A DNA stretch of 64,000 nt from Paenibacillus sanguinis 2301083 = DSM 16941 (GTDB lineage Bacteria > Bacillota > Bacilli > Paenibacillales > Paenibacillaceae): the NCBI RefSeq assembly GCF_000374825.1, contig NZ_KB895377.1:434001-498000 (forward strand), written 5' to 3'. This document shows positions 1-64,000 of the stretch, in pieces; position 1 is the first letter of the stretch, and the number at the start of each line of letters is the position of its first letter. Under the pieces are notes generated by a model. The model did not search any database. It was not told where the DNA came from and saw only the letters and a program-made list of their open reading frames with translations. A program made the position numbers and the translations under genes.

Positions 1-474
1 CTGCTCTACATGTGCTCCACGCTGGTGCATAGCTTTAAGGAAGGACGGCTCAAGGATCTGTTTGAGATTTTTGACCATTCCTCTATCTACATTTACATTG
101 CCGGTACGTATACCCCATTTCTGTTAGTCGCAATTCGGGGTTCCTTGGGTTGGAGCTTGTTCGGGATTGTATGGGGGATTGCGCTGGGCGGTGTCATATT
201 CAAAGCTTTCTTTGTCAAGCGATTCCTGGTGCTGTCGACGGTGTTCTACCTGATTATGGGCTGGTTAATTGTCATTGCCTGGGGACCGCTCACCGCTGCT
301 ATACCTTTTCAGGGCATAGCCTTGCTGGTAGCGGGTGGCATTGCGTATAGTCTGGGAACGATTTTTTATGTGTGGCGTGGTTTCCCTTACCATCATGCCA
401 TTTGGCATTTGTTCGTCCTCGCCGGAAGCATTACCCACTTCTTTGCGATTTTGCTGTATTTGCTGCCGCACTAA
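1..474 (+). CDS. Hemolysin III / TrhA-family membrane protein (5' end cut off)
   Basis: The frame is open from base 1, so the true start lies upstream of the window. The visible 157 residues contain about five hydrophobic segments. They carry PAQR/hemolysin III hallmarks: FDHSSIYIYIAGTYTPF near the start and a C-terminal HHAIWHLFVLAGSITHFF with conserved histidines. In this family the histidines are thought to bind metal in the membrane. The gene is upstream of ylxM on the same strand but is separated from it by more than 200 bases and a good promoter, so it is probably not part of that operon. The molecular function in Bacillota is not settled. Confidence 0.88.
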   Translation: MLYMCSTLVHSFKEGRLKDLFEIFDHSSIYIYIAGTYTPFLLVAIRGSLGWSLFGIVWGIALGGVIFKAFFVKRFLVLSTVFYLIMGWLIVIAWGPLTAAIPFQGIALLVAGGIAYSLGTIFYVWRGFPYHHAIWHLFVLAGSITHFFAILLYLLPH

Positions 475-482
475 GCGAGAAG

Positions 483-551
483 AACCGCTTATCTAGGGCT
501 GGAATTGTTCGTGATTTAGCGAGCAGTTTGCCTTTGGAGAGCGGTTTTTTT
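483..551 (+). terminator. Possible weak terminator after the TrhA-like gene
   Basis: AACCGCT (483-489) can pair with AGCGGTT (540-546), which runs into a T tract. The loop is about 50 bases, so the hairpin is weak and the call is tentative. Confidence 0.3.
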
Positions 552-613
552 GTTTATTTGAGGTACCCTTCAACCGTGAAAAATATCCATGCCAAGATGT
601 TAAGGGAAAATAC

Positions 614-642
614 TTGACATCTTTTTCGGGTTTCTGTATTAT
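614..642 (+). promoter_or_regulatory. Sigma-A promoter of the ylxM-ffh operon
   Basis: A perfect TTGACA (614-619) is followed after 17 bases by TATTAT (637-642). It sits 54 bases before the ylxM start codon and is the best housekeeping promoter in the left core block. Confidence 0.85.
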
Positions 643-695
643 AGGTGGAGTTGATGCGCTGTAAAGTGTTTTTCCTTGACGGAGGGAGTGCCCAT

Positions 696-1049
696 ATGAG
701 TCAGGAGAATAGGCTTGAGAAAACGAATCGGATCAACCTTTTGTTCGACTTCTATGAAGCGTTGCTGACTGAGAAGCAGCAAACGTTCTTGAAATATTAT
801 TTTCTGGATGATTTTTCGCTGGGGGAAATTGCGGCGGAATTTGAGATTAGCCGCCAGGCGGTCTACGAGCATATCAAACGTGCCGAGGGCATGCTTGAGA
901 CGTATGAGGAGAAGCTGGGGCTGTTGAAGAAGCATGAGCTTCGGAGCGGTATGTTAGCCCGGTTGCAGCAAGTCATTGAAGACAGCACGATGTCTTCTGT
1001 CCATAAAGAACAGGCGGGAAATTTGCTTCGCGAGGCGGAGCAATTGTAA
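696..1049 (+). CDS. ylxM: YlxM-family helix-turn-helix protein, SRP-associated
   Basis: This is a 117-residue protein with a sigma-70 region-4-like helix-turn-helix at about residues 30-60 ([20 protein letters not shown]). The family is encoded immediately before ffh across Bacillota and is believed to act on the signal recognition particle pathway. The start was placed at ATG 696 because GGAGGG lies nine bases upstream; the in-frame codons further upstream have no ribosome binding site. The spacing of 44 bases to ffh implies co-transcription from the promoter at 614-642. Confidence 0.9.
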
Positions 1050-1093
1050 GATGGAGCTATAAGCGGAATTGTGACGAATGGAGGTGACGATAT

Positions 1094-2473
1094 ATGGCAT
1101 TTGAAGGTTTGACAAGCCGATTGCAAAACGTGTTCAGCAAGCTGCGGGGCAAAGGAAAGGTATCGGAAGACGATGTAAATGAAGCGATGCGTGAAGTGCG
1201 CCTAGCTTTGCTGGAGGCGGACGTCAACTTTAAAGTCGTGAAGGAGTTCATCGCCAAGGTCAAGGAGAAGGCGATTGGCAAGGAAGTGATGGATAGCTTC
1301 ACACCGGGCATGGTGATCATCGATATCGTCAACAAAGAGTTGACGGAATTGATGGGAGGAAGCCAAGCCAAGCTGGCTCGCAGCAATCGTCCACCGACGG
1401 TAATTATGATGGCGGGCTTGCAGGGTGCGGGGAAGACGACGACCTCTGCCAAGCTGGCCAAGCTATTGCTTAAGGATAACCATCGTCCGCTTTTGGTGGC
1501 GGGAGATATTTACCGTCCGGCTGCCATCAAGCAGTTGCAGGTACTGGGTGAGCAGATCAAGGTTCCGGTCTTCGCCTTGCCAGAGGGCAACAGTCCGGTA
1601 GAGATCGCGCGTCAGGCGTTGCAGCATGCCAAGGACAATGGAAATGATTACTTGCTGATTGATACCGCTGGCCGTCTGCATATTGATGAGGAATTGATGG
1701 AGGAGCTGCGGCAAATCCATGAGATTACTCAGCCGGACGAGGTATTGCTCGTAGTTGATGCCATGACAGGGCAAGATGCGGTAAACGTGGCGGAAAGCTT
1801 CAATCAACAGCTTAGTCTTAGCGGCGTTGTTTTGACCAAGCTGGATGGCGATACGCGTGGTGGTGCGGCCTTGTCGGTTAAGGCGGTGACCGGCTGTCCG
1901 ATCAAGTTCGTGGCTTTGGGCGAGAAGATGGATGCCCTGGAGCCGTTCCATCCGGAACGTATGGCTTCGCGGATTCTTGGCATGGGTGACATGCTGTCAC
2001 TGATTGAGAAGGCTCAGGCCGGTATTGATGCGGATAAAGCCAAGGAAATGGAACGGAAGATGCGGAATGCGGAATTTACGTTCGACGATTTCCTGGAACA
2101 GATGGAGCAGGTCAAGAAGCTTGGCCCGCTTGATCAGATCATGGATATGATCCCGGGCATGGGCAACATGAAGCAGATGAAGGATGTTAAAGTTGATGAA
2201 AAGCAGATGGGCCGGGTAGAGGCCATTGTGCATTCCATGACCAAGGAAGAGAAGCAAAATCCTGATATGATTAATCATAGCCGTCGCAAACGCATTGCTG
2301 CAGGCAGTGGAACGGTATTGGCGGACGTCAACCGACTGATCAAGCAGTTTGACGAAATGCGGCGGATGATGAAGCAGTTCTCCAGTATGATGGGGCCAAA
2401 GGGCAAGGGGAACAAAATGATGAAGCAGCTTGGCAAAGCTGGTGGCAAGGGGTTGAGATTTCCTTTCCGGTAA
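1094..2473 (+). CDS. ffh: Signal recognition particle GTPase Ffh
   Basis: At 459 residues this has the usual Ffh length. An N-terminal helical N domain is followed by the GTPase domain with the P-loop GLQGAGKTT at residues 108-116, a DTAGR motif, TKLDGD, and a methionine-rich C-terminal M domain (MMKQFSSMMG) that binds signal sequences and 4.5S RNA. It targets ribosomes making membrane proteins to FtsY and the Sec translocon. GGAGGTGA precedes the ATG. Its place between ylxM and rpsP is the standard Bacillota arrangement. Confidence 0.97.
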   Translation: MAFEGLTSRLQNVFSKLRGKGKVSEDDVNEAMREVRLALLEADVNFKVVKEFIAKVKEKAIGKEVMDSFTPGMVIIDIVNKELTELMGGSQAKLARSNRPPTVIMMAGLQGAGKTTTSAKLAKLLLKDNHRPLLVAGDIYRPAAIKQLQVLGEQIKVPVFALPEGNSPVEIARQALQHAKDNGNDYLLIDTAGRLHIDEELMEELRQIHEITQPDEVLLVVDAMTGQDAVNVAESFNQQLSLSGVVLTKLDGDTRGGAALSVKAVTGCPIKFVALGEKMDALEPFHPERMASRILGMGDMLSLIEKAQAGIDADKAKEMERKMRNAEFTFDDFLEQMEQVKKLGPLDQIMDMIPGMGNMKQMKDVKVDEKQMGRVEAIVHSMTKEEKQNPDMINHSRRKRIAAGSGTVLADVNRLIKQFDEMRRMMKQFSSMMGPKGKGNKMMKQLGKAGGKGLRFPFR

Positions 2474-2534
2474 AGGCCTGTGAAGGGAAATGTAACTATA
2501 CATGAAAGTGAATTCTTTAAAGGAGGTGAATTTC

Positions 2535-2807
2535 GTGGCAGTTCGTATTCGTTTGAAACGTATTGGTGCTCATAAAGCTCCTTTCTACCGCATCGTGGTG
2601 TCGGATTCCCGTTCCCCGCGTGACGGCCGTTTTATCGAGGAGATTGGTTACTATAATCCGGTTGCTGAGCCAGCAGTAGTCAACATCGATGAAGACAAAG
2701 CATTGAAGTGGCTCCAAGATGGTGCGCAAGCATCTGATACCGTTCGCAACTTGCTCAGTAAAGCAGGCGTGATGAAGAAATTCCATGAGCTTAGACAGCA
2801 GAAATAA
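2535..2807 (+). CDS. rpsP: Small ribosomal subunit protein bS16
   Basis: This is a 90-residue S16 protein beginning at GTG 2535 ([20 protein letters not shown]), the universal S16 N-terminus. A near-perfect AGGAGGTGA lies just upstream, so the longer reading from 2502 is not used. It is an early assembly protein of the 30S body. It is co-directional with ffh (61-base gap) and khpA (22-base gap) in the standard order. Confidence 0.97.
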
Positions 2808-2829
2808 TTGCTGATTCGGAGGGTCGTAA

Positions 2830-3060
2830 ATGGAACAATTAGTCGGCGTTATTGCGAAGGCTCTTGTTGATCATCCGGACGATGTCCGTGTGGAGGTTGT
2901 GGAGAAGGAGCATCTGGTTGTCTATGAATTGTCTGTGCATCCTGATGATGTAGGGAAGGTCATTGGCAAGCAGGGAAGAATCGCCAAGGCGCTCCGCACG
3001 GTTGTGGCATCGGCAGCCGTCAAGATGGATAAGCGGGTCACCGTCGATATTCTATCTTAA
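2830..3060 (+). CDS. khpA: KH-domain RNA-binding protein KhpA
   Basis: The 76-residue protein is essentially one KH fold with the RNA-binding GKQGR loop (GxxG) near residues 46-50, in VIGKQGRIAKALRTVV. KhpA forms a complex with KhpB and binds many transcripts, affecting cell division and elongation in Bacillota. The gene follows rpsP closely and is followed by a strong hairpin, so the operon may partly terminate here. The B. subtilis neighbour ylqD is absent. Confidence 0.93.
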   Translation: MEQLVGVIAKALVDHPDDVRVEVVEKEHLVVYELSVHPDDVGKVIGKQGRIAKALRTVVASAAVKMDKRVTVDILS

Positions 3061-3089
3061 GGGACTTTTTGATCACTCAAAAAGATATA

Positions 3090-3127
3090 CGAAAGCGGGT
3101 TAGGATGTTTGTCCTAGCCCTTTTTCG
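3090..3127 (+). terminator. Terminator between khpA and rimM
   Basis: GGGTTAGGA (3097-3105) pairs with TCCTAGCCC (3112-3120) around a six-base loop and runs into TTTTT. An ACGAAA/TTTCGT flank extends the stem, so it may act in both directions. Confidence 0.85.
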
Positions 3128-3174
3128 TACATGCTGAAACATGAAATGACGGTTACATGATTAGGGAGGGTATT

Positions 3175-3693
3175 ATGTCTGATTCTTTATTGTCTGTAGG
3201 AAAAATTGTAAATACACATGGAATTCGTGGCGAGTTGAAGGTGCTGCTGCAAACGGATTTCCCGGAGGTGCGGTTCGCGCCGAAACGGCGTCTGATTATG
3301 GTTCACCCGGATACAGGGGAGCAGTCTACTGTAGTGGTGCGTTCAGCGCGGCCGTATAAGCAAATGTATATCGTACAATTTGCTGAATTTTCCAATATTA
3401 ACGAAGTGGAGAAGTTCAAGGGGTGTGAACTGAAGGTGCCTAAATCCGAGACCGTAGAGCTGCCGGAGAATGAATATTATTTCCATGAAATTATTGGCTG
3501 CCGGGTTGTTAGCGACGAAAATGAGGATTTGGGTGAAATTATAGAGATCTTGCGGCCGGGAGCCAATGATGTCTGGGTGGTGAAGCTGCCGTCAGGCAAG
3601 CAATTGCTGTTGCCGGTCATTGATGATGTGGTTCTGGATGTGAACATTAAGGACAAGTTGGTCCGGGTTCATCTGATGGAAGGACTGCTGTAG
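3175..3693 (+). CDS. rimM: Ribosome maturation factor RimM
   Basis: The 172-residue protein has the RimM N-terminal beta-barrel ([16 protein letters not shown] at about residues 7-22). A C-terminal PRC-barrel follows ([18 protein letters not shown] onward). RimM binds bS19 and helps mature the 30S head. ATG 3175 was chosen because AGGGAGGG lies just upstream; the ATG at 3157 has none. The stop is followed one base later by trmD, indicating tight translational coupling. Confidence 0.95.
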
Positions 3694-3694
3694 C

Positions 3695-4579
3695 ATGCGG
3701 GTGGATGTATTGACTTTATTCCCCGAGATGTTTGCTGGTGTATTTGGCAGCAGCATTCTTGGCAAAGCGCAGGAGAAGGGGATTGTCTCTTTGAATGCTG
3801 TTAATTTTCGCGAATACGCGGGGAACAAGCACGGCACAGTGGATGATACGCCTTATGGCGGCGGCGGGGGGATGGTGCTTAAGCCTGAGCCGATCTTCCG
3901 CGCTGTGGAGGCTGTGTTGGGTGAGGGGAACCAAAGTACACCAGCAGAGGAAAATCCCAAGACCTCTAAAGACAAAGCTGGAATTGAAGCAGGGGCCGAG
4001 ACCGGGGAAGGTTGGTCTGAGAAAGTCTTGGAAGGACGGAAGAACCTGTCCGAAGCAGGTTCCTCGTCCGCGTCAATAAAGCGGCCCCGCATTATTTTGA
4101 TGTGTCCCCAGGGAGAGACCTTTACGCAGCGAAAAGCCGAGGAGTTGGCGCAAGAAGAGCATCTGGTGTTCATCTGTGGACATTATGAGGGATATGATGA
4201 ACGAATTCGCGAGCATTTGGTGACTGACGAAATCTCGATTGGCGATTATGTACTGACGGGTGGGGAACTACCGGCCATGGTGGTTATTGATAGCGTGGCC
4301 CGGCTGCTGCCGGGAGTGCTGGGCAATGAAATGAGCGCCGTCACGGATTCATTCAGCACCGGGCTGCTGGAATATCCGCATTATACCCGGCCCGTTGATT
4401 TTCGCGGCTGGCAGGTGCCTGACATCCTGCTCAGCGGGCATCATGCCAATGTTGCCGACTGGCGACGGAAGGAAGCACTCCGCCGCACCTGGCAGCGCCG
4501 CCCCGATCTGCTTAAAGAAGTGGAGCTCTCTGCGAAGGAGCAGAAGTGGCTGGAGGAGCTTCAGCAGGAATTAGATTAA
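3695..4579 (+). CDS. trmD: tRNA (guanine-37-N1)-methyltransferase TrmD with an acidic insert
   Basis: TrmD methylates G37 of tRNAs using S-adenosylmethionine and prevents frameshifting. SPOUT motifs are present: [15 protein letters not shown] near residue 52, the knot region [17 protein letters not shown] and the loop [16 protein letters not shown]. At 294 residues it is about 45-50 longer than usual. The excess is one hydrophilic, low-complexity stretch at about residues 77-128, between the first SPOUT part and the strand [10 protein letters not shown]. The reading frame stays open and all conserved blocks are intact. It starts one base after rimM; the usual next gene, rplS, lies 37 kb away. 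Confidence 0.95.
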
Positions 4580-4701
4580 TCGTATCGTATAGCGCGGAGA
4601 CGGGGAAAATAAGTGTCATCATTCTGCTTGTTGTTGCATATCATGCAAAGTTGGGTAATAAAACAATGTATGATCTCAAGGCAGCAAGGAGGATACGAAA
4701 T

Positions 4702-4869
4702 ATGGATTTGGAACACATGTACGAACCAGACGAGAAGCAGATGACGCCGGACGACGAAGGGCTGCACGGAAGCGACACGGCGGCGGGCCTGCAAAAGGAA
4801 GCCCGGGAGTCCGACCAACAACTGCTGACCGTAGATGACATTATTAGCTTCTATAGCCAAGGGCACTAG
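4702..4869 (+). CDS. Small acidic hypothetical protein
   Basis: This is a 55-residue, very acidic protein (MDLEHMYEPDEKQMTPDDEG at the start, ending in DDIISFYSQGH) with AAGGAGGA well placed before ATG 4702. No family is recognised and no membrane segment is present. It follows trmD by 122 bases on the same strand, ahead of the terminator at 5016. It may be the last gene of the left core operon rather than part of the island. Confidence 0.55.
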   Translation: MDLEHMYEPDEKQMTPDDEGLHGSDTAAGLQKEARESDQQLLTVDDIISFYSQGH

Positions 4870-5015
4870 CCTGAAATAGATCAAGCATCAAGCAGACTGA
4901 GCAGACCAGAAAAATACAATATAGACTATTTGAAGCTAGATGGATAGGTATGGATTTTTATGAAGTGAGCAATAAAAAGAGCTAGTTGGGTATTTAGCAG
5001 ATCCGAAAGCATCGG

Positions 5016-5057
5016 AAGCGATTTTCTTTTCCATAAGGGAAAGGGGATCGCTTTTTT
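5016..5057 (+). terminator. Terminator closing the left core operon
   Basis: AAGCGAT (5016-5022) pairs with ATCGCTT (5047-5053), with an inner CTTTTCC/GGGAAAG stem, followed by a run of T. It isolates the recombinase gene from trmD transcription. Confidence 0.8.
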
Positions 5058-5136
5058 GTTTAGGCTAGTGTCTTTAGGCGTAGTTTAGCAGCAGGGTTAT
5101 ATCCCAAGAGAGAACCCGTTGGATGGGTGGTCATGA

Positions 5137-5190
5137 TTATATTGCAGGAAGCCAGGCAGAAAAATAATTCTATTATGCAGGAAGCGAGGT
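5137..5190 (+). repeat. Short direct repeat before the recombinase gene
   Basis: TTGCAGGAAGCCAGG and ATGCAGGAAGCGAGG occur about 35 bases apart. The second copy includes the likely ribosome binding region of the recombinase. Apart from this and the terminator at 5016, I see nothing in 4870-5197. Confidence 0.45.
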
Positions 5191-5197
5191 CAAGATC

Positions 5198-6298
5198 ATG
5201 ATAGAACTTAGAAAGTTGAATGCGGATTCACTAGGCATTAAGCTGCCTTACCACCCAGAGCATGTTGTGTTCATTCGGAAAATTCAGGGTAGACGGTGGG
5301 ATCCGAATCGGAAGCTGTGGATTATTCCGTATAAGGAGTCAGCCATTTTGCAATTGCTGGAAATGTTTCCGAGAAATCTGATTTGGCTGGAACCTGGGCT
5401 GGTAAAGGAGTGTGAATGGTTTAATGCATTTGAAAAAAACTTAAGGAATCAAAAGAGGGGTTATCGTAATGCTCTGATTGAAGAGTTGAAAAAGCGTGGC
5501 TATAGCAGTAAGACGGTCAAAGCCTATTGCAGTCAGATAAAGCGATTTATCGACTCACTCCCGCCTGATGCGTCCGAGATCAGCAGTGATGCTGTTCAAA
5601 AATATTGTTTGGCTCTATTAGCCAAGCACATCTCTCATTCCAGTGTAAATCAGACGATTAGTGCAATTCGCTTCTATGCTAAATACGTATTAAACAAGCC
5701 AATGGATGAAATTCAGTATATTCGCCCTAAGAAGCAGCATATCCTGCCCAATGTTTTATCAGAAAATGAGGTCATCCGGCTACTAACGTGCCTAACGAAT
5801 CTCAAGCATCAAGCTGTTTTATACCTGACTTATTCTTCGGGGCTAAGAGTCAGCGAGGTGGTTCGGCTACGTCTCGCGGATTTGGATACGGAACGACAGA
5901 CCTTGCGTGTCCGGCAAGGTAAGGGGATGAAGGATCGAATGACTCTCTTATCTCCAACGGCTATGAGCGTGGTGCAAGCTTATATGATTCAGTTTCAACC
6001 TGAAGAATGGTTATTTCCAGGTCAACGTTCCGAGCGCCATGTGACGGAGCGTACTGTCCAAAAGGTTTTTGAAAATGCAAGAAGACGGGCAGGAATAGTT
6101 AAAAAGGTAAGTGTTCACTCGTTGCGTCATTCATTTGCAACTCATTTGCTTGAGGGCGGAACCGACCTCCGCTATATTCAGGAACTGCTAGGTCATCAGA
6201 GTGCTCGTACCACTCAACGATATACACATGTCAGCACAAAAAACATACAGCGTATTCAGAGCCCGCTTGATCGGCTGGAACTGAAGGATAGAGACTAG
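5198..6298 (+). CDS. Tyrosine recombinase, presumed cassette integrase
   Basis: The 366-residue protein has the full catalytic set of tyrosine recombinases: R217 (SSGLRVSEVVRL), K242 (QGKGMKDR), H307 and R310 (HSLRHSFATHLLEGG), H333 (LLGHQS) and nucleophile Y342 (TTQRYTHVS). A SAM-like core-binding domain spans about residues 85-170. Residues 1-70 are an extra domain with GRRWDPNRKLWIIPY, reminiscent of the HARP motif. The C-terminal SPLD tail resembles IntI proteins, but the IntI-specific extra helix between the K and H-x-x-R boxes is absent. Cassettes start about 100 bases downstream in the same orientation. XerC/D-like or phage-type recombinase is the alternative. Confidence 0.85.
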   Translation: MIELRKLNADSLGIKLPYHPEHVVFIRKIQGRRWDPNRKLWIIPYKESAILQLLEMFPRNLIWLEPGLVKECEWFNAFEKNLRNQKRGYRNALIEELKKRGYSSKTVKAYCSQIKRFIDSLPPDASEISSDAVQKYCLALLAKHISHSSVNQTISAIRFYAKYVLNKPMDEIQYIRPKKQHILPNVLSENEVIRLLTCLTNLKHQAVLYLTYSSGLRVSEVVRLRLADLDTERQTLRVRQGKGMKDRMTLLSPTAMSVVQAYMIQFQPEEWLFPGQRSERHVTERTVQKVFENARRRAGIVKKVSVHSLRHSFATHLLEGGTDLRYIQELLGHQSARTTQRYTHVSTKNIQRIQSPLDRLELKDRD

Positions 6299-6413
6299 CA
6301 CTGGATAAAATATACTTCGTCAATTCCTCTAAATGGATTATACTTGAAGCAGATCGGATAATTACCGATATGTGGCATATATACGAAGTTCAGATAAAAG
6401 ACGTTATGTGAAA
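6299..6413 (+). other. Candidate attI-like primary recombination region
   Basis: The 100 bases after the recombinase end in GACGTTATGTGAAAGA (core GTT at 6403), the same core as at the cassette sites, but no palindromic partner adjoins it on the left. An inverted pair ACTTCGT (6314-6320)/ACGAAGT (6383-6389) flanks the interval. TATACT at 6339 with a weak TTCGTC 17 bases upstream could be a cassette promoter. Position and core suggest the integration point for new cassettes. Confidence 0.55.
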
Positions 6414-6472
6414 GATCAGCAAGGAAATGATAAAGCTAAGCTTGGGAAGTTCTCATTTGAAAGGAAACCTGG

Positions 6473-6931
6473 ATGGAAAAGATAATTAGGGTGAACGGAA
6501 TTGGACATTTTAAGTATAGCACTGAACTAAAATCATACATAAATATTGAGGGGAAAGTGCATTGGACACTGGAAGTTAAAGATGAAAGTACTGACATTGA
6601 CAAATTAATAAGGAAAGCTGAATTGTTGTTTATCGAATTTGAGAGATTCGAGAAGGCGGCAAAAATAAAAATAGCTGAAGAGATGATAGATTTTAAAAAT
6701 GATTTTTGGCCAGAATATGATGAGAATGATGTTGAGCTAGACTGGGATGCTGTAGATGCGGGAGACTTTGACATAACAATTGAAGATTTTGTTAAATTGA
6801 TTAGTTTGATAGAATTAGAGATTCGATCCAATGAAATTTATTGTGAATATTTGGATGGGGGAATGTTTGGGGGACACAGAATCCATGCTTACTTTAGCTA
6901 TGATTATGAGCTTATTAAATCAGAATTATAG
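6473..6931 (+). CDS. Cassette 1 hypothetical protein
   Basis: This 152-residue, acidic soluble protein has the conserved-looking tail GGMFGGHRIHAYFSYDYELI, as seen in DUF2262-type or immunity-like small proteins. I cannot assign a family with confidence. AAAGGA lies upstream of ATG 6473. It is the first cassette after the recombinase, between the junction at 6403 and site 1 at 6964. AT-rich codon use differs from the flanking core genes, in line with acquisition. Confidence 0.7.
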   Translation: MEKIIRVNGIGHFKYSTELKSYINIEGKVHWTLEVKDESTDIDKLIRKAELLFIEFERFEKAAKIKIAEEMIDFKNDFWPEYDENDVELDWDAVDAGDFDITIEDFVKLISLIELEIRSNEIYCEYLDGGMFGGHRIHAYFSYDYELIKSEL

Positions 6932-6963
6932 ACGTGACATGTAGTTCGAAGAGGGCTGGTCCA

Positions 6964-7126
6964 TCACATAACACCGCATTCACGCGTCGGGGCATTCGCC
7001 CCTTGGTCCGCGAGAAGTATTTTCAGGGAAGTAGAATCAGCGGACAACCCTGCACCGGCTAAGTCTGACGACCCGCGCTACGCGCTTAAGCCGGTGAGGG
7101 TTCGTGAATGCCTGAACGTTATGTGA
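6964..7126 (+). repeat. attC-like site 1 (complete, 163 bp)
   Basis: R'' TCACATAAC (6964-6972) pairs with R' GTTATGTGA (7118-7126), and L'' CATTCACG with L' CGTGAATG. The left spacer is 4 bases and the right spacer 7, an asymmetry like that of attC. The middle holds GGGGCATTCGCCCC, GTCCGC/GCGGAC and CACCGGCTAAG/CTTAAGCCGGTG hairpins. Confidence 0.85.
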
Positions 7127-7172
7127 AAGACTGGAAAAGATCAATAATATATAAAACAGAAGGAAAAAAGAG

Positions 7173-7442
7173 ATGAAACCAAAAACATTTACTTCGATAA
7201 AGACAATCATAGATCAGTGGGATTCGGCAGAACTCCTTGCTATACATTGTCCACAAGACGAGTATGATTCAGAAATTAAAAAGTTAACCCTATATATACA
7301 ATCGAATGAAAGTCTAAATGAAAAGGAGTTTGGAAAATACATATATAAGATCTTAACAGAATACTTAGGGAATCAATTTCAAGAGACGGAAGAAAGATGT
7401 TTAGAGATAAGTAAAAAAATATTAGAGAAAGTATGTAAATAA
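7173..7442 (+). CDS. Cassette 2 DUF1871-like protein
   Basis: This small 89-residue helical protein contains IDQWDSAELLAIHCPQDEYD near the N-terminus. The WD...LL...P.DEYD.EI pattern is typical of DUF1871 proteins of Bacilli, whose function is unknown. AAGGAAAAAAGAG serves as ribosome binding region. The gene fills the cassette between sites 1 and 2. The left junction GTTATGTGAA and the right R'' TTCACATAAC are exactly complementary, so this cassette looks intact. Confidence 0.75.
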   Translation: MKPKTFTSIKTIIDQWDSAELLAIHCPQDEYDSEIKKLTLYIQSNESLNEKEFGKYIYKILTEYLGNQFQETEERCLEISKKILEKVCK

Positions 7443-7473
7443 TATTGAGTGTGCACGCAGAGAAGACCAGTCC

Positions 7474-7625
7474 TTCACATAACACAGTATTCACGCTACG
7501 GGGCTATCGTCCCTTGGTTGTCGGATGTATAATCATGGAAGAAGCTCAGACAACAAACGCCCCAGCCTAAGATAAGAGCTATCTAAGGTTGGGGTGTTTC
7601 GCGAATACAAGAACGTTAAGTGAAA
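7474..7625 (+). repeat. attC-like site 2 (complete)
   Basis: R'' TTCACATAAC (7474-7483), L'' GTATTCACG, L' CGCGAATAC, R' GTTAAGTGA (from 7615). The middle contains the type-A hairpin: GCCCCAGCCTAAGATA pairs with TATCTAAGGTTGGGGT, with one A-A mismatch. R'' and R' of this one site mismatch, but each matches the partner box of its own cassette. Confidence 0.85.
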
Positions 7626-7758
7626 TTGCTGCAAGTAACATTACAATAAGTTACCTCAATAATATTGCATCTATATATGCTAAATATTATATAGTATAAT
7701 GGCCTGTGAGAGTTAATAAACTACATTGTACCCAATATTAGTAGTTAGGGAGAGTGTT

Positions 7759-8487
7759 ATGAATCTTAATCAATACATAATAACTGTAAATCTAGCAGAA
7801 AAAACAGAATTGGAGAAAGTACGTTTACTTGCCTTTTTTCTTAATTTTACTGAAAATGCTACTTCATTCTCCCTTGACAATATTATAAAAATACTAAAAG
7901 AAATAGGTCATCCTATCTCAAATGTATCACGAATCAAAAGTTACCTTTCTAAATCAAAAGATTTTAAAAAGATTGGAAAAGGAACTGAGTACATGATAAC
8001 ACCTACAATTAAGCAAAAACTACAAGATGAAATTGGACCTATATTTAATAACATCGAAGAAGTTATATCTTCGAGTGAAATACTTGACGAAGCCTTGTTT
8101 TTGGGGAAAAGAGGATTTATAGATAAACTCGTTAAACAAATTAATAGTAGCTATAAGAATAATTGTTATGATGCTTGCGCAGTACTTATGCGGAGGCTTT
8201 TTGAAATTTCTTTAATTCTTGCGTATGAAAGTAAAGGAATTCAAGATCAAATTAAGGATGGACACGGTGATTATGTAATGCTTGAAAGAATTGTAACAAA
8301 CGCTAATCAGAATAAAACTTTAAATATATCAAGGTCACGTAAAGAATACGATTCAATTAGAGATTTAGGGAATTTTGCTGCACATAAAATACACTTTAAT
8401 ACACGAAAAAGTGATATTGATGACATAAAACAAACTTATCGTGTCTGTCTTGAAGAATTATTTTATATTTCAGGATTAATACACTAG
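7759..8487 (+). CDS. Cassette 3 gene A, HEPN/DUF4145-like protein
   Basis: The 242-residue protein starts at ATG 7759, preceded by TAGGGAGAG; the TTG at 7726 has no ribosome binding site. The C-terminal half is all-helical with NCYDACAVLMRRLFEISLIL and IRDLGNFAAHK. This resembles DUF4145 and related HEPN folds, in which R..N...H residues can form an RNase site; here the R-to-H spacing is seven, so catalysis is uncertain. The N-terminal half looks winged-helix-like. It is followed after 12 bases by gene B. TATAAT at 7695 may be its own promoter. Confidence 0.65.
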   Translation: MNLNQYIITVNLAEKTELEKVRLLAFFLNFTENATSFSLDNIIKILKEIGHPISNVSRIKSYLSKSKDFKKIGKGTEYMITPTIKQKLQDEIGPIFNNIEEVISSSEILDEALFLGKRGFIDKLVKQINSSYKNNCYDACAVLMRRLFEISLILAYESKGIQDQIKDGHGDYVMLERIVTNANQNKTLNISRSRKEYDSIRDLGNFAAHKIHFNTRKSDIDDIKQTYRVCLEELFYISGLIH

Positions 8488-8499
8488 GAGGAGATAAGC

Positions 8500-9408
8500 T
8501 TGACAAATAAAATTCGTATTAAATTAGGACTTATTGAATTTGAAGCAGAGGGAGATAGTGAACTAATTGAAAGAGAAAGAGAGCAATTTTTTAGCTTATT
8601 GCCAACTGCTATAAGTGCTGTTTCTCCTATCGTTTCCCCTAGTCCTCAGATATTAGAAATGGTACAAGATATTACGGGAGCATCTGATACTCCTGCTTTG
8701 ACTAATACCTCGTCCAACAATAATATTATTTCCTACGATTCAATAGCTGCCTTTTTAAAAATTAAATCATTTAGCAAAGAAGTGGAAAGAGTTTTGGGTG
8801 TTGCCTATTTTTTAGATCAAATAGAAGGCATCAGTCCTTTCACAGTTAAAGATATCGAGGCTAAATATACTGATGCAAGAATTTCAAAACCCAAAAATAT
8901 AAGCGATGCTATCAACAAAAATATAACTAAAGGATATCTTGGTGAAACAAAAGAAAAGAAGGATGGCCTTAAATCATTCTATGTATTAACCTCTGGAATT
9001 GAATGGTGTCAAGATTATACTCCTTCAGAAACCACAACACCTGTAAAGAAATCACCAAAGAGCCGGAAGGTTGCTTCGGAATCTAGTTTACTAAATATAT
9101 CTTTGGACGAACTTAACTTGGAGAAGTATGGTGATGTTTCCTCTTTAGAAAAGTTTATCGATCAGCTATTGGTTGTAATGTTGATATACTCAAGAGAGAA
9201 GGGGATTGAATACTTCTCATATGAAGATATAGTAGCAGTCTTTAAAAATAAGTTTAGGCTTCCTGCAACTGAAAGACAGGTTCAGTATTCATTTGATAAA
9301 GGGGGCACTATGTTTGACAAAAAAATAGAAAAGAAAAGGGCGTTTCACAAACTATTGTCAAGCGGAATAAAAGAGGCTGAAAGAATAGTTGCTCAACATA
9401 ATATCTGA
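8500..9408 (+). CDS. Cassette 3 gene B, hypothetical protein
   Basis: This 302-residue protein starts at TTG 8500 behind a strong AGGAGGAG. The N-terminus (KIRIKLGLIEFEAEGDSELI) is beta-rich and is followed by a Ser/Pro/Asn-rich linker and then two helical segments that could be winged helices (about residues 85-165 and 215-295). I do not recognise a family. The tight pairing with the HEPN-like gene A inside one cassette suggests the two products act together, possibly as a defence or toxin-antitoxin-like pair; this is inference only. Confidence 0.65.
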   Translation: MTNKIRIKLGLIEFEAEGDSELIEREREQFFSLLPTAISAVSPIVSPSPQILEMVQDITGASDTPALTNTSSNNNIISYDSIAAFLKIKSFSKEVERVLGVAYFLDQIEGISPFTVKDIEAKYTDARISKPKNISDAINKNITKGYLGETKEKKDGLKSFYVLTSGIEWCQDYTPSETTTPVKKSPKSRKVASESSLLNISLDELNLEKYGDVSSLEKFIDQLLVVMLIYSREKGIEYFSYEDIVAVFKNKFRLPATERQVQYSFDKGGTMFDKKIEKKRAFHKLLSSGIKEAERIVAQHNI

Positions 9409-9487
9409 TAACTCTACTCCCACAAATTAAGTGTGATAATACTATAAAAAGTTATTTTATTCAGTGTATTCAAAGATGGCAGTAACA

Positions 9488-9637
9488 TCACTTAACAATG
9501 CATCTACGCAGCGGGGCTTTCGCCCCTTGGTTGTCAGAAGCTAAGTCATAGAAGAGTATTCAGACAACACACGACCCGGCCTAAGATAAGAGCTATCTAA
9601 GGTCGGGTCGCGTCGTAGATACGACAACGTTATGTGA
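9488..9637 (+). repeat. attC-like site 3 (complete)
   Basis: R'' TCACTTAAC (9488-9496), L'' GCATCTACG, L' CGTAGATAC, R' GTTATGTGA (9629-9637). The L boxes changed together relative to sites 1 and 2 (ATTCACG to ATCTACG and the complement). The type-A apical stem also changed on both sides: GACCCGGCCT with AGGTCGGGTC. Confidence 0.85.
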
Positions 9638-9788
9638 AACTTCAAAAACTAATAAATTGATACAAGTATATAAAAGAAAGGAGCCATTCCTGTAATGAAT
9701 TAATTTGAGGTTTGAATGAAAAAAGCGCCAACTGTATACTGGGAAACGTTCCGTCCAAAGAACAATTCCAGCACAGGAGGCACTCTAT

Positions 9789-11084
9789 ATGAAGTATAAG
9801 CAATCGAAGAAACAGAATCAACGGATTACACGAATTTCCGACAAGACCCTTGTCGTAGGCGCAGACATCGCCAAAGAAACCCATGTGGCCCGCGCCATAG
9901 ATTTTCGAGGGATTGAACTCGGAAAGGATTGTGTGTTCACCAATACTCGTACCGGATTCGAGCAACTGGTTCAGTGGATGAAGGAGCTTCAGCAGGAACA
10001 TACCAAGAGTGACGTCCTCTTCGGTATTGAGCCCACCGGACACTACTGGTTCAACCTGGCAGAGTATTTGGGACAACAGGGCATTCCTTTAGTCATTGTC
10101 AATCCACATCATGTGCACAAGAGCAAGGAACTGGAAGATAACTCACCGACGAAAAACGACTATAAAGATGCAAAAGTCATTGCCGATTTAGTACGAAATG
10201 GGAAGTACAGCGAGCCGAAACTACCGACGAGTATTTACGCAGATCTGCGAATTCTCATGAATCTTCGAGAGAAGATCATGGTCAATTTCGGACAGGTGCA
10301 AAGGCGGGTACAGAACTGGCTGGATCGCTTTTTCCCAGAGTATCGGCAGGTATTTAAGGATTGGGAAGGCAAAGCCTCGCTAATTACGCTGGGTGAGTTT
10401 CCGACGCCTGGTGAAATTGTAGAGCTAGGCTCAGAAGCCATCGTTCAGCGGTGGAAGAAAGATGTGAAACGAGCTGTAGGCATTAAACGAGCCCAGCATC
10501 TCATGGAAATGGCTAGTCGGTCTATGGGTCTAACTGAAGGGCTTCCTGCAGCAAAAATCGAGATTAAAACGCTTCTGGAGCAGTATGAAATGTTCGCCAG
10601 GCAGCTTGAAGAAATTCTGAGCGAGGTCGAACGGCTCCTAATGCAAATTCCGGGCACGAAAGAGATGCTTACGGTGCCTGGCGTGTCTGTAGTCACCTTG
10701 GGGGGATTCCTTTCAGAAGTAGGGAATCTAAACGGTTATGAGCATGGACAGCAGATTATTCGGCTGGCCGGACTGAACCTCAAAGAGAATAGTTCTGGGA
10801 AGAAAAAAGGCAAGTCCAGCATTACTAAACGTGGACGCGCACGTTTAAGGGCTCTGCTATTCCGGGCGGTCATGCCCATGGTAGCAAAAAACGCGGAATT
10901 CAAGGCATTGCACCAGTACTTCACGAGGCGAAGTCAGAATCCACTGAAGAAAAAGCAATCCCTCGTGGCCTTGTGCGGGAAACTCATACGTGTCCTGCAT
11001 ACGCTAGGCACCAAGCAAATTCCTTACGATGCAAACGACGTATTAGGGCCGGTACGTCGGACCCAGTTACAGATGGTAGCCTAA
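9789..11084 (+). CDS. IS110-family DEDD transposase
   Basis: The 431-residue transposase has the N-terminal RuvC-like DEDD domain (VVGADIAKETHVARAI, GIEPTGHYW, KNDYKDAKVIADL). The C-terminal transposase-20 domain includes IPGTKEMLTVPGVSVVTLGG and the Ser region KKGKSSITKRGRARLRALL. IS110 enzymes excise and insert circular elements guided by a bridge RNA. The gene is full length and undisrupted, so the element may be active. GGAGG (9777-9781) lies 7 bases before the ATG. Confidence 0.93.
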   Translation: MKYKQSKKQNQRITRISDKTLVVGADIAKETHVARAIDFRGIELGKDCVFTNTRTGFEQLVQWMKELQQEHTKSDVLFGIEPTGHYWFNLAEYLGQQGIPLVIVNPHHVHKSKELEDNSPTKNDYKDAKVIADLVRNGKYSEPKLPTSIYADLRILMNLREKIMVNFGQVQRRVQNWLDRFFPEYRQVFKDWEGKASLITLGEFPTPGEIVELGSEAIVQRWKKDVKRAVGIKRAQHLMEMASRSMGLTEGLPAAKIEIKTLLEQYEMFARQLEEILSEVERLLMQIPGTKEMLTVPGVSVVTLGGFLSEVGNLNGYEHGQQIIRLAGLNLKENSSGKKKGKSSITKRGRARLRALLFRAVMPMVAKNAEFKALHQYFTRRSQNPLKKKQSLVALCGKLIRVLHTLGTKQIPYDANDVLGPVRRTQLQMVA

Positions 11085-11345
11085 GAACAACCGGATTCAC
11101 GTTTCTCACCGGAAGGAAAGAACCAAGACAAAGGAAGCACGGAGCAGCCGTAGGAATCTATTCCATAAGGGCAACGACCCTGTAAAGGAGCAAAAAGCGG
11201 CGTCCACCTCTTGAGAGGCCGAACGAAGGAATGTAAGGGCAGCGACCCCGCGTGACATGGGAGGGTAAGCCGTCAAGAGTCAGGTGTGGATATCCAAGTG
11301 CGATCACAGGAACGATCTATGTGTTGGAGACAACTTCCTCCAATC
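11085..11345 (+). ncRNA. Candidate bridge RNA region of the IS110 element
   Basis: The 3' noncoding part of the element holds two similar blocks, AAGGGCAACGACCC (11167-11180) and AAGGGCAGCGACCC (11235-11248), each able to form a short hairpin. Other pairings lie around them. IS1111-type elements carry the bridge RNA on this side; two related loops would fit the target- and donor-binding loops. Boundaries are guesses. Confidence 0.45.
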
Positions 11346-11484
11346 TCTATTCCCGCCACCGGCTCTGCCAGAAAATAATGTCACTCTTGCATGACTTCTC
11401 CATCTCTCGAAATGTCTATGGTTGAAAATCTAAGAACGAGTGAGTAAACAAGAGAAAATATTAATTTATAGTGGGAGGAAAAAA

Positions 11485-12326
11485 ATGAAAGAAAAAGCTG
11501 TATGGGCAGAACCTGAAAACTTCATGATGGTATTCCGCTGTACAACCCAGAAATATGCTGAAAATTTCCTCAATAATGGACAAATCAAATTTAGTACGCC
11601 AAGTTCATGGGTGAAGTACGCTTTTGAAAAAGGAGAAGGACGGGGAGATAAGTTAGAGGGTACAATGGCGACTTTTCATGTACTTGATGTTGAACGAGGA
11701 ATTGAATTGAATCAAAAATACGAAAATATACTGACTTATTAAGAGTTCCGGTTGGACCACGTGTTTACTTAAAGAGTTCTCGTGATATGGAATTGCCATG
11801 CTTTTGCTTTTATATTTTAAAGCAAAGTATGTTTGATTCTCCTGAAGAAGAAGGAAAACATAGATTAACAACAATGATACCAGACTCCTATTTCAAAGAC
11901 TTTATGGACAACCTTGATCCTGAAGAAGTAGAAAAATTGGATGAAAAGGACAAACCTTCAGTTATTTTTATACATGACTATAAAGAGTTTGAAAAAAGAA
12001 TTATTTCTTCTTTAATGCGATTGGGCCTACAACGAGAAGAAATAATCGTATCACGCATATCTTATTTTGATTTTGATAAATATGGTGAATACGGGTGGTG
12101 GGATTTTGGGCAAAGAATGCCTAATGAATTGACTATAAAACATACAAGATTCCAGAATCAAAGTGAAGCTAGAATAATTATAAATACAGATAATGAAAAT
12201 GTGAAAAAGATTTTAGAAAGGCCTATTGAGATTGGTTCATTGAAAGATATCGCGACAGTAAGTAATACCTATCTTCATGGAGGAATGTCTGTAGAGATAA
12301 CAGTGGACGTAGAAGCATTAGAATAA
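11485..12326 (+). pseudogene. Frameshifted cassette gene of unknown family
   Basis: Reading from ATG 11485 (GGGAGG upstream) gives FRCTTQKYAENFLNNGQIKF and stays open to a stop at 11740. The other frame is open across the break and continues the protein (VPVGPRVYLKSSRDMELPCF) to 12326. A one-base change in the A-rich stretch at about 11715-11735 joins the halves into a 280-residue protein. The C-terminal half includes NELTIKHTRFQNQSEARIII. The family is unknown to me; related N-termini occur in mobile-element proteins. The gene was separated from site 3 by the IS110 insertion. Confidence 0.65.
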
Positions 12327-12435
12327 GTAATCGTAGTATATTTAGATAATGAATCTAACATATTATCATTTAAAAGCATTATGAAGTTTACTATATTATT
12401 AAAATCATGATGCTAATTCATAGAAGAAATGAACA

Positions 12436-12535
12436 TCCGATAACATAATATTCACGCTGCGGACATCCGTCCTTGGCCCGGCATTCGCCGGGCACCTGGC
12501 ATGTGCCAGGTCGTGAATACAGGAACGTTATACGA
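12436..12535 (+). repeat. attC-like site 4 (complete, short)
   Basis: R'' TCCGATAAC (12436-12444), L'' ATATTCACG, L' CGTGAATAC, R' GTTATACGA (12527-12535). The middle is short, with CCCGGCATTCGCCGGG and ACCTGGCATGTGCCAGGT hairpins. The R boxes of this site do not match well, as expected if they belong to different cassettes. Confidence 0.8.
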
Positions 12536-12575
12536 CAGAATTAAAAACAATAGAAAAAGAGGGTCATATAACCCT

Positions 12576-12863
12576 CTAAATACTAGAATTTTGCAATTCA
12601 CTAAATAGTTGTAGAGCATCTTTGAAACCTTGTATGTAGATACTTCTTTCTAAGATGGTTTGGAGAGAGAGTTGTGCGTCTTCGTAAAGAAAAACCGTAT
12701 GCTGAAGCTGATCAGGCAAAGCATCACGAAGTGATTTAAAATGTTGATTTGTCTCCGAAGAAAGCTGAGAGTACTCCTTATGACCCTCCATAAGCTCGGC
12801 ATAGAGTAGTTCTAAACGTATTCTTACGAGCGGTTCTGTTAATGATTCTAACGAATTGTACAT
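12576..12863 (-). CDS. DUF6809-like small helical protein
   Basis: The 95-residue protein on the minus strand is all-helical and ends FIYxxGF-like (RSIYIQGFKDALQLFSEL), a pattern seen in DUF6809 proteins of Bacillota. It is the only intact cassette-region gene on the opposite strand apart from the IS3 genes. AAGGAGGAA precedes the ATG. A minus-strand promoter is visible: TTGTAA at 12921-12926 and TATAAT at 12898-12903 with a 17-base spacer, overlapped by palindromic operators. It diverges from the regulator at 13017. Confidence 0.65.
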   Translation of the reverse strand: MYNSLESLTEPLVRIRLELLYAELMEGHKEYSQLSSETNQHFKSLRDALPDQLQHTVFLYEDAQLSLQTILERSIYIQGFKDALQLFSELQNSSI

Positions 12864-12882
12864 ATGCGATTCCTCCTTTGGT

Positions 12883-12952
12883 TAACTCTATAGAGTTATT
12901 ATATAACCTCACAAAGTTAATTACAAGGTGAATATTTGACTTTATAGAGTTA
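12883..12952. promoter_or_regulatory. Three operator-like palindromes between divergent genes
   Basis: A perfect 16-bp palindrome TAACTCTATAGAGTTA (12883-12898) overlaps the minus-strand -10. TAACCTCACAAAGTTA (12904-12919) lies between its -10 and -35. TGACTTTATAGAGTTA (12937-12952) is just upstream of the plus-strand promoter. The arrangement suggests repression of both genes by the regulator encoded at 13017. Confidence 0.7.
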
Positions 12953-12967
12953 AATGTCCTCTTTTCA

Positions 12968-12996
12968 TTGATGGTTAGTAATAGAGAAGATAAGAT
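12968..12996 (+). promoter_or_regulatory. Promoter of the XRE-type regulator
   Basis: TTGATG (12968-12973) and TAAGAT (12991-12996) are separated by 17 bases and precede the gene at 13017. Confidence 0.65.
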
Positions 12997-13016
12997 AGAA
13001 TTATGGAGGGGAAAAG

Positions 13017-13238
13017 ATGAATGTAATCAAGTGCAATATACGAGAACTCATGGCAGAACATCGTATAGATGATATAACAGAATTGATGGCGAAATCGGGA
13101 TTGAGTAGGAATTCAATTAATAAACTTTATAGAGAGACAAATATAGAAACAACAAAGCTTGAAACCTTATTTAAGTTATGTGATACATTCAACTGCAAAT
13201 TATCTGATTTAATTGAATATGAACCTGGAGATAGCTAA
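13017..13238 (+). CDS. XRE-type helix-turn-helix regulator
   Basis: This 73-residue protein consists of one Cro/C1-like HTH domain (ITELMAKSGLSRNSINKLYR as helices 2-3, then KLCDTFNCKLSDLIEYEP). That is the compact YozG/HTH_26 style common on Bacillota mobile elements. GGAGGGG lies before ATG 13017. Three palindromes in the divergent intergenic region are the natural candidates for its binding sites, with control of the DUF6809-like gene and itself. Confidence 0.85.
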   Translation: MNVIKCNIRELMAEHRIDDITELMAKSGLSRNSINKLYRETNIETTKLETLFKLCDTFNCKLSDLIEYEPGDS

Positions 13239-13304
13239 TAATTTTTGAATTCAAGAATTAAATTTCCTGAATAATAAATATTGGATTGTCAACAGTAAAT
13301 CAGA

Positions 13305-14091
13305 CAGCTTTTTTAAGGGCCTCTTGGCATACTGAACAGGTGTCATGTATCCCAGTGTTCCGTGAATACGATGCTTATTAAACCAGTTGACGTAATCATA
13401 TAGCTCGATCTCCAAATGACGAAGGCTCTGATATTCCCTGGTTCACGAACTCGGTTTTCATCACCTTGAAGGTGGCTTCCGCTACGGCGTTGTCATAAGC
13501 ACAGCCTTTCATGCTAAGAGAACGACCGATTTCAAAGGTTTCCAGAAGCTCATCCATCTTTTCATTGTTAAACTCGCTGCCTCGGTCAGTATGAAACCAC
13601 TGAATGTGACGCAAATCCCCCTGTACCGTAGCAAAGGCGCGGGAAATCAGAGCAGCGTCCTTATGTGGACCTGCACTATGACCGATGAGCTCTCGATTGA
13701 ACAGGTCGATGAGCACACAAATGTAATGCCACTTGTTTTGGACTTTGACATACGTAAGATCGCTGACGACAAAACGTTTGACTTCGGTCTCCTCAAATTC
13801 ACGATCCAGCACATTTGTTGTTGTCGCTTCATTACAAGCCGTTTTGTGGGGCTTATACTGGGCTACAGTATATGTGGAAATCAGACCTTGCTCTTTCATA
13901 ATCCGGCCAATGCGGCGTCTGGACACGACGAGTCCGCGTTCGTGTAGCTTGGCTTTGATCTTTCGGGTGCCGTAGGCTTTGCGGTTCTTATGGAAGATTT
14001 CCACAATGGCTGCGCTCAGCTCATCTTCATTCTTTTCTTCCTTCGTCTCATAGTAGAACGTGCTTTTTGCGATTTGCAGGACGCCGCACAT
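13305..14091 (-). pseudogene. IS3 transposase OrfB, frameshifted near its C-terminus
   Basis: The DDE integrase core is present: FVVSDLTYVKVQNKWHYICV, the HTDRGSEFNN segment and AYDNAVAEATFKVMKTEF with the final Glu. After FVNQ the frame breaks at about 13430-13445. A different frame restores the family C-terminus (LRHLEIELYDYVNWFNKHRI, then GTLGYMTPVQYAKRPL). The last ~50 residues are therefore lost from the product and the transposase is probably inactive. Normal expression would be by -1 frameshifting from orfA at GGACGAAAG. Confidence 0.85.
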
Positions 14092-14132
14092 TGCTGATAC
14101 CGAGTATTTATCACGGTTATTCTGGATGATAG

Positions 14133-14417
14133 CTACTTTCGTCCCATGATCAGCGCGGCTTGCTTTAGGATGTCAACCTCCATTTGGAGACGTTGGTTTT
14201 CTTTTCGTAAAGCGAGGAGTTCATTTTCTTCGGGAGAGCGGTTGTCCTTTTCCTTGAAGGAGCCTGTTTTCTTGGATTGCTTGATCCAGCGGTCTAAAGC
14301 AGAAGCCGTGAGGTCATATTCCTCCACAATCGCTGCTCTGGGTTTTCCGTTCTCATAGAGCTGCACCATTTGCTTTTTGAACTCGCTTGTAAACGTTCTT
14401 CGTTGTTGTTTGGACAT
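14133..14417 (-). CDS. IS3 transposase OrfA
   Basis: The 94-residue protein has an N-terminal helix-turn-helix (RTFTSEFKKQMVQLYENGKP; YDLTASALDRWIKQ) and a C-terminal leucine-zipper-like coiled coil (ELLALRKENQRLQMEVDILK). This is the standard OrfA of IS3-family elements. It binds the terminal repeats and is fused to OrfB by frameshifting. Confidence 0.9.
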   Translation of the reverse strand: MSKQQRRTFTSEFKKQMVQLYENGKPRAAIVEEYDLTASALDRWIKQSKKTGSFKEKDNRSPEENELLALRKENQRLQMEVDILKQAALIMGRK

Positions 14418-14514
14418 TGTAGAGATCCGCTCCTTAGCTTGATAGGTTTATTCTACAAGCCCTTATTTTTTCTGTCCAACTAAGTGTAGACGATCTATAT
14501 TCATGCTCCGGCTC

Positions 14515-14538
14515 TTAAAGGAGCCGGGGCCGTTGCAC
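14515..14538 (+). other. Hairpin beside the IS3 end
   Basis: CCGGCTC and GAGCCGG flank a six-base loop. It may be the middle of a decayed cassette site (ATATTCATGC to the left, GCACGTATTT to the right), but no R boxes remain. There is no T run, so it is not a clear terminator. Confidence 0.3.
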
Positions 14539-14615
14539 GTATTTCGGAAAGTAATTTAGCATAAAAATCTATAGTACCTAAAGAAATATTATAAGAAATT
14601 GTTCTTGAGGGGGGC

Positions 14616-15281
14616 TTGGAAATCATTCAAGAATGTGAATTTGATATTAATGATGATTATGTGGAATTTTATTCGTGCTTTTTGGGTGATGAAGAACAGG
14701 CTCTATGTCTGATAAAAAGGTGCTATAAAATCACTGAGGTTGATGTTAGACCAAGAAGAATAGTTAACAATATAGCAAGGCTAATAACACTTGCAGATGA
14801 TCAAATGAAAATCAGAGGCGGGAGATATGGCATTCAGATATTCTTTTGGATGGTATGCGTAGAAGCTATTTACAACATATCTAAGCCATTAAACCCAAAA
14901 AAGGATAAGATCACTACTATAAGAAAGTTCTTTAATGAATCTATTTTAAGAGAAGATCAGTTATTTATTTTGGATCATATCACTCGTTCAATTGTTGATT
15001 ACCGATGGAATTATACAAAGCATTTACATATGAATATTATTGCGAATATCTTTTATTTTGTCCGAAATGATTTTGTTCATGAGGGATCCTATTCCAATTT
15101 CCACTTTAAAAGCGAGGATTCTAGCACAACTATAATGAATTCAATTGTTTTGAAGGAATTTAAAGACGATGTATTTGAAGAAAGAATATACGATGTAAAC
15201 GTTACTTATAGTCAAATGAGGGACATAATTATAAGAGGTTGCATTAATTTTCTTAACAAGCATTTAGAATCATTTGAATAA
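14616..15281 (+). CDS. HEPN-like hypothetical protein
   Basis: This 221-residue helical protein starts at TTG 14616 behind GAGGGGGG. Near residue 150 it contains YFVRNDFVHEG, an R-N-x3-H match to the HEPN RNase motif (R-x4-H with the preferred Asn). The body (RLITLADDQMKIRGGRYGIQ; FFWMVCVEAIYNI) resembles ApeA/Apea-like HEPN helices. HEPN proteins in mobile DNA often act in abortive infection or toxin systems. This assignment rests on motif and fold impression only. The gene lies between IS3 and IS256 copies, with no site immediately adjacent. Confidence 0.6.
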   Translation: MEIIQECEFDINDDYVEFYSCFLGDEEQALCLIKRCYKITEVDVRPRRIVNNIARLITLADDQMKIRGGRYGIQIFFWMVCVEAIYNISKPLNPKKDKITTIRKFFNESILREDQLFILDHITRSIVDYRWNYTKHLHMNIIANIFYFVRNDFVHEGSYSNFHFKSEDSSTTIMNSIVLKEFKDDVFEERIYDVNVTYSQMRDIIIRGCINFLNKHLESFE

Positions 15282-15420
15282 TTGATTGGAAATGAGAAAT
15301 CTACTTTAATATCACATTCACACCTCTTTGCGGCAACCCTTGAGAAGTATTAAAAGCGTCTAAAATTTCCTAAGTAGGTTCAATTTTGTGAAAAAGGTTG
15401 GGTGAAAAGACTAAGAAGGA

Positions 15421-15630
15421 GTGATTAAAATCTATACCCCACATTCTTGCAAACGCCGAATTGCGGTTTAGCCCTTTGAATAATACGAATGATCCGAAAG
15501 AATCAAAAGATTGGGAGTTCAATTACAGGATTGATTCAAATAATCGAGATGCAGATTTTCCGCCAATAGCTGATTTATTTAAAGTTAAGCTGCAACAACA
15601 CTGTAAAGTTGTTTGCTTTACTAGAGATGA
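15421..15630 (+). pseudogene. DUF2971-like gene fragment cut by an IS256-type element
   Basis: GTG 15421 follows AAGGA and begins IKIY, but the frame soon breaks. The neighbouring frame reads LANAELRFSPLNNTNDP and later HCKVVCFTRDE. ELRFSP...NDP and the following CFT segment are marks of DUF2971 proteins. The reading ends inside the left end of the IS256-type element. The rest of the gene is not found on the other side. Confidence 0.6.
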
Positions 15631-16605
15631 GATGGCGTAAAATAAGCTGTGTACCAAGATTTGGAGCCTAGTCAGGCAACAAAAAAGTAGGGTATTCTCG
15701 GGATTACGACACCACCAAGAAGGGACCCTACTTGATGACTATTGTACCCGAAAATCTAATGAATAATCTATTTGAAAATCTTGTCACCCAATTTGTCAAA
15801 GATAACCTGGAATCTATTTTGAAGGCAGAAATCCAGCAATTCATGACCAGTGAAGAGGCTGGGAATCACAACAGCCGTAATGGCTACTACACCCGTAATT
15901 TGCACACGAAATATGGAAATATAGAAGATCTAGCCGTTCCTAGAGACCGTCAAGGAGCTTTTCAAACACAGTTATTTGAGCCCTACCAACGACGCGACGG
16001 ATGGCTGGAAGAGGCGGTCATTCAGATGTACAAATCAGGCATGGGTACCCGAGATGTCGCCCGATTCATAGAAAGTATGTTCGGCAGCCATTACTCCCCT
16101 ACCACCGTCAGTAACAATACCGCAACGGTGCTGGGAGACATTCACCAGTGGCAAAAGCGTCCGCTGCAAAAACGCTATTCTGTCATCTACCTGGATGGCC
16201 TGTACGTCAAACTCAAGCGTGGGACTGTTGGAGCTGTACCCGAAAGAAATGCAGTCCTGGGAGGAACAGCTATCCACGTTACTGACGTTCTATATGTACC
16301 CGGCGCTGATCAAGGAGGTGATCTACACCTCCAATCCGATTGAGCGAATGAATAAGGAAATCCGAAAGCGCCTAAAACCCATGAACAGCCTCACCAATAT
16401 GGACGCAGCAGAGAAAATTGTCTACCTCGACGTGATAGACTACAATGAACGTTTTGCTGAACGAGTCATTCGCGGTTTCGGTGATGTAGAGGTAAAGAAG
16501 AAACTGAATGAGAGGGGTTCCCCCGCCCCAAAGAACATCCACACCCCATAACGAATACCCGAGAAGTTACTCTCTACTCTTTTACACAAACTTCTTGACG
16601 CTACC
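15631..16605 (+). mobile_element. Internally deleted IS256-family element
   Basis: The ends are GATGGCGTAAAATAAG (left) and the complement of CTTGACGCTACC (right), which share a GxTxGCGT...TGTGTA pattern. At 975 bp it is about 350 bp shorter than intact relatives, because the middle of the transposase gene is missing. No target duplication is visible. Confidence 0.75.
15732..16551 (+). pseudogene. IS256-family transposase remnant
   Basis: The N-terminal half reads correctly (IQQFMTSEEAGNHNSRNGYY, VPRDRQGAF, YSVIYLDGLYVKLKRGTV) up to about 16225. It then jumps to the C-terminal end in another frame (ELYPKEMQSWEEQLSTLLTF, IYTSNPIERMNKEIRKR). About 110 residues between them, including the second catalytic Asp region, are deleted and the frame is shifted. 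It cannot make active MULE-type transposase. Confidence 0.85.
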
Positions 16606-16610
16606 TTATA

Positions 16611-16889
16611 GTTGAAGAAAAGCGTAATGAGAAAATAAATATTTTAATAAAGAAGAATATCAAAATCGATAAATTATTTTTTGTAAAAAAGGGAAAGTGG
16701 CACATTCCTGAAAGAGAAGATACTGTGCTTTTCGATCTAGGATGGTATCCCGATTCAGATTTCAATGGACATTATTGTCTGCAAGTTGTTGATGGGAACT
16801 GGAATGAAATTAAAAGTATTTCTTCTAAAGATCGTTTTTTAATAAAAGAGACACTCGAACAATGGTTGGAAGAACATCAAAAAATATAG
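16611..16889 (+). pseudogene. 3' fragment of an unknown cassette gene
   Basis: An open frame with no start runs from the IS256 right end to a stop at 16887. It encodes about 92 residues including WHIPEREDTVLFDLGWYPDS and HYCLQVVDGNWNEIKSISSK. It is followed by the complete site 5, so it is the end of a cassette gene whose 5' part was removed with the IS256 event. Its family is not recognised. It does not continue the DUF2971 fragment. Confidence 0.55.
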
Positions 16890-16925
16890 TTGAAGTTTAT
16901 TATGCAACTCAAAGAAGCCACTGAC

Positions 16926-16991
16926 TCCACATAACAATATATTCACGCTGCGGACCATATGTCGGGTCGTGAATAGGGGAACGTTATATGC
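16926..16991 (+). repeat. attC-like site 5 (complete, 66 bp, minimal)
   Basis: R'' TCCACATAAC (16926-16935), L'' ATATTCACG, L' CGTGAATAG, R' GTTATATGC (16983-16991). Only about 20 bases separate the L boxes, so this is the smallest intact site and shows what the core architecture needs. The right R' matches the R'' of site 6, not its own. Confidence 0.85.
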
Positions 16992-17026
16992 AATTGGGGC
17001 AAATTTGATACAGAAAGGTTGATTAG

Positions 17027-17698
17027 ATGATGAGTAATTACACAGACCCGAACTTTAAAAAATGCGCGATCATTACTATCGATACTCAGAACGATTTTTG
17101 TTTACCAGGAGCTGTTGCAGAAATTGCAGGCACAGTTAATGTACTGCCACACATGAAGCGAGTATTGGATGTATGTAGGAGTAGAAATATTCCTATTATG
17201 CATGTAATTCGATTATATAAGAAAGATGGCTCGAATGTTGACATTTGCCGTCGAGAATTAATTGAGAAAGGTGTGCCAATTGTAACACCAGGATCTATGG
17301 GAGCAGATTTAGTTGAAATGATTAGCCCACAAAATTCAGTTCAGATAGACGACGAAGGGCTGCTCCAAGGAAGAATTCAATTAATCGCAAATAATGAATG
17401 GGTAATGTATAAGCCAAGATGGGGGGCATTTTATCAAACCGATTTAGAAGTATTTTTAAAAGAGAAGAATATAGATACGCTAATCTTTCTCGGGTGCAAT
17501 TTTCCGAATTGTCCAAGAACGAGTATATATCAAGCAAGTGAAAGGGACTTTAAGGTGGTCATGGTCGAGGATGCTATATCAGGTGTTTATGATAAGGGTA
17601 TTCATGAAATGATTAATATAGGAGTTAAAGTAACAAAAACAGAGGAACTTATTAGACAATTTGCAAGCGCATACGAAGAAGGCCCCAACAGCATATAA
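17027..17698 (+). CDS. Isochorismatase-family cysteine hydrolase
   Basis: The 223-residue protein has the isochorismatase fold: the catalytic Asp in IITIDTQNDFCLPG, the Lys in MYKPRWGAF and a Cys-containing nucleophile loop GCNFPNCPRTSIYQASERD. It resembles ureidoacrylate/nicotinamidase-like cassette-borne hydrolases; the substrate is unknown. The stop codon TAA at 17696 is supplied by the R'' box of site 6. The flanking junctions (GTTATATGC at 16983 and GCATATAAC at 17691) are complementary, so this is an intact cassette. Confidence 0.88.
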   Translation: MMSNYTDPNFKKCAIITIDTQNDFCLPGAVAEIAGTVNVLPHMKRVLDVCRSRNIPIMHVIRLYKKDGSNVDICRRELIEKGVPIVTPGSMGADLVEMISPQNSVQIDDEGLLQGRIQLIANNEWVMYKPRWGAFYQTDLEVFLKEKNIDTLIFLGCNFPNCPRTSIYQASERDFKVVMVEDAISGVYDKGIHEMINIGVKVTKTEELIRQFASAYEEGPNSI

Positions 17699-17793
17699 CA
17701 ACGTTATTCACGCATCGGGCCATTCGGCCCTCGATCCGGCAGAAGTTTGAAGTGATTCGGTGGGGCGTCGTGAATACAAGAACGTTATAGGAA
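17691..17793 (+). repeat. attC-like site 6 (complete)
   Basis: R'' GCATATAAC (17691-17699), L'' TTATTCACG, L' CGTGAATAC, R' GTTATAGGA (17784-17792). The middle has GGGCCATTCGGCCC. It overlaps the end of the isochorismatase-like gene. Confidence 0.85.
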
Positions 17794-17834
17794 ATTACCT
17801 GAAATCCATGACTAATAAAAAGAGGGAACATACT

Positions 17835-18225
17835 ATGGGAGCATGGACACCTATTAACTCTAATAATAATGAAAAAGATAAACTTGTAATTGAACCTGGC
17901 AATAAAATTAGGAATGACTAAAACTGAGGTAGATGAAGTCATTCAATACTACAAGAAGGAGTATGAAGAAGGGACGAACTACTTCAATATTTTTGAGAAT
18001 GCTTTTAACGTCGAATATGACGATAGCGGAAAAGTGAAATTTATTCAAAGCTTAAATCGTAGTTCTCAACATGAAACAGACGGAGAAACTCAATATATTT
18101 TTGCAAATATCGGGCTGAGCTTATGGCGTCCTTCAGTGTTTACCGAAGAAACTATGAAAGAAGACTGGTTTAAGGAAATGAGTAAAGAAAATCAGGAACA
18201 AGAAATGCGGTATTTCTTCTTTTAG
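17835..18225 (+). pseudogene. Frameshifted hypothetical cassette gene
   Basis: ATG 17835 (AGAGGGA upstream) begins GAWTPINSNNNEKDKLVIEP and stops at 17919. The next frame gives the expected continuation KLGMTKTEVDEVIQYYKKEY and runs to 18225. The break lies in the A-rich stretch near 17900-17910. The restored protein would be about 130 residues. The LGMTK.EV pattern is common in small immunity-like or DUF proteins of Bacilli; no firm family. Confidence 0.6.
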
Positions 18226-18358
18226 AATCAATTTACTGAACAAATTGCGAAAACCAATTTCAATAATTGTGATTGAGCCAGTAATCTCTAAAGATTTACA
18301 TGATCGATTAATAGACAAATCTATAAGACTAGAAGTAAATTCAGAGAAGGCTTGCATA

Positions 18359-18508
18359 TCACCTAACACAGTATTTACGCTGCAAGGCTATCGCCCTTTG
18401 GTTACCAGATGTATAATCATAGAAGAAGCTCAGACAACAAACGCCCCAGCCTAAGATAAGAGCTATCTAAGGCTGGGGCGTTTCGTGAATATGGGAACGT
18501 AATACGCA
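18359..18508 (+). repeat. attC-like site 7 (complete, altered core)
   Basis: R'' TCACCTAAC (18359-18367), L'' GTATTTACG, L' CGTGAATAT, R' position GTAATACGC (18499-18507), where the usual GTT has become GTA. It has a perfect copy of the type-A hairpin, GCCCCAGCCTAAGATA with TATCTAAGGCTGGGGC. Confidence 0.8.
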
Positions 18509-18551
18509 ATCAGGTATATAGATAAACTAGTAATTTAAGGAGGAGAATTTT

Positions 18552-18947
18552 TTGAATCGAGATGAAGCTGTTGAAAAGATTAACCTCTACTTTGAAGCAT
18601 GGGTTGAGAAGAACTTCAAAAAATTTGAAAAATTGGTTCATGAAAATGCAATTGTCAGAGAATGCAATGGTGGAGTAATAGAGGGGAGAGACGAATTGCA
18701 TCGGTGGTTTAAAGAATGGAATCAAGGTAGTAACAGGGTCATCTATTGGAAAATCAACTTTATTGGGTATGACAATGAACTGATTTCTGCATTTGTGGAG
18801 TGGGAATTCAAGTGTATTTATGCGGGGATAGAATATGAATGGTGTGGCTCTAGCATAGTGAATTTCAAAGATTCATTAATTATAGAAATAAATGAATACG
18901 AAATGAAATATGAGAAATTCTATCCTTATAGATGTATGGAAAGTTGA
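18552..18947 (+). CDS. SnoaL-like (NTF2 superfamily) protein
   Basis: The 131-residue protein starts at TTG 18552 behind AAGGAGGAG. It has the cone-shaped NTF2/SnoaL pattern: an N-terminal helix (RDEAVEKINLYFEAWVEKNF), GGVIEGRDELHRWFKEWNQG and a strand series ending in SSIVNFKDSLIIEINEYEMK. Such proteins are small ligand-binding or isomerase-like folds; the ligand is unknown. Its cassette is bounded by site 7 and by the half site at 18954, which carry the same GTAATACGCAAT core. Confidence 0.75.
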   Translation: MNRDEAVEKINLYFEAWVEKNFKKFEKLVHENAIVRECNGGVIEGRDELHRWFKEWNQGSNRVIYWKINFIGYDNELISAFVEWEFKCIYAGIEYEWCGSSIVNFKDSLIIEINEYEMKYEKFYPYRCMES

Positions 18948-18953
18948 AGCAAG

Positions 18954-18978
18954 ATATATGGGAACGTAATACGCAATA
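18954..18978 (+). repeat. attC-like site 8 (right half only)
   Basis: ATATGGGAACGTAATACGCA matches the right end of site 7 exactly; the left half and middle are missing. Confidence 0.65.
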
Positions 18979-19007
18979 AAGAAGCACATCCAATCAAAGG
19001 AAATAAG

Positions 19008-19400
19008 GTGGACACTATTAAGATTGAATTAAGAGCATTGTCTGAAAATGATGACATTGAGATCTATGAAATGATAAGAGAAATTGGTCTTGGTGAGAAT
19101 GGATTTACTACCAATTTACCAGAAGGGTATGTATTTCAAACGATATATTGGATGTTTGTTGATGATAGGCCGGTGGCTTATGGAAAGCTGAAACATCAAT
19201 TAAATGAAAGATTGAAAGAATATGGAGGTCATATTGGGTACATAGTGAGACCAACTGAAAGAGGAAAAGGATACGGAAAGGCTTTCTTATCTGAGCTAAT
19301 GAATGTAGCAAGAAATATTGGGCTAGATGAATTGTTAATTACATGTGATGAAACCAATGTTAGATCAAGAAAAGTAATAGAAAGTAAGGCTCTATCTTAA
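19008..19400 (+). CDS. GNAT acetyltransferase, C-terminally truncated
   Basis: The 130-residue product starts at GTG 19008 (AAAGG upstream). It has the GNAT acetyl-CoA loop IVRPTERGKGYGKAFLSELM and the following beta-5 region ELLITCDETNVRSRKVIE. Relatives continue with a further 35-45 residues (EKNGG...), but here the frame ends KALS. It is therefore likely a truncated, possibly inactive copy. No cassette site follows it directly. Confidence 0.75.
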   Translation: MDTIKIELRALSENDDIEIYEMIREIGLGENGFTTNLPEGYVFQTIYWMFVDDRPVAYGKLKHQLNERLKEYGGHIGYIVRPTERGKGYGKAFLSELMNVARNIGLDELLITCDETNVRSRKVIESKALS

Positions 19401-19508
19401 AATTAGTGGTTGACGCCTAGCCTCCAATGCAGCGGAGGGTCAAAATCATTATATTAATGTAGGTAGTAAATCTTCGTATTTGTTCTAAATCATTTTAGGA
19501 GTGTAGCC

Positions 19509-19691
19509 ATGGGATCCCCAATCAGAATTATGTTGACTGGTATTGCTTTGATAATTCTCGGTGTGTTCTTTCTCATTGATACGGAGAATGACTTGAATGA
19601 ATATGCATATATTTTTGAAGTTATTGGGATTTTGTTAGTGTTATTCGGACAGTTCAAAGAAGGGATTATGAGGCTAATTGATAGGAATTAA
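19509..19691 (+). CDS. Small two-helix membrane protein
   Basis: The 60-residue protein has two hydrophobic segments (IMLTGIALIILGVFFLI and IFEVIGILLVLFGQF) linked by an acidic turn, and a basic tail. TAGGAG lies before ATG 19509. It resembles many short membrane proteins of Bacilli with no assigned role. It shares a region with the truncated GNAT gene, and the site that would separate them is absent. Confidence 0.6.
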   Translation: MGSPIRIMLTGIALIILGVFFLIDTENDLNEYAYIFEVIGILLVLFGQFKEGIMRLIDRN

Positions 19692-19781
19692 TTTAGATAG
19701 ATGCGATTTACCTTGCACATTGTCCTGTTTAGAAGTTTTGCATTGATGGTACCTGAGGATTAAAAACATATAGTTTTTGAT

Positions 19782-19811
19782 CTGTTACTTCGATGAAGTA
19801 GTGGGATTTTT
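19782..19811 (+). terminator. Terminator-like hairpin
   Basis: CTGTTACTTC pairs (with wobbles) with GAAGTAGTGG around a three-base loop and is followed by TTTTTT. Confidence 0.5.
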
Positions 19812-19892
19812 TGATTGAATGTATGGAAATAGGTGGTTCCATGTCAAAGATCAAATTGTCGCCACCGCTAATTGTGTTTCTCATTTATCATC

Positions 19893-19988
19893 CCGCAGAC
19901 CACCCTGCACTGGCTAAGTCCGTCGGACCCGGGGCTAACGCTCGTTAAGCCAGTGAGGGTTCGTAAATACACGAACATTATACGAAAC
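19893..19988 (+). repeat. attC-like site 9 (left end lost, type B)
   Basis: CACTGGCTAAG...TTAAGCCAGTGAGGG is the same hairpin as in site 1 but with a paired change (CCGG to CTGG and CCAG). L' CGTAAATAC and a degenerate core ATTATACGA (19977) follow. No R''/L'' is seen. Confidence 0.7.
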
Positions 19989-20027
19989 TACTGAAGATAT
20001 TATTTTAAATCCATAGAAGGAGATACT

Positions 20028-20326
20028 ATGAAACTTGATCGGATAAATCATCTATGTTTTTCAGTTTCCAATCTTAACCAATCGATTATATTTTATGGCA
20101 AGTCTTCGAGGCCAAATTGCTAGTGGTAGGTCGAAAGCTTGCTTATTTTGATTTGAATGGCTTATGGATAGCCCTAAACGAAGAAGAGAATATACCTAGA
20201 AATGAAATTAAAGAATCATATACTCATATCGCTTTCTCTATTGCAGAATTTGAATTGCATACAGGACAACTCGAAGATCGATTGGAATACTATAGAAAGA
20301 CTAAAACACATATGAAATTCTATTAG
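20028..20326 (+). pseudogene. fosB: Decayed fosB (fosfomycin thiol-transferase) cassette
   Basis: ATG 20028 behind AGAAGGAGA begins [20 protein letters not shown], the FosB/VOC N-terminus with its metal His. The frame breaks near 20098. The continuing frame reads [31 protein letters not shown] and SYTHIAFSI, then jumps to [20 protein letters not shown]. About 45-50 residues normally between THIAFS and KFEFHTG are missing. With a frameshift and an internal deletion it cannot confer resistance. The metal Glu in EFELHTG remains. Confidence 0.85.
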
Positions 20327-20340
20327 TAAGTACGTTCAAC

Positions 20341-20478
20341 CACTTATTTTTTGGAGCCGTAAACTTATATGCATTTACTTCAACAGACCCTTCTGCTTTA
20401 TCAAAAAATTCAGAGGCCGTAGGTGAATTTAATGATAAATTGACTTCGTATGACGTCGTGAATACAGGAACGTTATAG
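20341..20478 (+). pseudogene. 3' fragment of an unknown cassette gene
   Basis: A frame without a start reads FNHLFFGAVNLYAFTSTDPS and runs into the half site at 20450, stopping at 20476. It may be the tail of a lost cassette gene. No family is recognised. Confidence 0.3.
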
Positions 20479-20482
20479 GAAA
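20450..20482 (+). repeat. attC-like site 10 (right half only)
   Basis: CGTCGTGAATACAGGAAC followed by GTTATAGGAAA (core at 20472) matches the right arm of site 6. Confidence 0.7.
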
Positions 20483-20538
20483 TCAGCGTAAAGCAGTAAA
20501 ACAGAAAAGTCCAATAAATAAATTTTAATAAAGGACGG

Positions 20539-21240
20539 ATGATTTTGGACGTGAACCAAAGAAAGCATTGGAATGAAAATCATAAGAAACTAACCAATAT
20601 TATTCTAAAATCAAGTGAACATCAGAATTCAATAGAACTTTTCTTGAGTCAACATAGTCTGTTACATTCATCAGAAATGAGCAATTCACCCGTTGCTACT
20701 CTTGAAGATGATTTATTAAAGGATTTATTGGAGGAATCCTGCCGTAAGTATCCTGTCACAGTACCTGATACACGGAACTCTATTGTATGGCATATGTGGC
20801 ATGTTACCCGTATTGAAGATATGACGATGAATATTCTCGTAGCTGAAGGTAATCAAGTATTACACACCGATCATTGGGCTGAGAAACTTAAAGTAGATTA
20901 TCAGCATTCGGGAAACGAAATGACAGAAATTGAAATTGCTGATCTAAGTGAGAATATTGATGTACATGCGTTATTGGAATATCGCATCCAAGTAGGACGA
21001 AAAACTCGAGAAATTGTATCTCATTTGTTGCCAGGTGAATTTAGGAACAAAGTAGATGCAAGAAGAATTAATATTCTTAAGGAGCAAAATGCGGTAAAGA
21101 AGGAAGCCTCTTGGTTGCTTGAATATTGGGGAAACAAGACGATAGCTGGATTAATACTAATGCCTGCGACAAGGCATATATTTCTGCATTTGAATAAATC
21201 GATCCGAATCAAACAAAGAATTCAAAAAAATAAGGGTTAA
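20539..21240 (+). CDS. DinB-like (DUF664) protein
   Basis: The 233-residue helical protein has the DinB superfamily signature TRNSIVWHMWHVTRIEDMTM. The WH.WH histidines and later EWRI-type positions would form a metal site. A second helix bundle includes LLPGEFRNKVDARRINILKE. DinB-like proteins are thiol-dependent transferases in some lineages; the substrate here is unknown. ATG 20539 or TTG 20545 could be the start. Its stop directly abuts the truncated site 11. Confidence 0.75.
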   Translation: MILDVNQRKHWNENHKKLTNIILKSSEHQNSIELFLSQHSLLHSSEMSNSPVATLEDDLLKDLLEESCRKYPVTVPDTRNSIVWHMWHVTRIEDMTMNILVAEGNQVLHTDHWAEKLKVDYQHSGNEMTEIEIADLSENIDVHALLEYRIQVGRKTREIVSHLLPGEFRNKVDARRINILKEQNAVKKEASWLLEYWGNKTIAGLILMPATRHIFLHLNKSIRIKQRIQKNKG

Positions 21241-21324
21241 GAAGCTCAGACAACAAACGGCCCAGCTTAAGATAAGAGTTGTCTAAGGCTGGGGCGTTTC
21301 ATGAACACATGAACGTTAACTAAA
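21241..21324 (+). repeat. attC-like site 11 (left arm lost, type A)
   Basis: It begins GAAGCTCAGACAACAAACG directly after the preceding gene's stop and keeps the type-A stem (GCCCAGCTTAAGATA / TGTCTAAGGCTGGGGC), L' CATGAACAC and core GTTAACTAA (21315). Confidence 0.75.
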
Positions 21325-21346
21325 ATAACTAAAAGGATGAAAAACT

Positions 21347-22000
21347 ATGAACATTAAACAGATTAGTAATAAACACGTTTTATTTTGCAGTAATCAATTT
21401 TTTGATTTGAATATCCATTTAATCTTGGGGGCTAAGAATACTTATTTAATTGATACTGGTTTAGGTTCTGATTTTGTGCAGCCTGTTGTCGATTACATAA
21501 AGCAAGTCGCTAAACCCTTAATTATTATTAATACTCACTATCATTGGGATCATGTTTTTGGAAACAATAGATTTAAAGATTGCTTAATCATTTCTCATCA
21601 ACTTTGTAGAGATATTATTGATAAAGAATGGGACATGATGGTTAATAAACATTCAAAATCCAGTATGGGAGAGGTAAAAAAATGCCTCCCTAATTTGGTA
21701 TTTGAAAATGAGCTATTTTTTCCAGAAGATAAAATAAGATTAATTTATACACCAGGACATACAATTGACTCTATAAGTGTCCTGGATGAAGAAGAAAAAG
21801 TAATTAATGTTGGAGATAATATTGGAGATAAGATGGAGGAGATTATTCCGGTTCTGTTCTGTGACAAAAAACACTTTAGAAAAACTATAAATCTATATAA
21901 AAAATTAGATATGGAAACATGGATATCAGGCCATAATACTGTATTAAAAAAGGATGTAATTGAAAGAATAGAAAAACAATTAGAATTATTAGTAGAGTGA
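21347..22000 (+). CDS. MBL-fold metallo-hydrolase
   Basis: The 217-residue protein has the metallo-beta-lactamase fold motifs: NTHYHWDHVFGN (HxHxDH), a later His in IYTPGHTIDSISVL, Asp in INVGDNIGD and WISGHNTVL. It binds two metals in this superfamily; closest in look to glyoxalase-II-like enzymes rather than classical beta-lactamases. The substrate is unknown. AAAAGGATG lies before ATG 21347. It is bounded by the half sites 11 and 12. Confidence 0.88.
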   Translation: MNIKQISNKHVLFCSNQFFDLNIHLILGAKNTYLIDTGLGSDFVQPVVDYIKQVAKPLIIINTHYHWDHVFGNNRFKDCLIISHQLCRDIIDKEWDMMVNKHSKSSMGEVKKCLPNLVFENELFFPEDKIRLIYTPGHTIDSISVLDEEEKVINVGDNIGDKMEEIIPVLFCDKKHFRKTINLYKKLDMETWISGHNTVLKKDVIERIEKQLELLVE

Positions 22001-22010
22001 TTGGAGAAGT

Positions 22011-22040
22011 CAGTTACAAATACAAGAACATTATCGAAAA
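22011..22040 (+). repeat. attC-like site 12 (right end only, degenerate)
   Basis: AAATACAAGAAC followed by ATTATCGAAAA, where the core GTT has become ATT. No left arm remains. Confidence 0.5.
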
Positions 22041-22070
22041 TTTGAGTAATTGCAAATAAGGAGAACAAAG

Positions 22071-22889
22071 ATGAATAACATTAAAGAGACCCTTCAACAA
22101 ATAAGAGATAATAATTACATAATTCCAAATGAAATTAGCATTGAGGAATTAATCATAGAAATGATGAACCATATTGGGGCAATAGATAGCGAACTGAGGG
22201 ATAACCTTATTTATAATACATTTAATCATTGGATTGTTAATAAGAAAATGAGTGCTGGGTTAGTCAAACGAATACTTTATACGGCTCTAGACGATGAACA
22301 TTTGTTTTATGGTTTGGACGAAGGTCATAACGATAAAGTCTTCACACGAACTTTTTCCATTCTACTGGTGCCCTTAGCATTAGAATATAATGAGTCCGTT
22401 CTTTTTTTATCAAAGCAAGATTTTGAGTACATATACTCCAGGGTTTATGGCTATTTTACCCTTGAGCAGGATCTAAGAGGATACATAGAAGGTAAGGGAT
22501 GGGCGCATGCAGTTGCACATACGGCCGATGCATTAGAATCCCTAGTTGCCTCTTCTTATTGTTCCGTGGATCATTGTATTGAGGTTTTGGACTTGATTAA
22601 AAAGAAGTTCTGTAATTATTCATATGCTTTTATTAACAGTGAGGATGACAGAATTGCAGAAGTAATAGTTCGGATTATAAGACGTGATATTCTAAGGAAG
22701 GGATTTATGTCCGACTGGATTGAACAACTCAGTGTTGTTGAATATATCGGCAGCTATCCTGAAGATGAAATATTACGAACTAACGCAAAAAATTTATTAA
22801 GAAGCATCTACTTTAAACTAATCATCCATGATGCAAATTTATATAAGGATGTTACAACTACAATTATCAGGGTGATGAAACACCTGTAA
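22071..22889 (+). CDS. DUF2785 family protein
   Basis: The 272-residue helical protein contains RGYIEGKGWAHAVAHTADAL, the diagnostic DUF2785 segment. Helix-rich flanks (HLFYGLDEGHNDKVFTRTFS) match the family. The function is unknown; family members are common in Bacilli and often lie in variable regions. ATG 22071 is preceded by AAGGAGAAC; the GTG/ATG-like codon further upstream lies in the degenerate site 12. Confidence 0.88.
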   Translation: MNNIKETLQQIRDNNYIIPNEISIEELIIEMMNHIGAIDSELRDNLIYNTFNHWIVNKKMSAGLVKRILYTALDDEHLFYGLDEGHNDKVFTRTFSILLVPLALEYNESVLFLSKQDFEYIYSRVYGYFTLEQDLRGYIEGKGWAHAVAHTADALESLVASSYCSVDHCIEVLDLIKKKFCNYSYAFINSEDDRIAEVIVRIIRRDILRKGFMSDWIEQLSVVEYIGSYPEDEILRTNAKNLLRSIYFKLIIHDANLYKDVTTTIIRVMKHL

Positions 22890-22918
22890 GATAGATATAG
22901 TCTCCCCAGGAATCTTTT

Positions 22919-23032
22919 TATGACTTGCTAGTTAAAAGCAATGTATTGACAAGAACGCAAGCGGAGCAAGATTATTCTCAAAAACTAAAATATCTGAGAG
23001 AAAATGATACGTTTTTTAAGATAACAAATTAA
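22919..23032 (+). pseudogene. C-terminal fragment of an unknown gene
   Basis: A frame without a start reads YDLLVKSNVLTRTQAEQDYS and ends LRENDTFFKITN at 23030. It lies just after the DUF2785 gene and before a terminator and site 13, so it looks like the tail of a lost cassette gene. I cannot name the family. Confidence 0.4.
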
Positions 23033-23060
23033 GAGAATTTATTTCGTGAAGACCGAATGT

Positions 23061-23089
23061 CTGTTGCTTTAAAAGCAGCAGGCTTTTTT
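23061..23089 (+). terminator. Rho-independent terminator inside the array
   Basis: CTGTTGCTTT and AAAGCAGCAG form a stem (one G-T pair) followed by GC and TTTTTT. Confidence 0.85.
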
Positions 23090-23131
23090 ATTTTCGTAGC
23101 GGCATGTCCAAGTATTTGTGAAACGATGGCC

Positions 23132-23284
23132 TAGTATAACACGGTATTCGCACATCAAGGCTATCGCCCCTTGGTTGATCAGATGTATAATCATGGAAGA
23201 ACACATAGACAACAAACGCCTCAGCCTAAGATAAGGGCGATCTATGGCTGGGACGTTTCGTGAGTACAAAGACGTTATCGGAAA
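23132..23284 (+). repeat. attC-like site 13 (complete)
   Basis: R'' TAGTATAAC (23132-23140), L'' GTATTCGCAC, the type-A hairpin (CGCCTCAGCCTAAGATA / CGATCTATGGCTGGGACG), L' CGTGAGTAC and R' GTTATCGGA (23274-23282). Confidence 0.8.
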
Positions 23285-23314
23285 TCAACCTAACATATTA
23301 CGTGGAGGGACTCA

Positions 23315-23791
23315 GTGAAGAAAAAAGGAAAAGTAGCATTAAGCTGCATTATCATTGTTGCGACTATATATCTAATCTATGATTTTTATCGCCCCAAGCA
23401 CATTGAAGTAAACCTTAATAGCACCATTTACTCGATAGATTCTAAGTTAGAAAGGCAAACGGCTATTTCAATAATTGGAGAACATCACAAAAAACTCTTT
23501 GGCAATGACATCTTGATAGGTAAGATGATCGTAGATAAGGATTTAACATATGAAATAAAACTTAAGAGAGAAGACAATAGGTATTTTGAGATACTGACCA
23601 AGAAAAATAATGAGTTTCATGTAATAAATACGATTGGCTCAATTATAACATCAACTGATTTTGACCGAGTATGGCTTCAATTGGACGATATAAATGAGAA
23701 ATATAACCTTGTTGAGGGGTATGTGTCAGGGCCTGCCAAAAATATAGAAGAAGCAAATGATATTGCAAGAAGTATCATTGAAGGATATTAG
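23315..23791 (+). CDS. Membrane-anchored hypothetical protein
   Basis: The 158-residue protein starts at GTG 23315 behind GTGGAGGGA. It has a single N-terminal transmembrane segment (VALSCIIIVATIYLIYDFY) followed by an extracytoplasmic domain ending AKNIEEANDIARSIIEGY. No catalytic motif or family is recognised. It fills the cassette after site 13, and the right half site 14 begins at its stop codon. Confidence 0.7.
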   Translation: MKKKGKVALSCIIIVATIYLIYDFYRPKHIEVNLNSTIYSIDSKLERQTAISIIGEHHKKLFGNDILIGKMIVDKDLTYEIKLKREDNRYFEILTKKNNEFHVINTIGSIITSTDFDRVWLQLDDINEKYNLVEGYVSGPAKNIEEANDIARSIIEGY

Positions 23792-23816
23792 TACCGTGAA
23801 TAGAACGTTATGAAAT
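23790..23816 (+). repeat. attC-like site 14 (right end only)
   Basis: TACCGTGAATAGAAC followed by core GTTATGAAA (23807). The left arm and middle are absent. Confidence 0.55.
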
Positions 23817-23856
23817 CACAGTAAACTGTCCATAAAAGCGACACGAGGAGGTCTGT

Positions 23857-24417
23857 ATGAAAACAATTATTTATATGGTTAGGCATGCTGAATCACCATA
23901 TGATGAAGGAAATGACAGAACAAGAGGTCTTACCGCAAAGGGGAAGGTAGATGCAGAAAGGATATCGAAGTTACTTATTGGTGAAGGAATAGACATAATA
24001 ATTTCAAGTCCATATTCAAGAGCGATATTAAGTATTGAGGGATTGGCTCAGCAACTAAACTTGGAGATAAAAACAATTGAAGATCTGAGAGAACGCCATT
24101 TTTCTCCAGATAATAATATTGATTTAATGGATAATATTAGAAATAACTTCTACAACCCTGAATATACCTTGCCAGGTGGGGAATCTAACATAGATTGCCA
24201 GAAAAGGTCCATTGCAGTATTGAAAACTATACTTAAAGAACACAAAGGGAAGAAAGTAGCTATTGGAACACACGGCCTTGTAATGACTTTGATGATGAAC
24301 TATTTTGATTCAGATTATGGTTTGGATTTCCTAAATCAATTAAAGAAACCGGATATCTATAAAATGCAATTTGAGGACTTAAAACTAGTAGAAGTAACAA
24401 GAATGTGGGATGAATAG
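23857..24417 (+). CDS. Histidine phosphatase family protein
   Basis: The 186-residue protein has the phosphoglycerate-mutase-like catalytic motif YMVRHAESPYDEG near the N-terminus. SSPYSRAILSIEGLA, the second-half catalytic His in IGTHGLVMTLMM and the acid in ERHF complete the set. Substrates in this family range from sugar phosphates to nucleotides; none can be chosen. ACGAGGAGG lies upstream of ATG 23857. It is the last cassette of the main array. Confidence 0.88.
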   Translation: MKTIIYMVRHAESPYDEGNDRTRGLTAKGKVDAERISKLLIGEGIDIIISSPYSRAILSIEGLAQQLNLEIKTIEDLRERHFSPDNNIDLMDNIRNNFYNPEYTLPGGESNIDCQKRSIAVLKTILKEHKGKKVAIGTHGLVMTLMMNYFDSDYGLDFLNQLKKPDIYKMQFEDLKLVEVTRMWDE

Positions 24418-24450
24418 TTTTGTGCAGGTTTATTGAAAAAAGACTGTGAC

Positions 24451-24515
24451 ATCCAATAACACTGTATTCATTGCATAGGGCCATTTGGCCCTCGGTTAAC
24501 AATTATGTTTTTATT
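24451..24515 (+). repeat. attC-like site 15 (left half only), end of the main array
   Basis: R'' ATCCAATAAC (24451-24460), L'' GTATTCATTGC and GGGCCATTTGGCCC are followed by unrelated sequence; no L'/R' half is present. Confidence 0.65.
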
Positions 24516-24611
24516 TGGGTCGTTTATCCTTTTATTTTTTAACATACATCAATAATAACAACAAGAGAAAGTAAAAACCCTATGTTACGCGATAGACAGC
24601 TTACAGACTAT

Positions 24612-25451
24612 TTAAAAATCAGAGTGGTTTTGAATAATATCTATAAAGGAGTTCACGGTGGGATTATTCACATTTTTAGATGTTACAAGCTGGACATTCA
24701 GTCTGCCAATATCCTTTGCTGGATATGTTTGAATGCCGCTTGCTTCTGCTAATACGCTTTGGGGTAAGAGAGAAATACCCAATCCTAACGATACAGCTTT
24801 AATAATTCCCTCAACCGTATCGTATTGAATGATATCTGGTTGACGGGTAGTGTGTTTTATTACCCAAGTTTCAAGCAAATTACGATATGGACAACCGCAA
24901 ATATTTGTAATTACAATAGGTTGATACGGAATGTCACTTACTTTCATATTTTGTGAAGTAATAAAAACAAGTTCCTCCTGAAACGAAAATACAGATTTCA
25001 ACTTTGGGTGATTAAATTCTGTATTTACAAAAGCACAATCTAAATTATCGTCTGCCACGGACTGTATTAGATTGATTTGTGTATCTGTGGAAACAGATAA
25101 GTTTACTTGCAGATATTGCTTTTTTAATCCAGAGAGCCATAGGGGTAATCTGTGTGCGGCGAGTGTTTGTGTTGCCCCAATTCGTAGCGTCGGCAAATTT
25201 TTCGCAAAGCTATTTTTAGCATTATCCAATAAGCTGATAACTTGATCTGCGTAGGATAATAACTGTTTTCCATCGTCAGTCAGAGAAACCCCTTTACTAT
25301 GACGAATAAACAATTCTGTTCCTAATTCTTCTTCTAGATTATGAATATGGGCTGTTACATTCGATTGAACATATCCTATTTTTTCTGCGGCTCTTGAAAT
25401 AGATTTTTCATAAGCTACTTCTCTAAAAATGCGTAACTCTAAGCTCTCCAT
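24612..25451 (-). CDS. LysR-family transcriptional regulator
   Basis: The 279-residue regulator begins at ATG 25451 (AGAGGA upstream) with the LysR winged helix ESLELRIFREVAYEKSISRA and QSNVTAHIHNLEEELGTELF. A substrate-binding domain with the effector pocket follows (IVITNICGCPYRNLLETWVI). It is divergent from the SDR gene at 25565 across a 113-base intergenic region, the usual layout for a LysR regulator and its target. The inducer is unknown. Confidence 0.92.
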   Translation of the reverse strand: MESLELRIFREVAYEKSISRAAEKIGYVQSNVTAHIHNLEEELGTELFIRHSKGVSLTDDGKQLLSYADQVISLLDNAKNSFAKNLPTLRIGATQTLAAHRLPLWLSGLKKQYLQVNLSVSTDTQINLIQSVADDNLDCAFVNTEFNHPKLKSVFSFQEELVFITSQNMKVSDIPYQPIVITNICGCPYRNLLETWVIKHTTRQPDIIQYDTVEGIIKAVSLGLGISLLPQSVLAEASGIQTYPAKDIGRLNVQLVTSKNVNNPTVNSFIDIIQNHSDF

Positions 25452-25511
25452 TTTGATTCCTCTCATCATTCATCCAGATAGGTTGTATCATTACTAACTA
25501 TTATACATAAT

Positions 25512-25540
25512 TTGTTCAAAAGCTATAATAAAGCTATAAA
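25512..25540 (+). promoter_or_regulatory. Promoter of the SDR gene
   Basis: TTGTTC (25512-25517) and TATAAA (25535-25540) with a 17-base spacer. A repeated AGCTATAA (25521 and 25532) overlaps the -10 and could be a regulator half-site. Confidence 0.55.
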
Positions 25541-25564
25541 CATATAGAAAGGAAGTTTGAATTT

Positions 25565-26308
25565 GTGGATATTCAAGACAAAGTTATCATAGTAACGGGT
25601 GGCGGCACTGGTATCGGGAAAGCCACCTGCAAGAAGCTTGCTGAAAAAGGTGCTAAAATTGTATTGAATTTTAACCATTCAGAGCAAGAAGCGATTGATA
25701 CAGCAAATGAGCTTAAAAGTATTGATGCTGAAGTTCTGCTTCTTCAAGCAAACGTATCCCAAGACAATGAGGTTCGTGAAATGGTGCAAAAGGTGTTGTC
25801 CCATTTTGGAAATATTCACTTTCTAATTAACAATGCAAGTATAACAAAACAAATTGAATTGTCAGACTTAGAAGCAGTAACAGATGATATATGGAGCAAT
25901 TTACTTGACGTAAATTTAAAAGGGATGTTTTATTGTGCACGTGCAGTTGCTCCTATCATGAAAGAAAACAAAGTAGGTTCTATTTTGAATATGGGAAGTA
26001 TTGCCGGAATTACCGGTTCTGGTTCTTCTCTTCCATATGCCGTATCAAAGGCGGCTGTTCATGGATTGACGAAATCGTTGGCACATGCGCTTGCTCCAGA
26101 AATACGTGTTAATTGCGTGGCTCCCGCCGCAGTATCTACCCGCTGGTGGGCAGGGGAAGAAGAAAAAATGAAAAGATTAAGCGGACATCTTCCGTTGCAA
26201 CGAATATCCACCCCCGAAGATATTGCTGATTTAATCTGTGCTATACTCACACAAGATTCTATGACTGGTCAAATTGTTAGCCCGAATAATGGCATGGTCA
26301 TTGTGTAG
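25565..26308 (+). CDS. SDR-family oxidoreductase (FabG-like)
   Basis: This 247-residue classical short-chain dehydrogenase starts at GTG 25565 (AAGGAAG upstream). It has the cofactor motif TGGGTGIGKATC, the NNAS motif, catalytic Ser in NMGSIAGITGSGSS and the YAVSK Tyr-Lys pair. It reduces or oxidises carbonyl/alcohol groups with NAD(P); the substrate is not known. It is transcribed away from the LysR regulator and is probably controlled by it. Confidence 0.92.
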   Translation: MDIQDKVIIVTGGGTGIGKATCKKLAEKGAKIVLNFNHSEQEAIDTANELKSIDAEVLLLQANVSQDNEVREMVQKVLSHFGNIHFLINNASITKQIELSDLEAVTDDIWSNLLDVNLKGMFYCARAVAPIMKENKVGSILNMGSIAGITGSGSSLPYAVSKAAVHGLTKSLAHALAPEIRVNCVAPAAVSTRWWAGEEEKMKRLSGHLPLQRISTPEDIADLICAILTQDSMTGQIVSPNNGMVIV

Positions 26309-26370
26309 ATACAGCATAATTCATAAAATTTAAAGTATATCGGATACAACTACTCTTAAGGAGGATCATT

Positions 26371-26985
26371 ATGATTATTGACCTTACTCATTTGATTAAA
26401 GATAGAATGCCAATTTATCCAGGGGATTCAGAAACTCAATTGATTCAATCCAAGGTTTTAGAAACAGATCATTTTAATAATCATCAGTTGACTATTAATA
26501 TGCATGCTGGCACACATATCGATGGGCCGATGCACTTATTAGATGTTGAGGAATATATAAATGAGGTTCCATTAGAAACGTTTATCGGAGAAGGGATCAT
26601 AATTGATGTAACGGATGAGAAGGAAATAATCTATAAGGAGATATACGAAACAATTATTAAGAAAAATCAAATTGTCCTTTTGTACACCGGTTTCAGTAGT
26701 TTCTTTGGGCAACCCAAATATTTCTCAGATCATCCAGTGATAACGTTGGAATTTGCTGAATTGCTAGTGAGGAAACAAATAAAAATGCTTGGATTCGATA
26801 TGCCCTCGCCAGACCAATATCCTTTTGAAGTACATAAGTGTTTGTTCAAAGCTAAAATTTTAATCGCAGAAAATTTAACAAATCTAGAAAAGCTTTTGGA
26901 AGCCGATGAATTTGAAGTAATAGCATTACCCCTTAATATTCAAGCAGACTCTTCAATTGCCCGAGTAATTGCTTTGACTAAGTAG
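26371..26985 (+). CDS. Cyclase-family (kynurenine formamidase-like) hydrolase
   Basis: The 204-residue protein has the metal-binding signature MHAGTHIDGPMHLL (HxGTHxDxPxH) and the family start IIDLTHLIKDRMPIYPGD. Relatives hydrolyse N-formylkynurenine or act as polyketide cyclases. A conserved Asp/Glu region FDMPSPDQYPFEVHK supports the fold. TAAGGAGG precedes the ATG. It is 62 bases after the SDR gene and probably co-transcribed. Confidence 0.9.
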   Translation: MIIDLTHLIKDRMPIYPGDSETQLIQSKVLETDHFNNHQLTINMHAGTHIDGPMHLLDVEEYINEVPLETFIGEGIIIDVTDEKEIIYKEIYETIIKKNQIVLLYTGFSSFFGQPKYFSDHPVITLEFAELLVRKQIKMLGFDMPSPDQYPFEVHKCLFKAKILIAENLTNLEKLLEADEFEVIALPLNIQADSSIARVIALTK

Positions 26986-27024
26986 TCTTGCTTAAAACGT
27001 GAATTTTATGAAAAGGGTGACTTC

Positions 27025-27054
27025 TTCTAATCCTAATCCTTCTAATCCTAATCC
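27025..27054 (+). repeat. Two tandem 15-bp repeats
   Basis: TTCTAATCCTAATCC occurs twice head to tail just before the padR promoter region. Its role is unknown. Confidence 0.8.
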
Positions 27055-27084
27055 TTGACGTATTCACTTGTTCAATATTATAAT

Positions 27085-27098
27085 ATTCAACGTTGAGT
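27085..27098. promoter_or_regulatory. Likely PadR operator 1
   Basis: ATTCAACGTTGAGT contains the palindrome TCAACGTTGA. It recurs, inverted and with one change, upstream of the ABC transporter genes (27699-27712). It lies just behind AATATTATAATATT, which includes a -10-like element. Confidence 0.7.
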
Positions 27099-27115
27099 AA
27101 GTGGGGTGAAATGAA

Positions 27116-27655
27116 TTGACACGATTACTTGTACTTGGAATATTAGATGTTCAGCCAATGTCTGGCTATGATATTCAGCAGGCATTGCAAATGACGGACG
27201 CAGAGCGTTGGGGCGGGGTATTGATAGGTTCTATTTATCATGCGCTCAAAAAAATGGAGCAAGAGGGCTATGTTGCAGTTACCAGCATTGAACAGACCGG
27301 ACACCGCCAAAAGGCGATTTACTCCATTACGGACACCGGACGAACTTATCTTCAAACGTTAATTAAGGACTCGTTAAGGGCTTCATCCGTTTTATATCCC
27401 TCAACACTATATTCCGGGCTGTCCTTTTACGAGAAGCTATCAGCAGAGGAATGTCGAAAGGCGCTTGAAGAGCAGCGTGTTGCTTTAAATGATGAATATA
27501 TGGCTGTGAAACGTGGACTAGAAGCTAAGGATGCGGCGATGCAGCACATAATTCCTCCTATGGTTCTTCTGATCATGGAGAACATGTTCGCTATTATAAA
27601 GCAACAGCAGGATTTTGTGGATAAGGCCTTGGCCCTTTTGGAGAAGGAACACTAA
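27116..27655 (+). CDS. PadR-family transcriptional regulator
   Basis: The 179-residue protein starts at TTG 27116; the ATG at 27111 is followed by a stop. It has the PadR winged helix (LVLGILDVQPMSGYDIQQAL, IYHALKKMEQEGYVAV) and a C-terminal helical dimer domain (Vir_act_alpha_C-like). PadR proteins repress nearby drug-efflux genes. Two matching operators, one before this gene and one before the ABC genes, support autoregulation and control of the transporter. Confidence 0.92.
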   Translation: MTRLLVLGILDVQPMSGYDIQQALQMTDAERWGGVLIGSIYHALKKMEQEGYVAVTSIEQTGHRQKAIYSITDTGRTYLQTLIKDSLRASSVLYPSTLYSGLSFYEKLSAEECRKALEEQRVALNDEYMAVKRGLEAKDAAMQHIIPPMVLLIMENMFAIIKQQQDFVDKALALLEKEH

Positions 27656-27661
27656 AAAGCT

Positions 27662-27685
27662 CTCCCTCGTAGCAGAGGGAGAAAA
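27662..27685. other. Hairpin between padR and the ABC genes
   Basis: TCTCCCTC and GAGGGAGA form a perfect stem. On the plus strand it is followed by A rather than T; on the minus strand a T run follows. It is therefore a poor terminator for padR. Confidence 0.4.
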
Positions 27686-27698
27686 AATTTCCCCTCAT

Positions 27699-27712
27699 AC
27701 TCAACATTGAAT
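27699..27712. promoter_or_regulatory. Likely PadR operator 2
   Basis: ACTCAACATTGAAT is the inverted form of operator 1 with one base changed. It lies 31 bases before the ABC ATPase start, within the presumed promoter. Confidence 0.65.
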
Positions 27713-27742
27713 AAACAACGTTAATTAAATGGAGGTTTGAAA

Positions 27743-28456
27743 ATGATCTTAATGGAAGCGAAAGGAGTACGCAAGCAATTTCATCACCGAGAGGTTGTGA
27801 AAGGGATTGATTTGGAAATCCGGCAAGGTGAAATTCTTGCGCTGATTGGAACAAATGGCGCCGGAAAATCAACGACCTTGGCAATGCTCCTGGGGATATT
27901 GCCGCCAGATGCCGGAACCATTACGCGCTGGAGGGAGGATTATAAGGCACATATAGGCGTTCAATTGCAGTCAACCCCCTTTTTTGAGGGATATAGCACC
28001 GAAGAAAATTTAAGAATTTTTGCGGCGTTATACAATGTGCGAATGAATAAGGAACAAATTCAGACCAAGCTGGAGGAAAGCCATTTACAGGAAGCGCGGA
28101 AAACACTTGCTTCACGCCTGTCTGGAGGGCAGCAAAAAAGGCTTGCCATTGCCGTGACCACTTTGCACACTCCAGATTTAATTATACTTGACGAGCCCGC
28201 AGCGGGACTTGATCCCCGTGCCCGGCACGAAGTAAGAAGGATGATAAAGCGGCTAGCAGAAAATAACACAACTGTACTCTTTTCATCGCACGATATGGAA
28301 GAGGTGTCTCGTATGGCTGACCGCATCATTTTGATGCATGAGGGGGTGATTGTAGCCCAAGGAGCTCCGGAAAAACTAGTAGAACAATATCAAGCAGAAA
28401 ATCTTGAAAGCTTGTATCTGGCATTGACAGATAGCACACCAGCAGGGAGGGAGTAG
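27743..28456 (+). CDS. ABC transporter ATP-binding protein
   Basis: The 237-residue ATPase starts at ATG 27743, seven bases after GGAGG. It shows Walker A GTNGAGKST, the signature LSGGQQKRLAIA, Walker B LIILDEPAAGLDP and the H-loop SSHD. The DrrA/CcmA-like type drives export through an ABC-2 permease. The permease gene starts two bases after its stop. The PadR context suggests efflux of a toxic small molecule. Confidence 0.93.
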   Translation: MILMEAKGVRKQFHHREVVKGIDLEIRQGEILALIGTNGAGKSTTLAMLLGILPPDAGTITRWREDYKAHIGVQLQSTPFFEGYSTEENLRIFAALYNVRMNKEQIQTKLEESHLQEARKTLASRLSGGQQKRLAIAVTTLHTPDLIILDEPAAGLDPRARHEVRRMIKRLAENNTTVLFSSHDMEEVSRMADRIILMHEGVIVAQGAPEKLVEQYQAENLESLYLALTDSTPAGRE

Positions 28457-28457
28457 C

Positions 28458-29174
28458 ATGAAAACTGTATTCAGCCTTACATTCAAGTCGGCAAGCCGTG
28501 ATCCTTTTTTACTGCTATGGTCATTGATTCTTCCCGTTGGCGGCGCAATTGGCCTGGGATTATTTATAAAAACCCCGGATGATCCGGAGCACATATTAAC
28601 AGGCATGATGGCGGTCAGCGTTTTGTTCTACGCCCTGACAACCACCTCTTTTGCCATACTGACACAACGCCGGAGAGGGGTATATAATTTGCTGCGAGTA
28701 ACGCCTATGCCGCTTTGGAGATATGTATGCAGCGTATCCGGTGCATGGACTATCATTTCCCTTCTGTGCGCAGTACTTGTTATGATGTCTGGAGCATTAG
28801 CCCTTCAATTAAGTATTTCGATTAAAACAGTTCTCGCCATACTTCCAGCCTTGCTGATTGCGGCACTTGGCTATGTATTTCTCAGTTTTGTCATAGCAAG
28901 CCTTAGCCGAACGGAAAACAATGTAAGCCTCCTAACAAACATGATTACATTACCACTTATGTTGAGCAGCAGTGCCTTATACTCCTTGGACGGTGCTCCG
29001 GGCTTTATTCAAGTGCTCAATAGATACAACCCGTTTCAATGGTTCGTGAGTGCTTTGCGAAGTGCATTTAACTTATCATGGGGCGATTATTGGATGAACA
29101 CAGGCCTTATTCTGTTAGGGGCGATCGCAGCTTGCTTACTGGCCTTAAAAACATTTCGGTATAGGGATGCCTAA
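28458..29174 (+). CDS. ABC-2 type transporter permease
   Basis: The 238-residue protein has six hydrophobic segments and ABC-2 features: FAILTQRRRGVYNLLRVTPM in the cytoplasmic loop and YNPFQWFVSALRSAF near the C-terminus. It forms the membrane channel for the preceding ATPase. Spacing of one base indicates translational coupling. The substrate is unknown. Confidence 0.92.
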   Translation: MKTVFSLTFKSASRDPFLLLWSLILPVGGAIGLGLFIKTPDDPEHILTGMMAVSVLFYALTTTSFAILTQRRRGVYNLLRVTPMPLWRYVCSVSGAWTIISLLCAVLVMMSGALALQLSISIKTVLAILPALLIAALGYVFLSFVIASLSRTENNVSLLTNMITLPLMLSSSALYSLDGAPGFIQVLNRYNPFQWFVSALRSAFNLSWGDYWMNTGLILLGAIAACLLALKTFRYRDA

Positions 29175-29343
29175 AATCTATACATTAATACGCTGACCAA
29201 AGCACAGCAATGCCGGAGTAGAAGAGGTGATAACAGATAAAATTTGGGTTTTTACAAGGTAAGTAGAAAACAGGCTAATGAATAAAATCTATTTTTCCTT
29301 GTCCATAATTCATCGTCCTTTCAAATTTGCCTAAGAGAATAGG

Positions 29344-29372
29344 TTGCTCCTGCTTCTTGTCAAAATTATAAT
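29344..29372 (+). promoter_or_regulatory. Promoter of the AraC-type siderophore regulator
   Basis: TTGCTC (29344-29349), 17-base spacer and a perfect TATAAT (29367-29372). The rest of 29175-29343 shows nothing I recognise. Confidence 0.65.
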
Positions 29373-29408
29373 AGATTTTAAATAACTTAGATAATGGAGG
29401 CGGGAAGA

Positions 29409-31286
29409 GTGTCGGCAAGGGATCAGATGATACTTTGGGCACAGGCTGATCTGCATATTGCAGATATCCGCCTTGGACGGCTGGAGCCTGGCGAGAGATT
29501 CAGCTATCGCGCTCCGGCGGGGCTTTTTCTCATTTCGGCTTTCGGAGAGGCACGAATCGAAGCAGGGAGCCTGCGGCACAGCTCGCTGGCTGCTCCGGTC
29601 GTTCATGTCGGCAAGGGGAGTGAATTGCGGGTTGACGCTTCGCCGCAAGGCTACGAATATTTCTTATTCTTATATAAAGCAGTGCTGCCAACTGTTTTGC
29701 CTACAGAGCTTGATGATCCAGAGCAGGCTGTGCGGGACTTCCATTCCTGCTATCTGGTGCCAGCGGGAGTGGAGAGCGCTTGGCGGAACACCGCTGGACA
29801 AATCCATCAGCTATGGCAAGAGAAGCACCCGCTGTCACGGCTGGATGCCAAGCAGCAGTTCTATTCCTTTGTGTCATTGCTTCTAAAGGAACTGGAGCAG
29901 CGGGAGGGGAATGCAGAGCAGGCTAAGCAGGCGGAAGCAAATCTGGTCGACACCGCCGTGCGATATATGGAAGCCCATTACAGTGAGCTATGGACGCTGG
30001 CCTCCTTGGCGGAGCGTCTTGGGACAAGCCCGCGGCAATTGCAAAGGGGATTCAAAACGCGCTTTGGTCACAGCCCGATGGAGCATTTCATCGGCATTCG
30101 GCTCGAGCAGGCCAAGCTGCTGCTCATCAAAAATCAACTGCCAATCTCTCGGATTGCCGAGGAGGTCGGGTATCCGGACAGCTATTATTTCAGCCGTTTG
30201 TTTAAAAAATACACGGGCTTGTCCCCCCGCAGCTACAGGCAATTATGGCTGCAGGAGCATAACCCTTCAAATGCGGCCTGTCGGATTTCTCCAACTTTTC
30301 CGTCGCAATCGGTCATTGTCCCGTTTGGTGAGAATCGTTATCATCAAAAGGGGAGCGCTTTGCAGGCGTTCCAGGCCTTATTGTCGCTGACCTTGGCATG
30401 TACGAGCGGGATCGCCCGCATGGACCCAGACGGCAAGCTGCTGGTTCCTCATGTGCGGGGGAGGCTTGAGCTTGAACGCCAGCCGCAGCGGATTGCCGTG
30501 CTTGATTATCAATATGCCGACCAGCTGCTGGCCTTAGGCATTGTCCCGGTAGGCAGCGCCATGTGCACCATAGAAACGGGCGGATTGCCAGCCGATCTGC
30601 GGAAGTCTTTGAGGCGGATTGCTGATCTTGGGAAAAAGGAGCAGCCCGATTTGCGGGTGTTGGCGGCATTGGAACCGGATTTGATTGTGTGTACCTCCTT
30701 CCAGGAGGAACATTATGCTGACATCTCCGCGATTGCGCCAGCCATCATGCTGGACCGCAACGAAGATTGGCGGCTGTCGCTGCTGCGCTTTGGAGAGCTC
30801 GTTGGGCGAACGTGGCAGGCACTGGAGCAGATCGATGCCTATAACGCCAAGGTGGAGCGACTGCGCCGCCGAATTGGCAACGGCCGGATTGGTGGCGATG
30901 GCGGTTCGGAGACGGTGGCCCTGATCCGGCCCCGGGATGGCGGAATTCGAGTGCATTCCGAAAGACACCGTACGGCACGGCTGCTGTACGACGATTTGGG
31001 CCTTGCCCTACCGTCGTTTGCTTCGCACCAGGAAGGCACCAGCTCCCTGATTCCGCTGCAGGAGCTGTCTCAGCTCAGCGCGGACCGCCTGTTCGTATTG
31101 ACTGACAATACGAATCGGGAGCAGCTTCGGCAGTACCAGCAAAGCCTGGTGTGGAGACAGATGAGCGCCGTACGAGCCGGCCAGGTGCGCCATTTCCATA
31201 CGGCGCTCTGGACGGGGTATTATGGTCCACTGGCTATGAGCAGGGTTGTTGACGAAATCGCCGAGACCTTGTTGTCCTCCCGCTAG
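29409..31286 (+). CDS. AraC-type regulator fused to a siderophore-binding domain (Btr-like)
   Basis: The protein is about 625 residues. GTG 29409 is preferred because GGAGG lies eight bases upstream; the ATG at 29394 overlaps that GGAGG. It has an N-terminal cupin-like region, two AraC helix-turn-helices (LASLAERLGTSPRQLQRGFK; ISRIAEEVGYPDSYYFSRLF) and a C-terminal periplasmic-binding-like domain (IAVLDYQYADQLLALGIVPV onward). B. subtilis Btr has the same design and activates siderophore uptake on binding Fe-siderophore in the cytoplasm. The downstream genes fit that target. Confidence 0.9.
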   Translation: MSARDQMILWAQADLHIADIRLGRLEPGERFSYRAPAGLFLISAFGEARIEAGSLRHSSLAAPVVHVGKGSELRVDASPQGYEYFLFLYKAVLPTVLPTELDDPEQAVRDFHSCYLVPAGVESAWRNTAGQIHQLWQEKHPLSRLDAKQQFYSFVSLLLKELEQREGNAEQAKQAEANLVDTAVRYMEAHYSELWTLASLAERLGTSPRQLQRGFKTRFGHSPMEHFIGIRLEQAKLLLIKNQLPISRIAEEVGYPDSYYFSRLFKKYTGLSPRSYRQLWLQEHNPSNAACRISPTFPSQSVIVPFGENRYHQKGSALQAFQALLSLTLACTSGIARMDPDGKLLVPHVRGRLELERQPQRIAVLDYQYADQLLALGIVPVGSAMCTIETGGLPADLRKSLRRIADLGKKEQPDLRVLAALEPDLIVCTSFQEEHYADISAIAPAIMLDRNEDWRLSLLRFGELVGRTWQALEQIDAYNAKVERLRRRIGNGRIGGDGGSETVALIRPRDGGIRVHSERHRTARLLYDDLGLALPSFASHQEGTSSLIPLQELSQLSADRLFVLTDNTNREQLRQYQQSLVWRQMSAVRAGQVRHFHTALWTGYYGPLAMSRVVDEIAETLLSSR

Positions 31287-31433
31287 CGCCTTATGGGTTG
31301 GGCCTATGAATTCGTACGATTGAAGACCAGGGTGCTTGCCGGAAGAAATAAATGAATTGACTTTGTGCAAAGGGGATATGCCGATGAACGCGGAAATATT
31401 CATCCATACAAATACAAGACAGGACAGGCGCTT

Positions 31434-32348
31434 ATGAGTCGTCTCGTTCCGCTCTCACCGCAGGAAGCAGCGGACCTGCAGCAGTTCGGGTTAACCGCCA
31501 CAGAGGAGGCCTGTCCTCTGGCTGATCCACAGCCTTCTCCGGCCTCTCCGCCATCGGCTCCGATCACTGCGGCGGCGTTTTTGGAGCAAGAGAACTGTCT
31601 TATCTACCTTGATGAACTGGCAGCCCGGCTTGGCACTGATTCGCGGCCAATCGCCGCTTCGATGCTGGCCAAACGGTACGCGGCCCTGTCCGCTGTGCCG
31701 TTTTTTTATGCGCTGACCTGCTATGACCGGGCCTTGGAGCTTCCGCTGCATGCCGTGCTGCTGCGCGTTGGAGAGGGCGCTGGCGTTCCATGGCTGAAAG
31801 GGCTCTCGGTGTGCGGGGAGCTGTTCGCTACCAGCCCCGCCGGAAGGACGAGGGAGCTGTGGCGTCTTGAAGCCGCCGAGCGCTACCTCCGCCTTCATTT
31901 GACTCCGTTGTGGCAAGCGCTCTCCCGCTATTCGGGCCTGCCGGAGACCATTCTATGGGAGAATACGGCAGTGCGCATTTATTCCTTGTATGAGAAAAAA
32001 TTGCCCGCAGCCGTCGGGCAGGTCGGAGCAGCCCGTATTGCCGAGGATTTGCATTTTCTGCTAAAAGAGCTGTCTGCAGAGGCATTTGGGCAGCGGCGTC
32101 AGCCGCTGGCGTTCTTTTACGGAGCCGAAGGAGAGACTGGAGCAGCGCCGGAGAGTGAATCGCCGCAGCCCCGGGTGCGGAAGACCTGCTGCTTGTACCA
32201 TCGCGTATCCGCCAAAGCGGATTTCTGCACGGCTTGCCCCAAGGTGACTCACCCGGCCAATACCTGGCAGCTTGCTGCGGAAGCTGGCGAAGTCCGGCAG
32301 AGCAAGACGGATACGGCGTCGCAAATATGCAAAAGGGATGACGCATAA
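31434..32348 (+). CDS. FhuF-like ferric-siderophore reductase
   Basis: The C-terminus carries the FhuF [2Fe-2S] cysteine set: KTCCLYHRVSAKADFCTAC (CC-x10-C-x2-C). The central region (LPLHAVLLRVGEGAGV, SGLPETILWENTAVRIY) matches the FhuF/IucA-like reductase fold. It would reduce Fe(III)-siderophore in the cytoplasm to release iron. ATG 31434 is chosen, although the ribosome binding site AGGACAGG is weak; in-frame GTG 31365 is an alternative. It follows the regulator on the same strand. Confidence 0.85.
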   Translation: MSRLVPLSPQEAADLQQFGLTATEEACPLADPQPSPASPPSAPITAAAFLEQENCLIYLDELAARLGTDSRPIAASMLAKRYAALSAVPFFYALTCYDRALELPLHAVLLRVGEGAGVPWLKGLSVCGELFATSPAGRTRELWRLEAAERYLRLHLTPLWQALSRYSGLPETILWENTAVRIYSLYEKKLPAAVGQVGAARIAEDLHFLLKELSAEAFGQRRQPLAFFYGAEGETGAAPESESPQPRVRKTCCLYHRVSAKADFCTACPKVTHPANTWQLAAEAGEVRQSKTDTASQICKRDDA

Positions 32349-32376
32349 GTTCATTTTCAAGCAAGCACCCCCATGC

Positions 32377-32395
32377 GATAATGATAATCAATATC
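32377..32395. promoter_or_regulatory. Fur box
   Basis: GATAATGATAATCAATATC matches the 19-bp consensus GATAATGATAATCATTATC at all but two positions. It lies 48 bases before the siderophore-binding lipoprotein gene, predicting iron repression of the uptake operon. Confidence 0.88.
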
Positions 32396-32442
32396 ACTCG
32401 TGATCAACTATTGATTATAGAGAATTAGGGGGAATCAGGTTC

Positions 32443-33462
32443 ATGCAATATCTCAACAAGGACAAGCAGCACAGAGGGTTTGGGTTAAAAATGCTGTTAT
32501 TATGGACGGCTATGCTGGCGCTGCTGGCTGGCTGCGCGCAAAACGGAGGCAATACGGCTGCGGCGCCGCCGGCAGAGCAAGCACCGACAGAACAGTCGGC
32601 AGCGCCTGCAAACGCGGATGCGGAACGGACGATCAAGCATGCGATGGGCGAAGAGGTTGTTTCCGGAACGCCGCAGCGGGTCGTTACCCTGTTCCAGGGG
32701 GCGACGGATTCGGCGCTGGCGCTTGGCGTTAAGCCAGTAGGCGCTGTGGAGTCGTGGATTGAACAGCCTTGGTACAATTATATCCGCGAGCAAATGGACG
32801 GTGTTGAAAACCTGGGCTCGGAGAACCAGCCGAATCTGGAGGAAATTGCTGCGCTCAAGCCGGATATCATTATCGCGTCCAAAACCCGGCATGAAGAAAT
32901 TTATAGTCAGCTTGAGGCCATTGCCCCAACGGTTATGACCGAAGAGGTGCATATCTGGAAAGATTCTCTGGCCTTGACGGCTGAAGCGCTAAACAAACAG
33001 GAGGAAGAAAAGGCGTTCCTGCAGCATTGGGAAAGTGAAGTCGCCGACTTCAAAGAGAAAATGGGCGACAACCTGAAGCTGGAAGCCGGAATCGTCGATT
33101 TCCGTGCCGACCATGCGCGTATCGTTTATACAGGCTTCTCCGCGCTGGTGCTGGATGAGCTGGGGATTGCCCGACCAGCGAAGCAGCAAGGCGAGGATTG
33201 GGGCGTCAAGCTGGTGTCCAAGGAGAATATTCCGCAAATGGACGCGGACATTATTTTTGACCAAACCAGCACCTCGCGGGATGACGGCCGGCTTGATCTG
33301 CGCAAAGAATGGACTTCGCACCCGCTCTGGAGCAATATTAAAGCTGTCAAAAACAACCGTGTCTACGAGGTGGACACCGCGATCTGGAACAATGGTTCCG
33401 GTCCGTTGGCTGCCGAGGGAATGCTTGAGGATCTCAAAGAAATTTACGGGCTGAATAAATAG
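32443..33462 (+). CDS. Iron-siderophore ABC transporter substrate-binding lipoprotein
   Basis: The 339-residue protein has a lipoprotein signal with lipobox LLAGC (Cys31). An Ala/Pro/Glu-rich linker leads into a FecB/FepB-type binding domain (PQRVVTLFQGATDSALALGV; LEEIAALKPDIIIASKTRHE). It captures ferric siderophore outside the membrane. It resembles the YfiY/YfmC class in B. subtilis; the exact siderophore cannot be read. A Fur box lies upstream and two permease genes lie downstream. Confidence 0.93.
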   Translation: MQYLNKDKQHRGFGLKMLLLWTAMLALLAGCAQNGGNTAAAPPAEQAPTEQSAAPANADAERTIKHAMGEEVVSGTPQRVVTLFQGATDSALALGVKPVGAVESWIEQPWYNYIREQMDGVENLGSENQPNLEEIAALKPDIIIASKTRHEEIYSQLEAIAPTVMTEEVHIWKDSLALTAEALNKQEEEKAFLQHWESEVADFKEKMGDNLKLEAGIVDFRADHARIVYTGFSALVLDELGIARPAKQQGEDWGVKLVSKENIPQMDADIIFDQTSTSRDDGRLDLRKEWTSHPLWSNIKAVKNNRVYEVDTAIWNNGSGPLAAEGMLEDLKEIYGLNK

Positions 33463-33486
33463 AGACTGTTGATGCATAGGTTAGAT

Positions 33487-33549
33487 GCGGCGGCAAGCGC
33501 CTGCGGCCTTCCTTGTAAAGGAGCTGCGGCTTGCCGTTTCCGCATTTTT
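33487..33549 (+). terminator. Partial terminator between binding protein and permeases
   Basis: GGCAAGC (33492-33498) pairs with GCTTGCC (33529-33535) and GCGG with CCGC outside it, followed by ATTTTTGG. A leaky terminator here would give more binding protein than permease, a common arrangement. Confidence 0.55.
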
Positions 33550-33592
33550 GGCCGCAGAAGCCCACACATACAAGTCAACAAGAAGGAGGATC

Positions 33593-34639
33593 ATGGTGAA
33601 GCCACTTTTTAAACATAATAGCGGCAGACTGCTCGGGCTTCTGGCCGCGCTGCTGCTGCTATTGCTCGCCTTCATCGCCAGCATTGCGCTGGGCACAACA
33701 TCGATCGCCCCCCTCAAAACACTGCAGGCACTGATTCATTACGATCCGGCCGACAGCGATCAAATGATTATTGTTACAACACGGCTGCCGCGCGCGATGT
33801 TCGCGTTGACTGTCGGCGCTTCACTGGCGATGGCCGGAGCGATGATGCAAGCGCTGACGCGCAACCCGCTCGCTTCGCCGGGACTGCTTGGCATCAATTC
33901 TGGCGCCGTGCTGGCCGTTGTGCTGGCGCTGACGCTATTGCCGCTGACCTCGCTGTCTCAGCTGATCTGGGCTGCTTTTGCTGGCGCAGCCGTGGCCGCG
34001 TTGCTGGTATATGTGCTTGGTTCCTTGGGCGGCGGACTGACGCCGATCCGCCTGATCCTGGCCGGTTCGGCACTTAGCGCGCTCTTCAGCGCGCTGACCC
34101 AGGGCGTGCTGGCGCTGGATGAATCCGGGCTGCAAAATGTGCTGTTCTGGCTAGCCGGCTCCGTTGCGGGCAAAGATATGGACACCTTGCTCCAAGTGCT
34201 GCCCTATATGCTGGTCGGCAGTGTCCTGGCACTGACATTGGCCTACTCGCTAACGATTCTCAGCGCCGGTGAGGAAGTGGCCAGAGGTCTTGGACAGCGT
34301 ACCTCGCTGGTGAAGGCTCTGGCGGCTGCGGCCATCGTGCTGCTTGCTGGCAGTGCGGTTGCCGCTGCCGGTGCCATCGGCTTTGTCGGATTGGTAATGC
34401 CGCATTTTGCCCGCTATTTTGCCGGCAATGATTATCGGTGGGTCATTCCGTATAGCGCTGTATTCGGAGGAGGTCTGCTGCTGCTGGCCGATCTTGCCGC
34501 CCGCTTCCCGGTGCAGCCAAGCGAGCTGCCGCTTGGTGTCGTCACCGGCTTGATCGGCATGCCGTTATTCATCTATATTGCCCGCACCGAGTTCACACAA
34601 AGGAGGGGGAAGTATGACGCATCCCGTACCGATGCCTGA
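33593..34639 (+). CDS. FecCD-family iron-siderophore permease, first subunit
   Basis: The 348-residue protein starts at ATG 33593 after AAGGAGG. It has about nine to ten membrane helices and FecCD motifs: RLPRAMFALTVGASLAMAGA, MQALTRNPLASPGLLGINSG and the ATPase-coupling loop GAIGFVGLVMPHFARYFAGN. It forms half of the transmembrane channel. Its end overlaps the next permease gene by 26 bases. Confidence 0.93.
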   Translation: MVKPLFKHNSGRLLGLLAALLLLLLAFIASIALGTTSIAPLKTLQALIHYDPADSDQMIIVTTRLPRAMFALTVGASLAMAGAMMQALTRNPLASPGLLGINSGAVLAVVLALTLLPLTSLSQLIWAAFAGAAVAALLVYVLGSLGGGLTPIRLILAGSALSALFSALTQGVLALDESGLQNVLFWLAGSVAGKDMDTLLQVLPYMLVGSVLALTLAYSLTILSAGEEVARGLGQRTSLVKALAAAAIVLLAGSAVAAAGAIGFVGLVMPHFARYFAGNDYRWVIPYSAVFGGGLLLLADLAARFPVQPSELPLGVVTGLIGMPLFIYIARTEFTQRRGKYDASRTDA

Positions 34640-35663
34640 CCGCAAATTGCCCGCTTTGGCTGCTGCCCGCAAACGAAAGACGCTTACTCTGTTGCTGTTG
34701 TCGGGGCTGCTGCTGATCTTCTTCGTGCTGGGCGCCTGTTTGGGCAGCAAATGGGAGTCGCCGCTGGCGGTGCTGCAGACGATCTTCTTCCGCGGCGGAG
34801 ATTCCGCCTTTGTCATCGGCATGCTGCGCCTTCCCCGCTTGACGCTGGCGCTGCTGGCTGGCGCGGGACTCAGCCTGGCTGGCACGGTGCTGCAAGGCCT
34901 TATCCGCAATCCGCTCGCTTCGCCGGATGTGCTTGGGATGACGAGCGGCGCTTCCGCAGCAGCGGTGGCCTTTATTACCTTCTCCGGCGGGGCAATCAGC
35001 ATTCGCTGGCTGCCTGTGGCGGCGATGGCCGGGGCCTTGCTGGTGTCCGGACTGGTTTATGCGTTGTCCTGGAAAAACGGGGTAGCTCCCGCCCGCCTTG
35101 TCCTGATCGGGGTTGGCGTGTCCGCAGGCATGGGGTCCGTGACGATGCTGCTGCTGGCGTTCAGCCCGGTCACCTCCGCCAGCAAGGCATACATCTGGCT
35201 GATCGGCAGCGTATATGGCGCTTCCTGGCAGCAGGTGCTTACTCTGCTGCCCTGGACGCTGATCTTCGGCGCTATCGCCTGGGCCAATGCCCGCAATTTG
35301 AACGTCCACCAGCTCGGCGAGCAGGTGGCCACCGGTGTGGGCATAGCTTTACAGCGGCAGCGGCTCGGGCTGCTGCTCGTAACCGTGGCGCTGGCCGGCT
35401 CGGCGATTGCGGTTGTCGGTGCGATCGGCTTCATTGGCCTGATCGGGCCGCATATTGCGCGGCGGCTGGTCGGCGCTTCTCACGGGGCGCTGCTGCCGGC
35501 ATCCGCGCTCATAGGCGCGTTGCTGCTGTTGCTCGCCGACACGGCCGGGCGCACGCTGTTCCAGCCGCTTGATATTCCGGCGGGTGTGTTCACGGCCGCG
35601 ATTGGCGCGCCTTTCTTCATCTTGCTGCTGTTGCGTCAGCGTCGTCATCCCGGCGGTTTGTGA
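34614..35663 (+). CDS. FecCD-family iron-siderophore permease, second subunit
   Basis: The 349-residue protein starts at ATG 34614 after AGGAGGGGG. It has the same FecCD signatures (RLPRLTLALLAGAGLSLAGT, LQGLIRNPLASPDVLGMTSG, GAIGFIGLIGPHIARRLVGA). It pairs with the first permease. No ATPase gene follows, so the transporter probably borrows a shared ATPase such as a YusV/FhuC homologue elsewhere, as the YfiZ/YfhA system does. Confidence 0.93.
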   Translation: MTHPVPMPDRKLPALAAARKRKTLTLLLLSGLLLIFFVLGACLGSKWESPLAVLQTIFFRGGDSAFVIGMLRLPRLTLALLAGAGLSLAGTVLQGLIRNPLASPDVLGMTSGASAAAVAFITFSGGAISIRWLPVAAMAGALLVSGLVYALSWKNGVAPARLVLIGVGVSAGMGSVTMLLLAFSPVTSASKAYIWLIGSVYGASWQQVLTLLPWTLIFGAIAWANARNLNVHQLGEQVATGVGIALQRQRLGLLLVTVALAGSAIAVVGAIGFIGLIGPHIARRLVGASHGALLPASALIGALLLLLADTAGRTLFQPLDIPAGVFTAAIGAPFFILLLLRQRRHPGGL

Positions 35664-35741
35664 GGATAAAACTATAAGGTTTCTTTGGCTAATCAAATGC
35701 TAATGAATGCAGTAATTTAAAAATTAAAAATCGTCGGAGAC

Positions 35742-35900
35742 TTCACTTAACCGCGTGTTCATGCTTCGGGACCTCTTGGTCTTTTGGTTTGTCAGACGAA
35801 TAATCAAAAAAGAAAACTCATACAGCAATAACCCAGCCTAAGATAAGAGTTTATTTAGGGCTGGGTTATTTTCGTAAATACAATAATGCTAAACGAAATT
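35742..35900 (+). repeat. attC-like site 16 (complete but diverged), outside the main array
   Basis: R'' TTCACTTAAC (35742-35751), L'' TGTTCATGC, the type-A hairpin AACCCAGCCTAAGATA / TTATTTAGGGCTGGGTT, L' CGTAAATAC and a degenerate core GCTAAACGA (35888). The AACCC/GGGTT ends changed together relative to other sites. Confidence 0.75.
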
Positions 35901-36075
35901 AGCAAGTTTAGGATTGTTAAAACATCGAACATTTGTTCTCAACTATGATAGTAGATGATGGTATAATAGGTAGGGTAAGGATAAATGAAGCTTGGGTAGA
36001 AGGAATAATTGTGATAACCCATTGCACGAAATTATGAACAATCGAACTAAATACTAAATGAAAAGGAAAATTTCG

Positions 36076-36840
36076 ATGGATCAACGCCTAAAGATCGTCA
36101 AGAATAATATTGAACAAAACGGTTGTTACTGTATGAGAAGTATGAAAAATCATTTGGGTTATCTCAAAAAAACAAAATGGACTGAAGCAAATTTTGATCA
36201 AGGCTTGGAATATTTGCAAATCAAAGACGGGAAAAAGACATTGGGTTTTATAGAATATGCTCCTGGGGAATCGTCTTGGAGAGTCATCCATGCGGACAAT
36301 TATATGGTCATTCACTGTATATGGGTGAGTTCCCCAGGAACCGGATTAGGATCTCAGCTAGTGCAATTATGTTTGGAAGAAGCCAGACAACGGAAAATGA
36401 AAGGTGTAGCTGTATTAACGAATGCTGATACGGGCTGGGCGCCCAGTAAAGAGCTATTTATAAAAAACGGCTTTTCTTTTATTGAAAGTGGACCTTATTC
36501 CTTTGAACTATACATATATTCGTTTGAAGATACCTCATTGCCATATTTTCCTACGAATTGGAATGAACGTCTGGCAAGGTTTTCCGCAGGGCTGACGATA
36601 TTAAGAACAGATCAATGTCCCTATTTGGAAATAGCTACAGATAACCTCATCAAAGCGGCAAATACGGCTAATATTCATCCTTATATTATTCAAATTCAAG
36701 ATCGGGCACAGATGATGGAGTTATCGCCTACTCCTTACGGAGTTTTTAATGTTATTTATAATGGGGAATTAGTTGCCTATCATCGAATGACAGAAAGAGC
36801 TTTTTTGAAGCATTTTCAAAAAAATAAGCTGGCTACTTGA
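36076..36840 (+). CDS. YoaP-like GNAT acetyltransferase
   Basis: The protein is about 254 residues. The GNAT core includes MVIHCIWVSSPGTGLGSQLVQ and the following helix. The C-terminal part (SPTPYGVFNVIYNGELVAYH) matches the extra domain of YoaP-type proteins. ATG 36076 has AAAAGGA upstream, though at long spacing; ATG 36058 is the alternative. It lies between site 16 and the half site 17 and so behaves as an isolated cassette 11 kb from the main array. Confidence 0.8.
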   Translation: MDQRLKIVKNNIEQNGCYCMRSMKNHLGYLKKTKWTEANFDQGLEYLQIKDGKKTLGFIEYAPGESSWRVIHADNYMVIHCIWVSSPGTGLGSQLVQLCLEEARQRKMKGVAVLTNADTGWAPSKELFIKNGFSFIESGPYSFELYIYSFEDTSLPYFPTNWNERLARFSAGLTILRTDQCPYLEIATDNLIKAANTANIHPYIIQIQDRAQMMELSPTPYGVFNVIYNGELVAYHRMTERAFLKHFQKNKLAT

Positions 36841-36866
36841 TATAATAATGTGTTCACGCATCAGCG
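36838..36866 (+). repeat. attC-like site 17 (left half only)
   Basis: TGATATAATAATGTGTTCACGCATC begins in the stop codon of the acetyltransferase gene and resembles R''-spacer-L'' of the other sites (TATAAC, ATTCACGC). The rest is missing. Confidence 0.5.
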
Positions 36867-36911
36867 TACAAGCTATTAAGTTTGCCTATCATAGAAAGAT
36901 GAGGGGAATTT

Positions 36912-37436
36912 ATGATTAAGAAACGGATTATTGAGCTTTTAGACCATTTGCCCGAGGATGAACTGGAAGATGAACTGAAAAGAATATATTTGTCACTTGA
37001 ATTTGTGCAAAAGAATTACTTGTTCAGAAAGAATCTGCGGGAAAAGGGAGTAGTCATATCAGAAATATATGAAGGAGATCAAGAAATTATAGAGTTATGG
37101 GAGAATACGTTTGCCCAAAATATCAGCGATGAAGTTAAAGAGGCCATTTACTATAGTCAATATAAGTGGCATATCTTCAGTTATGAACAACAGCCTTGCT
37201 TGAAAGAAGCCGAGGCAAGGGAAGCCTTTGACGTTGAAGCTAAAGAGGAGTTATATGTTATGTATCAGAACTCACCCGTGCTTCTGCAATACAGTAATGC
37301 CAATAAAGTGGTTGCTGCAGACTTTGATGAAGAACAAGATATATACCTATTTGATAAGCACTTCAACTGGACTTATGTTCAAACTCACGAATCGGCATGC
37401 GGTCCGTATTTTTACAAGTTAAGCAATTCAAAGTGA
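36912..37436 (+). CDS. DUF4275 family protein
   Basis: The 174-residue protein has the DUF4275 signature EAIYYSQYKWHIFSYEQQPC, then EAREAFD and the C-terminal FDKHFNWTYVQTHESACGPYF. The function is unknown; the family is confined mostly to Bacilli and their mobile regions. GAGGGGA precedes the ATG. It comes directly after the half site 17, so it may be a cassette without a surviving right-hand site. Confidence 0.88.
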   Translation: MIKKRIIELLDHLPEDELEDELKRIYLSLEFVQKNYLFRKNLREKGVVISEIYEGDQEIIELWENTFAQNISDEVKEAIYYSQYKWHIFSYEQQPCLKEAEAREAFDVEAKEELYVMYQNSPVLLQYSNANKVVAADFDEEQDIYLFDKHFNWTYVQTHESACGPYFYKLSNSK

Positions 37437-37476
37437 ATTCAAGATAGGTCTTATATCCTATTTCCTGATAAAAGCA

Positions 37477-37506
37477 TTGACATTGAAAAAGAAATTAGCT
37501 TAAGAT
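37477..37506 (+). promoter_or_regulatory. Promoter of the rtcB leader
   Basis: A perfect TTGACA (37477-37482) with TAAGAT (37501-37506) 18 bases downstream. Transcription would begin near 37513, about 330-380 bases before rtcB. Confidence 0.7.
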
Positions 37507-37512
37507 GAGTTA

Positions 37513-37810
37513 CATTAAATGAAGGGAGGTTGAAGGAAATGATGGAAGTTTATGGTGCAAGGTCGCTTGGTTTTAATGTAGGTTTTGATGTAAATGCATT
37601 TTCATATACTGCTCATCGTTTCTTCAGCCTCATACGGGAGACATAGAAGAGAGGGTGGCTTATCACGGGATGGTTATGTTATTCCGTGGTATGTCACTTT
37701 ACGGCTATGGCTATAGAAGGAGCGACTGCCAGGTAGCTGGCAGCGAATTCTTCTGCATGGAAAGATTGAAAAGGAAGAAGTCATGGGCGCACGGGTCCAT
37801 GGCTTTTTTT
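37513..37810 (+). promoter_or_regulatory. Structured leader with terminator before rtcB
   Basis: The leader holds a possible 35-codon reading frame (37539-37646), CACGG/CCGTG and CTGCCAG/CTGGCAG hairpins (37723-37741 region), a TTCTTC/GAAGAA pair and finally GTCATGG (37780-37786)/CCATGGC (37797-37803) followed by seven T. A terminator just upstream of the first gene suggests attenuation or an RNA sensor. I recognise no known riboswitch class. Confidence 0.55.
37539..37646 (+). CDS. Possible leader peptide upstream of rtcB
   Basis: A 35-codon frame starts MMEVYGARSLGFNVGFDVNA behind GGGAGGTTGAAGGA. The strong ribosome binding site makes translation plausible. No known family; a leader peptide or a fragment are both possible. 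Confidence 0.4.
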   Translation: MMEVYGARSLGFNVGFDVNAFSYTAHRFFSLIRET

Positions 37811-37845
37811 GTGACTTGTGAGCGAAATATAGCTTCGAGCAGGAT

Positions 37846-39351
37846 ATGTACACTTATGAAAAGAATCAAGAAAGGATTAATGAACATTTTATGAATACTC
37901 AAATTGATGGAATAGTATTAGATGAGCTAGGTGCCTTTCGTCATGAAGTAAAGCTGCCTTCTGGCGATCTGACGGTTTACGCGGCACAGCAGTTATTTTC
38001 ATCCTTGGATTACAAGGTATTTGAAATGGCAAACAACAATTTGCAAATTCCGGGCATTCGCTATATGAGCTATACTCCGGATGTGCATGTCGGTGTTGGT
38101 ACTTGTATCGGCACAACGGCGGTATGGGATGCGCGGAGCGGATATGTATCTCCCAGTATTGTAGGCAGTGATATTGGCTGTGGCATGCGGGTGCATATGA
38201 CCAACCTGCACAAGGAGGATCTTAAAGATGTGAAGCTGCGGCGCAAGCTGGTCAAAGCCATTGAAAAGGTGTTGCCGATGGAAGCCAATCAGCGTGGACA
38301 TTATTCCGATATTCGGCTTGAACATATTGTGCGTAAAGGACTGCATGGACTACCTAAAAAATACATTCCGGACAGCTACACTCCCAAAAAGTCCACATCC
38401 TTAACGCATGTGGAGAGCAGTAAATTCGCTTTTGATGAAAGTGTGCTGGAGCTTGTGCCGGATATGACCTGGCACCGGGCGCATAGACAGCTCGGGACAC
38501 TGGGGGGCGGGAATCACTTTGCAGAAATTCAGGCGATTGAAATTGCCGAGGAGAACCGCAGCATTGCGGAAGCCTGGGGGCTGTCTGATGGACAGATCGT
38601 GGTCATGATTCACTCCGGGTCGCGGGCTTGGGGTGGATATGTTAGCCAAATGAGCTCATCCGCTATCCTTAAGGTCATGCAGCGCCACGGATGGGGGACC
38701 TCTGATCCCAAGCTGGTCTTTGCGCCTTTGGAGCATGCAGAGGGCAGACACTATGTGAATATGATGTACTCTGCACTTAATTATGCGGTGACGAACCGGC
38801 ACCTTATTGCCTATGCCATGCGCGAAGCCTTCCGCGAGGTGTTTGGGCCAAAATGCGAGTTTAGCACATTGTATGACTTGATGCACAATTACGCTTGGGA
38901 AGAGCATCATCCGGAGCAGGGCGAGGTGTTCGTGCATCGCAAGGGGGCAACCCGGGCGTTGCCTGCTGGGCATCCTGATAATCCCAAGCCCTATCGGGCT
39001 ACCGGACACCCGGCGCTTATTCCCGGTTCGATGGGGACCGCTTCCTATATTATGGTCGGGCAGCCGGAAGGGGCGGACAACTATTATTCCATCTGCCATG
39101 GAGCAGGCCGCATCCGGTCACGTACAGCGACAAAACGCCTGGTGAAGGTCGCGGACTTTGAAGCGGCGCTCCGCGTAGGAACCGAAGATGAAATTGTCGT
39201 TAACCAGCGTTCACTGGAATCCATCCTGGATGAGTCGCCGCAAGCCTATAAAAATGTAGATGAAATAATGGAGAGTGTGACCGGAGCAGGACTGGCGCAG
39301 GTAGTTGCCAAATGCAAGCCGCTTGCTGCCGTGAAGGGGGCCAAATCATGA
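37846..39351 (+). CDS. rtcB: RNA 3'-phosphate ligase RtcB
   Basis: RtcB joins RNA 2',3'-cyclic phosphate or 3'-phosphate to 5'-OH ends using GTP and Mn. Signature blocks are DVHVGVGTCIGTTAVW, IVGSDIGCGMRVHM (metal Cys), LGTLGGGNHFAEIQ, HSGSRAWGGY, PGSMGTASYIM and the guanylated His in CHGAGRIRSR. The frame is open from ATG 37846 (501 residues); ATG 37891, giving MNTQIDGIVL, is an equally possible start, and neither has a well-placed ribosome binding site. It overlaps the AAA ATPase gene by four bases. Confidence 0.95.
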   Translation: MYTYEKNQERINEHFMNTQIDGIVLDELGAFRHEVKLPSGDLTVYAAQQLFSSLDYKVFEMANNNLQIPGIRYMSYTPDVHVGVGTCIGTTAVWDARSGYVSPSIVGSDIGCGMRVHMTNLHKEDLKDVKLRRKLVKAIEKVLPMEANQRGHYSDIRLEHIVRKGLHGLPKKYIPDSYTPKKSTSLTHVESSKFAFDESVLELVPDMTWHRAHRQLGTLGGGNHFAEIQAIEIAEENRSIAEAWGLSDGQIVVMIHSGSRAWGGYVSQMSSSAILKVMQRHGWGTSDPKLVFAPLEHAEGRHYVNMMYSALNYAVTNRHLIAYAMREAFREVFGPKCEFSTLYDLMHNYAWEEHHPEQGEVFVHRKGATRALPAGHPDNPKPYRATGHPALIPGSMGTASYIMVGQPEGADNYYSICHGAGRIRSRTATKRLVKVADFEAALRVGTEDEIVVNQRSLESILDESPQAYKNVDEIMESVTGAGLAQVVAKCKPLAAVKGAKS

Positions 39352-40649
39352 CATTACAGAATTTAAATCAACCACAAAGCTTCTCCTCCATTTACGCGCT
39401 GAAGCCTCATTCTGCCGAGACGATTGAAGGTTATGCAACCTATGCTCATTTAATCAAAGGGATTATTGACGCACTTTATTCTCGTTATGGGATACGCTAT
39501 GAACTGTTTGCCAGCGATGATCCGAACAATGAATACTGGAGCCTTCTGGAGGAGGACCTTCGCTCGGAGAGCGAGAATGTGGAACTGGTGGCCCGAGTTT
39601 TTGAAGATTTGGAGCTCCGTACATTCCATTACGACGATGAGGGGGACGTACCTGCGTATGGAATGCAGTATTCGTTGCGAAACAACGTATTCGCCTACCC
39701 CAAATGGGGAGTAGCCCTGGCGAGAATTCCGTTCTTCCGCCCAAATGGTATTTATACCGAAGATTTCGTATTTGCTGCAAGCGAAGAGCAGATGAAGCAA
39801 TTTTTGGGCACGGTGCGCGAGCGTGAACGGCAACAAAAGATGAAACGGGTGACGGTTTTCACCGATACCCGGAATGGTATCGAACGTCAAGGAGAAGCGA
39901 TTACCCGAGCAGTTACCCGGGATCAGGTGGTGCTCGCAGAAGAGATCAAGCAGGATATTTTCAATGCATTGGATCAGTTTTTTGAGGAGGATCGCACATT
40001 TTACCGCCAGTTTGATATTCCCTACAAGCGGGGAATTCTGCTGTATGGACACCCTGGTAACGGCAAAACAACCTTGGTGAAATCAATTGCCGGGAGTATA
40101 CCAGGTCCGGCAGCTTACTGGCAAATTACCGAGTATACAACAAGCGAATCCGTGCGGGAGGTATTTGATGCTGCGAAGCGGCTGGCTCCGATGGTCCTCA
40201 TTATTGAGGATATCGACTCCATGCCTGAGGGCGTTCGTTCCTTCTTCCTGAACACCCTGGATGGCGCCACCTCCAAGGAAGGCATCTTCTTGATAGGTAC
40301 GACGAATTATCCGGAGAAAATTGATCCGGGACTCATGAACCGGGCCGGTCGATTTGATCGTGCTTATGAAATTACTATGCCCGATGAAGCCTTGCGTGCG
40401 CAATATCTTAAGCAGCGGGGATTTGATTTGTTTGCTGGAGCAGAAGGAACGCTGGAAGCAGCGAGGCATACGGAATCCTTCTCCCTGGCCCAGCTTGGCG
40501 AGGTGTATGTCAGTGCAGCGCTTGAATGGCACCGGCAAGGACATGTGGATATCGCCAAGCTGATTCAGGTACTGCGCGGGGAATTGGACAAGAGCCATAA
40601 GCACCAGTGGTTGGAGCAGCCGGGACAAGGCCGGGTTGGTTTCTTTTGA
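39348..40649 (+). CDS. AAA family ATPase coupled to rtcB
   Basis: The 433-residue protein begins at ATG 39348 in an ATGA overlap with the rtcB stop. It has Walker A YGHPGNGKTTLVKSIA, Walker B MVLIIEDIDSM, sensor-1 LIGTTNYPEKIDPGLMNRAG and the arginine finger RFDRAYE. An N-terminal alpha/beta domain (about residues 1-150) has no assigned role. BCS1/ATAD-like AAA proteins often sit beside rtcB; a role in RNA repair or its control is likely but unproven. Confidence 0.88.
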   Translation: MTLQNLNQPQSFSSIYALKPHSAETIEGYATYAHLIKGIIDALYSRYGIRYELFASDDPNNEYWSLLEEDLRSESENVELVARVFEDLELRTFHYDDEGDVPAYGMQYSLRNNVFAYPKWGVALARIPFFRPNGIYTEDFVFAASEEQMKQFLGTVRERERQQKMKRVTVFTDTRNGIERQGEAITRAVTRDQVVLAEEIKQDIFNALDQFFEEDRTFYRQFDIPYKRGILLYGHPGNGKTTLVKSIAGSIPGPAAYWQITEYTTSESVREVFDAAKRLAPMVLIIEDIDSMPEGVRSFFLNTLDGATSKEGIFLIGTTNYPEKIDPGLMNRAGRFDRAYEITMPDEALRAQYLKQRGFDLFAGAEGTLEAARHTESFSLAQLGEVYVSAALEWHRQGHVDIAKLIQVLRGELDKSHKHQWLEQPGQGRVGFF

Positions 40650-40682
40650 GCGGCCGTACAATATAGATGTACCAATTAACAA

Positions 40683-40720
40683 AAATGACCACTTCTTCAT
40701 TGCACAAGAAGTGGTCATTT
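40683..40720. terminator. Bidirectional terminator
   Basis: AAATGACCACTTCTT (40683-40697) and AAGAAGTGGTCATTT (40706-40720) form a perfect 15-bp stem with A/T flanks on both sides. It would end both the rtcB operon and the tRNA-Pro transcript. Confidence 0.9.
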
Positions 40721-40739
40721 ATTTAGGAATTAGGAACAA

Positions 40740-40813
40740 TCGGAGTAGCGGGATTCGAACCCACGGCCTCACCCACCCCAAGGGTGCGCGCTACCTGACT
40801 GCGCCATACCCCG
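40740..40813 (-). tRNA. tRNA-Pro (anticodon UGG)
   Basis: On the minus strand the 74-base sequence begins CGGGGTATGGCGCAG, has the anticodon loop CTTGGGG (TGG) and the T-arm GGTTCGAATCC, and ends TACTCCG plus discriminator A. The acceptor stem pairs over seven positions with one G-U. CCA is not encoded. A promoter with TATAAT (complement of 40849-40854) and TTGCTG (complement of 40873-40878) lies upstream. Confidence 0.95.
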
Positions 40814-41064
40814 ATATTGTGACTCCTGCCGTTCCTCTGGTCATGTTCATTATAACGTATAGGCCAGTAACCCAGCAATATGTGGTCGATTATCGGTCTG
40901 CCAAAGTAAGGCATTGTGCAATACTTTCCTAGGCAGCCTGGGGTTATCCACATTCTAGCTGATTTTGGGCTAACGCTGTATTCATCTATCTGTTATAACA
41001 GCCTATACCGTTCGTCCACGCTTTTCATACTATGCATTAGCTTGCAAAGGAAGGAGAGCCCATC

Positions 41065-41328
41065 ATGGTCGAAATTTATTATAATTGCCTGTACTGTATG
41101 AATAAAAAGGTACGTGTCATGTGCCGAGACGGCAAAGTATATGAGGGGACCGTCGTTAATGTGGACCGGGAAAATCTTTATCTGAAAGTCTCTGGTGGAC
41201 GAGGGCGAGTGAAAACATCAGCTTTTATTCCCCCGTACGGTTACGGATACGGCTATGGACCGTCTCCTGCTGGAGAGCAAATTTTGACGCTCAGCTTGTT
41301 TACACTACTGGCCATTGCCTTGATCTGA
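41065..41328 (+). CDS. Small Sm-like hypothetical protein
   Basis: The 87-residue protein has a beta-rich N-terminal part (VRVMCRDGKVYEGTVVNVDR, ENLYLKVSGG) like an Sm/LSm or spore-coat-associated small barrel. A YGYGYGYG-type repeat and a hydrophobic C-terminus follow. It occurs in Paenibacillus-like genomes without known function. AGGAAGGAGAG precedes the ATG and a terminator follows at 41349. Confidence 0.65.
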   Translation: MVEIYYNCLYCMNKKVRVMCRDGKVYEGTVVNVDRENLYLKVSGGRGRVKTSAFIPPYGYGYGYGPSPAGEQILTLSLFTLLAIALI

Positions 41329-41348
41329 TTCGCTGGAATCCGCAGGAA

Positions 41349-41377
41349 GGGCCTCTGATGTTGAAGAGGCTTTTTTT
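41349..41377 (+). terminator. Terminator after the Sm-like gene
   Basis: GCCTCT (41351-41356) and AGAGGC (41365-41370) flank an eight-base loop, followed by seven T. Confidence 0.85.
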
Positions 41378-41540
41378 GCGTGAAAAAGATAATGCTTAGA
41401 AAAAATGACATCGAAGCCTTTTCTTGGATGCGGTTGGTTTCTTTTATGGAAAGAAAGCATCTATTGCTTGGAATATCATAATATGGTTATTAGGGCGTAG
41501 CTTAAATACCTTTGGCATCGTAATTAGCTCGGTATTATTT

Positions 41541-41569
41541 CTTGCTATGTCCGGGAATTTATGATAAAA
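41541..41569 (+). promoter_or_regulatory. Promoter of the relocated rplS operon
   Basis: TTGCTA (41541-41546), 17-base spacer and TAAAAT (41564-41569), about 105 bases before rplS. The separated rplS thus has its own promoter; nothing else is recognised in 41378-41673. Confidence 0.65.
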
Positions 41570-41673
41570 TTCAGTTTGTTGTGAATTCGGTGGTCCGCTG
41601 CGGATGATGAAGGAGAACATGGAGATTTCTCCGGAAGAGGCATGAACACCTGAGTGGAAGGAGGGAGTCATAG

Positions 41674-42018
41674 ATGAATATCGTACAAGCGATTACGCAA
41701 GAACAACTTCGCAAGGATATTCCAAGTTTCCGCCCTGGTGACACTTTGAAAGTGTTCGTTAAGGTTATTGAGGGAACTCGCGAGCGTGTCCAGTTGTTTG
41801 AAGGTGTTGTTATCAAGCGTCGTGGCGGCGGAATCAGCGAAACTTTTACCGTTCGTAAAATTTCGAATGGTGTAGGTGTGGAAAGAACTTTCCCGATTAA
41901 TTCCCCGAAAATCGATAAAATTGAAGTGGCTCGCCGTGGTAAAGTGCGTCGTGCGAAGTTGTATTATCTTCGTGAACTTCGCGGTAAAGCAGCGAGAATT
42001 AAAGAAGTGCGTCGTTAA
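41674..42018 (+). CDS. rplS: Large ribosomal subunit protein bL19
   Basis: The 114-residue L19 protein has the family blocks [40 protein letters not shown] and the C-terminal [20 protein letters not shown]. It sits at the 30S-50S interface. AAGGAGGGAG precedes the ATG. Its usual neighbour trmD lies 37 kb upstream, marking the right side of the island. Confidence 0.97.
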
Positions 42019-42037
42019 TTCCATTAACGAACAGGAG

Positions 42038-42062
42038 GGGCTTGTTTATTCAAGCCCTTTTA
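42038..42062 (+). terminator. Terminator after rplS
   Basis: GGGCTTG (42038-42044) and CAAGCCC (42051-42057) followed by TTTTACTTTTT. Confidence 0.8.
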
Positions 42063-42107
42063 CTTTTTCCATTTACCCATTTGTGAGGATAAGGGAGGCC
42101 GCGACCC

Positions 42108-42758
42108 ATGGAGAAACAGGGAGAGCAGCACTATTCGGAGCAATCGATTGACCAGATGGGGCAACCGGAAGGACCGGGAACAGTGCATAAGGATAAGAAT
42201 GAAAAAGGCGAGATGCTGGAATGGCTAAAAGCCATTGTCATCGCTGTAGTGTTGGTTATTTTAATCCGTTGGCTGTTTTTTGCACCGTTTATTGTGGATG
42301 GTCCGTCCATGCAGCCGAATTTTCACACGAGTGAACGTATTATCGTTAACAAAATCATTTATGATATGCGCGCTCCCAAGCATGGTGAAGTTATCGTATT
42401 CCATGTGCCTCAGGAGGGGCGGGATTTTATCAAACGCGTGATTGGAGTTCCCGGAGATACCGTACAGGTAGAAGGAGACACGGTAACGGTAAATGGACAA
42501 ATCGTGGACGAGACGTACATTAAAGACGTCGTTGATGAGAAGCATAAGAATGATGAGTTATATAATATAGAAGCGAACTTCCCTAACCAGGACGTTCCTG
42601 ATGGAACGGTGCCAGAGGGCCATGTGTTTGTATTGGGAGATAATCGGTCGAACAGTACGGATAGCCGGAGAATCGGCTACGTTAGCTATAGTGAAATTGT
42701 GGGTCGAGCCGATATGGTATTCTGGCCGCTGAGCGATTTTAAGTTCATCCGGCATTAG
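42108..42758 (+). CDS. lepB: Type I signal peptidase
   Basis: The 216-residue enzyme has a hydrophilic N-terminal extension of about 40 residues, one membrane anchor (AIVIAVVLVILIRWLFF), the catalytic Ser in VDGPSMQPNF and the catalytic Lys in GRDFIKRVIGVPGD. Conserved GHVFVLGDNRSNSTDSR follows. It removes signal peptides from exported proteins on the outer face of the membrane. AGGGAGG lies upstream. Its place after rplS is usual in Paenibacillus. Confidence 0.95.
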   Translation: MEKQGEQHYSEQSIDQMGQPEGPGTVHKDKNEKGEMLEWLKAIVIAVVLVILIRWLFFAPFIVDGPSMQPNFHTSERIIVNKIIYDMRAPKHGEVIVFHVPQEGRDFIKRVIGVPGDTVQVEGDTVTVNGQIVDETYIKDVVDEKHKNDELYNIEANFPNQDVPDGTVPEGHVFVLGDNRSNSTDSRRIGYVSYSEIVGRADMVFWPLSDFKFIRH

Positions 42759-42809
42759 TTTAAGGGTAAACAAGAAGGCGCGTTCATTGGAAATATGAGG
42801 TGAGCAAAT

Positions 42810-43673
42810 ATGGCAATACAATGGTTTCCCGGTCATATGACCAAGGCACGCCGGCAAATTCAGGATAAGTTGAAGCTGATCGATGTGGTGATAGAGCTGC
42901 TGGATGCCCGTCTGCCTCTATCCAGCCGTAATCCCATGATTGATGAGATTTTACAGGGCAAGCCCCGCTTGATCGTGCTGAACAAAGCGGATTTGGCTGA
43001 TCCGCTCGTAACGAAGCAGTGGATTGAATATTTTAAGCAAGAGGGTCATCTGGCCGTAGAAGCGGACGCTTCCAGTGGACAAGGTCTAAAGGAAATTCCG
43101 CGCTTGGCGAAGGAACTGCTTAAGGATAAGATTGAGAAGCAAATTGCCAAGGGAATTAACCCGCGGGCTGTGCGTGCTCTCATCGTAGGTATCCCTAATG
43201 TAGGCAAGTCAACCCTGATAAACGGGCTGGCTGGTCGAAAAATAGCCGCTACCGGCGATCGGCCTGGTGTAACCAAGGGTCAGCAATGGATCAAGGTTGG
43301 TACGGATATGGAATTGCTGGATACGCCAGGGATTTTATGGCCTAAATTTGAGGATCAAAACGTAGGTTATCGGCTGGCAGTGACCGGAGCGATACGCGAA
43401 GAGATTCTGAATGTTGAAGATATTGCTTTTTTTGCAGTCAAATATCTTGTCCGGTATTATTGGGAGCCGTTTCAAGCCCGCTTTGAGCTGGATGAAGCGC
43501 CGCAGGATGCGGAAAATTCCGATGAAATTGTTGCCGTGATGGAGGCGGTGGGGCGCAAGCGCGGTTGCATCGTCAGTGGTGGACGTGTGGACTTGGAGAA
43601 GGCGTCGCAAATTTTGCTTCGTGAGCTTCGGGCCGGCAAGCTGGGCAGATACTCGCTAGAAGCACCTTACTAA
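42810..43673 (+). CDS. rbgA: Ribosome biogenesis GTPase RbgA (YlqF)
   Basis: The 287-residue circularly permuted GTPase has G4 VLNKADLAD before G1 [16 protein letters not shown], then G3 [10 protein letters not shown]. The N-terminal [15 protein letters not shown] is diagnostic. RbgA completes the 50S subunit in Bacillota. GAGGTGAG lies before the ATG. It is 51 bases after lepB and is followed by a terminator. Confidence 0.96.
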
Positions 43674-43674
43674 G

Positions 43675-43715
43675 AAATAGCCGTCGGCCGTTCGCCGGGG
43701 GCTATTTTGTTTTTT
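43675..43715 (+). terminator. Terminator after rbgA
   Basis: AAATAGCC (43675-43682) and GGCTATTT (43700-43707) with an inner CGGC/GCCG pair, followed by TGTTTTTT. Confidence 0.88.
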
Positions 43716-43839
43716 CACAGGATGACTGTAGAATCCACGACAGAAAGCCGATAATAAGAGATAAGGCCATAGTGGTGATTTCCATCAGATCGGGTAGTTT
43801 AGAGGCAAGTTCCACGGTGGAGGTTTGTAAGGAGGCATT

Positions 43840-44457
43840 ATGGAGGATTTGTTGAAATATGAACGGGAATATGGAGCTTCTTATCAGTATATTGCTGGCA
43901 TCGATGAAGTCGGAAGAGGTTGCTTGTTTGGAGATGTGGTGGCCGCAGCGGTCGTTTTACCCCAGCAGCTTGTACTGGAGGAAGTGAATGATTCCAAGAA
44001 GCTAAGCGCAAAAAAACGAGATCAATTATACGATATCATTATGGAGCGGGCGTTGGCGGTGGGGATTGGTTATGTGGATGCGGCGACCATCGACCGAATT
44101 AATATCAAGCAAGCTACTCGGTTGGCTATGAAGCAAGCGGTAGAAGAACTGGCCGTTGCCGCAGATTTTCTGCTGATTGACGCTGAGAAGGTGGATGTGC
44201 CGATTCCTCAATTGTCGGTCATCAAGGGTGATGCGACCAGTCAGTCGATTGCCGCCGCCTCTATTATCGCAAAAGTGACGCGAGACAGATTATGTCAAGG
44301 GGAATGGGATGCAAAATATCCTGAGTACGGTATTGCTATACATAAGGGTTATGGGACTAAATTTCATCGTGAGCAGATTTTGGCCCTTGGACCCACGCCG
44401 CTGCATCGCAGAAGCTTTATGCGGAATCTGTTAATCGAAGAGCAAACGTTGTTCTAA
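43840..44457 (+). CDS. rnhB: Ribonuclease HII
   Basis: The 205-residue enzyme cuts RNA in RNA-DNA hybrids. The active-site segment IAGIDEVGRGCLFGDVVAAA carries the DE pair, followed by DSKKLSAKKRD and the third acid in DFLLIDAEKVDV. The usual GRGPLAGPV is replaced by GRGCLFGDV, but the catalytic residues are kept. GTAAGGAGG precedes the ATG. It follows rbgA in the standard order. Confidence 0.95.
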   Translation: MEDLLKYEREYGASYQYIAGIDEVGRGCLFGDVVAAAVVLPQQLVLEEVNDSKKLSAKKRDQLYDIIMERALAVGIGYVDAATIDRINIKQATRLAMKQAVEELAVAADFLLIDAEKVDVPIPQLSVIKGDATSQSIAAASIIAKVTRDRLCQGEWDAKYPEYGIAIHKGYGTKFHREQILALGPTPLHRRSFMRNLLIEEQTLF

Positions 44458-44470
44458 ACCAGTGTCATTG

Positions 44471-44497
44471 ACCCGCCCTCGCAGGAGGCGGGTTTTC
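44471..44497 (+). terminator. Terminator after rnhB
   Basis: ACCCGCC (44471-44477) and GGCGGGT (44487-44493) followed by TTTT. Confidence 0.8.
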
Positions 44498-44526
44498 CAT
44501 ATCAGGTGTTACGAGGAGGGGAAGTT

Positions 44527-46599
44527 ATGAATATCGGACCGCTGCTGCGCAGCATGATGGGAGATGTGCGGACCGGGGAACCCAAATCCCTGGAATTAAG
44601 AACGGGGCAGGTGGTCCGCGGAACGATATTATCCGTATCGGAGGACGGACAGGATGCGGTAATCCAGGTACAGGGTGTCAAGCTGCATGCAGCTCTGGAA
44701 ACCCCGCTTCGTCAGGGGGAAACCACGTTGCTCCAGGTCCAGCCGGAAGCCCAAGGGGGATTGCCGGTGCTAAAGCCCATGGAGATGGCGGCAAACACTA
44801 TGCTGTCCGCCGCTTCCCTTGCCAAGACGCTGGAATCCTTAGGTTTGGAAAATACCCCGGCTAATCGGGAACTGCTGCAACTGATGCAGAAGAGCGGATT
44901 GCCTCTAACGAAGGAAAATGTATTGTTGCTACAGCAGGTATCCGGTCAAAGACCGGCGGGGTTACCTTTGTCGGAGTGGGTGCAGGCGGCGGGAATTGCC
45001 TTTAGCCGCGGCTTGCCGATTACAGGTGAATCGGTTGCCGGGTTGCATCAAGCTATTTTTGGTCCTCCCCTTCATGTGCTGTTGTCCTCACTGGAGGAGC
45101 AGTTGGGCGCTTTTCTGCGTCAGCTAGAGAGCGGGAGCAGCGGGGCTGCTGCAGGGAAAGCTAGTCCCCCTGAAGGAGGAGCATCCACCCAGGTGCCGCA
45201 ACCTGGAGTTGGTACAGGTACGGGTACGAGTATGGGAGCTGCCACATCTCCTGGGACAGGGAGTGCCTTGTCCAGTGGCGGAGCTCAGCCGAATCAGGCG
45301 GCGGGGCTGGTGCAGTTAGCGCAGCAGGGAGGCTTGCCTGTAGGCGGGGCAGGAGGGCAAGCAGTTGGGGCAGGAGCATCTGCCGGAAATGCGGGGGCCC
45401 CTATCGAACTAGCGGCGAGGCTGCAAACGTTGCTGCTTGCGCTGGGCTCGGCCATGACGGAGGAGAGCATGGCCGGGGGGGCAGCGGGCCGGGGAGCCAG
45501 TGACCCGCTGCCAAGCGGCGCTCCCGGCACAGCGATGCCGGGAGGAAACGGTCTTGCCGCCGGCAGCCCTGCTTCTCCGGCGACGGCGCAGTTGCCCGGC
45601 GGAGGAAGCATCGCCGGTGCTGCGCCAGCAAGCACGCACCCCGCCCCCGCGGCGGAGCCGTGGGTGGGGCGCGTGCTGAAGCTGCTCGGTGCGGAGCACG
45701 AGCAGCAAGTGCTGCGCGCGGCCGGGCCGGGCGGCGGTACGCCGGCCCCGGCTGCAGCGCCGGAAGCGCCGCCGCAGGCAAGCGGCGCCGCGGGGGCTCC
45801 CGCCGGGGGCGCACAGGCGCCCGGCGGCCCGGGAGCGGGCAGCGTACCTGCGGCCGCGCCGGGCGAAGCCCCGCTGCTGCGCCAGGAGGCCGCAGCAGTA
45901 CAAGCGGGCGGCGCCAACACGTCGCCGCCCAAGGACGCCGCGCCGGAAGCACGCGCGGCGTCGGCCCCAGCGCAGCCTGCGGCTGGCGAGGCTGCCGCTG
46001 GGGCCGCCCGCAGCAGCGGCGTGCCAACGACCGGCACCGCCGGCACGGCTGCGCAGGAGAGCTTGAAAGGCCTTCTGCTGCAAGCGATGGCCTCAAGCGA
46101 GCTGCCGGCGCCTTTGCAAGAGGCGGCCCGGCAGCTGGTGATGCAACTGACCGGGCAGCAGCTGCTGTTGAATACCGATCGGACCGCTCCGTTCGCGCAG
46201 GTTACGATGTTTCTCCCCTTCATCGGTCCCGACGGCCAACAGACCGCCGCTGTGCATATTGAATCGCGGCGAGGCCGCAAGGGCGAACTGGACCCGGCTA
46301 ACTGCCGCTTATGGTTCGACCTGCAAATGCAAGCGCTGGGCCAAATTATGGTTGACGTACAGGTTGCGGATAAGAAGGTACTACTCAAGCTATATAGCGA
46401 GAAGGAAGCCACCGGCGTATTCCTGGAATCCCGCCATGACGAGATTGAGATGGCACTGGCAGGAGCAGGCTACAAGCTGCTTTCGTTAAAGGCAGAGCCG
46501 CTAATCTCGCCGGAGACAGAAGACGGGGAGACAACGGATTTCAGCCTGTCCCTGTCCTATGCGCCAAGTCCCTATAAAGGGGTGGATTACCGGGTATGA
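44527..46599 (+). CDS. FliK-like protein with a GC-rich Ala/Gly/Pro linker (YlqG position)
   Basis: The protein is about 690 residues from ATG 44527 (GAGGAGGGG upstream). Residues 1-210 and the last ~130 are ordered; the C-terminal part (LPFIGPDGQQTAAVHIESRR; WFDLQMQALGQIMVDVQVAD) resembles the hook-length-control FliK C-terminal domain. Between them lie about 300 residues of low-complexity Ala, Gly, Pro and Ser encoded by very GC-rich DNA. It occupies the ylqG position and overlaps the FlhB-like gene by four bases, which supports a flagellar or export role. Confidence 0.75.
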   Translation: MNIGPLLRSMMGDVRTGEPKSLELRTGQVVRGTILSVSEDGQDAVIQVQGVKLHAALETPLRQGETTLLQVQPEAQGGLPVLKPMEMAANTMLSAASLAKTLESLGLENTPANRELLQLMQKSGLPLTKENVLLLQQVSGQRPAGLPLSEWVQAAGIAFSRGLPITGESVAGLHQAIFGPPLHVLLSSLEEQLGAFLRQLESGSSGAAAGKASPPEGGASTQVPQPGVGTGTGTSMGAATSPGTGSALSSGGAQPNQAAGLVQLAQQGGLPVGGAGGQAVGAGASAGNAGAPIELAARLQTLLLALGSAMTEESMAGGAAGRGASDPLPSGAPGTAMPGGNGLAAGSPASPATAQLPGGGSIAGAAPASTHPAPAAEPWVGRVLKLLGAEHEQQVLRAAGPGGGTPAPAAAPEAPPQASGAAGAPAGGAQAPGGPGAGSVPAAAPGEAPLLRQEAAAVQAGGANTSPPKDAAPEARAASAPAQPAAGEAAAGAARSSGVPTTGTAGTAAQESLKGLLLQAMASSELPAPLQEAARQLVMQLTGQQLLLNTDRTAPFAQVTMFLPFIGPDGQQTAAVHIESRRGRKGELDPANCRLWFDLQMQALGQIMVDVQVADKKVLLKLYSEKEATGVFLESRHDEIEMALAGAGYKLLSLKAEPLISPETEDGETTDFSLSLSYAPSPYKGVDYRV

Positions 46600-46901
46600 G
46601 TGAAGAGGCGAAGGAGCGGGGTCAGGCTTTCAAGAAGGCGGTTGCTTTAAAATACGATCCCGGCCAGGGAGAAGCTCCAGTTGTAGCTGCAAAGGGTAGA
46701 GGGCTGTTGGCCGAGCAGATTTTAGAAAAGGCGCGGGAACATGGTATTCCTGTTCAGGAGGATGCCGCCCTGGTGGAGGTGCTGTCCAAGCTGGATCTGG
46801 ATCAGCAAATTCCGGCAGAGCTTTATGATCTGGTCGCGGAAATTTTAACGTTTATATATCGCTCCGATAAAATGATGGAAAGAGAGTTGTTCCTTGAATA
46901 G
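46596..46901 (+). CDS. ylqH: FlhB C-terminal-domain homologue (YlqH/FlhX-like)
   Basis: The 101-residue protein corresponds to the cytoplasmic switch domain of FlhB/EscU (KKAVALKYDPGQGEAPVVAA, KAREHGIPVQEDAALVEVLS). It lacks the membrane part, and the NPTH autocleavage motif is replaced by YDPGQGEAP. Such FlhX-like proteins can partly replace the FlhB C-domain. The start overlaps the FliK-like stop (ATGA), showing coupling. Confidence 0.88.
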   Translation: MSEEAKERGQAFKKAVALKYDPGQGEAPVVAAKGRGLLAEQILEKAREHGIPVQEDAALVEVLSKLDLDQQIPAELYDLVAEILTFIYRSDKMMERELFLE

Positions 46902-47286
46902 TCCATATAGGAAAAGAACGGTGGGAGATGAGCGGAAAGAGCGGGGGCGCCGTGCGGAACTGGCGGCTGCTGAGCATTTGCTCTCCCTTGGCTATGCAAT
47001 CATGGAGCGCAACTGGCGCTGCCGTTCAGGGGAGATTGATCTGATTGCCCGGCAAGGAGACTGGATAGTTATCGTTGAGGTACGTAGCCGCAGTGGCAGG
47101 GCTGCTGGTTTTGGAACGGCTGCGGAAGCGGTGACTCCACGCAAAATAGCTCAGGTTCGCAGCACTGCGGCTGTGTATCTGCATCAGAACAAACAATGGG
47201 CTGCGAATGTGCGGTTTGATGTTATCGCGGTTACCTTTGACCGGACCGAAACAATAGAACTCGAGCATATCGAAGGGGCTTTTTAA
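46894..47286 (+). CDS. YraN family (UPF0102) nuclease-like protein
   Basis: The protein is up to 130 residues, with the restriction-endonuclease-like signature RRAELAAAEHLLSLGYAIME, RNWRCRSGEIDLIARQGDWI (E..D) and FVEVR-type VEVRSRSGR. The TTG at 46894 overlaps the previous gene; GTG 46921 behind AGGAAAAG is another possible start. It is thought to act on DNA; the role is not established. It is the last gene of this operon, before a terminator. Confidence 0.9.
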   Translation: MNSPYRKRTVGDERKERGRRAELAAAEHLLSLGYAIMERNWRCRSGEIDLIARQGDWIVIVEVRSRSGRAAGFGTAAEAVTPRKIAQVRSTAAVYLHQNKQWAANVRFDVIAVTFDRTETIELEHIEGAF

Positions 47287-47347
47287 ATCACTGACTATCA
47301 TGCTTGTTTAAGCTAAGGCATCAGCTTTATATGAATTGAAATATATG

Positions 47348-47400
47348 CGGGTTAGGACGGCAGTGGGAATGAATTACCCTGAAGTCCTAGCCCGTTATTT
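47348..47400 (+). terminator. Terminator after yraN
   Basis: CGGGTTAGGAC (47348-47358) and GTCCTAGCCCG (47384-47394) with a 25-base loop, followed by TTATTTCTT. The stem resembles the terminator at 3090. Confidence 0.7.
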
Positions 47401-47477
47401 CTTAAGCTCCTTGTATCGGAGGCTTGACGTAATATACAGTTATTCTAGCTAATACCGGAGAGGGGAATATTCAAGAG

Positions 47478-48230
47478 ATGAACGGAGAGATGTATCAAAT
47501 CAGCAGTCTTGTAGCCAGCACGAAGCAAGCGTTGAGACAGAAGAGCAAAATTAAATACAAGATGCCCTCCTACGAGCTTGCTGTGACCTTCGATGCTCTG
47601 GACATGGATAAACCGGAGAGAAGTTCGTTCAAAAACGTGGAGGAATGGTATAAACAAGCCCTTAAACGCAAGCTTACTGATGTTAAATTTTTGACTCCTG
47701 CCGAGGTGAAGGACAGACACCTGCTTGCTTTTGCTGGCGCACGCCGTAATCTGCTGACTTGCTTTTACGAGGATGGAGAAGTCACGTATTCGCTGCCCAA
47801 ATGGACATTCAATACCCGGAAAAAGGGTTGGGATATCCATTACGTAGAGCATCGCTGGGAGAACCCGCCCCAAGAGAAGCCTGTTTTTCCCGATAACACA
47901 GAGGAATTCGCCAAGGTGCTTGATGAAATTGCCAAGCTGGCCGACGATATTGAGTGTGATAACTTCGCTCATTTGTTCCGTCAAGCAGGGCTGGTGTTGG
48001 CGGGGGAGACATCCAAAGCCTCCGGTATGGAAATCCCCTTGCCCGAGAAGCATCTGAACATGTTTCATGCGGCCAGCTCGGCAGATGTCTTTGGCGGCAT
48101 GGGCTCCTGGAATGATTCCCCCTGGGGAATGGCTCGGGAGAAGGATTTATCCGAGAAATACGAAGAGCTATCCTCGGAATTATATAAACAGATTGTAGGG
48201 GCTGTGTTGTTCGCCGTTAATGAGTGGTGA
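47478..48230 (+). CDS. Conserved hypothetical protein
   Basis: The protein is about 250 residues (start at ATG 47478 or 47490). It contains KMPSYELAVTFDALDMDKPE, KFLTPAEVKDRHLLAFAGAR and FPDNTEEFAKVLDEIAKLAD. No family or motif is recognised; it looks like a soluble cytoplasmic protein kept in Paenibacillus-type genomes. Its 3' end overlaps the convergent yifB gene by 14 bases. Confidence 0.7.
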   Translation: MNGEMYQISSLVASTKQALRQKSKIKYKMPSYELAVTFDALDMDKPERSSFKNVEEWYKQALKRKLTDVKFLTPAEVKDRHLLAFAGARRNLLTCFYEDGEVTYSLPKWTFNTRKKGWDIHYVEHRWENPPQEKPVFPDNTEEFAKVLDEIAKLADDIECDNFAHLFRQAGLVLAGETSKASGMEIPLPEKHLNMFHAASSADVFGGMGSWNDSPWGMAREKDLSEKYEELSSELYKQIVGAVLFAVNEW

Positions 48231-49821
48231 GCCGGTCGAACTGACGATATTGAATCGCCTCTGCGATATGCTCAGCCCGGATCTGTTCTTGTCCGTCCAG
48301 ATCGGTGATGGTCCGGGCCAGCTTAATGATGCGGTCGCAGGCCCGCAGACTAAGCCCCAAAGACTCGAAACCCGCTTGCAGCAGCTTGGCGGCATCCTGC
48401 TCCAGTGGGGCAAACCTCTTGAGCAGGCTCCCTGAAAGCTCGCTATTTCGGGAAATTGAAGTGCCTTTGTATCGCTGGCGCTGAATTTGTTCTGCGCTCA
48501 GCACCTGCTTTTGCATATCAGCCGAACTCAGGGGCTGGGTATCCTCCTGCCATTGCTGTGGTCTTGGCACTTCCACCTGCATATCGATACGGTCCAGAAG
48601 TGGGCCTGAGAGCTTCTCCCGGTACTGAGCGATACGCCAAGGTGTGCAACTGCAAGCTGGCAGGGGCGGCTCGGAGCCAAAAAATCCGCACGGGCAAGGA
48701 TTTAAGGAACCCGCAAGTAAAAAATGGGCGGGGAAGGTAAAGGCGGCACGCGAGCGGCTAATCGTAACCTTGCGTTCCTCCAGCGGTTGACGCAGCACTT
48801 CCAGCACTTGCCTGGAGAATTCGGGCAGCTCGTCGAGGAAGAGGATGCCGTGATGAGCCAGGCTTACCTCGCCAGGCTTGGGAATGCTCCCGCCTCCAAT
48901 CAGGCCACCTGATGAAATCGTGTGATGTGGTGAGCGAAAAGGCCGGACGGAGATCAAGCCTTGCCCATGAGGGTTCAGCTTGCCCGCTGAACTGTATATT
49001 CTGGTGACCTCCAGCGATTCCGCCGGGCTCAGAGGTGGAAGGATGGAGGGAAGCCGCTGAATAAGCATCGTCTTGCCCGTCCCCGGTGGGCCAATCAGCA
49101 CAATATTGTGAAAGCCTGCGGCGGCAATGGTTAACGCACGTTTGATATGGCGCTGGCCTACGACATCGCTATAATCCAGCGGTGGCGGCAAAGAAATAGA
49201 GGGGCTGGAGCTTACCTTGGATTCAATCTCAAGGTGCTTTAGCGTTTCCAGGACTAGGGGCTGCCTCTCTCCTTGCCGGGGAGGACGGCCTCTAGTTATT
49301 TTTTTCCCGCTGCAACAATCAGTCTCAGGGTCCAATTCATTTAAATGCGAGATGGCATACACTCGAATTCCTTCCAGTAACAGGGCCTCCTCGGCATTGG
49401 CGCGTGGAAGCAGAACGGAGTGGAAGCCCTCCCTCCGTGCCCGGTCTACCATCGATAAGACGCCTGGCACCGGACGAAGCTTGCCATCGAGCGACAGCTC
49501 GCCAATAATCAAGATACGATCCTCTGCGGGCAGTCTTACTTGATCGCTTGCCGTAAGCAGGGCGAGGGCAATGGCTAGGTCAAAGGCTGCCCCTTCCTTT
49601 CTTAAATCCGCAGGAGCCAGGTTAATAGTTACTCGTTGGAGAGGAAAACGGTATCCGCAGTTCTTAATTGCTGCCCGGACCCGATCCACTGCCTCGCGAA
49701 CAGCAGAGTCAGGCAATCCTACGATTTGCGTTTGAGGGATGCCACTGGACAAATCCACTTCAACCTCAATCACAACTCCATCAATTCCGTAAAGGCATGC
49801 ACTATGCAATTTCCCATACAT
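48217..49821 (-). CDS. YifB/ComM-family Mg-chelatase-like AAA ATPase
   Basis: The 534-residue protein starts at ATG 49821 (MYGKLHSACLYGIDGVVIEV) behind AGAGGTG; the longer frame to 49884 lacks a start site. It has a Lon-like S5-fold N-domain, Walker A GPPGTGKTMLIQRLPSILPP, Walker B ILFLDELPEF, a zinc-like CPCGFFG...CSC segment and the Mg-chelatase C-domain. ComM homologues are branch-migration helicases aiding natural transformation; dprA lies 3 kb away. Confidence 0.93.
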   Translation of the reverse strand: MYGKLHSACLYGIDGVVIEVEVDLSSGIPQTQIVGLPDSAVREAVDRVRAAIKNCGYRFPLQRVTINLAPADLRKEGAAFDLAIALALLTASDQVRLPAEDRILIIGELSLDGKLRPVPGVLSMVDRARREGFHSVLLPRANAEEALLLEGIRVYAISHLNELDPETDCCSGKKITRGRPPRQGERQPLVLETLKHLEIESKVSSSPSISLPPPLDYSDVVGQRHIKRALTIAAAGFHNIVLIGPPGTGKTMLIQRLPSILPPLSPAESLEVTRIYSSAGKLNPHGQGLISVRPFRSPHHTISSGGLIGGGSIPKPGEVSLAHHGILFLDELPEFSRQVLEVLRQPLEERKVTISRSRAAFTFPAHFLLAGSLNPCPCGFFGSEPPLPACSCTPWRIAQYREKLSGPLLDRIDMQVEVPRPQQWQEDTQPLSSADMQKQVLSAEQIQRQRYKGTSISRNSELSGSLLKRFAPLEQDAAKLLQAGFESLGLSLRACDRIIKLARTITDLDGQEQIRAEHIAEAIQYRQFDRLTTH

Positions 49822-50362
49822 CGCAAAAAGCACCTCTTTCCACAAATTACAGCACAAGTACACCGCAAATACTTGGGCTGACATGGAATAAGGTGCCTCC
49901 TTAATTTCCTGTTCAATTAATTAGTATTTTAGAGAGCTATGGAAACAATGTCAAGTTATCACAATAACTTGCATAGACTATTCAGCTACGCAGTGATTCC
50001 GATCAAAACAACGTAGTATATCACATAAATAGCAGATTCAATACGAAAAAGGAGCATTTTATTATTCATCTCGCATCGAGATATTTTGTCATTTTTTGTA
50101 TGAATGGGTGTGGAACTCGTATCGGTCATCCATGCTCTATATTATAGGTTATACCAAGACTTAAAAGCGCTTGCATGAAATAAAAAAGGAGAGAGTAACT
50201 CCTGTTTATTCATGGATTAATTCATCTCAATATGAGATGAAAACCATATAAAAAAGTTGTGTATAAATAGTGAACTTTTTAAGGTAAGCGTTTTAAATAA
50301 ATGGTACAATGATCTCGATTTGAACTCTCTAATACCGCCTGTTGATAGGAGGATTTTTACCC
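49822..50362. promoter_or_regulatory. Regulatory region upstream of sucC
   Basis: This 540-base interval contains two related hairpins: TTCATCTCGCATCGAGAT (50065-50082) and the palindrome TTCATCTCA-ATA-TGAGATGAA (50221-50241). A CcpA cre-like TTAAAAGCGCTTGCAT (50161-50176) matches the WTGNAANCGNWNNCAW consensus except at its G. A -10-like TACAAT is at 50305. The rest is AT-rich. Confidence 0.5.
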
Positions 50363-51523
50363 ATGAATATCCATGAATATCAAGGAAAAGAAGTCCTGAA
50401 GCAATACGGCGTGGCCGTTCCTGAGGGAAGAGTGGCCTTTACGGTGGATGAAGCCGTGGAGGCGGCGGTAGCGCTAGGGACTCCGGTTGTGGTCGTCAAG
50501 GCCCAGATTCATGCTGGAGGACGAGGCAAGGCTGGAGGAGTGAAGGTGGCCAAGGGCCTGGAGGAAGTTCGAGCGTATGCCAGTGAACTGCTTGGAAAGG
50601 TATTGGTTACGCATCAGACGGGTCCAGAGGGCAAAGAAATCAAGCGTCTGCTCATCGAGCAAGGATGTGATATTAAAAAGGAGTATTACGTGGGGGCAGT
50701 CGCCGATCGGGGAACCGGCCGGGTAACGATGATGGCGTCAGAAGAAGGCGGTACGGAGATTGAAGAGGTGGCCGCGTCCTCGCCGGAAAAAATCTTCAAG
50801 GAAGTCATTGACCCGGCCATTGGCTTACAACCTTATCAGGCTCGGCGCCTGGCTTACAACATTCGTATTCCGTCCGAACTGGTTGGCAAAACAGTACAAT
50901 TTATGCTTGCTCTCTATGAGGCTTTTGTCGATAAGGATTGCTCTATTGCGGAGATTAATCCGCTCGTCGTAACAGGCGATGGAAATGTGCTGGCGCTGGA
51001 TGCGAAGCTGAACTTTGATTCCAATGCGTTGTTCCGTCAGAAGGACATCTTGTCCCTGCGGGATTTGACCGAAGAGGATGAGAAGGAGATTGAGGCCTCC
51101 AAATTTGATTTAAGCTATATCTCGCTGGATGGCAATATCGGCTGTATGGTGAATGGAGCTGGCCTGGCTATGGCGACGATGGATATCATTAAATACTATG
51201 GCGGGGATCCCGCCAACTTCCTGGATGTAGGGGGCGGAGCCACGGCGGAGAAGGTAACCGAGGCCTTCAAGATCATTTTGTCCGATGCCCAGGTGAAGGG
51301 GATTTTCGTGAACATATTTGGCGGCATCATGAGATGTGATGTTATTGCTTCGGGGATCGTGGAAGCCGCGCGCCAAGTCGAATTGAACCGTCCGCTGGTT
51401 GTGCGTCTGGAAGGGACGAATGTGGAACTCGGCAAGCAGATTTTAGCCGACTCCGGCCTGCCTATTGTGGCTGCCGGCTCGATGGCGGATGGTGCCCAGA
51501 AAATAGTTGCGCTTGTATCCTAA
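50363..51523 (+). CDS. sucC: Succinate-CoA ligase (ADP-forming) subunit beta
   Basis: The 386-residue subunit starts at ATG 50363 (AGGAGG upstream) with [17 protein letters not shown]. The ATP-grasp domain ([20 protein letters not shown]) and C-terminal ligase CoA domain ([17 protein letters not shown]) are complete. With SucD it interconverts succinyl-CoA and succinate plus ATP in the TCA cycle. sucD follows after 36 bases. A cre-like site upstream suggests carbon catabolite control. Confidence 0.96.
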
Positions 51524-51559
51524 AGTCATTCACCTATCCATGAAGGGGAGGCTCGAAAT

Positions 51560-52489
51560 ATGAGTATTTTGGTCGATAAACATACGAAGGTCATTACCCA
51601 AGGAATTACGGGCAAAACGGCATTGTTTCATGCCAAAGGAGCCTTGGATTACGGCACACAGATGGTTGGCGGAACCTCGCCAGGCAAAGGTGGCACCCGG
51701 GTTGATATTACACTGGAGACGGGCAGGGTGGTTAGCCTGCCGGTGTTCAATACGGTACTGGAAGCCAAGGAAGCTACGGGTGCGACGGCGAGTGTGATAT
51801 ATGTACCTCCTGCTTTTGCCGCGGACTCCATCCTGGAGGCGATAGAAGCGGAAATGGATCTTGTCATTTGTATCACGGAAGGTATTCCGGTGCTCGATAT
51901 GGTCAAGGTCAAGCGTTATATGGAAGGAAAAAATACAGTCCTGATCGGCCCCAATTGTCCAGGCATCATCACTCCCGGAGAATGCAAGATTGGCATCATG
52001 CCAGGTTACATTCATCTTCCGGGCCATATTGGTGTCGTATCGCGCAGCGGTACGCTAACCTATGAAGCGGTTCATCAATTGACCACTCGCGGCATTGGGC
52101 AATCCTCAGCCGTTGGTATTGGCGGGGACCCGGTCAAAGGCTCTGAATTCATTGATATTTTGCGTCGCTTCAATGAGGATGAGGATACTCATGCGGTCAT
52201 TATGATTGGCGAAATTGGCGGCACGGCAGAGGAAGAGGCTGCCGAATGGATCGAGCAGAACATGACGAAGCCGGTTGTGGGCTTTATTGGCGGCGTAACA
52301 GCGCCACCCGGGAAGCGGATGGGTCATGCCGGCGCCATTATATCCGGAGGCAAGGGGACGGCCAAGGAGAAAATCGCCAAGCTTACGGCTTGCGGGATTA
52401 AGGTGGCCCCTACTCCTTCAGAAATGGGAGCAACCCTGGTTAGCGTTTTAGAGGAACGGGGTCTCCTAAATCTTTGCACAACACACTAA
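51560..52489 (+). CDS. sucD: Succinate-CoA ligase (ADP-forming) subunit alpha
   Basis: The 309-residue subunit has the CoA-binding Rossmann domain ([29 protein letters not shown]), [20 protein letters not shown] and the phosphorylated His in [12 protein letters not shown]. It pairs with SucC. GAAGGGGAGG precedes the ATG. A terminator follows at 52563. Confidence 0.96.
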
Positions 52490-52562
52490 GCTTTGCTATA
52501 ATGCAAGAAAAATGTCTCTTAGAGGGGTAGTTCGAGAATTTAATACCTCTTCATGCAAGGTA

Positions 52563-52603
52563 AGCAACCTTCTACGCCTACGGGCAGAGGGTTGCTTTTT
52601 GTT
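52563..52603 (+). terminator. Terminator after sucD
   Basis: AGCAACC (52563-52569) and GGTTGCT (52590-52596), with TCT/AGA inside, followed by TTTTTGTTGTTTT. Confidence 0.85.
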
Positions 52604-52632
52604 GTTTTAAGAGACGAAGACGGGGGAAGTAT

Positions 52633-53724
52633 ATGGAGAAAAAATGGATTCTGGCAGGGCTGCACGCCTTTCCTGGTATTGGTTTTGCTACCTTGCAGCG
52701 CATCATCCATCATCCCTCCGGGGAATGGGAGCATGCCTTGCATTTTAGCTCTTCCGACTGGCTGGAGCGTGGACTGGATTTGGAGCTGGCTTTGAAGTTG
52801 TCCAGCGAGTGGTCAGAGGGCTGGATTGAAGCATGGAGGGAGCGGCTTGAACATAAGGATATTGAAGTCGTCACGGGGCTTGATCCGGAATACCCCTTAC
52901 TAATGAAGGAAACGATACGCCCTCCGTGGGTACTCTATGCCAGAGGAGAGTCGAAGCTGCTAAACAGTCTGTCCATAGCCCTGGTGGGTACGCGTGTGCC
53001 AACCGCTTATGGAAGGAAGGTTGCGTCCATGCTCACGGAGGAACTGGCATCACGGGGAATTACCATTGTCAGCGGGTTGGCCCGGGGAATCGACGGCATC
53101 TGCCATGAAGCGGCTTTACTGGCCGCTGGTCCAACCATCGCTGTGCTGGGCACGGCCATTGATGTACCTTACCCTTCGGAGCACACGTCATTGTATCGGA
53201 GAATTGTAGAACAGGGTCTGGTGGTCTCCGAATATCCTCCTGGAACGCCAGGACACCCGGGAATGTTCCCGCAGCGCAACCGAATTATCGCCGGAATCTC
53301 GCGGGGAACGGTGGTGGTCGAAGCAGATGCGCGAAGTGGATCACTGATTACGGCCGATATAGCCTTGGAGGCTAATCGCGATGTATTTGCTGTACCGGGT
53401 CCAATTACTTCACCCAAAAGTCGAGGGACATTGGCATTGCTTAAACAAGGAGCCAAAATAGTGACGGATGCCGGTGACATTTTGGAGGATTACGAATCGT
53501 ATTTGCCGTCTTTGGAAGAGTCTGTAAGGGAAGCGGTAACAGAAAACGAGTTGACAGATGAGGAGCGCCGCATATACCATATGTTGGAGCAGGGAACGCT
53601 GGGTTTTGATGAATTGCTCATGCGGACCGGGTGGGATTTTGGACTTTTGCATTCAGTTCTGTTATCTTTAATCATGAAAAAAACGGTGGTACAGTTACCC
53701 GGTGCCGTTTATCAGCTAATATAG
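52633..53724 (+). CDS. dprA: DNA-processing protein DprA
   Basis: The 363-residue protein has an N-terminal helical (SAM-like) region, the Rossmann-type DprA core (IALVGTRVPTAYGRKVASML; ITIVSGLARGIDGICHEAAL; FPQRNRIIAGISRGTVVVEA) and a C-terminal winged helix. It loads RecA on incoming single-stranded DNA during transformation. GGGGGAAG precedes the ATG. The order sucCD-dprA-topA matches B. subtilis. Confidence 0.96.
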   Translation: MEKKWILAGLHAFPGIGFATLQRIIHHPSGEWEHALHFSSSDWLERGLDLELALKLSSEWSEGWIEAWRERLEHKDIEVVTGLDPEYPLLMKETIRPPWVLYARGESKLLNSLSIALVGTRVPTAYGRKVASMLTEELASRGITIVSGLARGIDGICHEAALLAAGPTIAVLGTAIDVPYPSEHTSLYRRIVEQGLVVSEYPPGTPGHPGMFPQRNRIIAGISRGTVVVEADARSGSLITADIALEANRDVFAVPGPITSPKSRGTLALLKQGAKIVTDAGDILEDYESYLPSLEESVREAVTENELTDEERRIYHMLEQGTLGFDELLMRTGWDFGLLHSVLLSLIMKKTVVQLPGAVYQLI

Positions 53725-53813
53725 TCCATTCCTATCTGAGAGTGGCCACATATATGACTATATGCGTATCATCTAATTAGAAGCTTTGCATTGTTTGAGA
53801 GGAGGACGAACCT

Positions 53814-55916
53814 GTGGCGGATTCACTCGTCATCGTGGAGTCGCCTGCAAAGGCGAAAACGATTGGCAAATACCTAGGCAGCAAATTCATCGTGAAGGCC
53901 TCAATGGGGCATGTTCGCGATTTGCCCAAAAGCCAGATTGGCGTTGAAGTAGAAAACAACTTCAGTCCGAAGTATATTACGATCCGTGGGAAGGGTTCCG
54001 TATTAAAGGAATTAAAAGATGCCAGCAAAAAAGTGAAGAAAATCTATCTGGCGGCTGACCCCGATCGTGAAGGGGAAGCTATAGCCTGGCATCTGGCCCA
54101 TGCCCTGGACATGGATAAAACGGAAACATGCCGTGTTGTATTTAATGAAATTACCAAGCAAGCTGTTAAGGATGCCTTCAAAACACCACGCAAGATCAAC
54201 ATGGACCTGGTCAACGCCCAGCAGGCGAGACGCATTCTAGACCGTCTTGTGGGTTATAAAATCAGCCCGCTGTTATGGAAAAAGGTTAAGAAGGGCTTGT
54301 CCGCCGGACGGGTACAGTCCGTAGCGGTTAAAATTATTCTGGACCGTGAAAATGAGATATCCGCTTTTGTTCCGGAGGAATACTGGAGTATTACGGCCAA
54401 GCTGAAGACGGGAGACACCTCCTTTGAAGCGAAGTTTCATCAGTTCCATGGTCAGAAGCTGGAACTGAAGAGTGAAGAGCAAGTCAAGGAGATTCTGAGC
54501 GCTATTGAGAAAGCCAAATTCAGCGTAGCTGATGTGAAGGAAAAAGAACGCCTTCGTCACCCGGCCGCTCCTTTTACCACGAGTTCTCTCCAACAGGAGG
54601 CTGCGCGTAAGCTCAATTTCCGTGCAGCCAAGACGATGTCCGTAGCTCAGCAACTGTATGAAGGGGTGGATCTCGGCAAAGAGGGCACCGTCGGTTTGAT
54701 TACCTATATGCGTACTGACTCCACGCGAATCGCTGCGTCAGCCCAGGAAGAGGCGAAGGAATATATTCTCGGGAAATATGGAGAGGCCTATGCACCTGAG
54801 ACGCCACGTCAGTATATGAAGAAGGCTGCCGGGGCTCAGGATGCCCACGAAGCTATCCGTCCAACTTCGGCGTTACGTGATCCCGAATCCGTGAAGGAAT
54901 TCACGACCCGCGATCAGTACCGCTTGTACAAGTTAGTGTGGGATCGCTTTATGGCTAGCCAAATGTCCTCCGCTGTGCTGGATACGATGTCTGTGGACAT
55001 TGCCGCTGGCGAAGCTACATTTCGTGCAGTAGGCTCAAAGATTCGTTTCGCGGGCTTCATGAAGGTTTATGTAGAGGGCAATGATGATGGGAAAGCCAAT
55101 GAAGACGATAAATTCCTGCCGCCGTTGAAAACGGGGGATAAGCTTAAGAAGGATGCTATCGAACCCAAGCAGCATTTCACGCAGCCTCCTCCGCGCTATA
55201 CCGAGGCTCGTCTGGTTAAAACCCTGGAGGAGCTTGGTATCGGGCGTCCGAGTACTTACGCGCCAACACTGGAGACGATTCAGAAACGCGGCTACGTGGC
55301 CATTGAAGATAAAAAATTTATGCCTACCGAGCTAGGAGAACTGGTTATCGAGCAGATGGAGCAGTTTTTCCCTGAGATTCTGAATGTGGAATTTACGGCT
55401 CATATGGAGGAAGACCTTGACCATGTGGAAGAAGGGTCCGAGGATTGGGTCCGGGTGCTTGGGGAGTTCTATGAATCCTTCGAGAAGCGCCTTCAAGTGG
55501 CTGAGGAAGAGATGAAAGAAATCGAAATCGAGGATGAAGTATCCGACGAGATCTGCGAGAAGTGCGGCAAGCCCATGGTTTACAAGCTGGGGCGCTTTGG
55601 CAAGTTTCTGGCTTGTTCAGGGTTTCCGGATTGCCGGAATACCAAGCCTATAGTGAAGGATATCGGGGTACCTTGCCCGACTTGCAAAGAAGGACATGTG
55701 GTAGAACGTCGTAGCAAGAAGGGGAGGGTCTTCTATGGTTGCGACCGTTATCCGGAATGCGACTTCGTATCCTGGGATAGACCTTCACCGAAGCCATGCC
55801 CTAAATGCAGCTCCTTGATGATTGAGAAGCGTAACAAACAGGGAGTTAAACTGCGTTGTACGGCTTGCGATTATGTGGAAGAAGTCGAAGAGAATGATGA
55901 TGGTGCAGATGAGTAA
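53814..55916 (+). CDS. topA: DNA topoisomerase I
   Basis: The 700-residue type IA enzyme starts at GTG 53814 behind GAGGAGG. It has the TOPRIM domain ([32 protein letters not shown]), the catalytic Tyr in [14 protein letters not shown] and three C-terminal C4 zinc modules ([20 protein letters not shown]). It relaxes negative supercoils. The gene is intact and of normal length. Confidence 0.97.
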
Positions 55917-55983
55917 ATCCCGGAGAGCGCAGATGCGCTTGGGCAGCTTAGAGCTACATCATGGGTAGTAGGGAGGATTAAAG

Positions 55984-57306
55984 TTGACAACTCAAGATAA
56001 GGTAACCGTGATCGGGGCGGGTTTGGCCGGTAGTGAGGCGGCCTGGCAAATTGCCCGTCGCGGCATCCCTGTTGTGCTGTACGAGATGCGCCCCGTCGTC
56101 AAGACCCCGGCCCATCATACCGATCAGTTTGCTGAACTGGTATGCAGCAACTCGCTGCGAGCCAATGGGTTAACCAATGCGGTTGGTGTTCTGAAGGAAG
56201 AGATGCGGCGGCTTGATTCTCTGGTGCTGGGAGCGGCGGATCGTCATGCGGTCCCTGCTGGGGGAGCGCTTGCCGTTGACCGGGATGGGTTCTCGGGGGA
56301 GATAACCCGCACTTTGCGTGAGCATCCGCTGATTGAGGTGCGGAATGAAGAGATCACCGAAATTCCGCAGGAAGGCATTGTTGTGATTGCCACAGGTCCA
56401 CTGACGTCTCCGGCTTTAGGAGAGCAAATTCGGAGGTTGACCGGTGAGGACTATTTTTATTTCTATGATGCGGCCGCTCCTATCGTGGAGAAGGAATCGA
56501 TTGATATGACCAAGGTATATCTGGCATCGCGTTATGATAAGGGGGAAGCGGCTTATCTGAATTGTCCGATGACAGAGGAGGAATTTGATGCCTTTTATGA
56601 TGCTTTGATTACGGCAGAGGTCGCCGAATTGAAGGAGTTTGAGAAAGAGATCTATTTTGAAGGCTGCATGCCGATTGAGATTATGATGCGCCGCGGGAAG
56701 CAGACGGCGTTATTTGGTCCCATGAAGCCTGTCGGACTGATGAATCCTCATACAGGCAAGCTTCCTCATGCAGTAGTTCAACTGCGTCAGGACAATGCCG
56801 CGGGTACTCTATACAATCTGGTGGGCTTCCAGACTCATCTGAAATGGGGAGAGCAAAAGCGTGTCTTCTCCATGATTCCGGGACTGGAAAAAGCGGAATT
56901 TGTGCGTTATGGAGTTATGCATCGCAATACGTTTATCAATTCCCCCAAGCTCTTGTCGTCGACCTATCAGCTTAAAGCGCGTCCAACCTTGTTTTTTGCG
57001 GGCCAAATGACTGGCGTGGAGGGTTATGTGGAATCCGCGGCATCGGGCCTGATTGCGGGCATCAACGCAGCTAGAGCCGCCATCGGGACAGAGGGCATCG
57101 TCTTCCCGGAAGATACAACGCTGGGGAGCATGGCTCGCTATATAACAACGGCTGATTTCGAACATTTTCAGCCGATGAATGCCAACTTTGGACTTTTTCC
57201 GCAGCTGGATACCCGTTACCGCAAAAAAGCAGAAAAAAACGAAGCACACGCCAAGCGTGCGCTGCAAAGCTTAACATCCTTTATCACACAAGAACGGCTG
57301 GATTAA
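55984..57306 (+). CDS. trmFO: tRNA (uracil-54-C5)-methyltransferase TrmFO
   Basis: The 440-residue flavoprotein starts at TTG 55984 behind AGGGAGGA. The FAD motif [20 protein letters not shown] and the conserved [11 protein letters not shown] and [17 protein letters not shown] blocks are present. It uses methylene-tetrahydrofolate to make ribothymidine at U54. In B. subtilis codV (a XerC recombinase) follows; here hslV follows directly. Confidence 0.96.
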
Positions 57307-57321
57307 CAACCGTTCTTTTTT
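57290..57321 (+). terminator. Terminator overlapping the trmFO 3' end
   Basis: AAGAACGG pairs with CCGTTCTT around a 12-base loop that contains the trmFO stop, followed by T. A CTGACA (57348)/TAGAAT (57372) promoter candidate lies before hslV. Confidence 0.75.
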
Positions 57322-57404
57322 GCAATCTATAAGGCAAACAGGTTATGCTGACATTAAGGTATTTCATAACATAGAATGAGCAATGAGGAAAGGAAGGCAT
57401 AGCC

Positions 57405-57947
57405 ATGGAGATGACTTTTCACGCCACAACGATTTGTGCTGTTCGTCATAACGGCCAGGGAGCGATAGCTGGAGACGGGCAGGTCACATTTGGACAAAAT
57501 GTAATTATGAAGCAGACGGCCAAGAAGGTGCGCCGCTTGTATCGGGGTCAGGTCATTGCCGGATTTGCCGGATCGGTTGCTGATGCCATTACGTTGTTCG
57601 AGAAATTTGAAGGCAAGCTGGAAGAGCATCACGGTAATTTGCAAAGGGCTGCGGTGGAACTAGCCAAAGATTGGCGGCAAGACCGCGTATTGCGCAAATT
57701 AGAGGCTCTTATGATTGTTATGGATAAGACCGGCATGTTATTGATTTCCGGCAACGGAGAGATTATTGAGCCGGACGATGAGATTCTTGCGATTGGCTCT
57801 GGCGGGAATTTTGCTCTCTCGGCCGCTCGCGCGCTGAAGCGCCATGCCGGAAGCATGAATGCAAAGGATATGGCGCGCGCCTCGCTGGAGGTAGCTTCGG
57901 AGATTTGCGTATACACCAACGGGAACATTATTGTCGAAGAATTATGA
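57405..57947 (+). CDS. hslV: ATP-dependent protease peptidase subunit HslV (ClpQ)
   Basis: The 180-residue protein has the N-terminal nucleophile region [20 protein letters not shown], with the active Thr shortly after a short propeptide, as in other bacteria; B. subtilis ClpQ uses Ser. [14 protein letters not shown] and the C-terminal VYTNGNI match the family. It forms the proteolytic rings of HslUV. AGGAAAGGAAGG precedes the ATG, and hslU follows after 34 bases. Confidence 0.96.
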
Positions 57948-57981
57948 TCTCAGGTATGAACATAGTTTGGAGGGACGTAAA

Positions 57982-59391
57982 ATGGCAAATCAGAATTTAA
58001 CGCCAAGACAAATCGTTGCAGAGCTTGATAAATATATCGTGGGACAAAAACAGGCCAAGAAATCGGTTGCGGTCGCTTTGCGTAATCGTTACCGTCGTAG
58101 CCTGCTTCATGAAGAAGTGCAGGATGAGATCGTGCCCAAGAATATTCTGATGATTGGCCCAACCGGGGTAGGTAAAACGGAGATTGCCCGCAGGCTTGCG
58201 AAATTGGTCGGCGCGCCGTTTATCAAGGTGGAGGCAACCAAATTCACGGAGGTCGGGTATGTGGGCCGTGACGTGGAATCTATGGTCCGTGATCTTATCG
58301 AAACGGCGATACGTACCGTTAAGCTGGAGCGTACGGAGAAGGTAAAGGATAAAGCGGAAGAGCTGGCTAACGAGCGTTTGGTCCATATTCTCGTTCCCTC
58401 TGAGAATAAAGCCAAAGGCGGGCGTAATCCTTTCGAAATGCTGTTTGGGGGAGGAGGAAATACCAACGAGACTCCGGTGCAAGAAGCGAGCAAGGAGGAT
58501 GCCGACTTGACTGAACGCCGTCGTCAGCTGCGGTTCAAGCTGCTATCCGGCCAGTTGGAGAACGACATCGTAGAAGTAGAGGTGGAGGATAACACCCCGA
58601 CTATGATGGATATGTTTGCTGGCCAGGGTAACGACCAGATGGGTATGAACATGCAGGAAATGTTCGGCAATCTCCTGCCCAAACGAACCAAAAAAAGAAA
58701 ATTGACGGTCAAGGAAGCTCGTAAGGTATTGACCCAAGAGGAAGCCTCCAAATTAATCGATCAGGATGATCTGGTTCAAGAGGCGGTGACCCGCGCTGAG
58801 CAGACCGGCATTATCTTTATTGACGAGATCGATAAGGTAGCCAGCCGCAGTGGCCAGGGTGGAGGTCCTGATGTTTCGCGTGAGGGGGTCCAAAGGGACA
58901 TTTTACCTATTGTTGAGGGATCGACCATTATGACCAAATACGGCCCGATCAAAACGGATTATATTTTGTTCATCGCAGCAGGGGCCTTCCACATTGCCAA
59001 GCCTTCTGATCTGATTCCTGAACTTCAGGGGCGGTTTCCAATTCGTGTGGAGCTTAGCAGCCTTACCCTGGAGGATTTTGTCTCCATTCTGACGGAACCG
59101 CAGAATGCGTTAACCAAGCAATATGTAGAACTGCTGCGTACAGAGGATTTGGAAATCGAGTTCTCTGCGGAAGCCATACAGGAAATCGCCCGCATCGCGG
59201 CTGCGGTTAATGCTAATACAGAGAACATTGGAGCTCGGAGATTGCATACTATTTTGGAGAAGCTTCTGGAGGATCTTTCCTTTGAAGCTCCGGAGCTAAC
59301 CCTTGATAAAATGATAATCACCCCGGAATACGTGAAAGAAAAATTGGGAAATATTGCCCAGGATCGTGACCTTAGTCAGTTTATCTTGTAG
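57982..59391 (+). CDS. hslU: ATP-dependent protease ATPase subunit HslU (ClpY)
   Basis: The 469-residue AAA+ unfoldase starts at ATG 57982 (GGAGGGACG upstream) with [20 protein letters not shown]. Walker [16 protein letters not shown], the I-domain (about residues 110-240), Walker [12 protein letters not shown] and sensor-2 [19 protein letters not shown] are present. It feeds proteins to HslV. In B. subtilis codY follows; here a terminator and a 418-base gap lead to flgB. Confidence 0.96.
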
Positions 59392-59443
59392 CTAAGTTGA
59401 ACAATTTTGAGTAGGACCTGAGATGATTTTCACAAATTGTTAA

Positions 59444-59483
59444 CAAAGGACCATTTTGCCGGATACAGGCAGATGGTCCTTTG
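59444..59483 (+). terminator. Terminator after hslU
   Basis: CAAAGGACCAT (59444-59454) and ATGGTCCTTTG (59473-59483) form a perfect 11-bp stem. The T-rich sequence that follows is interrupted. Confidence 0.8.
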
Positions 59484-59809
59484 TTTGCCTGACAAAATCT
59501 ACTAAATGATGATCTGAAGCATTTACATTTATATTGAAAAAATACCATTATTATATAATTTAATGAATTTATTACATGTAAAATTGGAAAGATAGGGCTT
59601 TTTTCTTATTGTAATAATGTCGAATCTCCGTGAAACTTAGGATATATGACATTATTAGTCGTTATTAGTCGTTTTTTCGACTAGGACGTAAGAAAGAGAT
59701 AAAGAAAGACAATGATTAGCAAAATAATGTCGAAAAAAAGAGGATTTACGCGCTGTTTGTTGAATAATGAAAATTAAGGAAAGCTGATAAAGCAGGGGAG
59801 GGAAATAAA
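59484..59809 (+). promoter_or_regulatory. AT-rich region upstream of the flagellar operon
   Basis: It holds two copies of AATAATGTCGAA (59613-59624 and 59724-59735) and a tandem TTATTAGTCG (about 59653-59673). These may be binding sites for a regulator of the flgB operon. No clear sigma-A or sigma-D promoter stands out. Confidence 0.4.
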
Positions 59810-60217
59810 GTGCAGTTGTTGAACGGAGTAGGGTTCGACAGACTGGAAACAGCCGTTCAGGCCGCGAATCTTCGGCAGGGGGTTATTTCCAACAATATTG
59901 CAAATGTAGATACTCCCTACTTCAAACGCTCGAATGTAGCTTTTGAAAATATGCTGCAAGCGGAGATGAAAGATGGAGTACCCGATTTGCAAGGAAAAAG
60001 AACTAATTCCAGGCATTTTGTTATAGGCCCAACGGACGGAGTCCCTGAGCCTTTAGTGACAACGGATGAGAACACGGTTATGAATAACAACCTGAACAAC
60101 GTAGATATCGATAGTGAAATGACGCAGCTTGCCAACAATCAACTGCGTTATAACGCCTATATCGAGCAAATGAACTATCTCATTAAAATGAAACGAACTG
60201 CTGTAGAAGGGAGATAA
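59810..60217 (+). CDS. flgB: Flagellar basal-body rod protein FlgB
   Basis: The 135-residue rod protein starts at GTG 59810 (GGGGAGGG upstream). It has the rod N-terminal motif LRQGVISNNIANVDTPYFKR and the C-terminal helix YNAYIEQMNYLIKMKRTAVE. It forms the proximal rod joined to the MS ring. It is the first gene of the fla/che operon in Bacillota. Confidence 0.95.
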   Translation: MQLLNGVGFDRLETAVQAANLRQGVISNNIANVDTPYFKRSNVAFENMLQAEMKDGVPDLQGKRTNSRHFVIGPTDGVPEPLVTTDENTVMNNNLNNVDIDSEMTQLANNQLRYNAYIEQMNYLIKMKRTAVEGR

Positions 60218-60223
60218 TAGACA

Positions 60224-60676
60224 TTGAAGATCAGCGACAGTTTTAGTATCAACTCTTCGGCTTTAACCGCACAACGTCTTCGTATGGACGTTATTTCCTC
60301 GAACATCGCCAATGCTGAAACGACTCGATCCAGAATCGAGGATGGCAAGGCTGTTCCTTACCGCCGCAAAACCGTCGTCATGGCTCCTAAAGAACTTGAT
60401 TTTAATAGTGCTCTCGACTCAGCGATGGGAAAGGGGGCAGTTGGTCAAGGGGTCAAAATCACCAAAATTCAGGAGGATGAGGCTCCATTCAAACCGGTCT
60501 ACAATCCGACTCATCCTGATGCAGATAATGAAGGTTATGTATATATGCCTAATGTAGACATTTTGAAAGAGATGGTGGACATGATCTCGGCGACTCGTTC
60601 CTATGAGGCCAATGTGACCGCACTCAATGCAAGTAAAGCAATGATTACTAAAGCGTTGCAAATCGGCAAGTCGTAG
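60224..60676 (+). CDS. flgC: Flagellar basal-body rod protein FlgC
   Basis: The 150-residue rod protein starts at TTG 60224, six bases after flgB. It carries the rod motif RMDVISSNIANAETTRSRIE and the C-terminal MVDMISATRSYEANVTALNA common to FlgC. It is part of the proximal rod. The start has GAAGGGAG upstream inside the flgB end. Confidence 0.95.
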   Translation: MKISDSFSINSSALTAQRLRMDVISSNIANAETTRSRIEDGKAVPYRRKTVVMAPKELDFNSALDSAMGKGAVGQGVKITKIQEDEAPFKPVYNPTHPDADNEGYVYMPNVDILKEMVDMISATRSYEANVTALNASKAMITKALQIGKS

Positions 60677-60718
60677 CATAGATGAAAGATAACTTATAAC
60701 TAGTAGTTGGGAGTGTTG

Positions 60719-61030
60719 ATGTTGATTGAGAGAATGAGCTTTGATGCCGTGAAACCATTGGCCGGAACACAACTGACCAGCCAGACGCAATCACAGACTC
60801 CTGCAGAATCGATGAAGCAGTTCGGTTCCTTCCTGAATGAAGCTATTGAAGGGATTGCTGCTCAGGAAGTCAATGCACAGCAAGTGAACAGTCAGTTCCT
60901 CTTGGGCAAAGTGAACGCCGATGAAATGATGATCGCCTCGGAGCAAGCTTTGTTAAGTTTGCAATTGACTACGCAAGTCCGCAATAAAGTGATAGAAGCT
61001 TATCAAGAGATTATGCGTACGCAAATTTAA
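60719..61030 (+). CDS. fliE: Flagellar hook-basal body complex protein FliE
   Basis: The protein is about 103 residues from ATG 60719, with GGGAG just upstream; TTG 60707 is less likely. It shows the FliE C-terminal helices (FLLGKVNADEMMIASEQALL, SLQLTTQVRNKVIEAYQEIM). FliE joins the MS ring to the rod. It is placed between flgC and fliF as usual. Confidence 0.93.
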   Translation: MLIERMSFDAVKPLAGTQLTSQTQSQTPAESMKQFGSFLNEAIEGIAAQEVNAQQVNSQFLLGKVNADEMMIASEQALLSLQLTTQVRNKVIEAYQEIMRTQI

Positions 61031-61061
61031 TGCTCGAACATGCTTCGGATGAGGTGACATT

Positions 61062-62645
61062 GTGAATGAGAGAATTACACAGTATCGGGATCGTTTAACC
61101 GGATACTGGAACCAATTCAGTCAAAAACAAAAAATACTACTGATCTCAACGATTGCTTTTATTCTGTTAGCCATTATTTTGCTGACAATCCAATTCTCCA
61201 AGACAGAGTATGAGGTAGCCTTCACGAATCTGGATGCTACCGATGCAGCGGGAATCATCACTCACTTGGAATCAGCCGGCATTCCTTATCAGCTTGGACC
61301 TGACGGCTCCACAATCTCAGTGCCCAGCAAGGATGCTGCTCGTGTGAAGGTGGATGTTGGGTCGCAAGGGATCGTGCAGAACGGTTCCATCGGCTTGGAA
61401 TCGTTTAACCAAGGCTCCTCTTTAATCGGGATGACTGATAACGAGTTCAACGTTAAGTACAAGAGCGCGCTGAACGGTGAAGTGGAGCAGCTCCTTAAAC
61501 GGATGCAAGGTATTAACGATGCCAAGGTACTCATTAACCTGCCGGCGGAAAATGTATTCGCCAGTGCGGAAGAGCAGCAGAAGGCAACAGCTTCCATCGT
61601 GTTGTCGTTCAAGCCGGGATATCGTCCTAATCAAGATGCTATTGATGGATATTTTAATCTGGTCAAGACATCTGTGCCCAACTTGCCAACAGAGAACATT
61701 TCCTTATCGGCCAGCGATGACACCGTGCTCCTTCCAAGCGGGGAAGGCGGATCAACGGGTTCGCTTACGACGGCGGTTCAGGAGAACATGGCGCTGCAGA
61801 AGAAATTTGAAAGCGATGTGCGTCAAAGCGTAAAACAATTTTTATCCAAGCTGACCGGTCCCGATAAAATTGAGGTATTGGTGGCTTCCAAACTCAACTT
61901 TGACCAGATCAGTCAAAAAGATAACCTCGTTACTCCTGTGGATACGGAGAGCATGAAAGGGATTGAAATCAGCGCTCAACGGATTCAAAAAAGCTATACG
62001 GGTGCAAGTCCAGATAGTGGCGTGCCCGGAACAGGGCAAGAGGATGTCGTTAATTATCCTTCGGCAGAAGAAAGTGGGGGATCGTCGTCAGAAGAAAGCT
62101 CGTCGACGATTAACTATGAAGTCAACAGAATTACCAAGGATATTATCGCCAGTCCTTATGTTATTAAAGATTTAACCATCAACGTTGCTGTTGAACCACC
62201 TGAAGGTCAAGAAACTTTGGATCAGAATACCCGTACTTCGATTGAAAATATTCTATCCAATATTGTCGGATCCTACTTGGCGGATTCAGGTACTACTTAT
62301 ACAGACGATGAATTGAAGGGAAAAGTTTCGGTATTGTCCCAACCTTTTCACTCGGAAGGCGAACAAAAGGCTGGTTTAAGCTTATCCAGTCCATGGGTAT
62401 GGGGCGCTGGTGCAGCAGCATTGCTGGCTTTGACCGCTCTCGGTATCGTATTGTTCCGTCGCCGCAGAAAGCCAGATGCGGAGGCAGAGGAAGAAATTCC
62501 ATTGCCGCTCGCTCCGGAGTTTCCATCAATTAATTTGGATACAGTCACGAATGAGAACCAAGTGCGCAAACAATTGGAAACACTGGCCCAGAAGAAGCCG
62601 GATGAGTTCGTTAACTTGCTTCGCACCTGGCTGGCTGACGAATAG
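61062..62645 (+). CDS. fliF: Flagellar MS-ring protein FliF
   Basis: The 527-residue protein starts at GTG 61062 (GAGGTGAC upstream). It has an N-terminal membrane helix (ILLISTIAFILLAIILLTI), ring-building domains (VAFTNLDATDAAGIITHLES; ENVFASAEEQQKATASIVLS), a Ser/Glu-rich loop near residues 335-350, a second membrane helix (WVWGAGAAALLALTALGIVL) and the FliG-binding tail. Confidence 0.96.
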   Translation: MNERITQYRDRLTGYWNQFSQKQKILLISTIAFILLAIILLTIQFSKTEYEVAFTNLDATDAAGIITHLESAGIPYQLGPDGSTISVPSKDAARVKVDVGSQGIVQNGSIGLESFNQGSSLIGMTDNEFNVKYKSALNGEVEQLLKRMQGINDAKVLINLPAENVFASAEEQQKATASIVLSFKPGYRPNQDAIDGYFNLVKTSVPNLPTENISLSASDDTVLLPSGEGGSTGSLTTAVQENMALQKKFESDVRQSVKQFLSKLTGPDKIEVLVASKLNFDQISQKDNLVTPVDTESMKGIEISAQRIQKSYTGASPDSGVPGTGQEDVVNYPSAEESGGSSSEESSSTINYEVNRITKDIIASPYVIKDLTINVAVEPPEGQETLDQNTRTSIENILSNIVGSYLADSGTTYTDDELKGKVSVLSQPFHSEGEQKAGLSLSSPWVWGAGAAALLALTALGIVLFRRRRKPDAEAEEEIPLPLAPEFPSINLDTVTNENQVRKQLETLAQKKPDEFVNLLRTWLADE

Positions 62646-62656
62646 GGGTGAACGCA

Positions 62657-63673
62657 TTGTCAAAAACAGCGAGCCCGGTTTTAAGCGGGAAACAAAAAGC
62701 CGCAATATTGCTGATTACATTGGGTCCGGAAGTATCGGCTCAAATTTTCAAACATTTGCGGGATGATGAAATTGAACAATTAACCCTGGAAATTGCCAAT
62801 GTCCGTACAGTTGATGGCGCGGAAAAAGACATGATTATGGCGGAATTCCATCAAATTTGTCTGGCACAGGAATATATCAGCCAAGGCGGCATCAACTATG
62901 CGAGGGAAATTTTGGAGAAGGCGCTTGGTCAATCCAAAGCCGTCGATATCATTAATCGTTTGACGGCCACTTTGCAGGTTCGACCCTTTGATTTTGCTAG
63001 AAAGGCTGATCCCAGCCAGATTTTGAACTTTATTCAGAATGAAAATGCCCAAACGATTGCCTTGGTTCTCTCTTATTTGCAATTTGAACAAGCTGCGGCT
63101 ATTCTCTCCTCGCTTCCTCAGGAGAAGCAGGCAGAGGTGGCCAGAAGGATTGCGGTGATGGACAGCACTTCTCCTGAGGTCATTTCTCAAGTAGAACGAG
63201 TGCTGGAGCAAAAATTGTCCGCAACGGTCACGCAGGATTACACGAGCGCGGGCGGCATCGAATCGATCGTACAAATTTTGAACGGGGTAGACCGGGGGAC
63301 AGAGAGAACGATTCTGGATTCCTTGGAGGTTCAAGATCCGGAATTGGCAGAAGAGATCAAGAAACGGATGTTTGTGTTCGAAGACATTGTCAATATCGAC
63401 AATCGTTCGATCCAACGCATTATTCGCGATCTGGAAAATGCCGATTTGCAGCTTGCTCTCAAAGTGGCCAGCGAAGAGGTCAGAGAAGCGGTATTCCGCA
63501 ATATGTCCAAACGGATGTCCGAGACATTCAAGGAAGAAATGGAGTATATGGGGCCAGTGCGGTTGCGTGATGTTGAGGAAGCTCAAACACGTATCGTAGC
63601 TACCATCCGCAGATTGGAAGAATCGGGTGAAATTATTATTGCCCGTGGCGGAGGAGATGACATCGTTGTCTAA
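62657..63673 (+). CDS. fliG: Flagellar motor switch protein FliG
   Basis: The 338-residue protein starts at TTG 62657, six bases after AGGGGTG; this gives exactly the length of B. subtilis FliG. The earlier GTG 62648 overlaps that site. Domains: FliF-binding N-domain (LSGKQKAAILLITLGPEVSA), the EHPQ-like region replaced by ENAQTIALVLSYLQ, and the torque-generating C-domain (DIVNIDNRSIQRIIRDLENA). Confidence 0.96.
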   Translation: MSKTASPVLSGKQKAAILLITLGPEVSAQIFKHLRDDEIEQLTLEIANVRTVDGAEKDMIMAEFHQICLAQEYISQGGINYAREILEKALGQSKAVDIINRLTATLQVRPFDFARKADPSQILNFIQNENAQTIALVLSYLQFEQAAAILSSLPQEKQAEVARRIAVMDSTSPEVISQVERVLEQKLSATVTQDYTSAGGIESIVQILNGVDRGTERTILDSLEVQDPELAEEIKKRMFVFEDIVNIDNRSIQRIIRDLENADLQLALKVASEEVREAVFRNMSKRMSETFKEEMEYMGPVRLRDVEEAQTRIVATIRRLEESGEIIIARGGGDDIVV

Positions 63674-64000
63674 TCTGATCAAGGTGTCGCAGTATGTTCC
63701 TGTAGAAATATTGAAGCAACTAGATTTAGCCAAGTCTTATGCTGCTCCTGCGGCGGAGGAAACAGTAGCTTCTCCCGCCGAACCGGAACTGGTCAAGGAA
63801 GCTGTTCCTTCTCCGGAAGATATTGAGGCAGAACGAGCCAGGCGGCAGATGCTGAGTGATGCCAAGGAGTTTGCGGAACAGCAGGTCAGGGAGGCTTCGG
63901 ACAAAGCTGAACAGTTACTGGCCGAGGCCAAGGAGCAGATTGAGCTTTGGTGGCAAGAGCGTCGTGAGCAAGACGAGGATATGATTGAGGCTCTGAAGGC
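63666..64000 (+). CDS. fliH: Flagellar assembly protein FliH (3' end cut off)
   Basis: TTG 63666, behind GGCGGAGGAG and overlapping the fliG stop by eight bases, opens a frame to the window end. It reads SNLIKVSQYVPVEILKQLDL, then a Pro/Glu-rich linker, then a charged coiled coil (AEQLLAEAKEQIELWWQERR). This is the N-terminal layout of FliH, the regulator of the FliI export ATPase. About 111 residues are visible. Confidence 0.88.
   Translation, partial: MSNLIKVSQYVPVEILKQLDLAKSYAAPAAEETVASPAEPELVKEAVPSPEDIEAERARRQMLSDAKEFAEQQVREASDKAEQLLAEAKEQIELWWQERREQDEDMIEALK

Follow-up and report, generated by a model that had tools for sequence, protein, structure and literature searches.

The array of small genes behind a tyrosine recombinase in this Paenibacillus chromosome raises the question of whether it is an integron and, if so, which enzyme moves its cassettes. 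According to the prevailing view, an integron cannot do without IntI and the additional domain of that enzyme (PMC9668308), and integrons are considered extremely rare in Firmicutes, for which a few clusters of attC sites without an integrase (CALIN) and one complete integron, that of Limnochorda pilosa, are described (PMC9024848). The initial annotation had called the locus an integron-like array, a description that is borne out by an attI, attC-like sites, mostly single-gene co-oriented cassettes, cassette exchange with core breakpoints and a non-IntI recombinase, all of which are present. The following list gives positions in the window (the whole stretch of 64,000 nucleotides that was analysed), with cassette boundaries drawn at C^G by convention, from core positions.

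5198-6298, + strand: tyrosine recombinase, 366 aa (NCBIfam/TIGR02249 profiles, residue conservation)
6317-6344, + strand: candidate cassette promoter (Pc), TCGTCA-16-TATACT, predicted, between recombinase and attI
6381-6413, + strand: attI-like site (complementarity to first R''; homology break)
6403-7117, + strand: cassette 1, DUF2262 gene at 6473-6931 (core positions; Pfam DUF2262)
6964-7126, + strand: attC-like site 1 (detectors)
7118-7614, + strand: cassette 2, gene for 89 aa at 7173-7442 (common to P. senegalimassiliensis, 99.4% over 497/497 bases)
7475-7623, + strand: attC-like site 2 (detectors)
7615-9628, + strand: cassette 3, genes at 7756-8487 and 8500-9408 (cores; ORFs)
9488-9637, + strand: attC-like site 3, two mismatches per arm (detectors)
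9629-12526, + strand: cassette 4, with an IS110-family element (transposase 9789-11084; profile match)
12436-12535, + strand: attC-like site 4 (detectors)
16927-16991, + strand: attC-like site 5, the shortest, with a 55-base core (detectors)
16983-17783, + strand: cassette 6, isochorismatase-like gene at 17027-17698 (Pfam; R'' of site 6 matches its start)
17691-17792, + strand: attC-like site 6 (detectors)
18359-18507, + strand: attC-like site 7, altered cores ATTTACG and ACGTAA (detectors)
18552-18947, + strand: SnoaL-like gene, then a right-half site near 18966 (Pfam; sequence)
19962-19990, + strand: right-half site, altered core (CATTA) near 19977 (sequence; pattern match with one mismatch)
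20454-20482, + strand: right-half site, core near 20472 (sequence; exact pattern match)
Near 21315, 22030 and 23807: cores of further right halves (read in sequence)
23132-23282, + strand: attC-like site 8, degenerate (detectors)
24446-24475, + strand: left-half site near 24450, array end (sequence)

Eight attC-like sites lie on one strand between 6964 and 23282, all 3′ of the recombinase gene. Seven complete sites and an altered one at 18359 had been listed at the outset, and an independent search recovered all eight on the plus strand and none on the minus strand, with R'' starts within 1 base of the earlier coordinates. A looser detector found eight sites on the plus strand and three mirror matches on the minus strand of the window, and 0-3 per run in order-1 Markov sequences of the whole window (20 runs, both strands). 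The stricter oriented detector gave six sites on the plus strand and none on the minus strand in 4.9-24.6 kb, none in the window's remaining 44.3 kb, and a single match in 170 kb of control DNA (the same 44.3 kb plus short flanks of other tyrosine recombinases), which falls within L019, a segment that represents the far part of the island in the sister species. The right-arm pattern GAACGTTANRNGMAA has five exact matches in the 4.8-Mb genome, all at the array locus; with one mismatch, it occurs at 30 places versus 27 for the reversed control, so that it is specific only at zero mismatches. Counts were made by patterns and scripted detectors, most of which demand TAAC and GTTA and therefore miss variant cores. 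The array consists of co-oriented cassettes, each ended by an attC-type site as in an integron, up to a distal part in the window that is broken up and has cassettes with half sites only. These right halves and the terminal left half, also proposed initially, are readable in the sequence, and the distal array in this genome is decaying via insertion sequences and lost half sites.

The attI-like site adjoins the recombinase gene at the start of the first cassette, which is the position expected in an integron. Its core CGTTA (C6402-A6406) lies 104 bases past the recombinase stop, and GTTATGTGA at this site complements the R'' box of attC-like site 1 without a mismatch. In 11 of 13 loci, the best match of attI to the R'' of the first cassette has 0-1 of 9 bases wrong and is located 72-485 bases past the end of the recombinase match. 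Homology between sister species also breaks here. P. senegalimassiliensis (G025) shares both recombinase and attI with the window, likewise at trmD, and its homology to the window ends at 6413, 11 bases after C6402; that between G038 and G020 ends 4 bases after the C, at the end of the attI core. In both pairs of sister species, homology stops within 4-11 bases of the core. The predicted promoter TCGTCA-16-TATACT, which may drive the first cassettes, recurs in G025 and, as a variant, in G038 and G020. Several further relatives have TATAAT at the corresponding position. In total, 10 of 13 loci have a TATAAT- or TATACT-type element between the recombinase gene and attI, a raw count in which the candidate -35 boxes are poor.

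The relation between sites and cassettes was examined in 117 consecutive site pairs from 13 related arrays. In 81 of these pairs, the left R box of a site is complementary to the beginning of its own cassette, ~0.2-2.5 kb away, compared to 11 of 117 for the control with the same site's own right R box and a mean of 6.8 (maximum 16) in 1000 shuffles; 36 of 117 pairs have no exact match. In the window, three of four close pairs match, and R'' of site 4 does not match the start of cassette 4. Since R'' complements the start of its own cassette and not its own right R box, the crossover would fall within CGTTA, the invariant core of the family's sites; this comparison resolves the core rather than the exact bond. 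Canonical integrons cut at G^TT (PMC8876359), and a crossover in a GTT core with the cassette as the exchange unit, as in an integron, is suggested here by comparison. Among 206 cassettes of 200-1500 bp (median 741), the longest open reading frame is sense in 167 and antisense in 31, and 8 have none of 60 aa. Defence candidates are found among the cassette genes.

The identity of individual cassettes shows that they move between species. The cassette common to the window and P. senegalimassiliensis is 99.4% identical, whereas ffh is 93.9% identical between the two; for G020 and G019, the corresponding values are 99.0% over 676/682 bases and 82.0%. Fixed order and content across strains had been named as evidence that would refute the initial proposal. 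Across species, where the comparison was made, they are not fixed, as P. senegalimassiliensis has only one cassette in common, at another position.

The R' core of the sites is attC-like, with GTTA followed by three variable bases and then mostly G, and follows the GTTRRRY consensus loosely, position 5 often being T or C. The left spacer is shorter than the right one, which confirms for the detected sites the inequality noted initially. The one-base bulge in the L'' box of canonical attC (the second extrahelical base) is not a feature of the family's sites: the L stem is ungapped in 138 of 146 sites (110/113, 14/15 and 14/18), whereas 23 of 26 sites at IntI loci have the bulge (5/5 and 18/21). 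The 14/18 set comes from new Bacillota loci, with four sites not ungapped, and in G589 3 of 21 calls are bulged on the other side; these two sets span both strands and hence contain noise. A Shewanella plasmid integron used as a bulge control gave 0 sites.

Compensatory changes support a folding of the sites, as judged from the sequence alignment. In 35 of the 38 sites of one length class, three being left out by hand, stems inside the variable middle have 142 cells with such changes; shuffles gave 58 such cells and slid controls 6-19. RNAalifold on a MAFFT alignment gave 11 pairs, after which the stems were assigned manually on the sequences and counted; this structure leans on the consensus, so that the slid control is partly built in. 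A second site alignment (22 of 28 sites) played no further part. Folding energies of four sites on both strands showed no consistent strand preference, with z values of -3.7 and -3.6 for site 2 and weak values for site 5 (-0.9 and -0.6). Rfam returned nothing above the gathering score and one sub-threshold microRNA match only.

The recombinase consists of a HARP-like N-terminal extension (~1-85), a SAM-like core-binding domain and a catalytic domain; R217, K242, R310, H333 and Y342 are invariant across 17 relatives. It scores 218.6 bits with XerA_Arch (cut-off 220) and, with TIGR02249, 206.8 bits, below the NCBIfam cut-off of 265 for IntI. The TIGR02249 alignment covers only positions 5-174 and 232-315, so that the additional domain of IntI is skipped, in agreement with the first description of the enzyme as not a standard IntI; a search for this domain near patch III found it absent. 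The GKG-to-LRHSF distance is 64-71 in 72 of 72 measurable family members, the window's recombinase included, versus 109 in IntI3, and the domain is therefore absent from all of them. An N-terminal extension of ~80 residues is present in 15 of 17 members compared, whereas the IntI structure 2a3v has ~10 residues there; the HARP match is weak (14.4 bits in the window's recombinase and 24.9 in P0115; cut-off 25). The best sequence match among structures is 4a8e, and the best fold matches of the model (pTM 0.52) are XerA 5hxy and then IntI 2a3v. No Bacillus-type LexA box lies near the recombinase start in the window, and only L074 and L076 have one among the named loci for which 10.5 kb or more was available, so that SOS control is not supported.

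In two trees, the recombinase, its relatives and IntI group together against Xer (support 95/99 and 97), which separates the recombinase from the Xer clade. The IntI sequences make up a separate, long-stemmed clade (100/100, length 1.59 in the first tree; 98, length 1.22 in the second), and the recombinase family falls outside the clade of 15 IntIs (100/100, first tree), whose sampling is narrow, the names being mostly Gammaproteobacteria and Burkholderiales. The first tree contains a row with a wrongly chosen frame (Y_Smel) and a long branch (Y_own_L133). The second, a quick tree, dropped these two as well as Y_own_L039, Y_own_L040, HX_L108, HX_L128 and HX_L103 and added five rows. Since the deep forks are open in the first tree and the family forms one side with a support of only 80 in the second, both trees are compatible with IntI as a sister of the family or nested within it.

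The family occurs in 29 of 398 Bacillota genomes and IntI in 2 of 398. Around 22 loci (L051-L072), 104 sites lie downstream on the same strand, 0 downstream on the opposite strand, and 1 and 2 upstream on the same and opposite strands. In the other 58 loci, many of which are MAG contigs with one site, the numbers are 67, 3, 6 and 0 (shuffles 1.5 and 1.8 per strand), and in 13 fresh Bacillota loci 25, 0, 2 and 1 (shuffles 0.7 downstream); all shuffles for these 80 and 13 loci were order-2 Markov sequences. At L073, three of four sites run in the opposite direction. The system extends beyond Gram-positives: relatives at 26 of the 55 loci outside Paenibacillus, archaeal ones among them, have same-strand sites downstream. 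The other 29 have no downstream site, and many end soon after the gene; L079, L086, L109, L112, L121 and L127 have 8-10 kb without one. In the host's family, left arms are present in 71 of 71 recombinase-positive genomes (median 10), so that sites are not mainly far from such a recombinase, as would have spoken against the initial proposal; some of these genomes also hold arrays elsewhere. Among 174 recombinase-negative genomes, 78 have no left arm and 40 have at least five; 30 of these 40 comprise 14 with a partial, shortened or broken recombinase copy and 16 with none at E 1e-50.

Taken together, the locus is very probably an integron with a tyrosine recombinase outside the IntI lineage, which is likely to cut and rejoin DNA within the CGTTA core, with cassettes inserted at attI just 3′ of its gene and excised between attC-like sites. 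Both catalysis and strand choice by the recombinase are what we infer. By analogy with IntI, the enzyme may act on a folded single strand. Since there is neither an L-box bulge nor an additional domain to read one, the enzyme would choose the strand by the unequal central spacers and by the inequality of the inner junction, and recognition of the fold may have passed to the HARP-like extension.

An ordinary IntI integron, in which the integrase has merely diverged or recently lost the additional domain and the family is simply IntI, would share the grouping against Xer, the core site, the spacer asymmetry, the attI beside the integrase gene and the cassette logic. This is nevertheless improbable, because the domain is absent from every measurable member across many phyla, IntI keeps to its own long-stemmed clade with the family outside, the family's sites have no L-box bulge, and nearly all members compared have the long N-terminal extension. 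It is even less probable that the neighbouring recombinase only sits there while host XerC/XerD or a true IntI elsewhere moves the cassettes. The genome does have a separate XerD of its own, arrays exist in genomes without an intact recombinase copy, and a true IntI occurs in 4 of 29 genomes with both recombinase and sites; yet the other 25 have no IntI over the cut-off, although several are incomplete MAGs, and attI lies in cis, adjoining this very gene. To our knowledge, Xer is near-universal in bacteria, yet left arms are missing from 78 of the 174 recombinase-negative genomes and from none of the positive ones.

Least credible is the view that the repeats are RNA elements, terminators or MITE-like repeats spread with genes, the recombinase being a bystander. 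Such repeats would fold on both strands and sit 3′ of genes, as the sites do, but R'' complements a distant cassette start and not its own right side, interspecies breakpoints lie at the core, the sites are found on one side of the recombinase and in its orientation, and Rfam has no match above the gathering score. The R''/cassette-start rule was also the reason to set aside prophage integration, pdif/Xer modules and IS-borne repeats.

The integron read here resembles IntI integrons (PMC9668308, PMC8876359) in the tyrosine recombinase, attI in cis, attC-type sites with R and L boxes, GTT-core crossover, unequal spacers, mostly single-gene co-oriented cassettes and cassette exchange. It differs from them in the missing additional domain, the HARP-like extension, the L box without a one-base bulge and the branched inner structure, and from class 1 integrons in that its recombinase gene and cassettes share one orientation. 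Unlike a CALIN (PMC9024848), the array is complete, with a recombinase, albeit another one, and attI; if the IntI-specific domain were demanded in a search, such arrays would count at best as CALIN. Recombinases of the Xer family (XerA, XerC, XerD; PDB 4a8e, 5hxy, 1a0p) have the same core-binding and catalytic fold. They act at a single dif site, whereas the recombinase here lies beside arrays of foldable sites.

On sequence grounds, the system is read as a second, IntI-independent integron lineage, and searches of the open PMC literature yielded no report of such an integron. We lean towards the broader view that there are two kinds of integron: the IntI kind and a second one, either older or its sister, whose HARP-extended recombinases lack the IntI domain and which occurs in Paenibacillaceae, Clostridia, Halanaerobiales, Nitrospirota, Bacteroidota, Spirochaetota, Atribacteria, Chloroflexota and several archaeal groups. 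The bulge-reading domain and the L-box bulge would have changed together, both being present in one kind and absent in the other, and some of the orphan attC clusters reported from Gram-positives and archaea would represent such integrons or what is left of them. If so, this lineage has escaped notice because the IntI domain is a requirement of searches, and, with the same layout beside relatives in other phyla and some archaea, integron-style gene capture would be far more widespread than recognised. Gram-positive hosts would not avoid integrons but use another enzyme, some orphan clusters would gain an owner, and the origin of integrons could be approached from both lineages. With protein domain and site bulge absent together, the way in which the strand is chosen could be tested directly, and a new structure-guided recombinase and a new pool of accessory genes, defence candidates included, would become available.

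Y recombinases encoded beside IS91-family transposases (e.g. Bradyrhizobium pCC829_2, Pseudoalteromonas pPBSW1) have up to ~40% identity to the recombinase core. Unlike here, the genes of Bradyrhizobium and Pseudoalteromonas adjoin an IS91 transposase, and the short flank of the Pseudoalteromonas gene contains no attC-like site. In the trees, the Bradyrhizobium and Caballeronia Y-recombinase rows group with one distant row of the family.

The sequence data indicate that the system works like an integron whose recombinase is outside the IntI family, and there is a fair chance that it represents a separate and widespread integron lineage. The genome of P. sanguinis comprises 4.80 Mb in 36 contigs, and the locus, in which cassettes and recombinase share one direction, has the following features.

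Features of the locus in the window
5198-6298, plus strand: recombinase gene, between trmD (end 4579) and rplS (ORF from 41674)
6402-6406: core of the attI-like site
6964-23282, plus strand: eight attC-like sites
9789-11084: IS110-family transposase, shortly after the third attC-like site
13396-14417 and 15732-16551: two further transposase regions interrupting the array
24612-41500: remainder of the trmD-rplS island

All eight attC-like sites listed in the initial annotation were recovered at the same positions, on the plus strand only, by a scan for TAAC-spacer-ATTCACG/CGTGAAT-spacer-ACGTTA pairs. A looser pair scan gave 8 matches on the plus strand and 3 mirror matches on the minus strand of the window; each of 20 Markov sequences modelled on the window yielded 0-3. 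The two further transposase regions, assigned by eye from ORFs as IS3-like (minus strand) and an IS256-like relic, interrupt the array, and cassette boundaries are lost there. Some relatives of IS110 are known to use attC sites as targets. The remainder of the island contains no attC-like sites in the detector scan; its genes appear by eye to be LysR, SDR, ABC transporter, and siderophore-uptake-like genes, and beyond 24612 it matches the sister species, P. senegalimassiliensis, from 36966 onward only.

If crossover occurs in the core, the R' half past a junction is part of the following cassette, whose own R'' box it must match. This rule was examined in the window and the related stretches L018-L035, which together make 19 sequences with 138 sites (none in L019, L023, L024, L026, and L029, and one in L021), leaving 13 arrays with at least two sites and 117 consecutive pairs no more than 2.5 kb apart. 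The four variable R'' bases match the start of their own cassette exactly in 81 of the 117 pairs, whereas the same bases match the right side of their own site in 11; in 1000 shuffles the cassette-start matches average 6.8 and never exceed 16. In the structure count, three of these variable positions are complementary to the right side of their site in just 20-21 of 35 sites. Two Cohnella arrays obey the rule in 13/13 pairs each (with at most one mismatch in nine bases), and therefore no site was skipped there. Because CGTTA is invariant, the rule localizes crossover to these five bases without resolving it further. Canonical integrons cross over at G^TT (PMC8876359).

The start expected for the first cassette also identifies a putative attI. 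In 11 of the 13 loci having both recombinase and array, its best match, with at most one of 9 bases different, is 72-485 bases past the point where the recombinase match ends. The exceptions, L020 and L034, have two mismatches each; L020 has a legible core, GACGTTAGCTGAAA, at +109, so that its first site was perhaps missed. Two attI forms recur, one ending in AGATAAAAGAC^GTTA, as in the window, and the other in GCAGAGATAAGGGA^GTTA. Between recombinase and attI, a candidate TATAAT- or TATACT-type element is present in 10 of the 13 loci as a raw count, accompanied by poor -35 boxes.

Comparison of closely related genomes shows where the shared platform ends. The window and P. senegalimassiliensis (same genus) are 92-96% identical at the same chromosomal place through recombinase and attI up to 6413, past which the sole long match is 7102-7618 (98.8%), located at a different position in that species, until flank homology returns at 36966. 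Likewise, the genomes G038 and G020 are 96.4% identical up to 4 bases beyond the C of the core and diverge from there to 25.6 kb, except for shared pieces. Several of the 244 delimited cassettes (33 loci) are common to different species, and seven such pairs were compared in full, with ffh identity as the chromosomal yardstick.

Identity of shared cassettes and of ffh between genomes
Window and G025 (P. senegalimassiliensis): cassette 99.4%, 497/497 bases; ffh 93.9%
G020 and G019: cassette 99.0%, 676/682 bases; ffh 82.0%
G020 and G038: cassette 99.8% across a 470-base part; ffh 91.4%
G002 and G676: cassette 94.4%; ffh 80.2%
G038 and G675: cassette 93.6%; ffh 77.7%
G020 and G005: cassette 93.0%; ffh 81.2%
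G019 and G018: cassette 91.9%; ffh 90.8%

The last pair is no evidence of transfer because its cassette identity is no better than that of the chromosome. The term integron-like, used in the initial annotation, is thus supported by the cassette-start rule (81/117), attI (11/13 loci), and cassettes shared across species. In P. senegalimassiliensis the recombinase frame is broken, so that this integron may be inactive, and ten sites are still detectable in its array. The oriented stretch L022 contains, at 3788-4759 and 11669-11955, four near-identical short cassettes with a 201-base common body, three of them adjacent, the product of a single small cassette that was inserted several times or duplicated.

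Compensatory changes speak for folding of the sites as single strands. In 35 of the 38 sites of the 148-162-base class, with 30 named pairs, 142 cells are changed on both sides, compared to 58 in shuffled and 6-19 in slid controls, and 111 of the 142 are in stems within the variable middle; one pair, for example, is A-U in 16 sites, U-A in 11, and C-G in 8.

The nearest solved relatives of the recombinase by sequence are archaeal Xer (4a8e) and an integron integrase (2a3v), and the alignment to the latter is lost over a stretch of 68 integrase residues, against 26 in the query. That the enzyme is not a standard IntI, as had been proposed, is confirmed by the TIGR02249 alignment, which passes over model positions 175-231, and by a GKG-to-LRHSF distance of 64-71 in all 72 measurable loci (81 loci, L051-L130 and the window, less five without frame and four without motif), compared to 109 in IntI3; one IS91-associated recombinase has 68. 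The N-terminal extension gives a weak HARP match. A predicted structure model (17 sequences, pLDDT 82.6, pTM 0.52) comes closest in fold to XerA and IntI. In trees, the family groups with IntI and IS91-associated recombinases against Xer (95/99; 97 in the quick core tree, where one Leptospira row is placed among Xer rows); IntI is a single clade in both trees, and the deep order is firm in neither.

The α-I2 helix is the additional domain of IntI. In folded canonical attC, this helix is reported to touch the second extrahelical base (PMC3053210). Sites were located by the cassette-start rule alone, and the L stem was then scored ungapped versus one bulge. For the present recombinase family it is ungapped in 110/113 sites in Paenibacillaceae and 14/15 in other phyla (array strand only), and in 14/18 at new Bacillota loci (both strands, looser core), whereas at IntI loci L'' is bulged in 3/3 sites, in 5/5 with a looser core (three contigs, two genomes), and in 18/21 in the IntI-carrying Bacillota genome G589, whose three remaining sites are on the strand without a coherent array. 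Unequal spacers are common to both kinds of site. The domain-less enzyme thus uses sites without the domain-read base, and we infer, from a small IntI sample, that missing domain and missing bulge are cause and effect.

The named-genome scan covered the best 80 of at least 557 relatives, and oriented-detector counts are given as downstream same strand, downstream opposite, upstream same, and upstream opposite. They are 104, 0, 1, and 2 for L051-L072 (Paenibacillus, Saccharibacillus, and Cohnella) and 67, 3, 6, and 0 for L073-L130, with shuffles of the latter giving, per strand, 1.5 sites downstream and 1.8 upstream. Excluding Paenibacillus (L081, L087, and L088), 26 of 55 loci in L073-L130 carry downstream sites, 51 altogether; many of these loci come from MAGs, and single sites are frequent. 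Their record titles name, among others, Peptococcaceae, Clostridium, Alkaliphilus, Fusibacter, Halanaerobacter, Nitrospirae, Nitrospinae, Thermotogae, Atribacteria, Bacteroidia, Flavobacterium, Spirochaetota, Dehalococcoidia, and Deltaproteobacteria, as well as, among archaea, Altarchaeum (4 sites) and, with one site each, Micrarchaeota and Methanoperedenaceae. Of the 29 loci without a downstream site, many stop shortly past the gene, and six extend 8-10 kb past it without any site by the oriented detector. A fresh set of 13 Bacillota loci, picked by recombinase alone, gave 25, 0, 2, and 1 (shuffles 0.7 downstream), with at least one downstream site in nine, of which L183 is chance-like. With the first 4-5 candidates scored per genome, true IntI exceeds the cut-off in 2 of 398 Bacillota genomes and this family reaches E 1e-80 or better in 29. 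No report of such a system was found in the open PMC literature by title or abstract start among the matches listed, a scope outside which lie preprints and most subscription papers.

In the bacterial family to which the window belongs, the left-arm pattern occurs 1454 times across 245 genomes, versus 15 for a reversed control. Left arms are found in 71/71 recombinase-positive genomes (E 1e-70; median 10) and in 96/174 negative ones (median 1). Among 30 examined of the 40 negatives with at least five left arms, 14 keep a partial, shortened, or broken recombinase, and 16 have none of the recombinase family at E 1e-50; G243, G272, G070, and other genomes without one at that threshold carry 29-40 left arms as large orphan arrays.

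Cargo was examined in 100 proteins from cassettes, 99 of them drawn from a list of 166 sense ORFs that are 70 aa or longer, plus one more. The commonest Pfam domains are NUDIX (5) and GNAT (4), with 25 of 46 families listed, and PADLOC families (25 of 48 listed) include PDC-M08B (3), AbiTii (2), PD-T4-6 (1), and the mads-type mad2 (2) and mad6 (1). Similar cargo is found in chromosomal integrons. The L117 locus of Fusibacter sp. 3D3 has several near-identical sites consecutively and may be an especially active array, and the genome (G066) encodes more related recombinases of ~300 aa. At L075 (15411) and L117 (17147), a second recombinase relative on the opposite strand faces the array from its far end.
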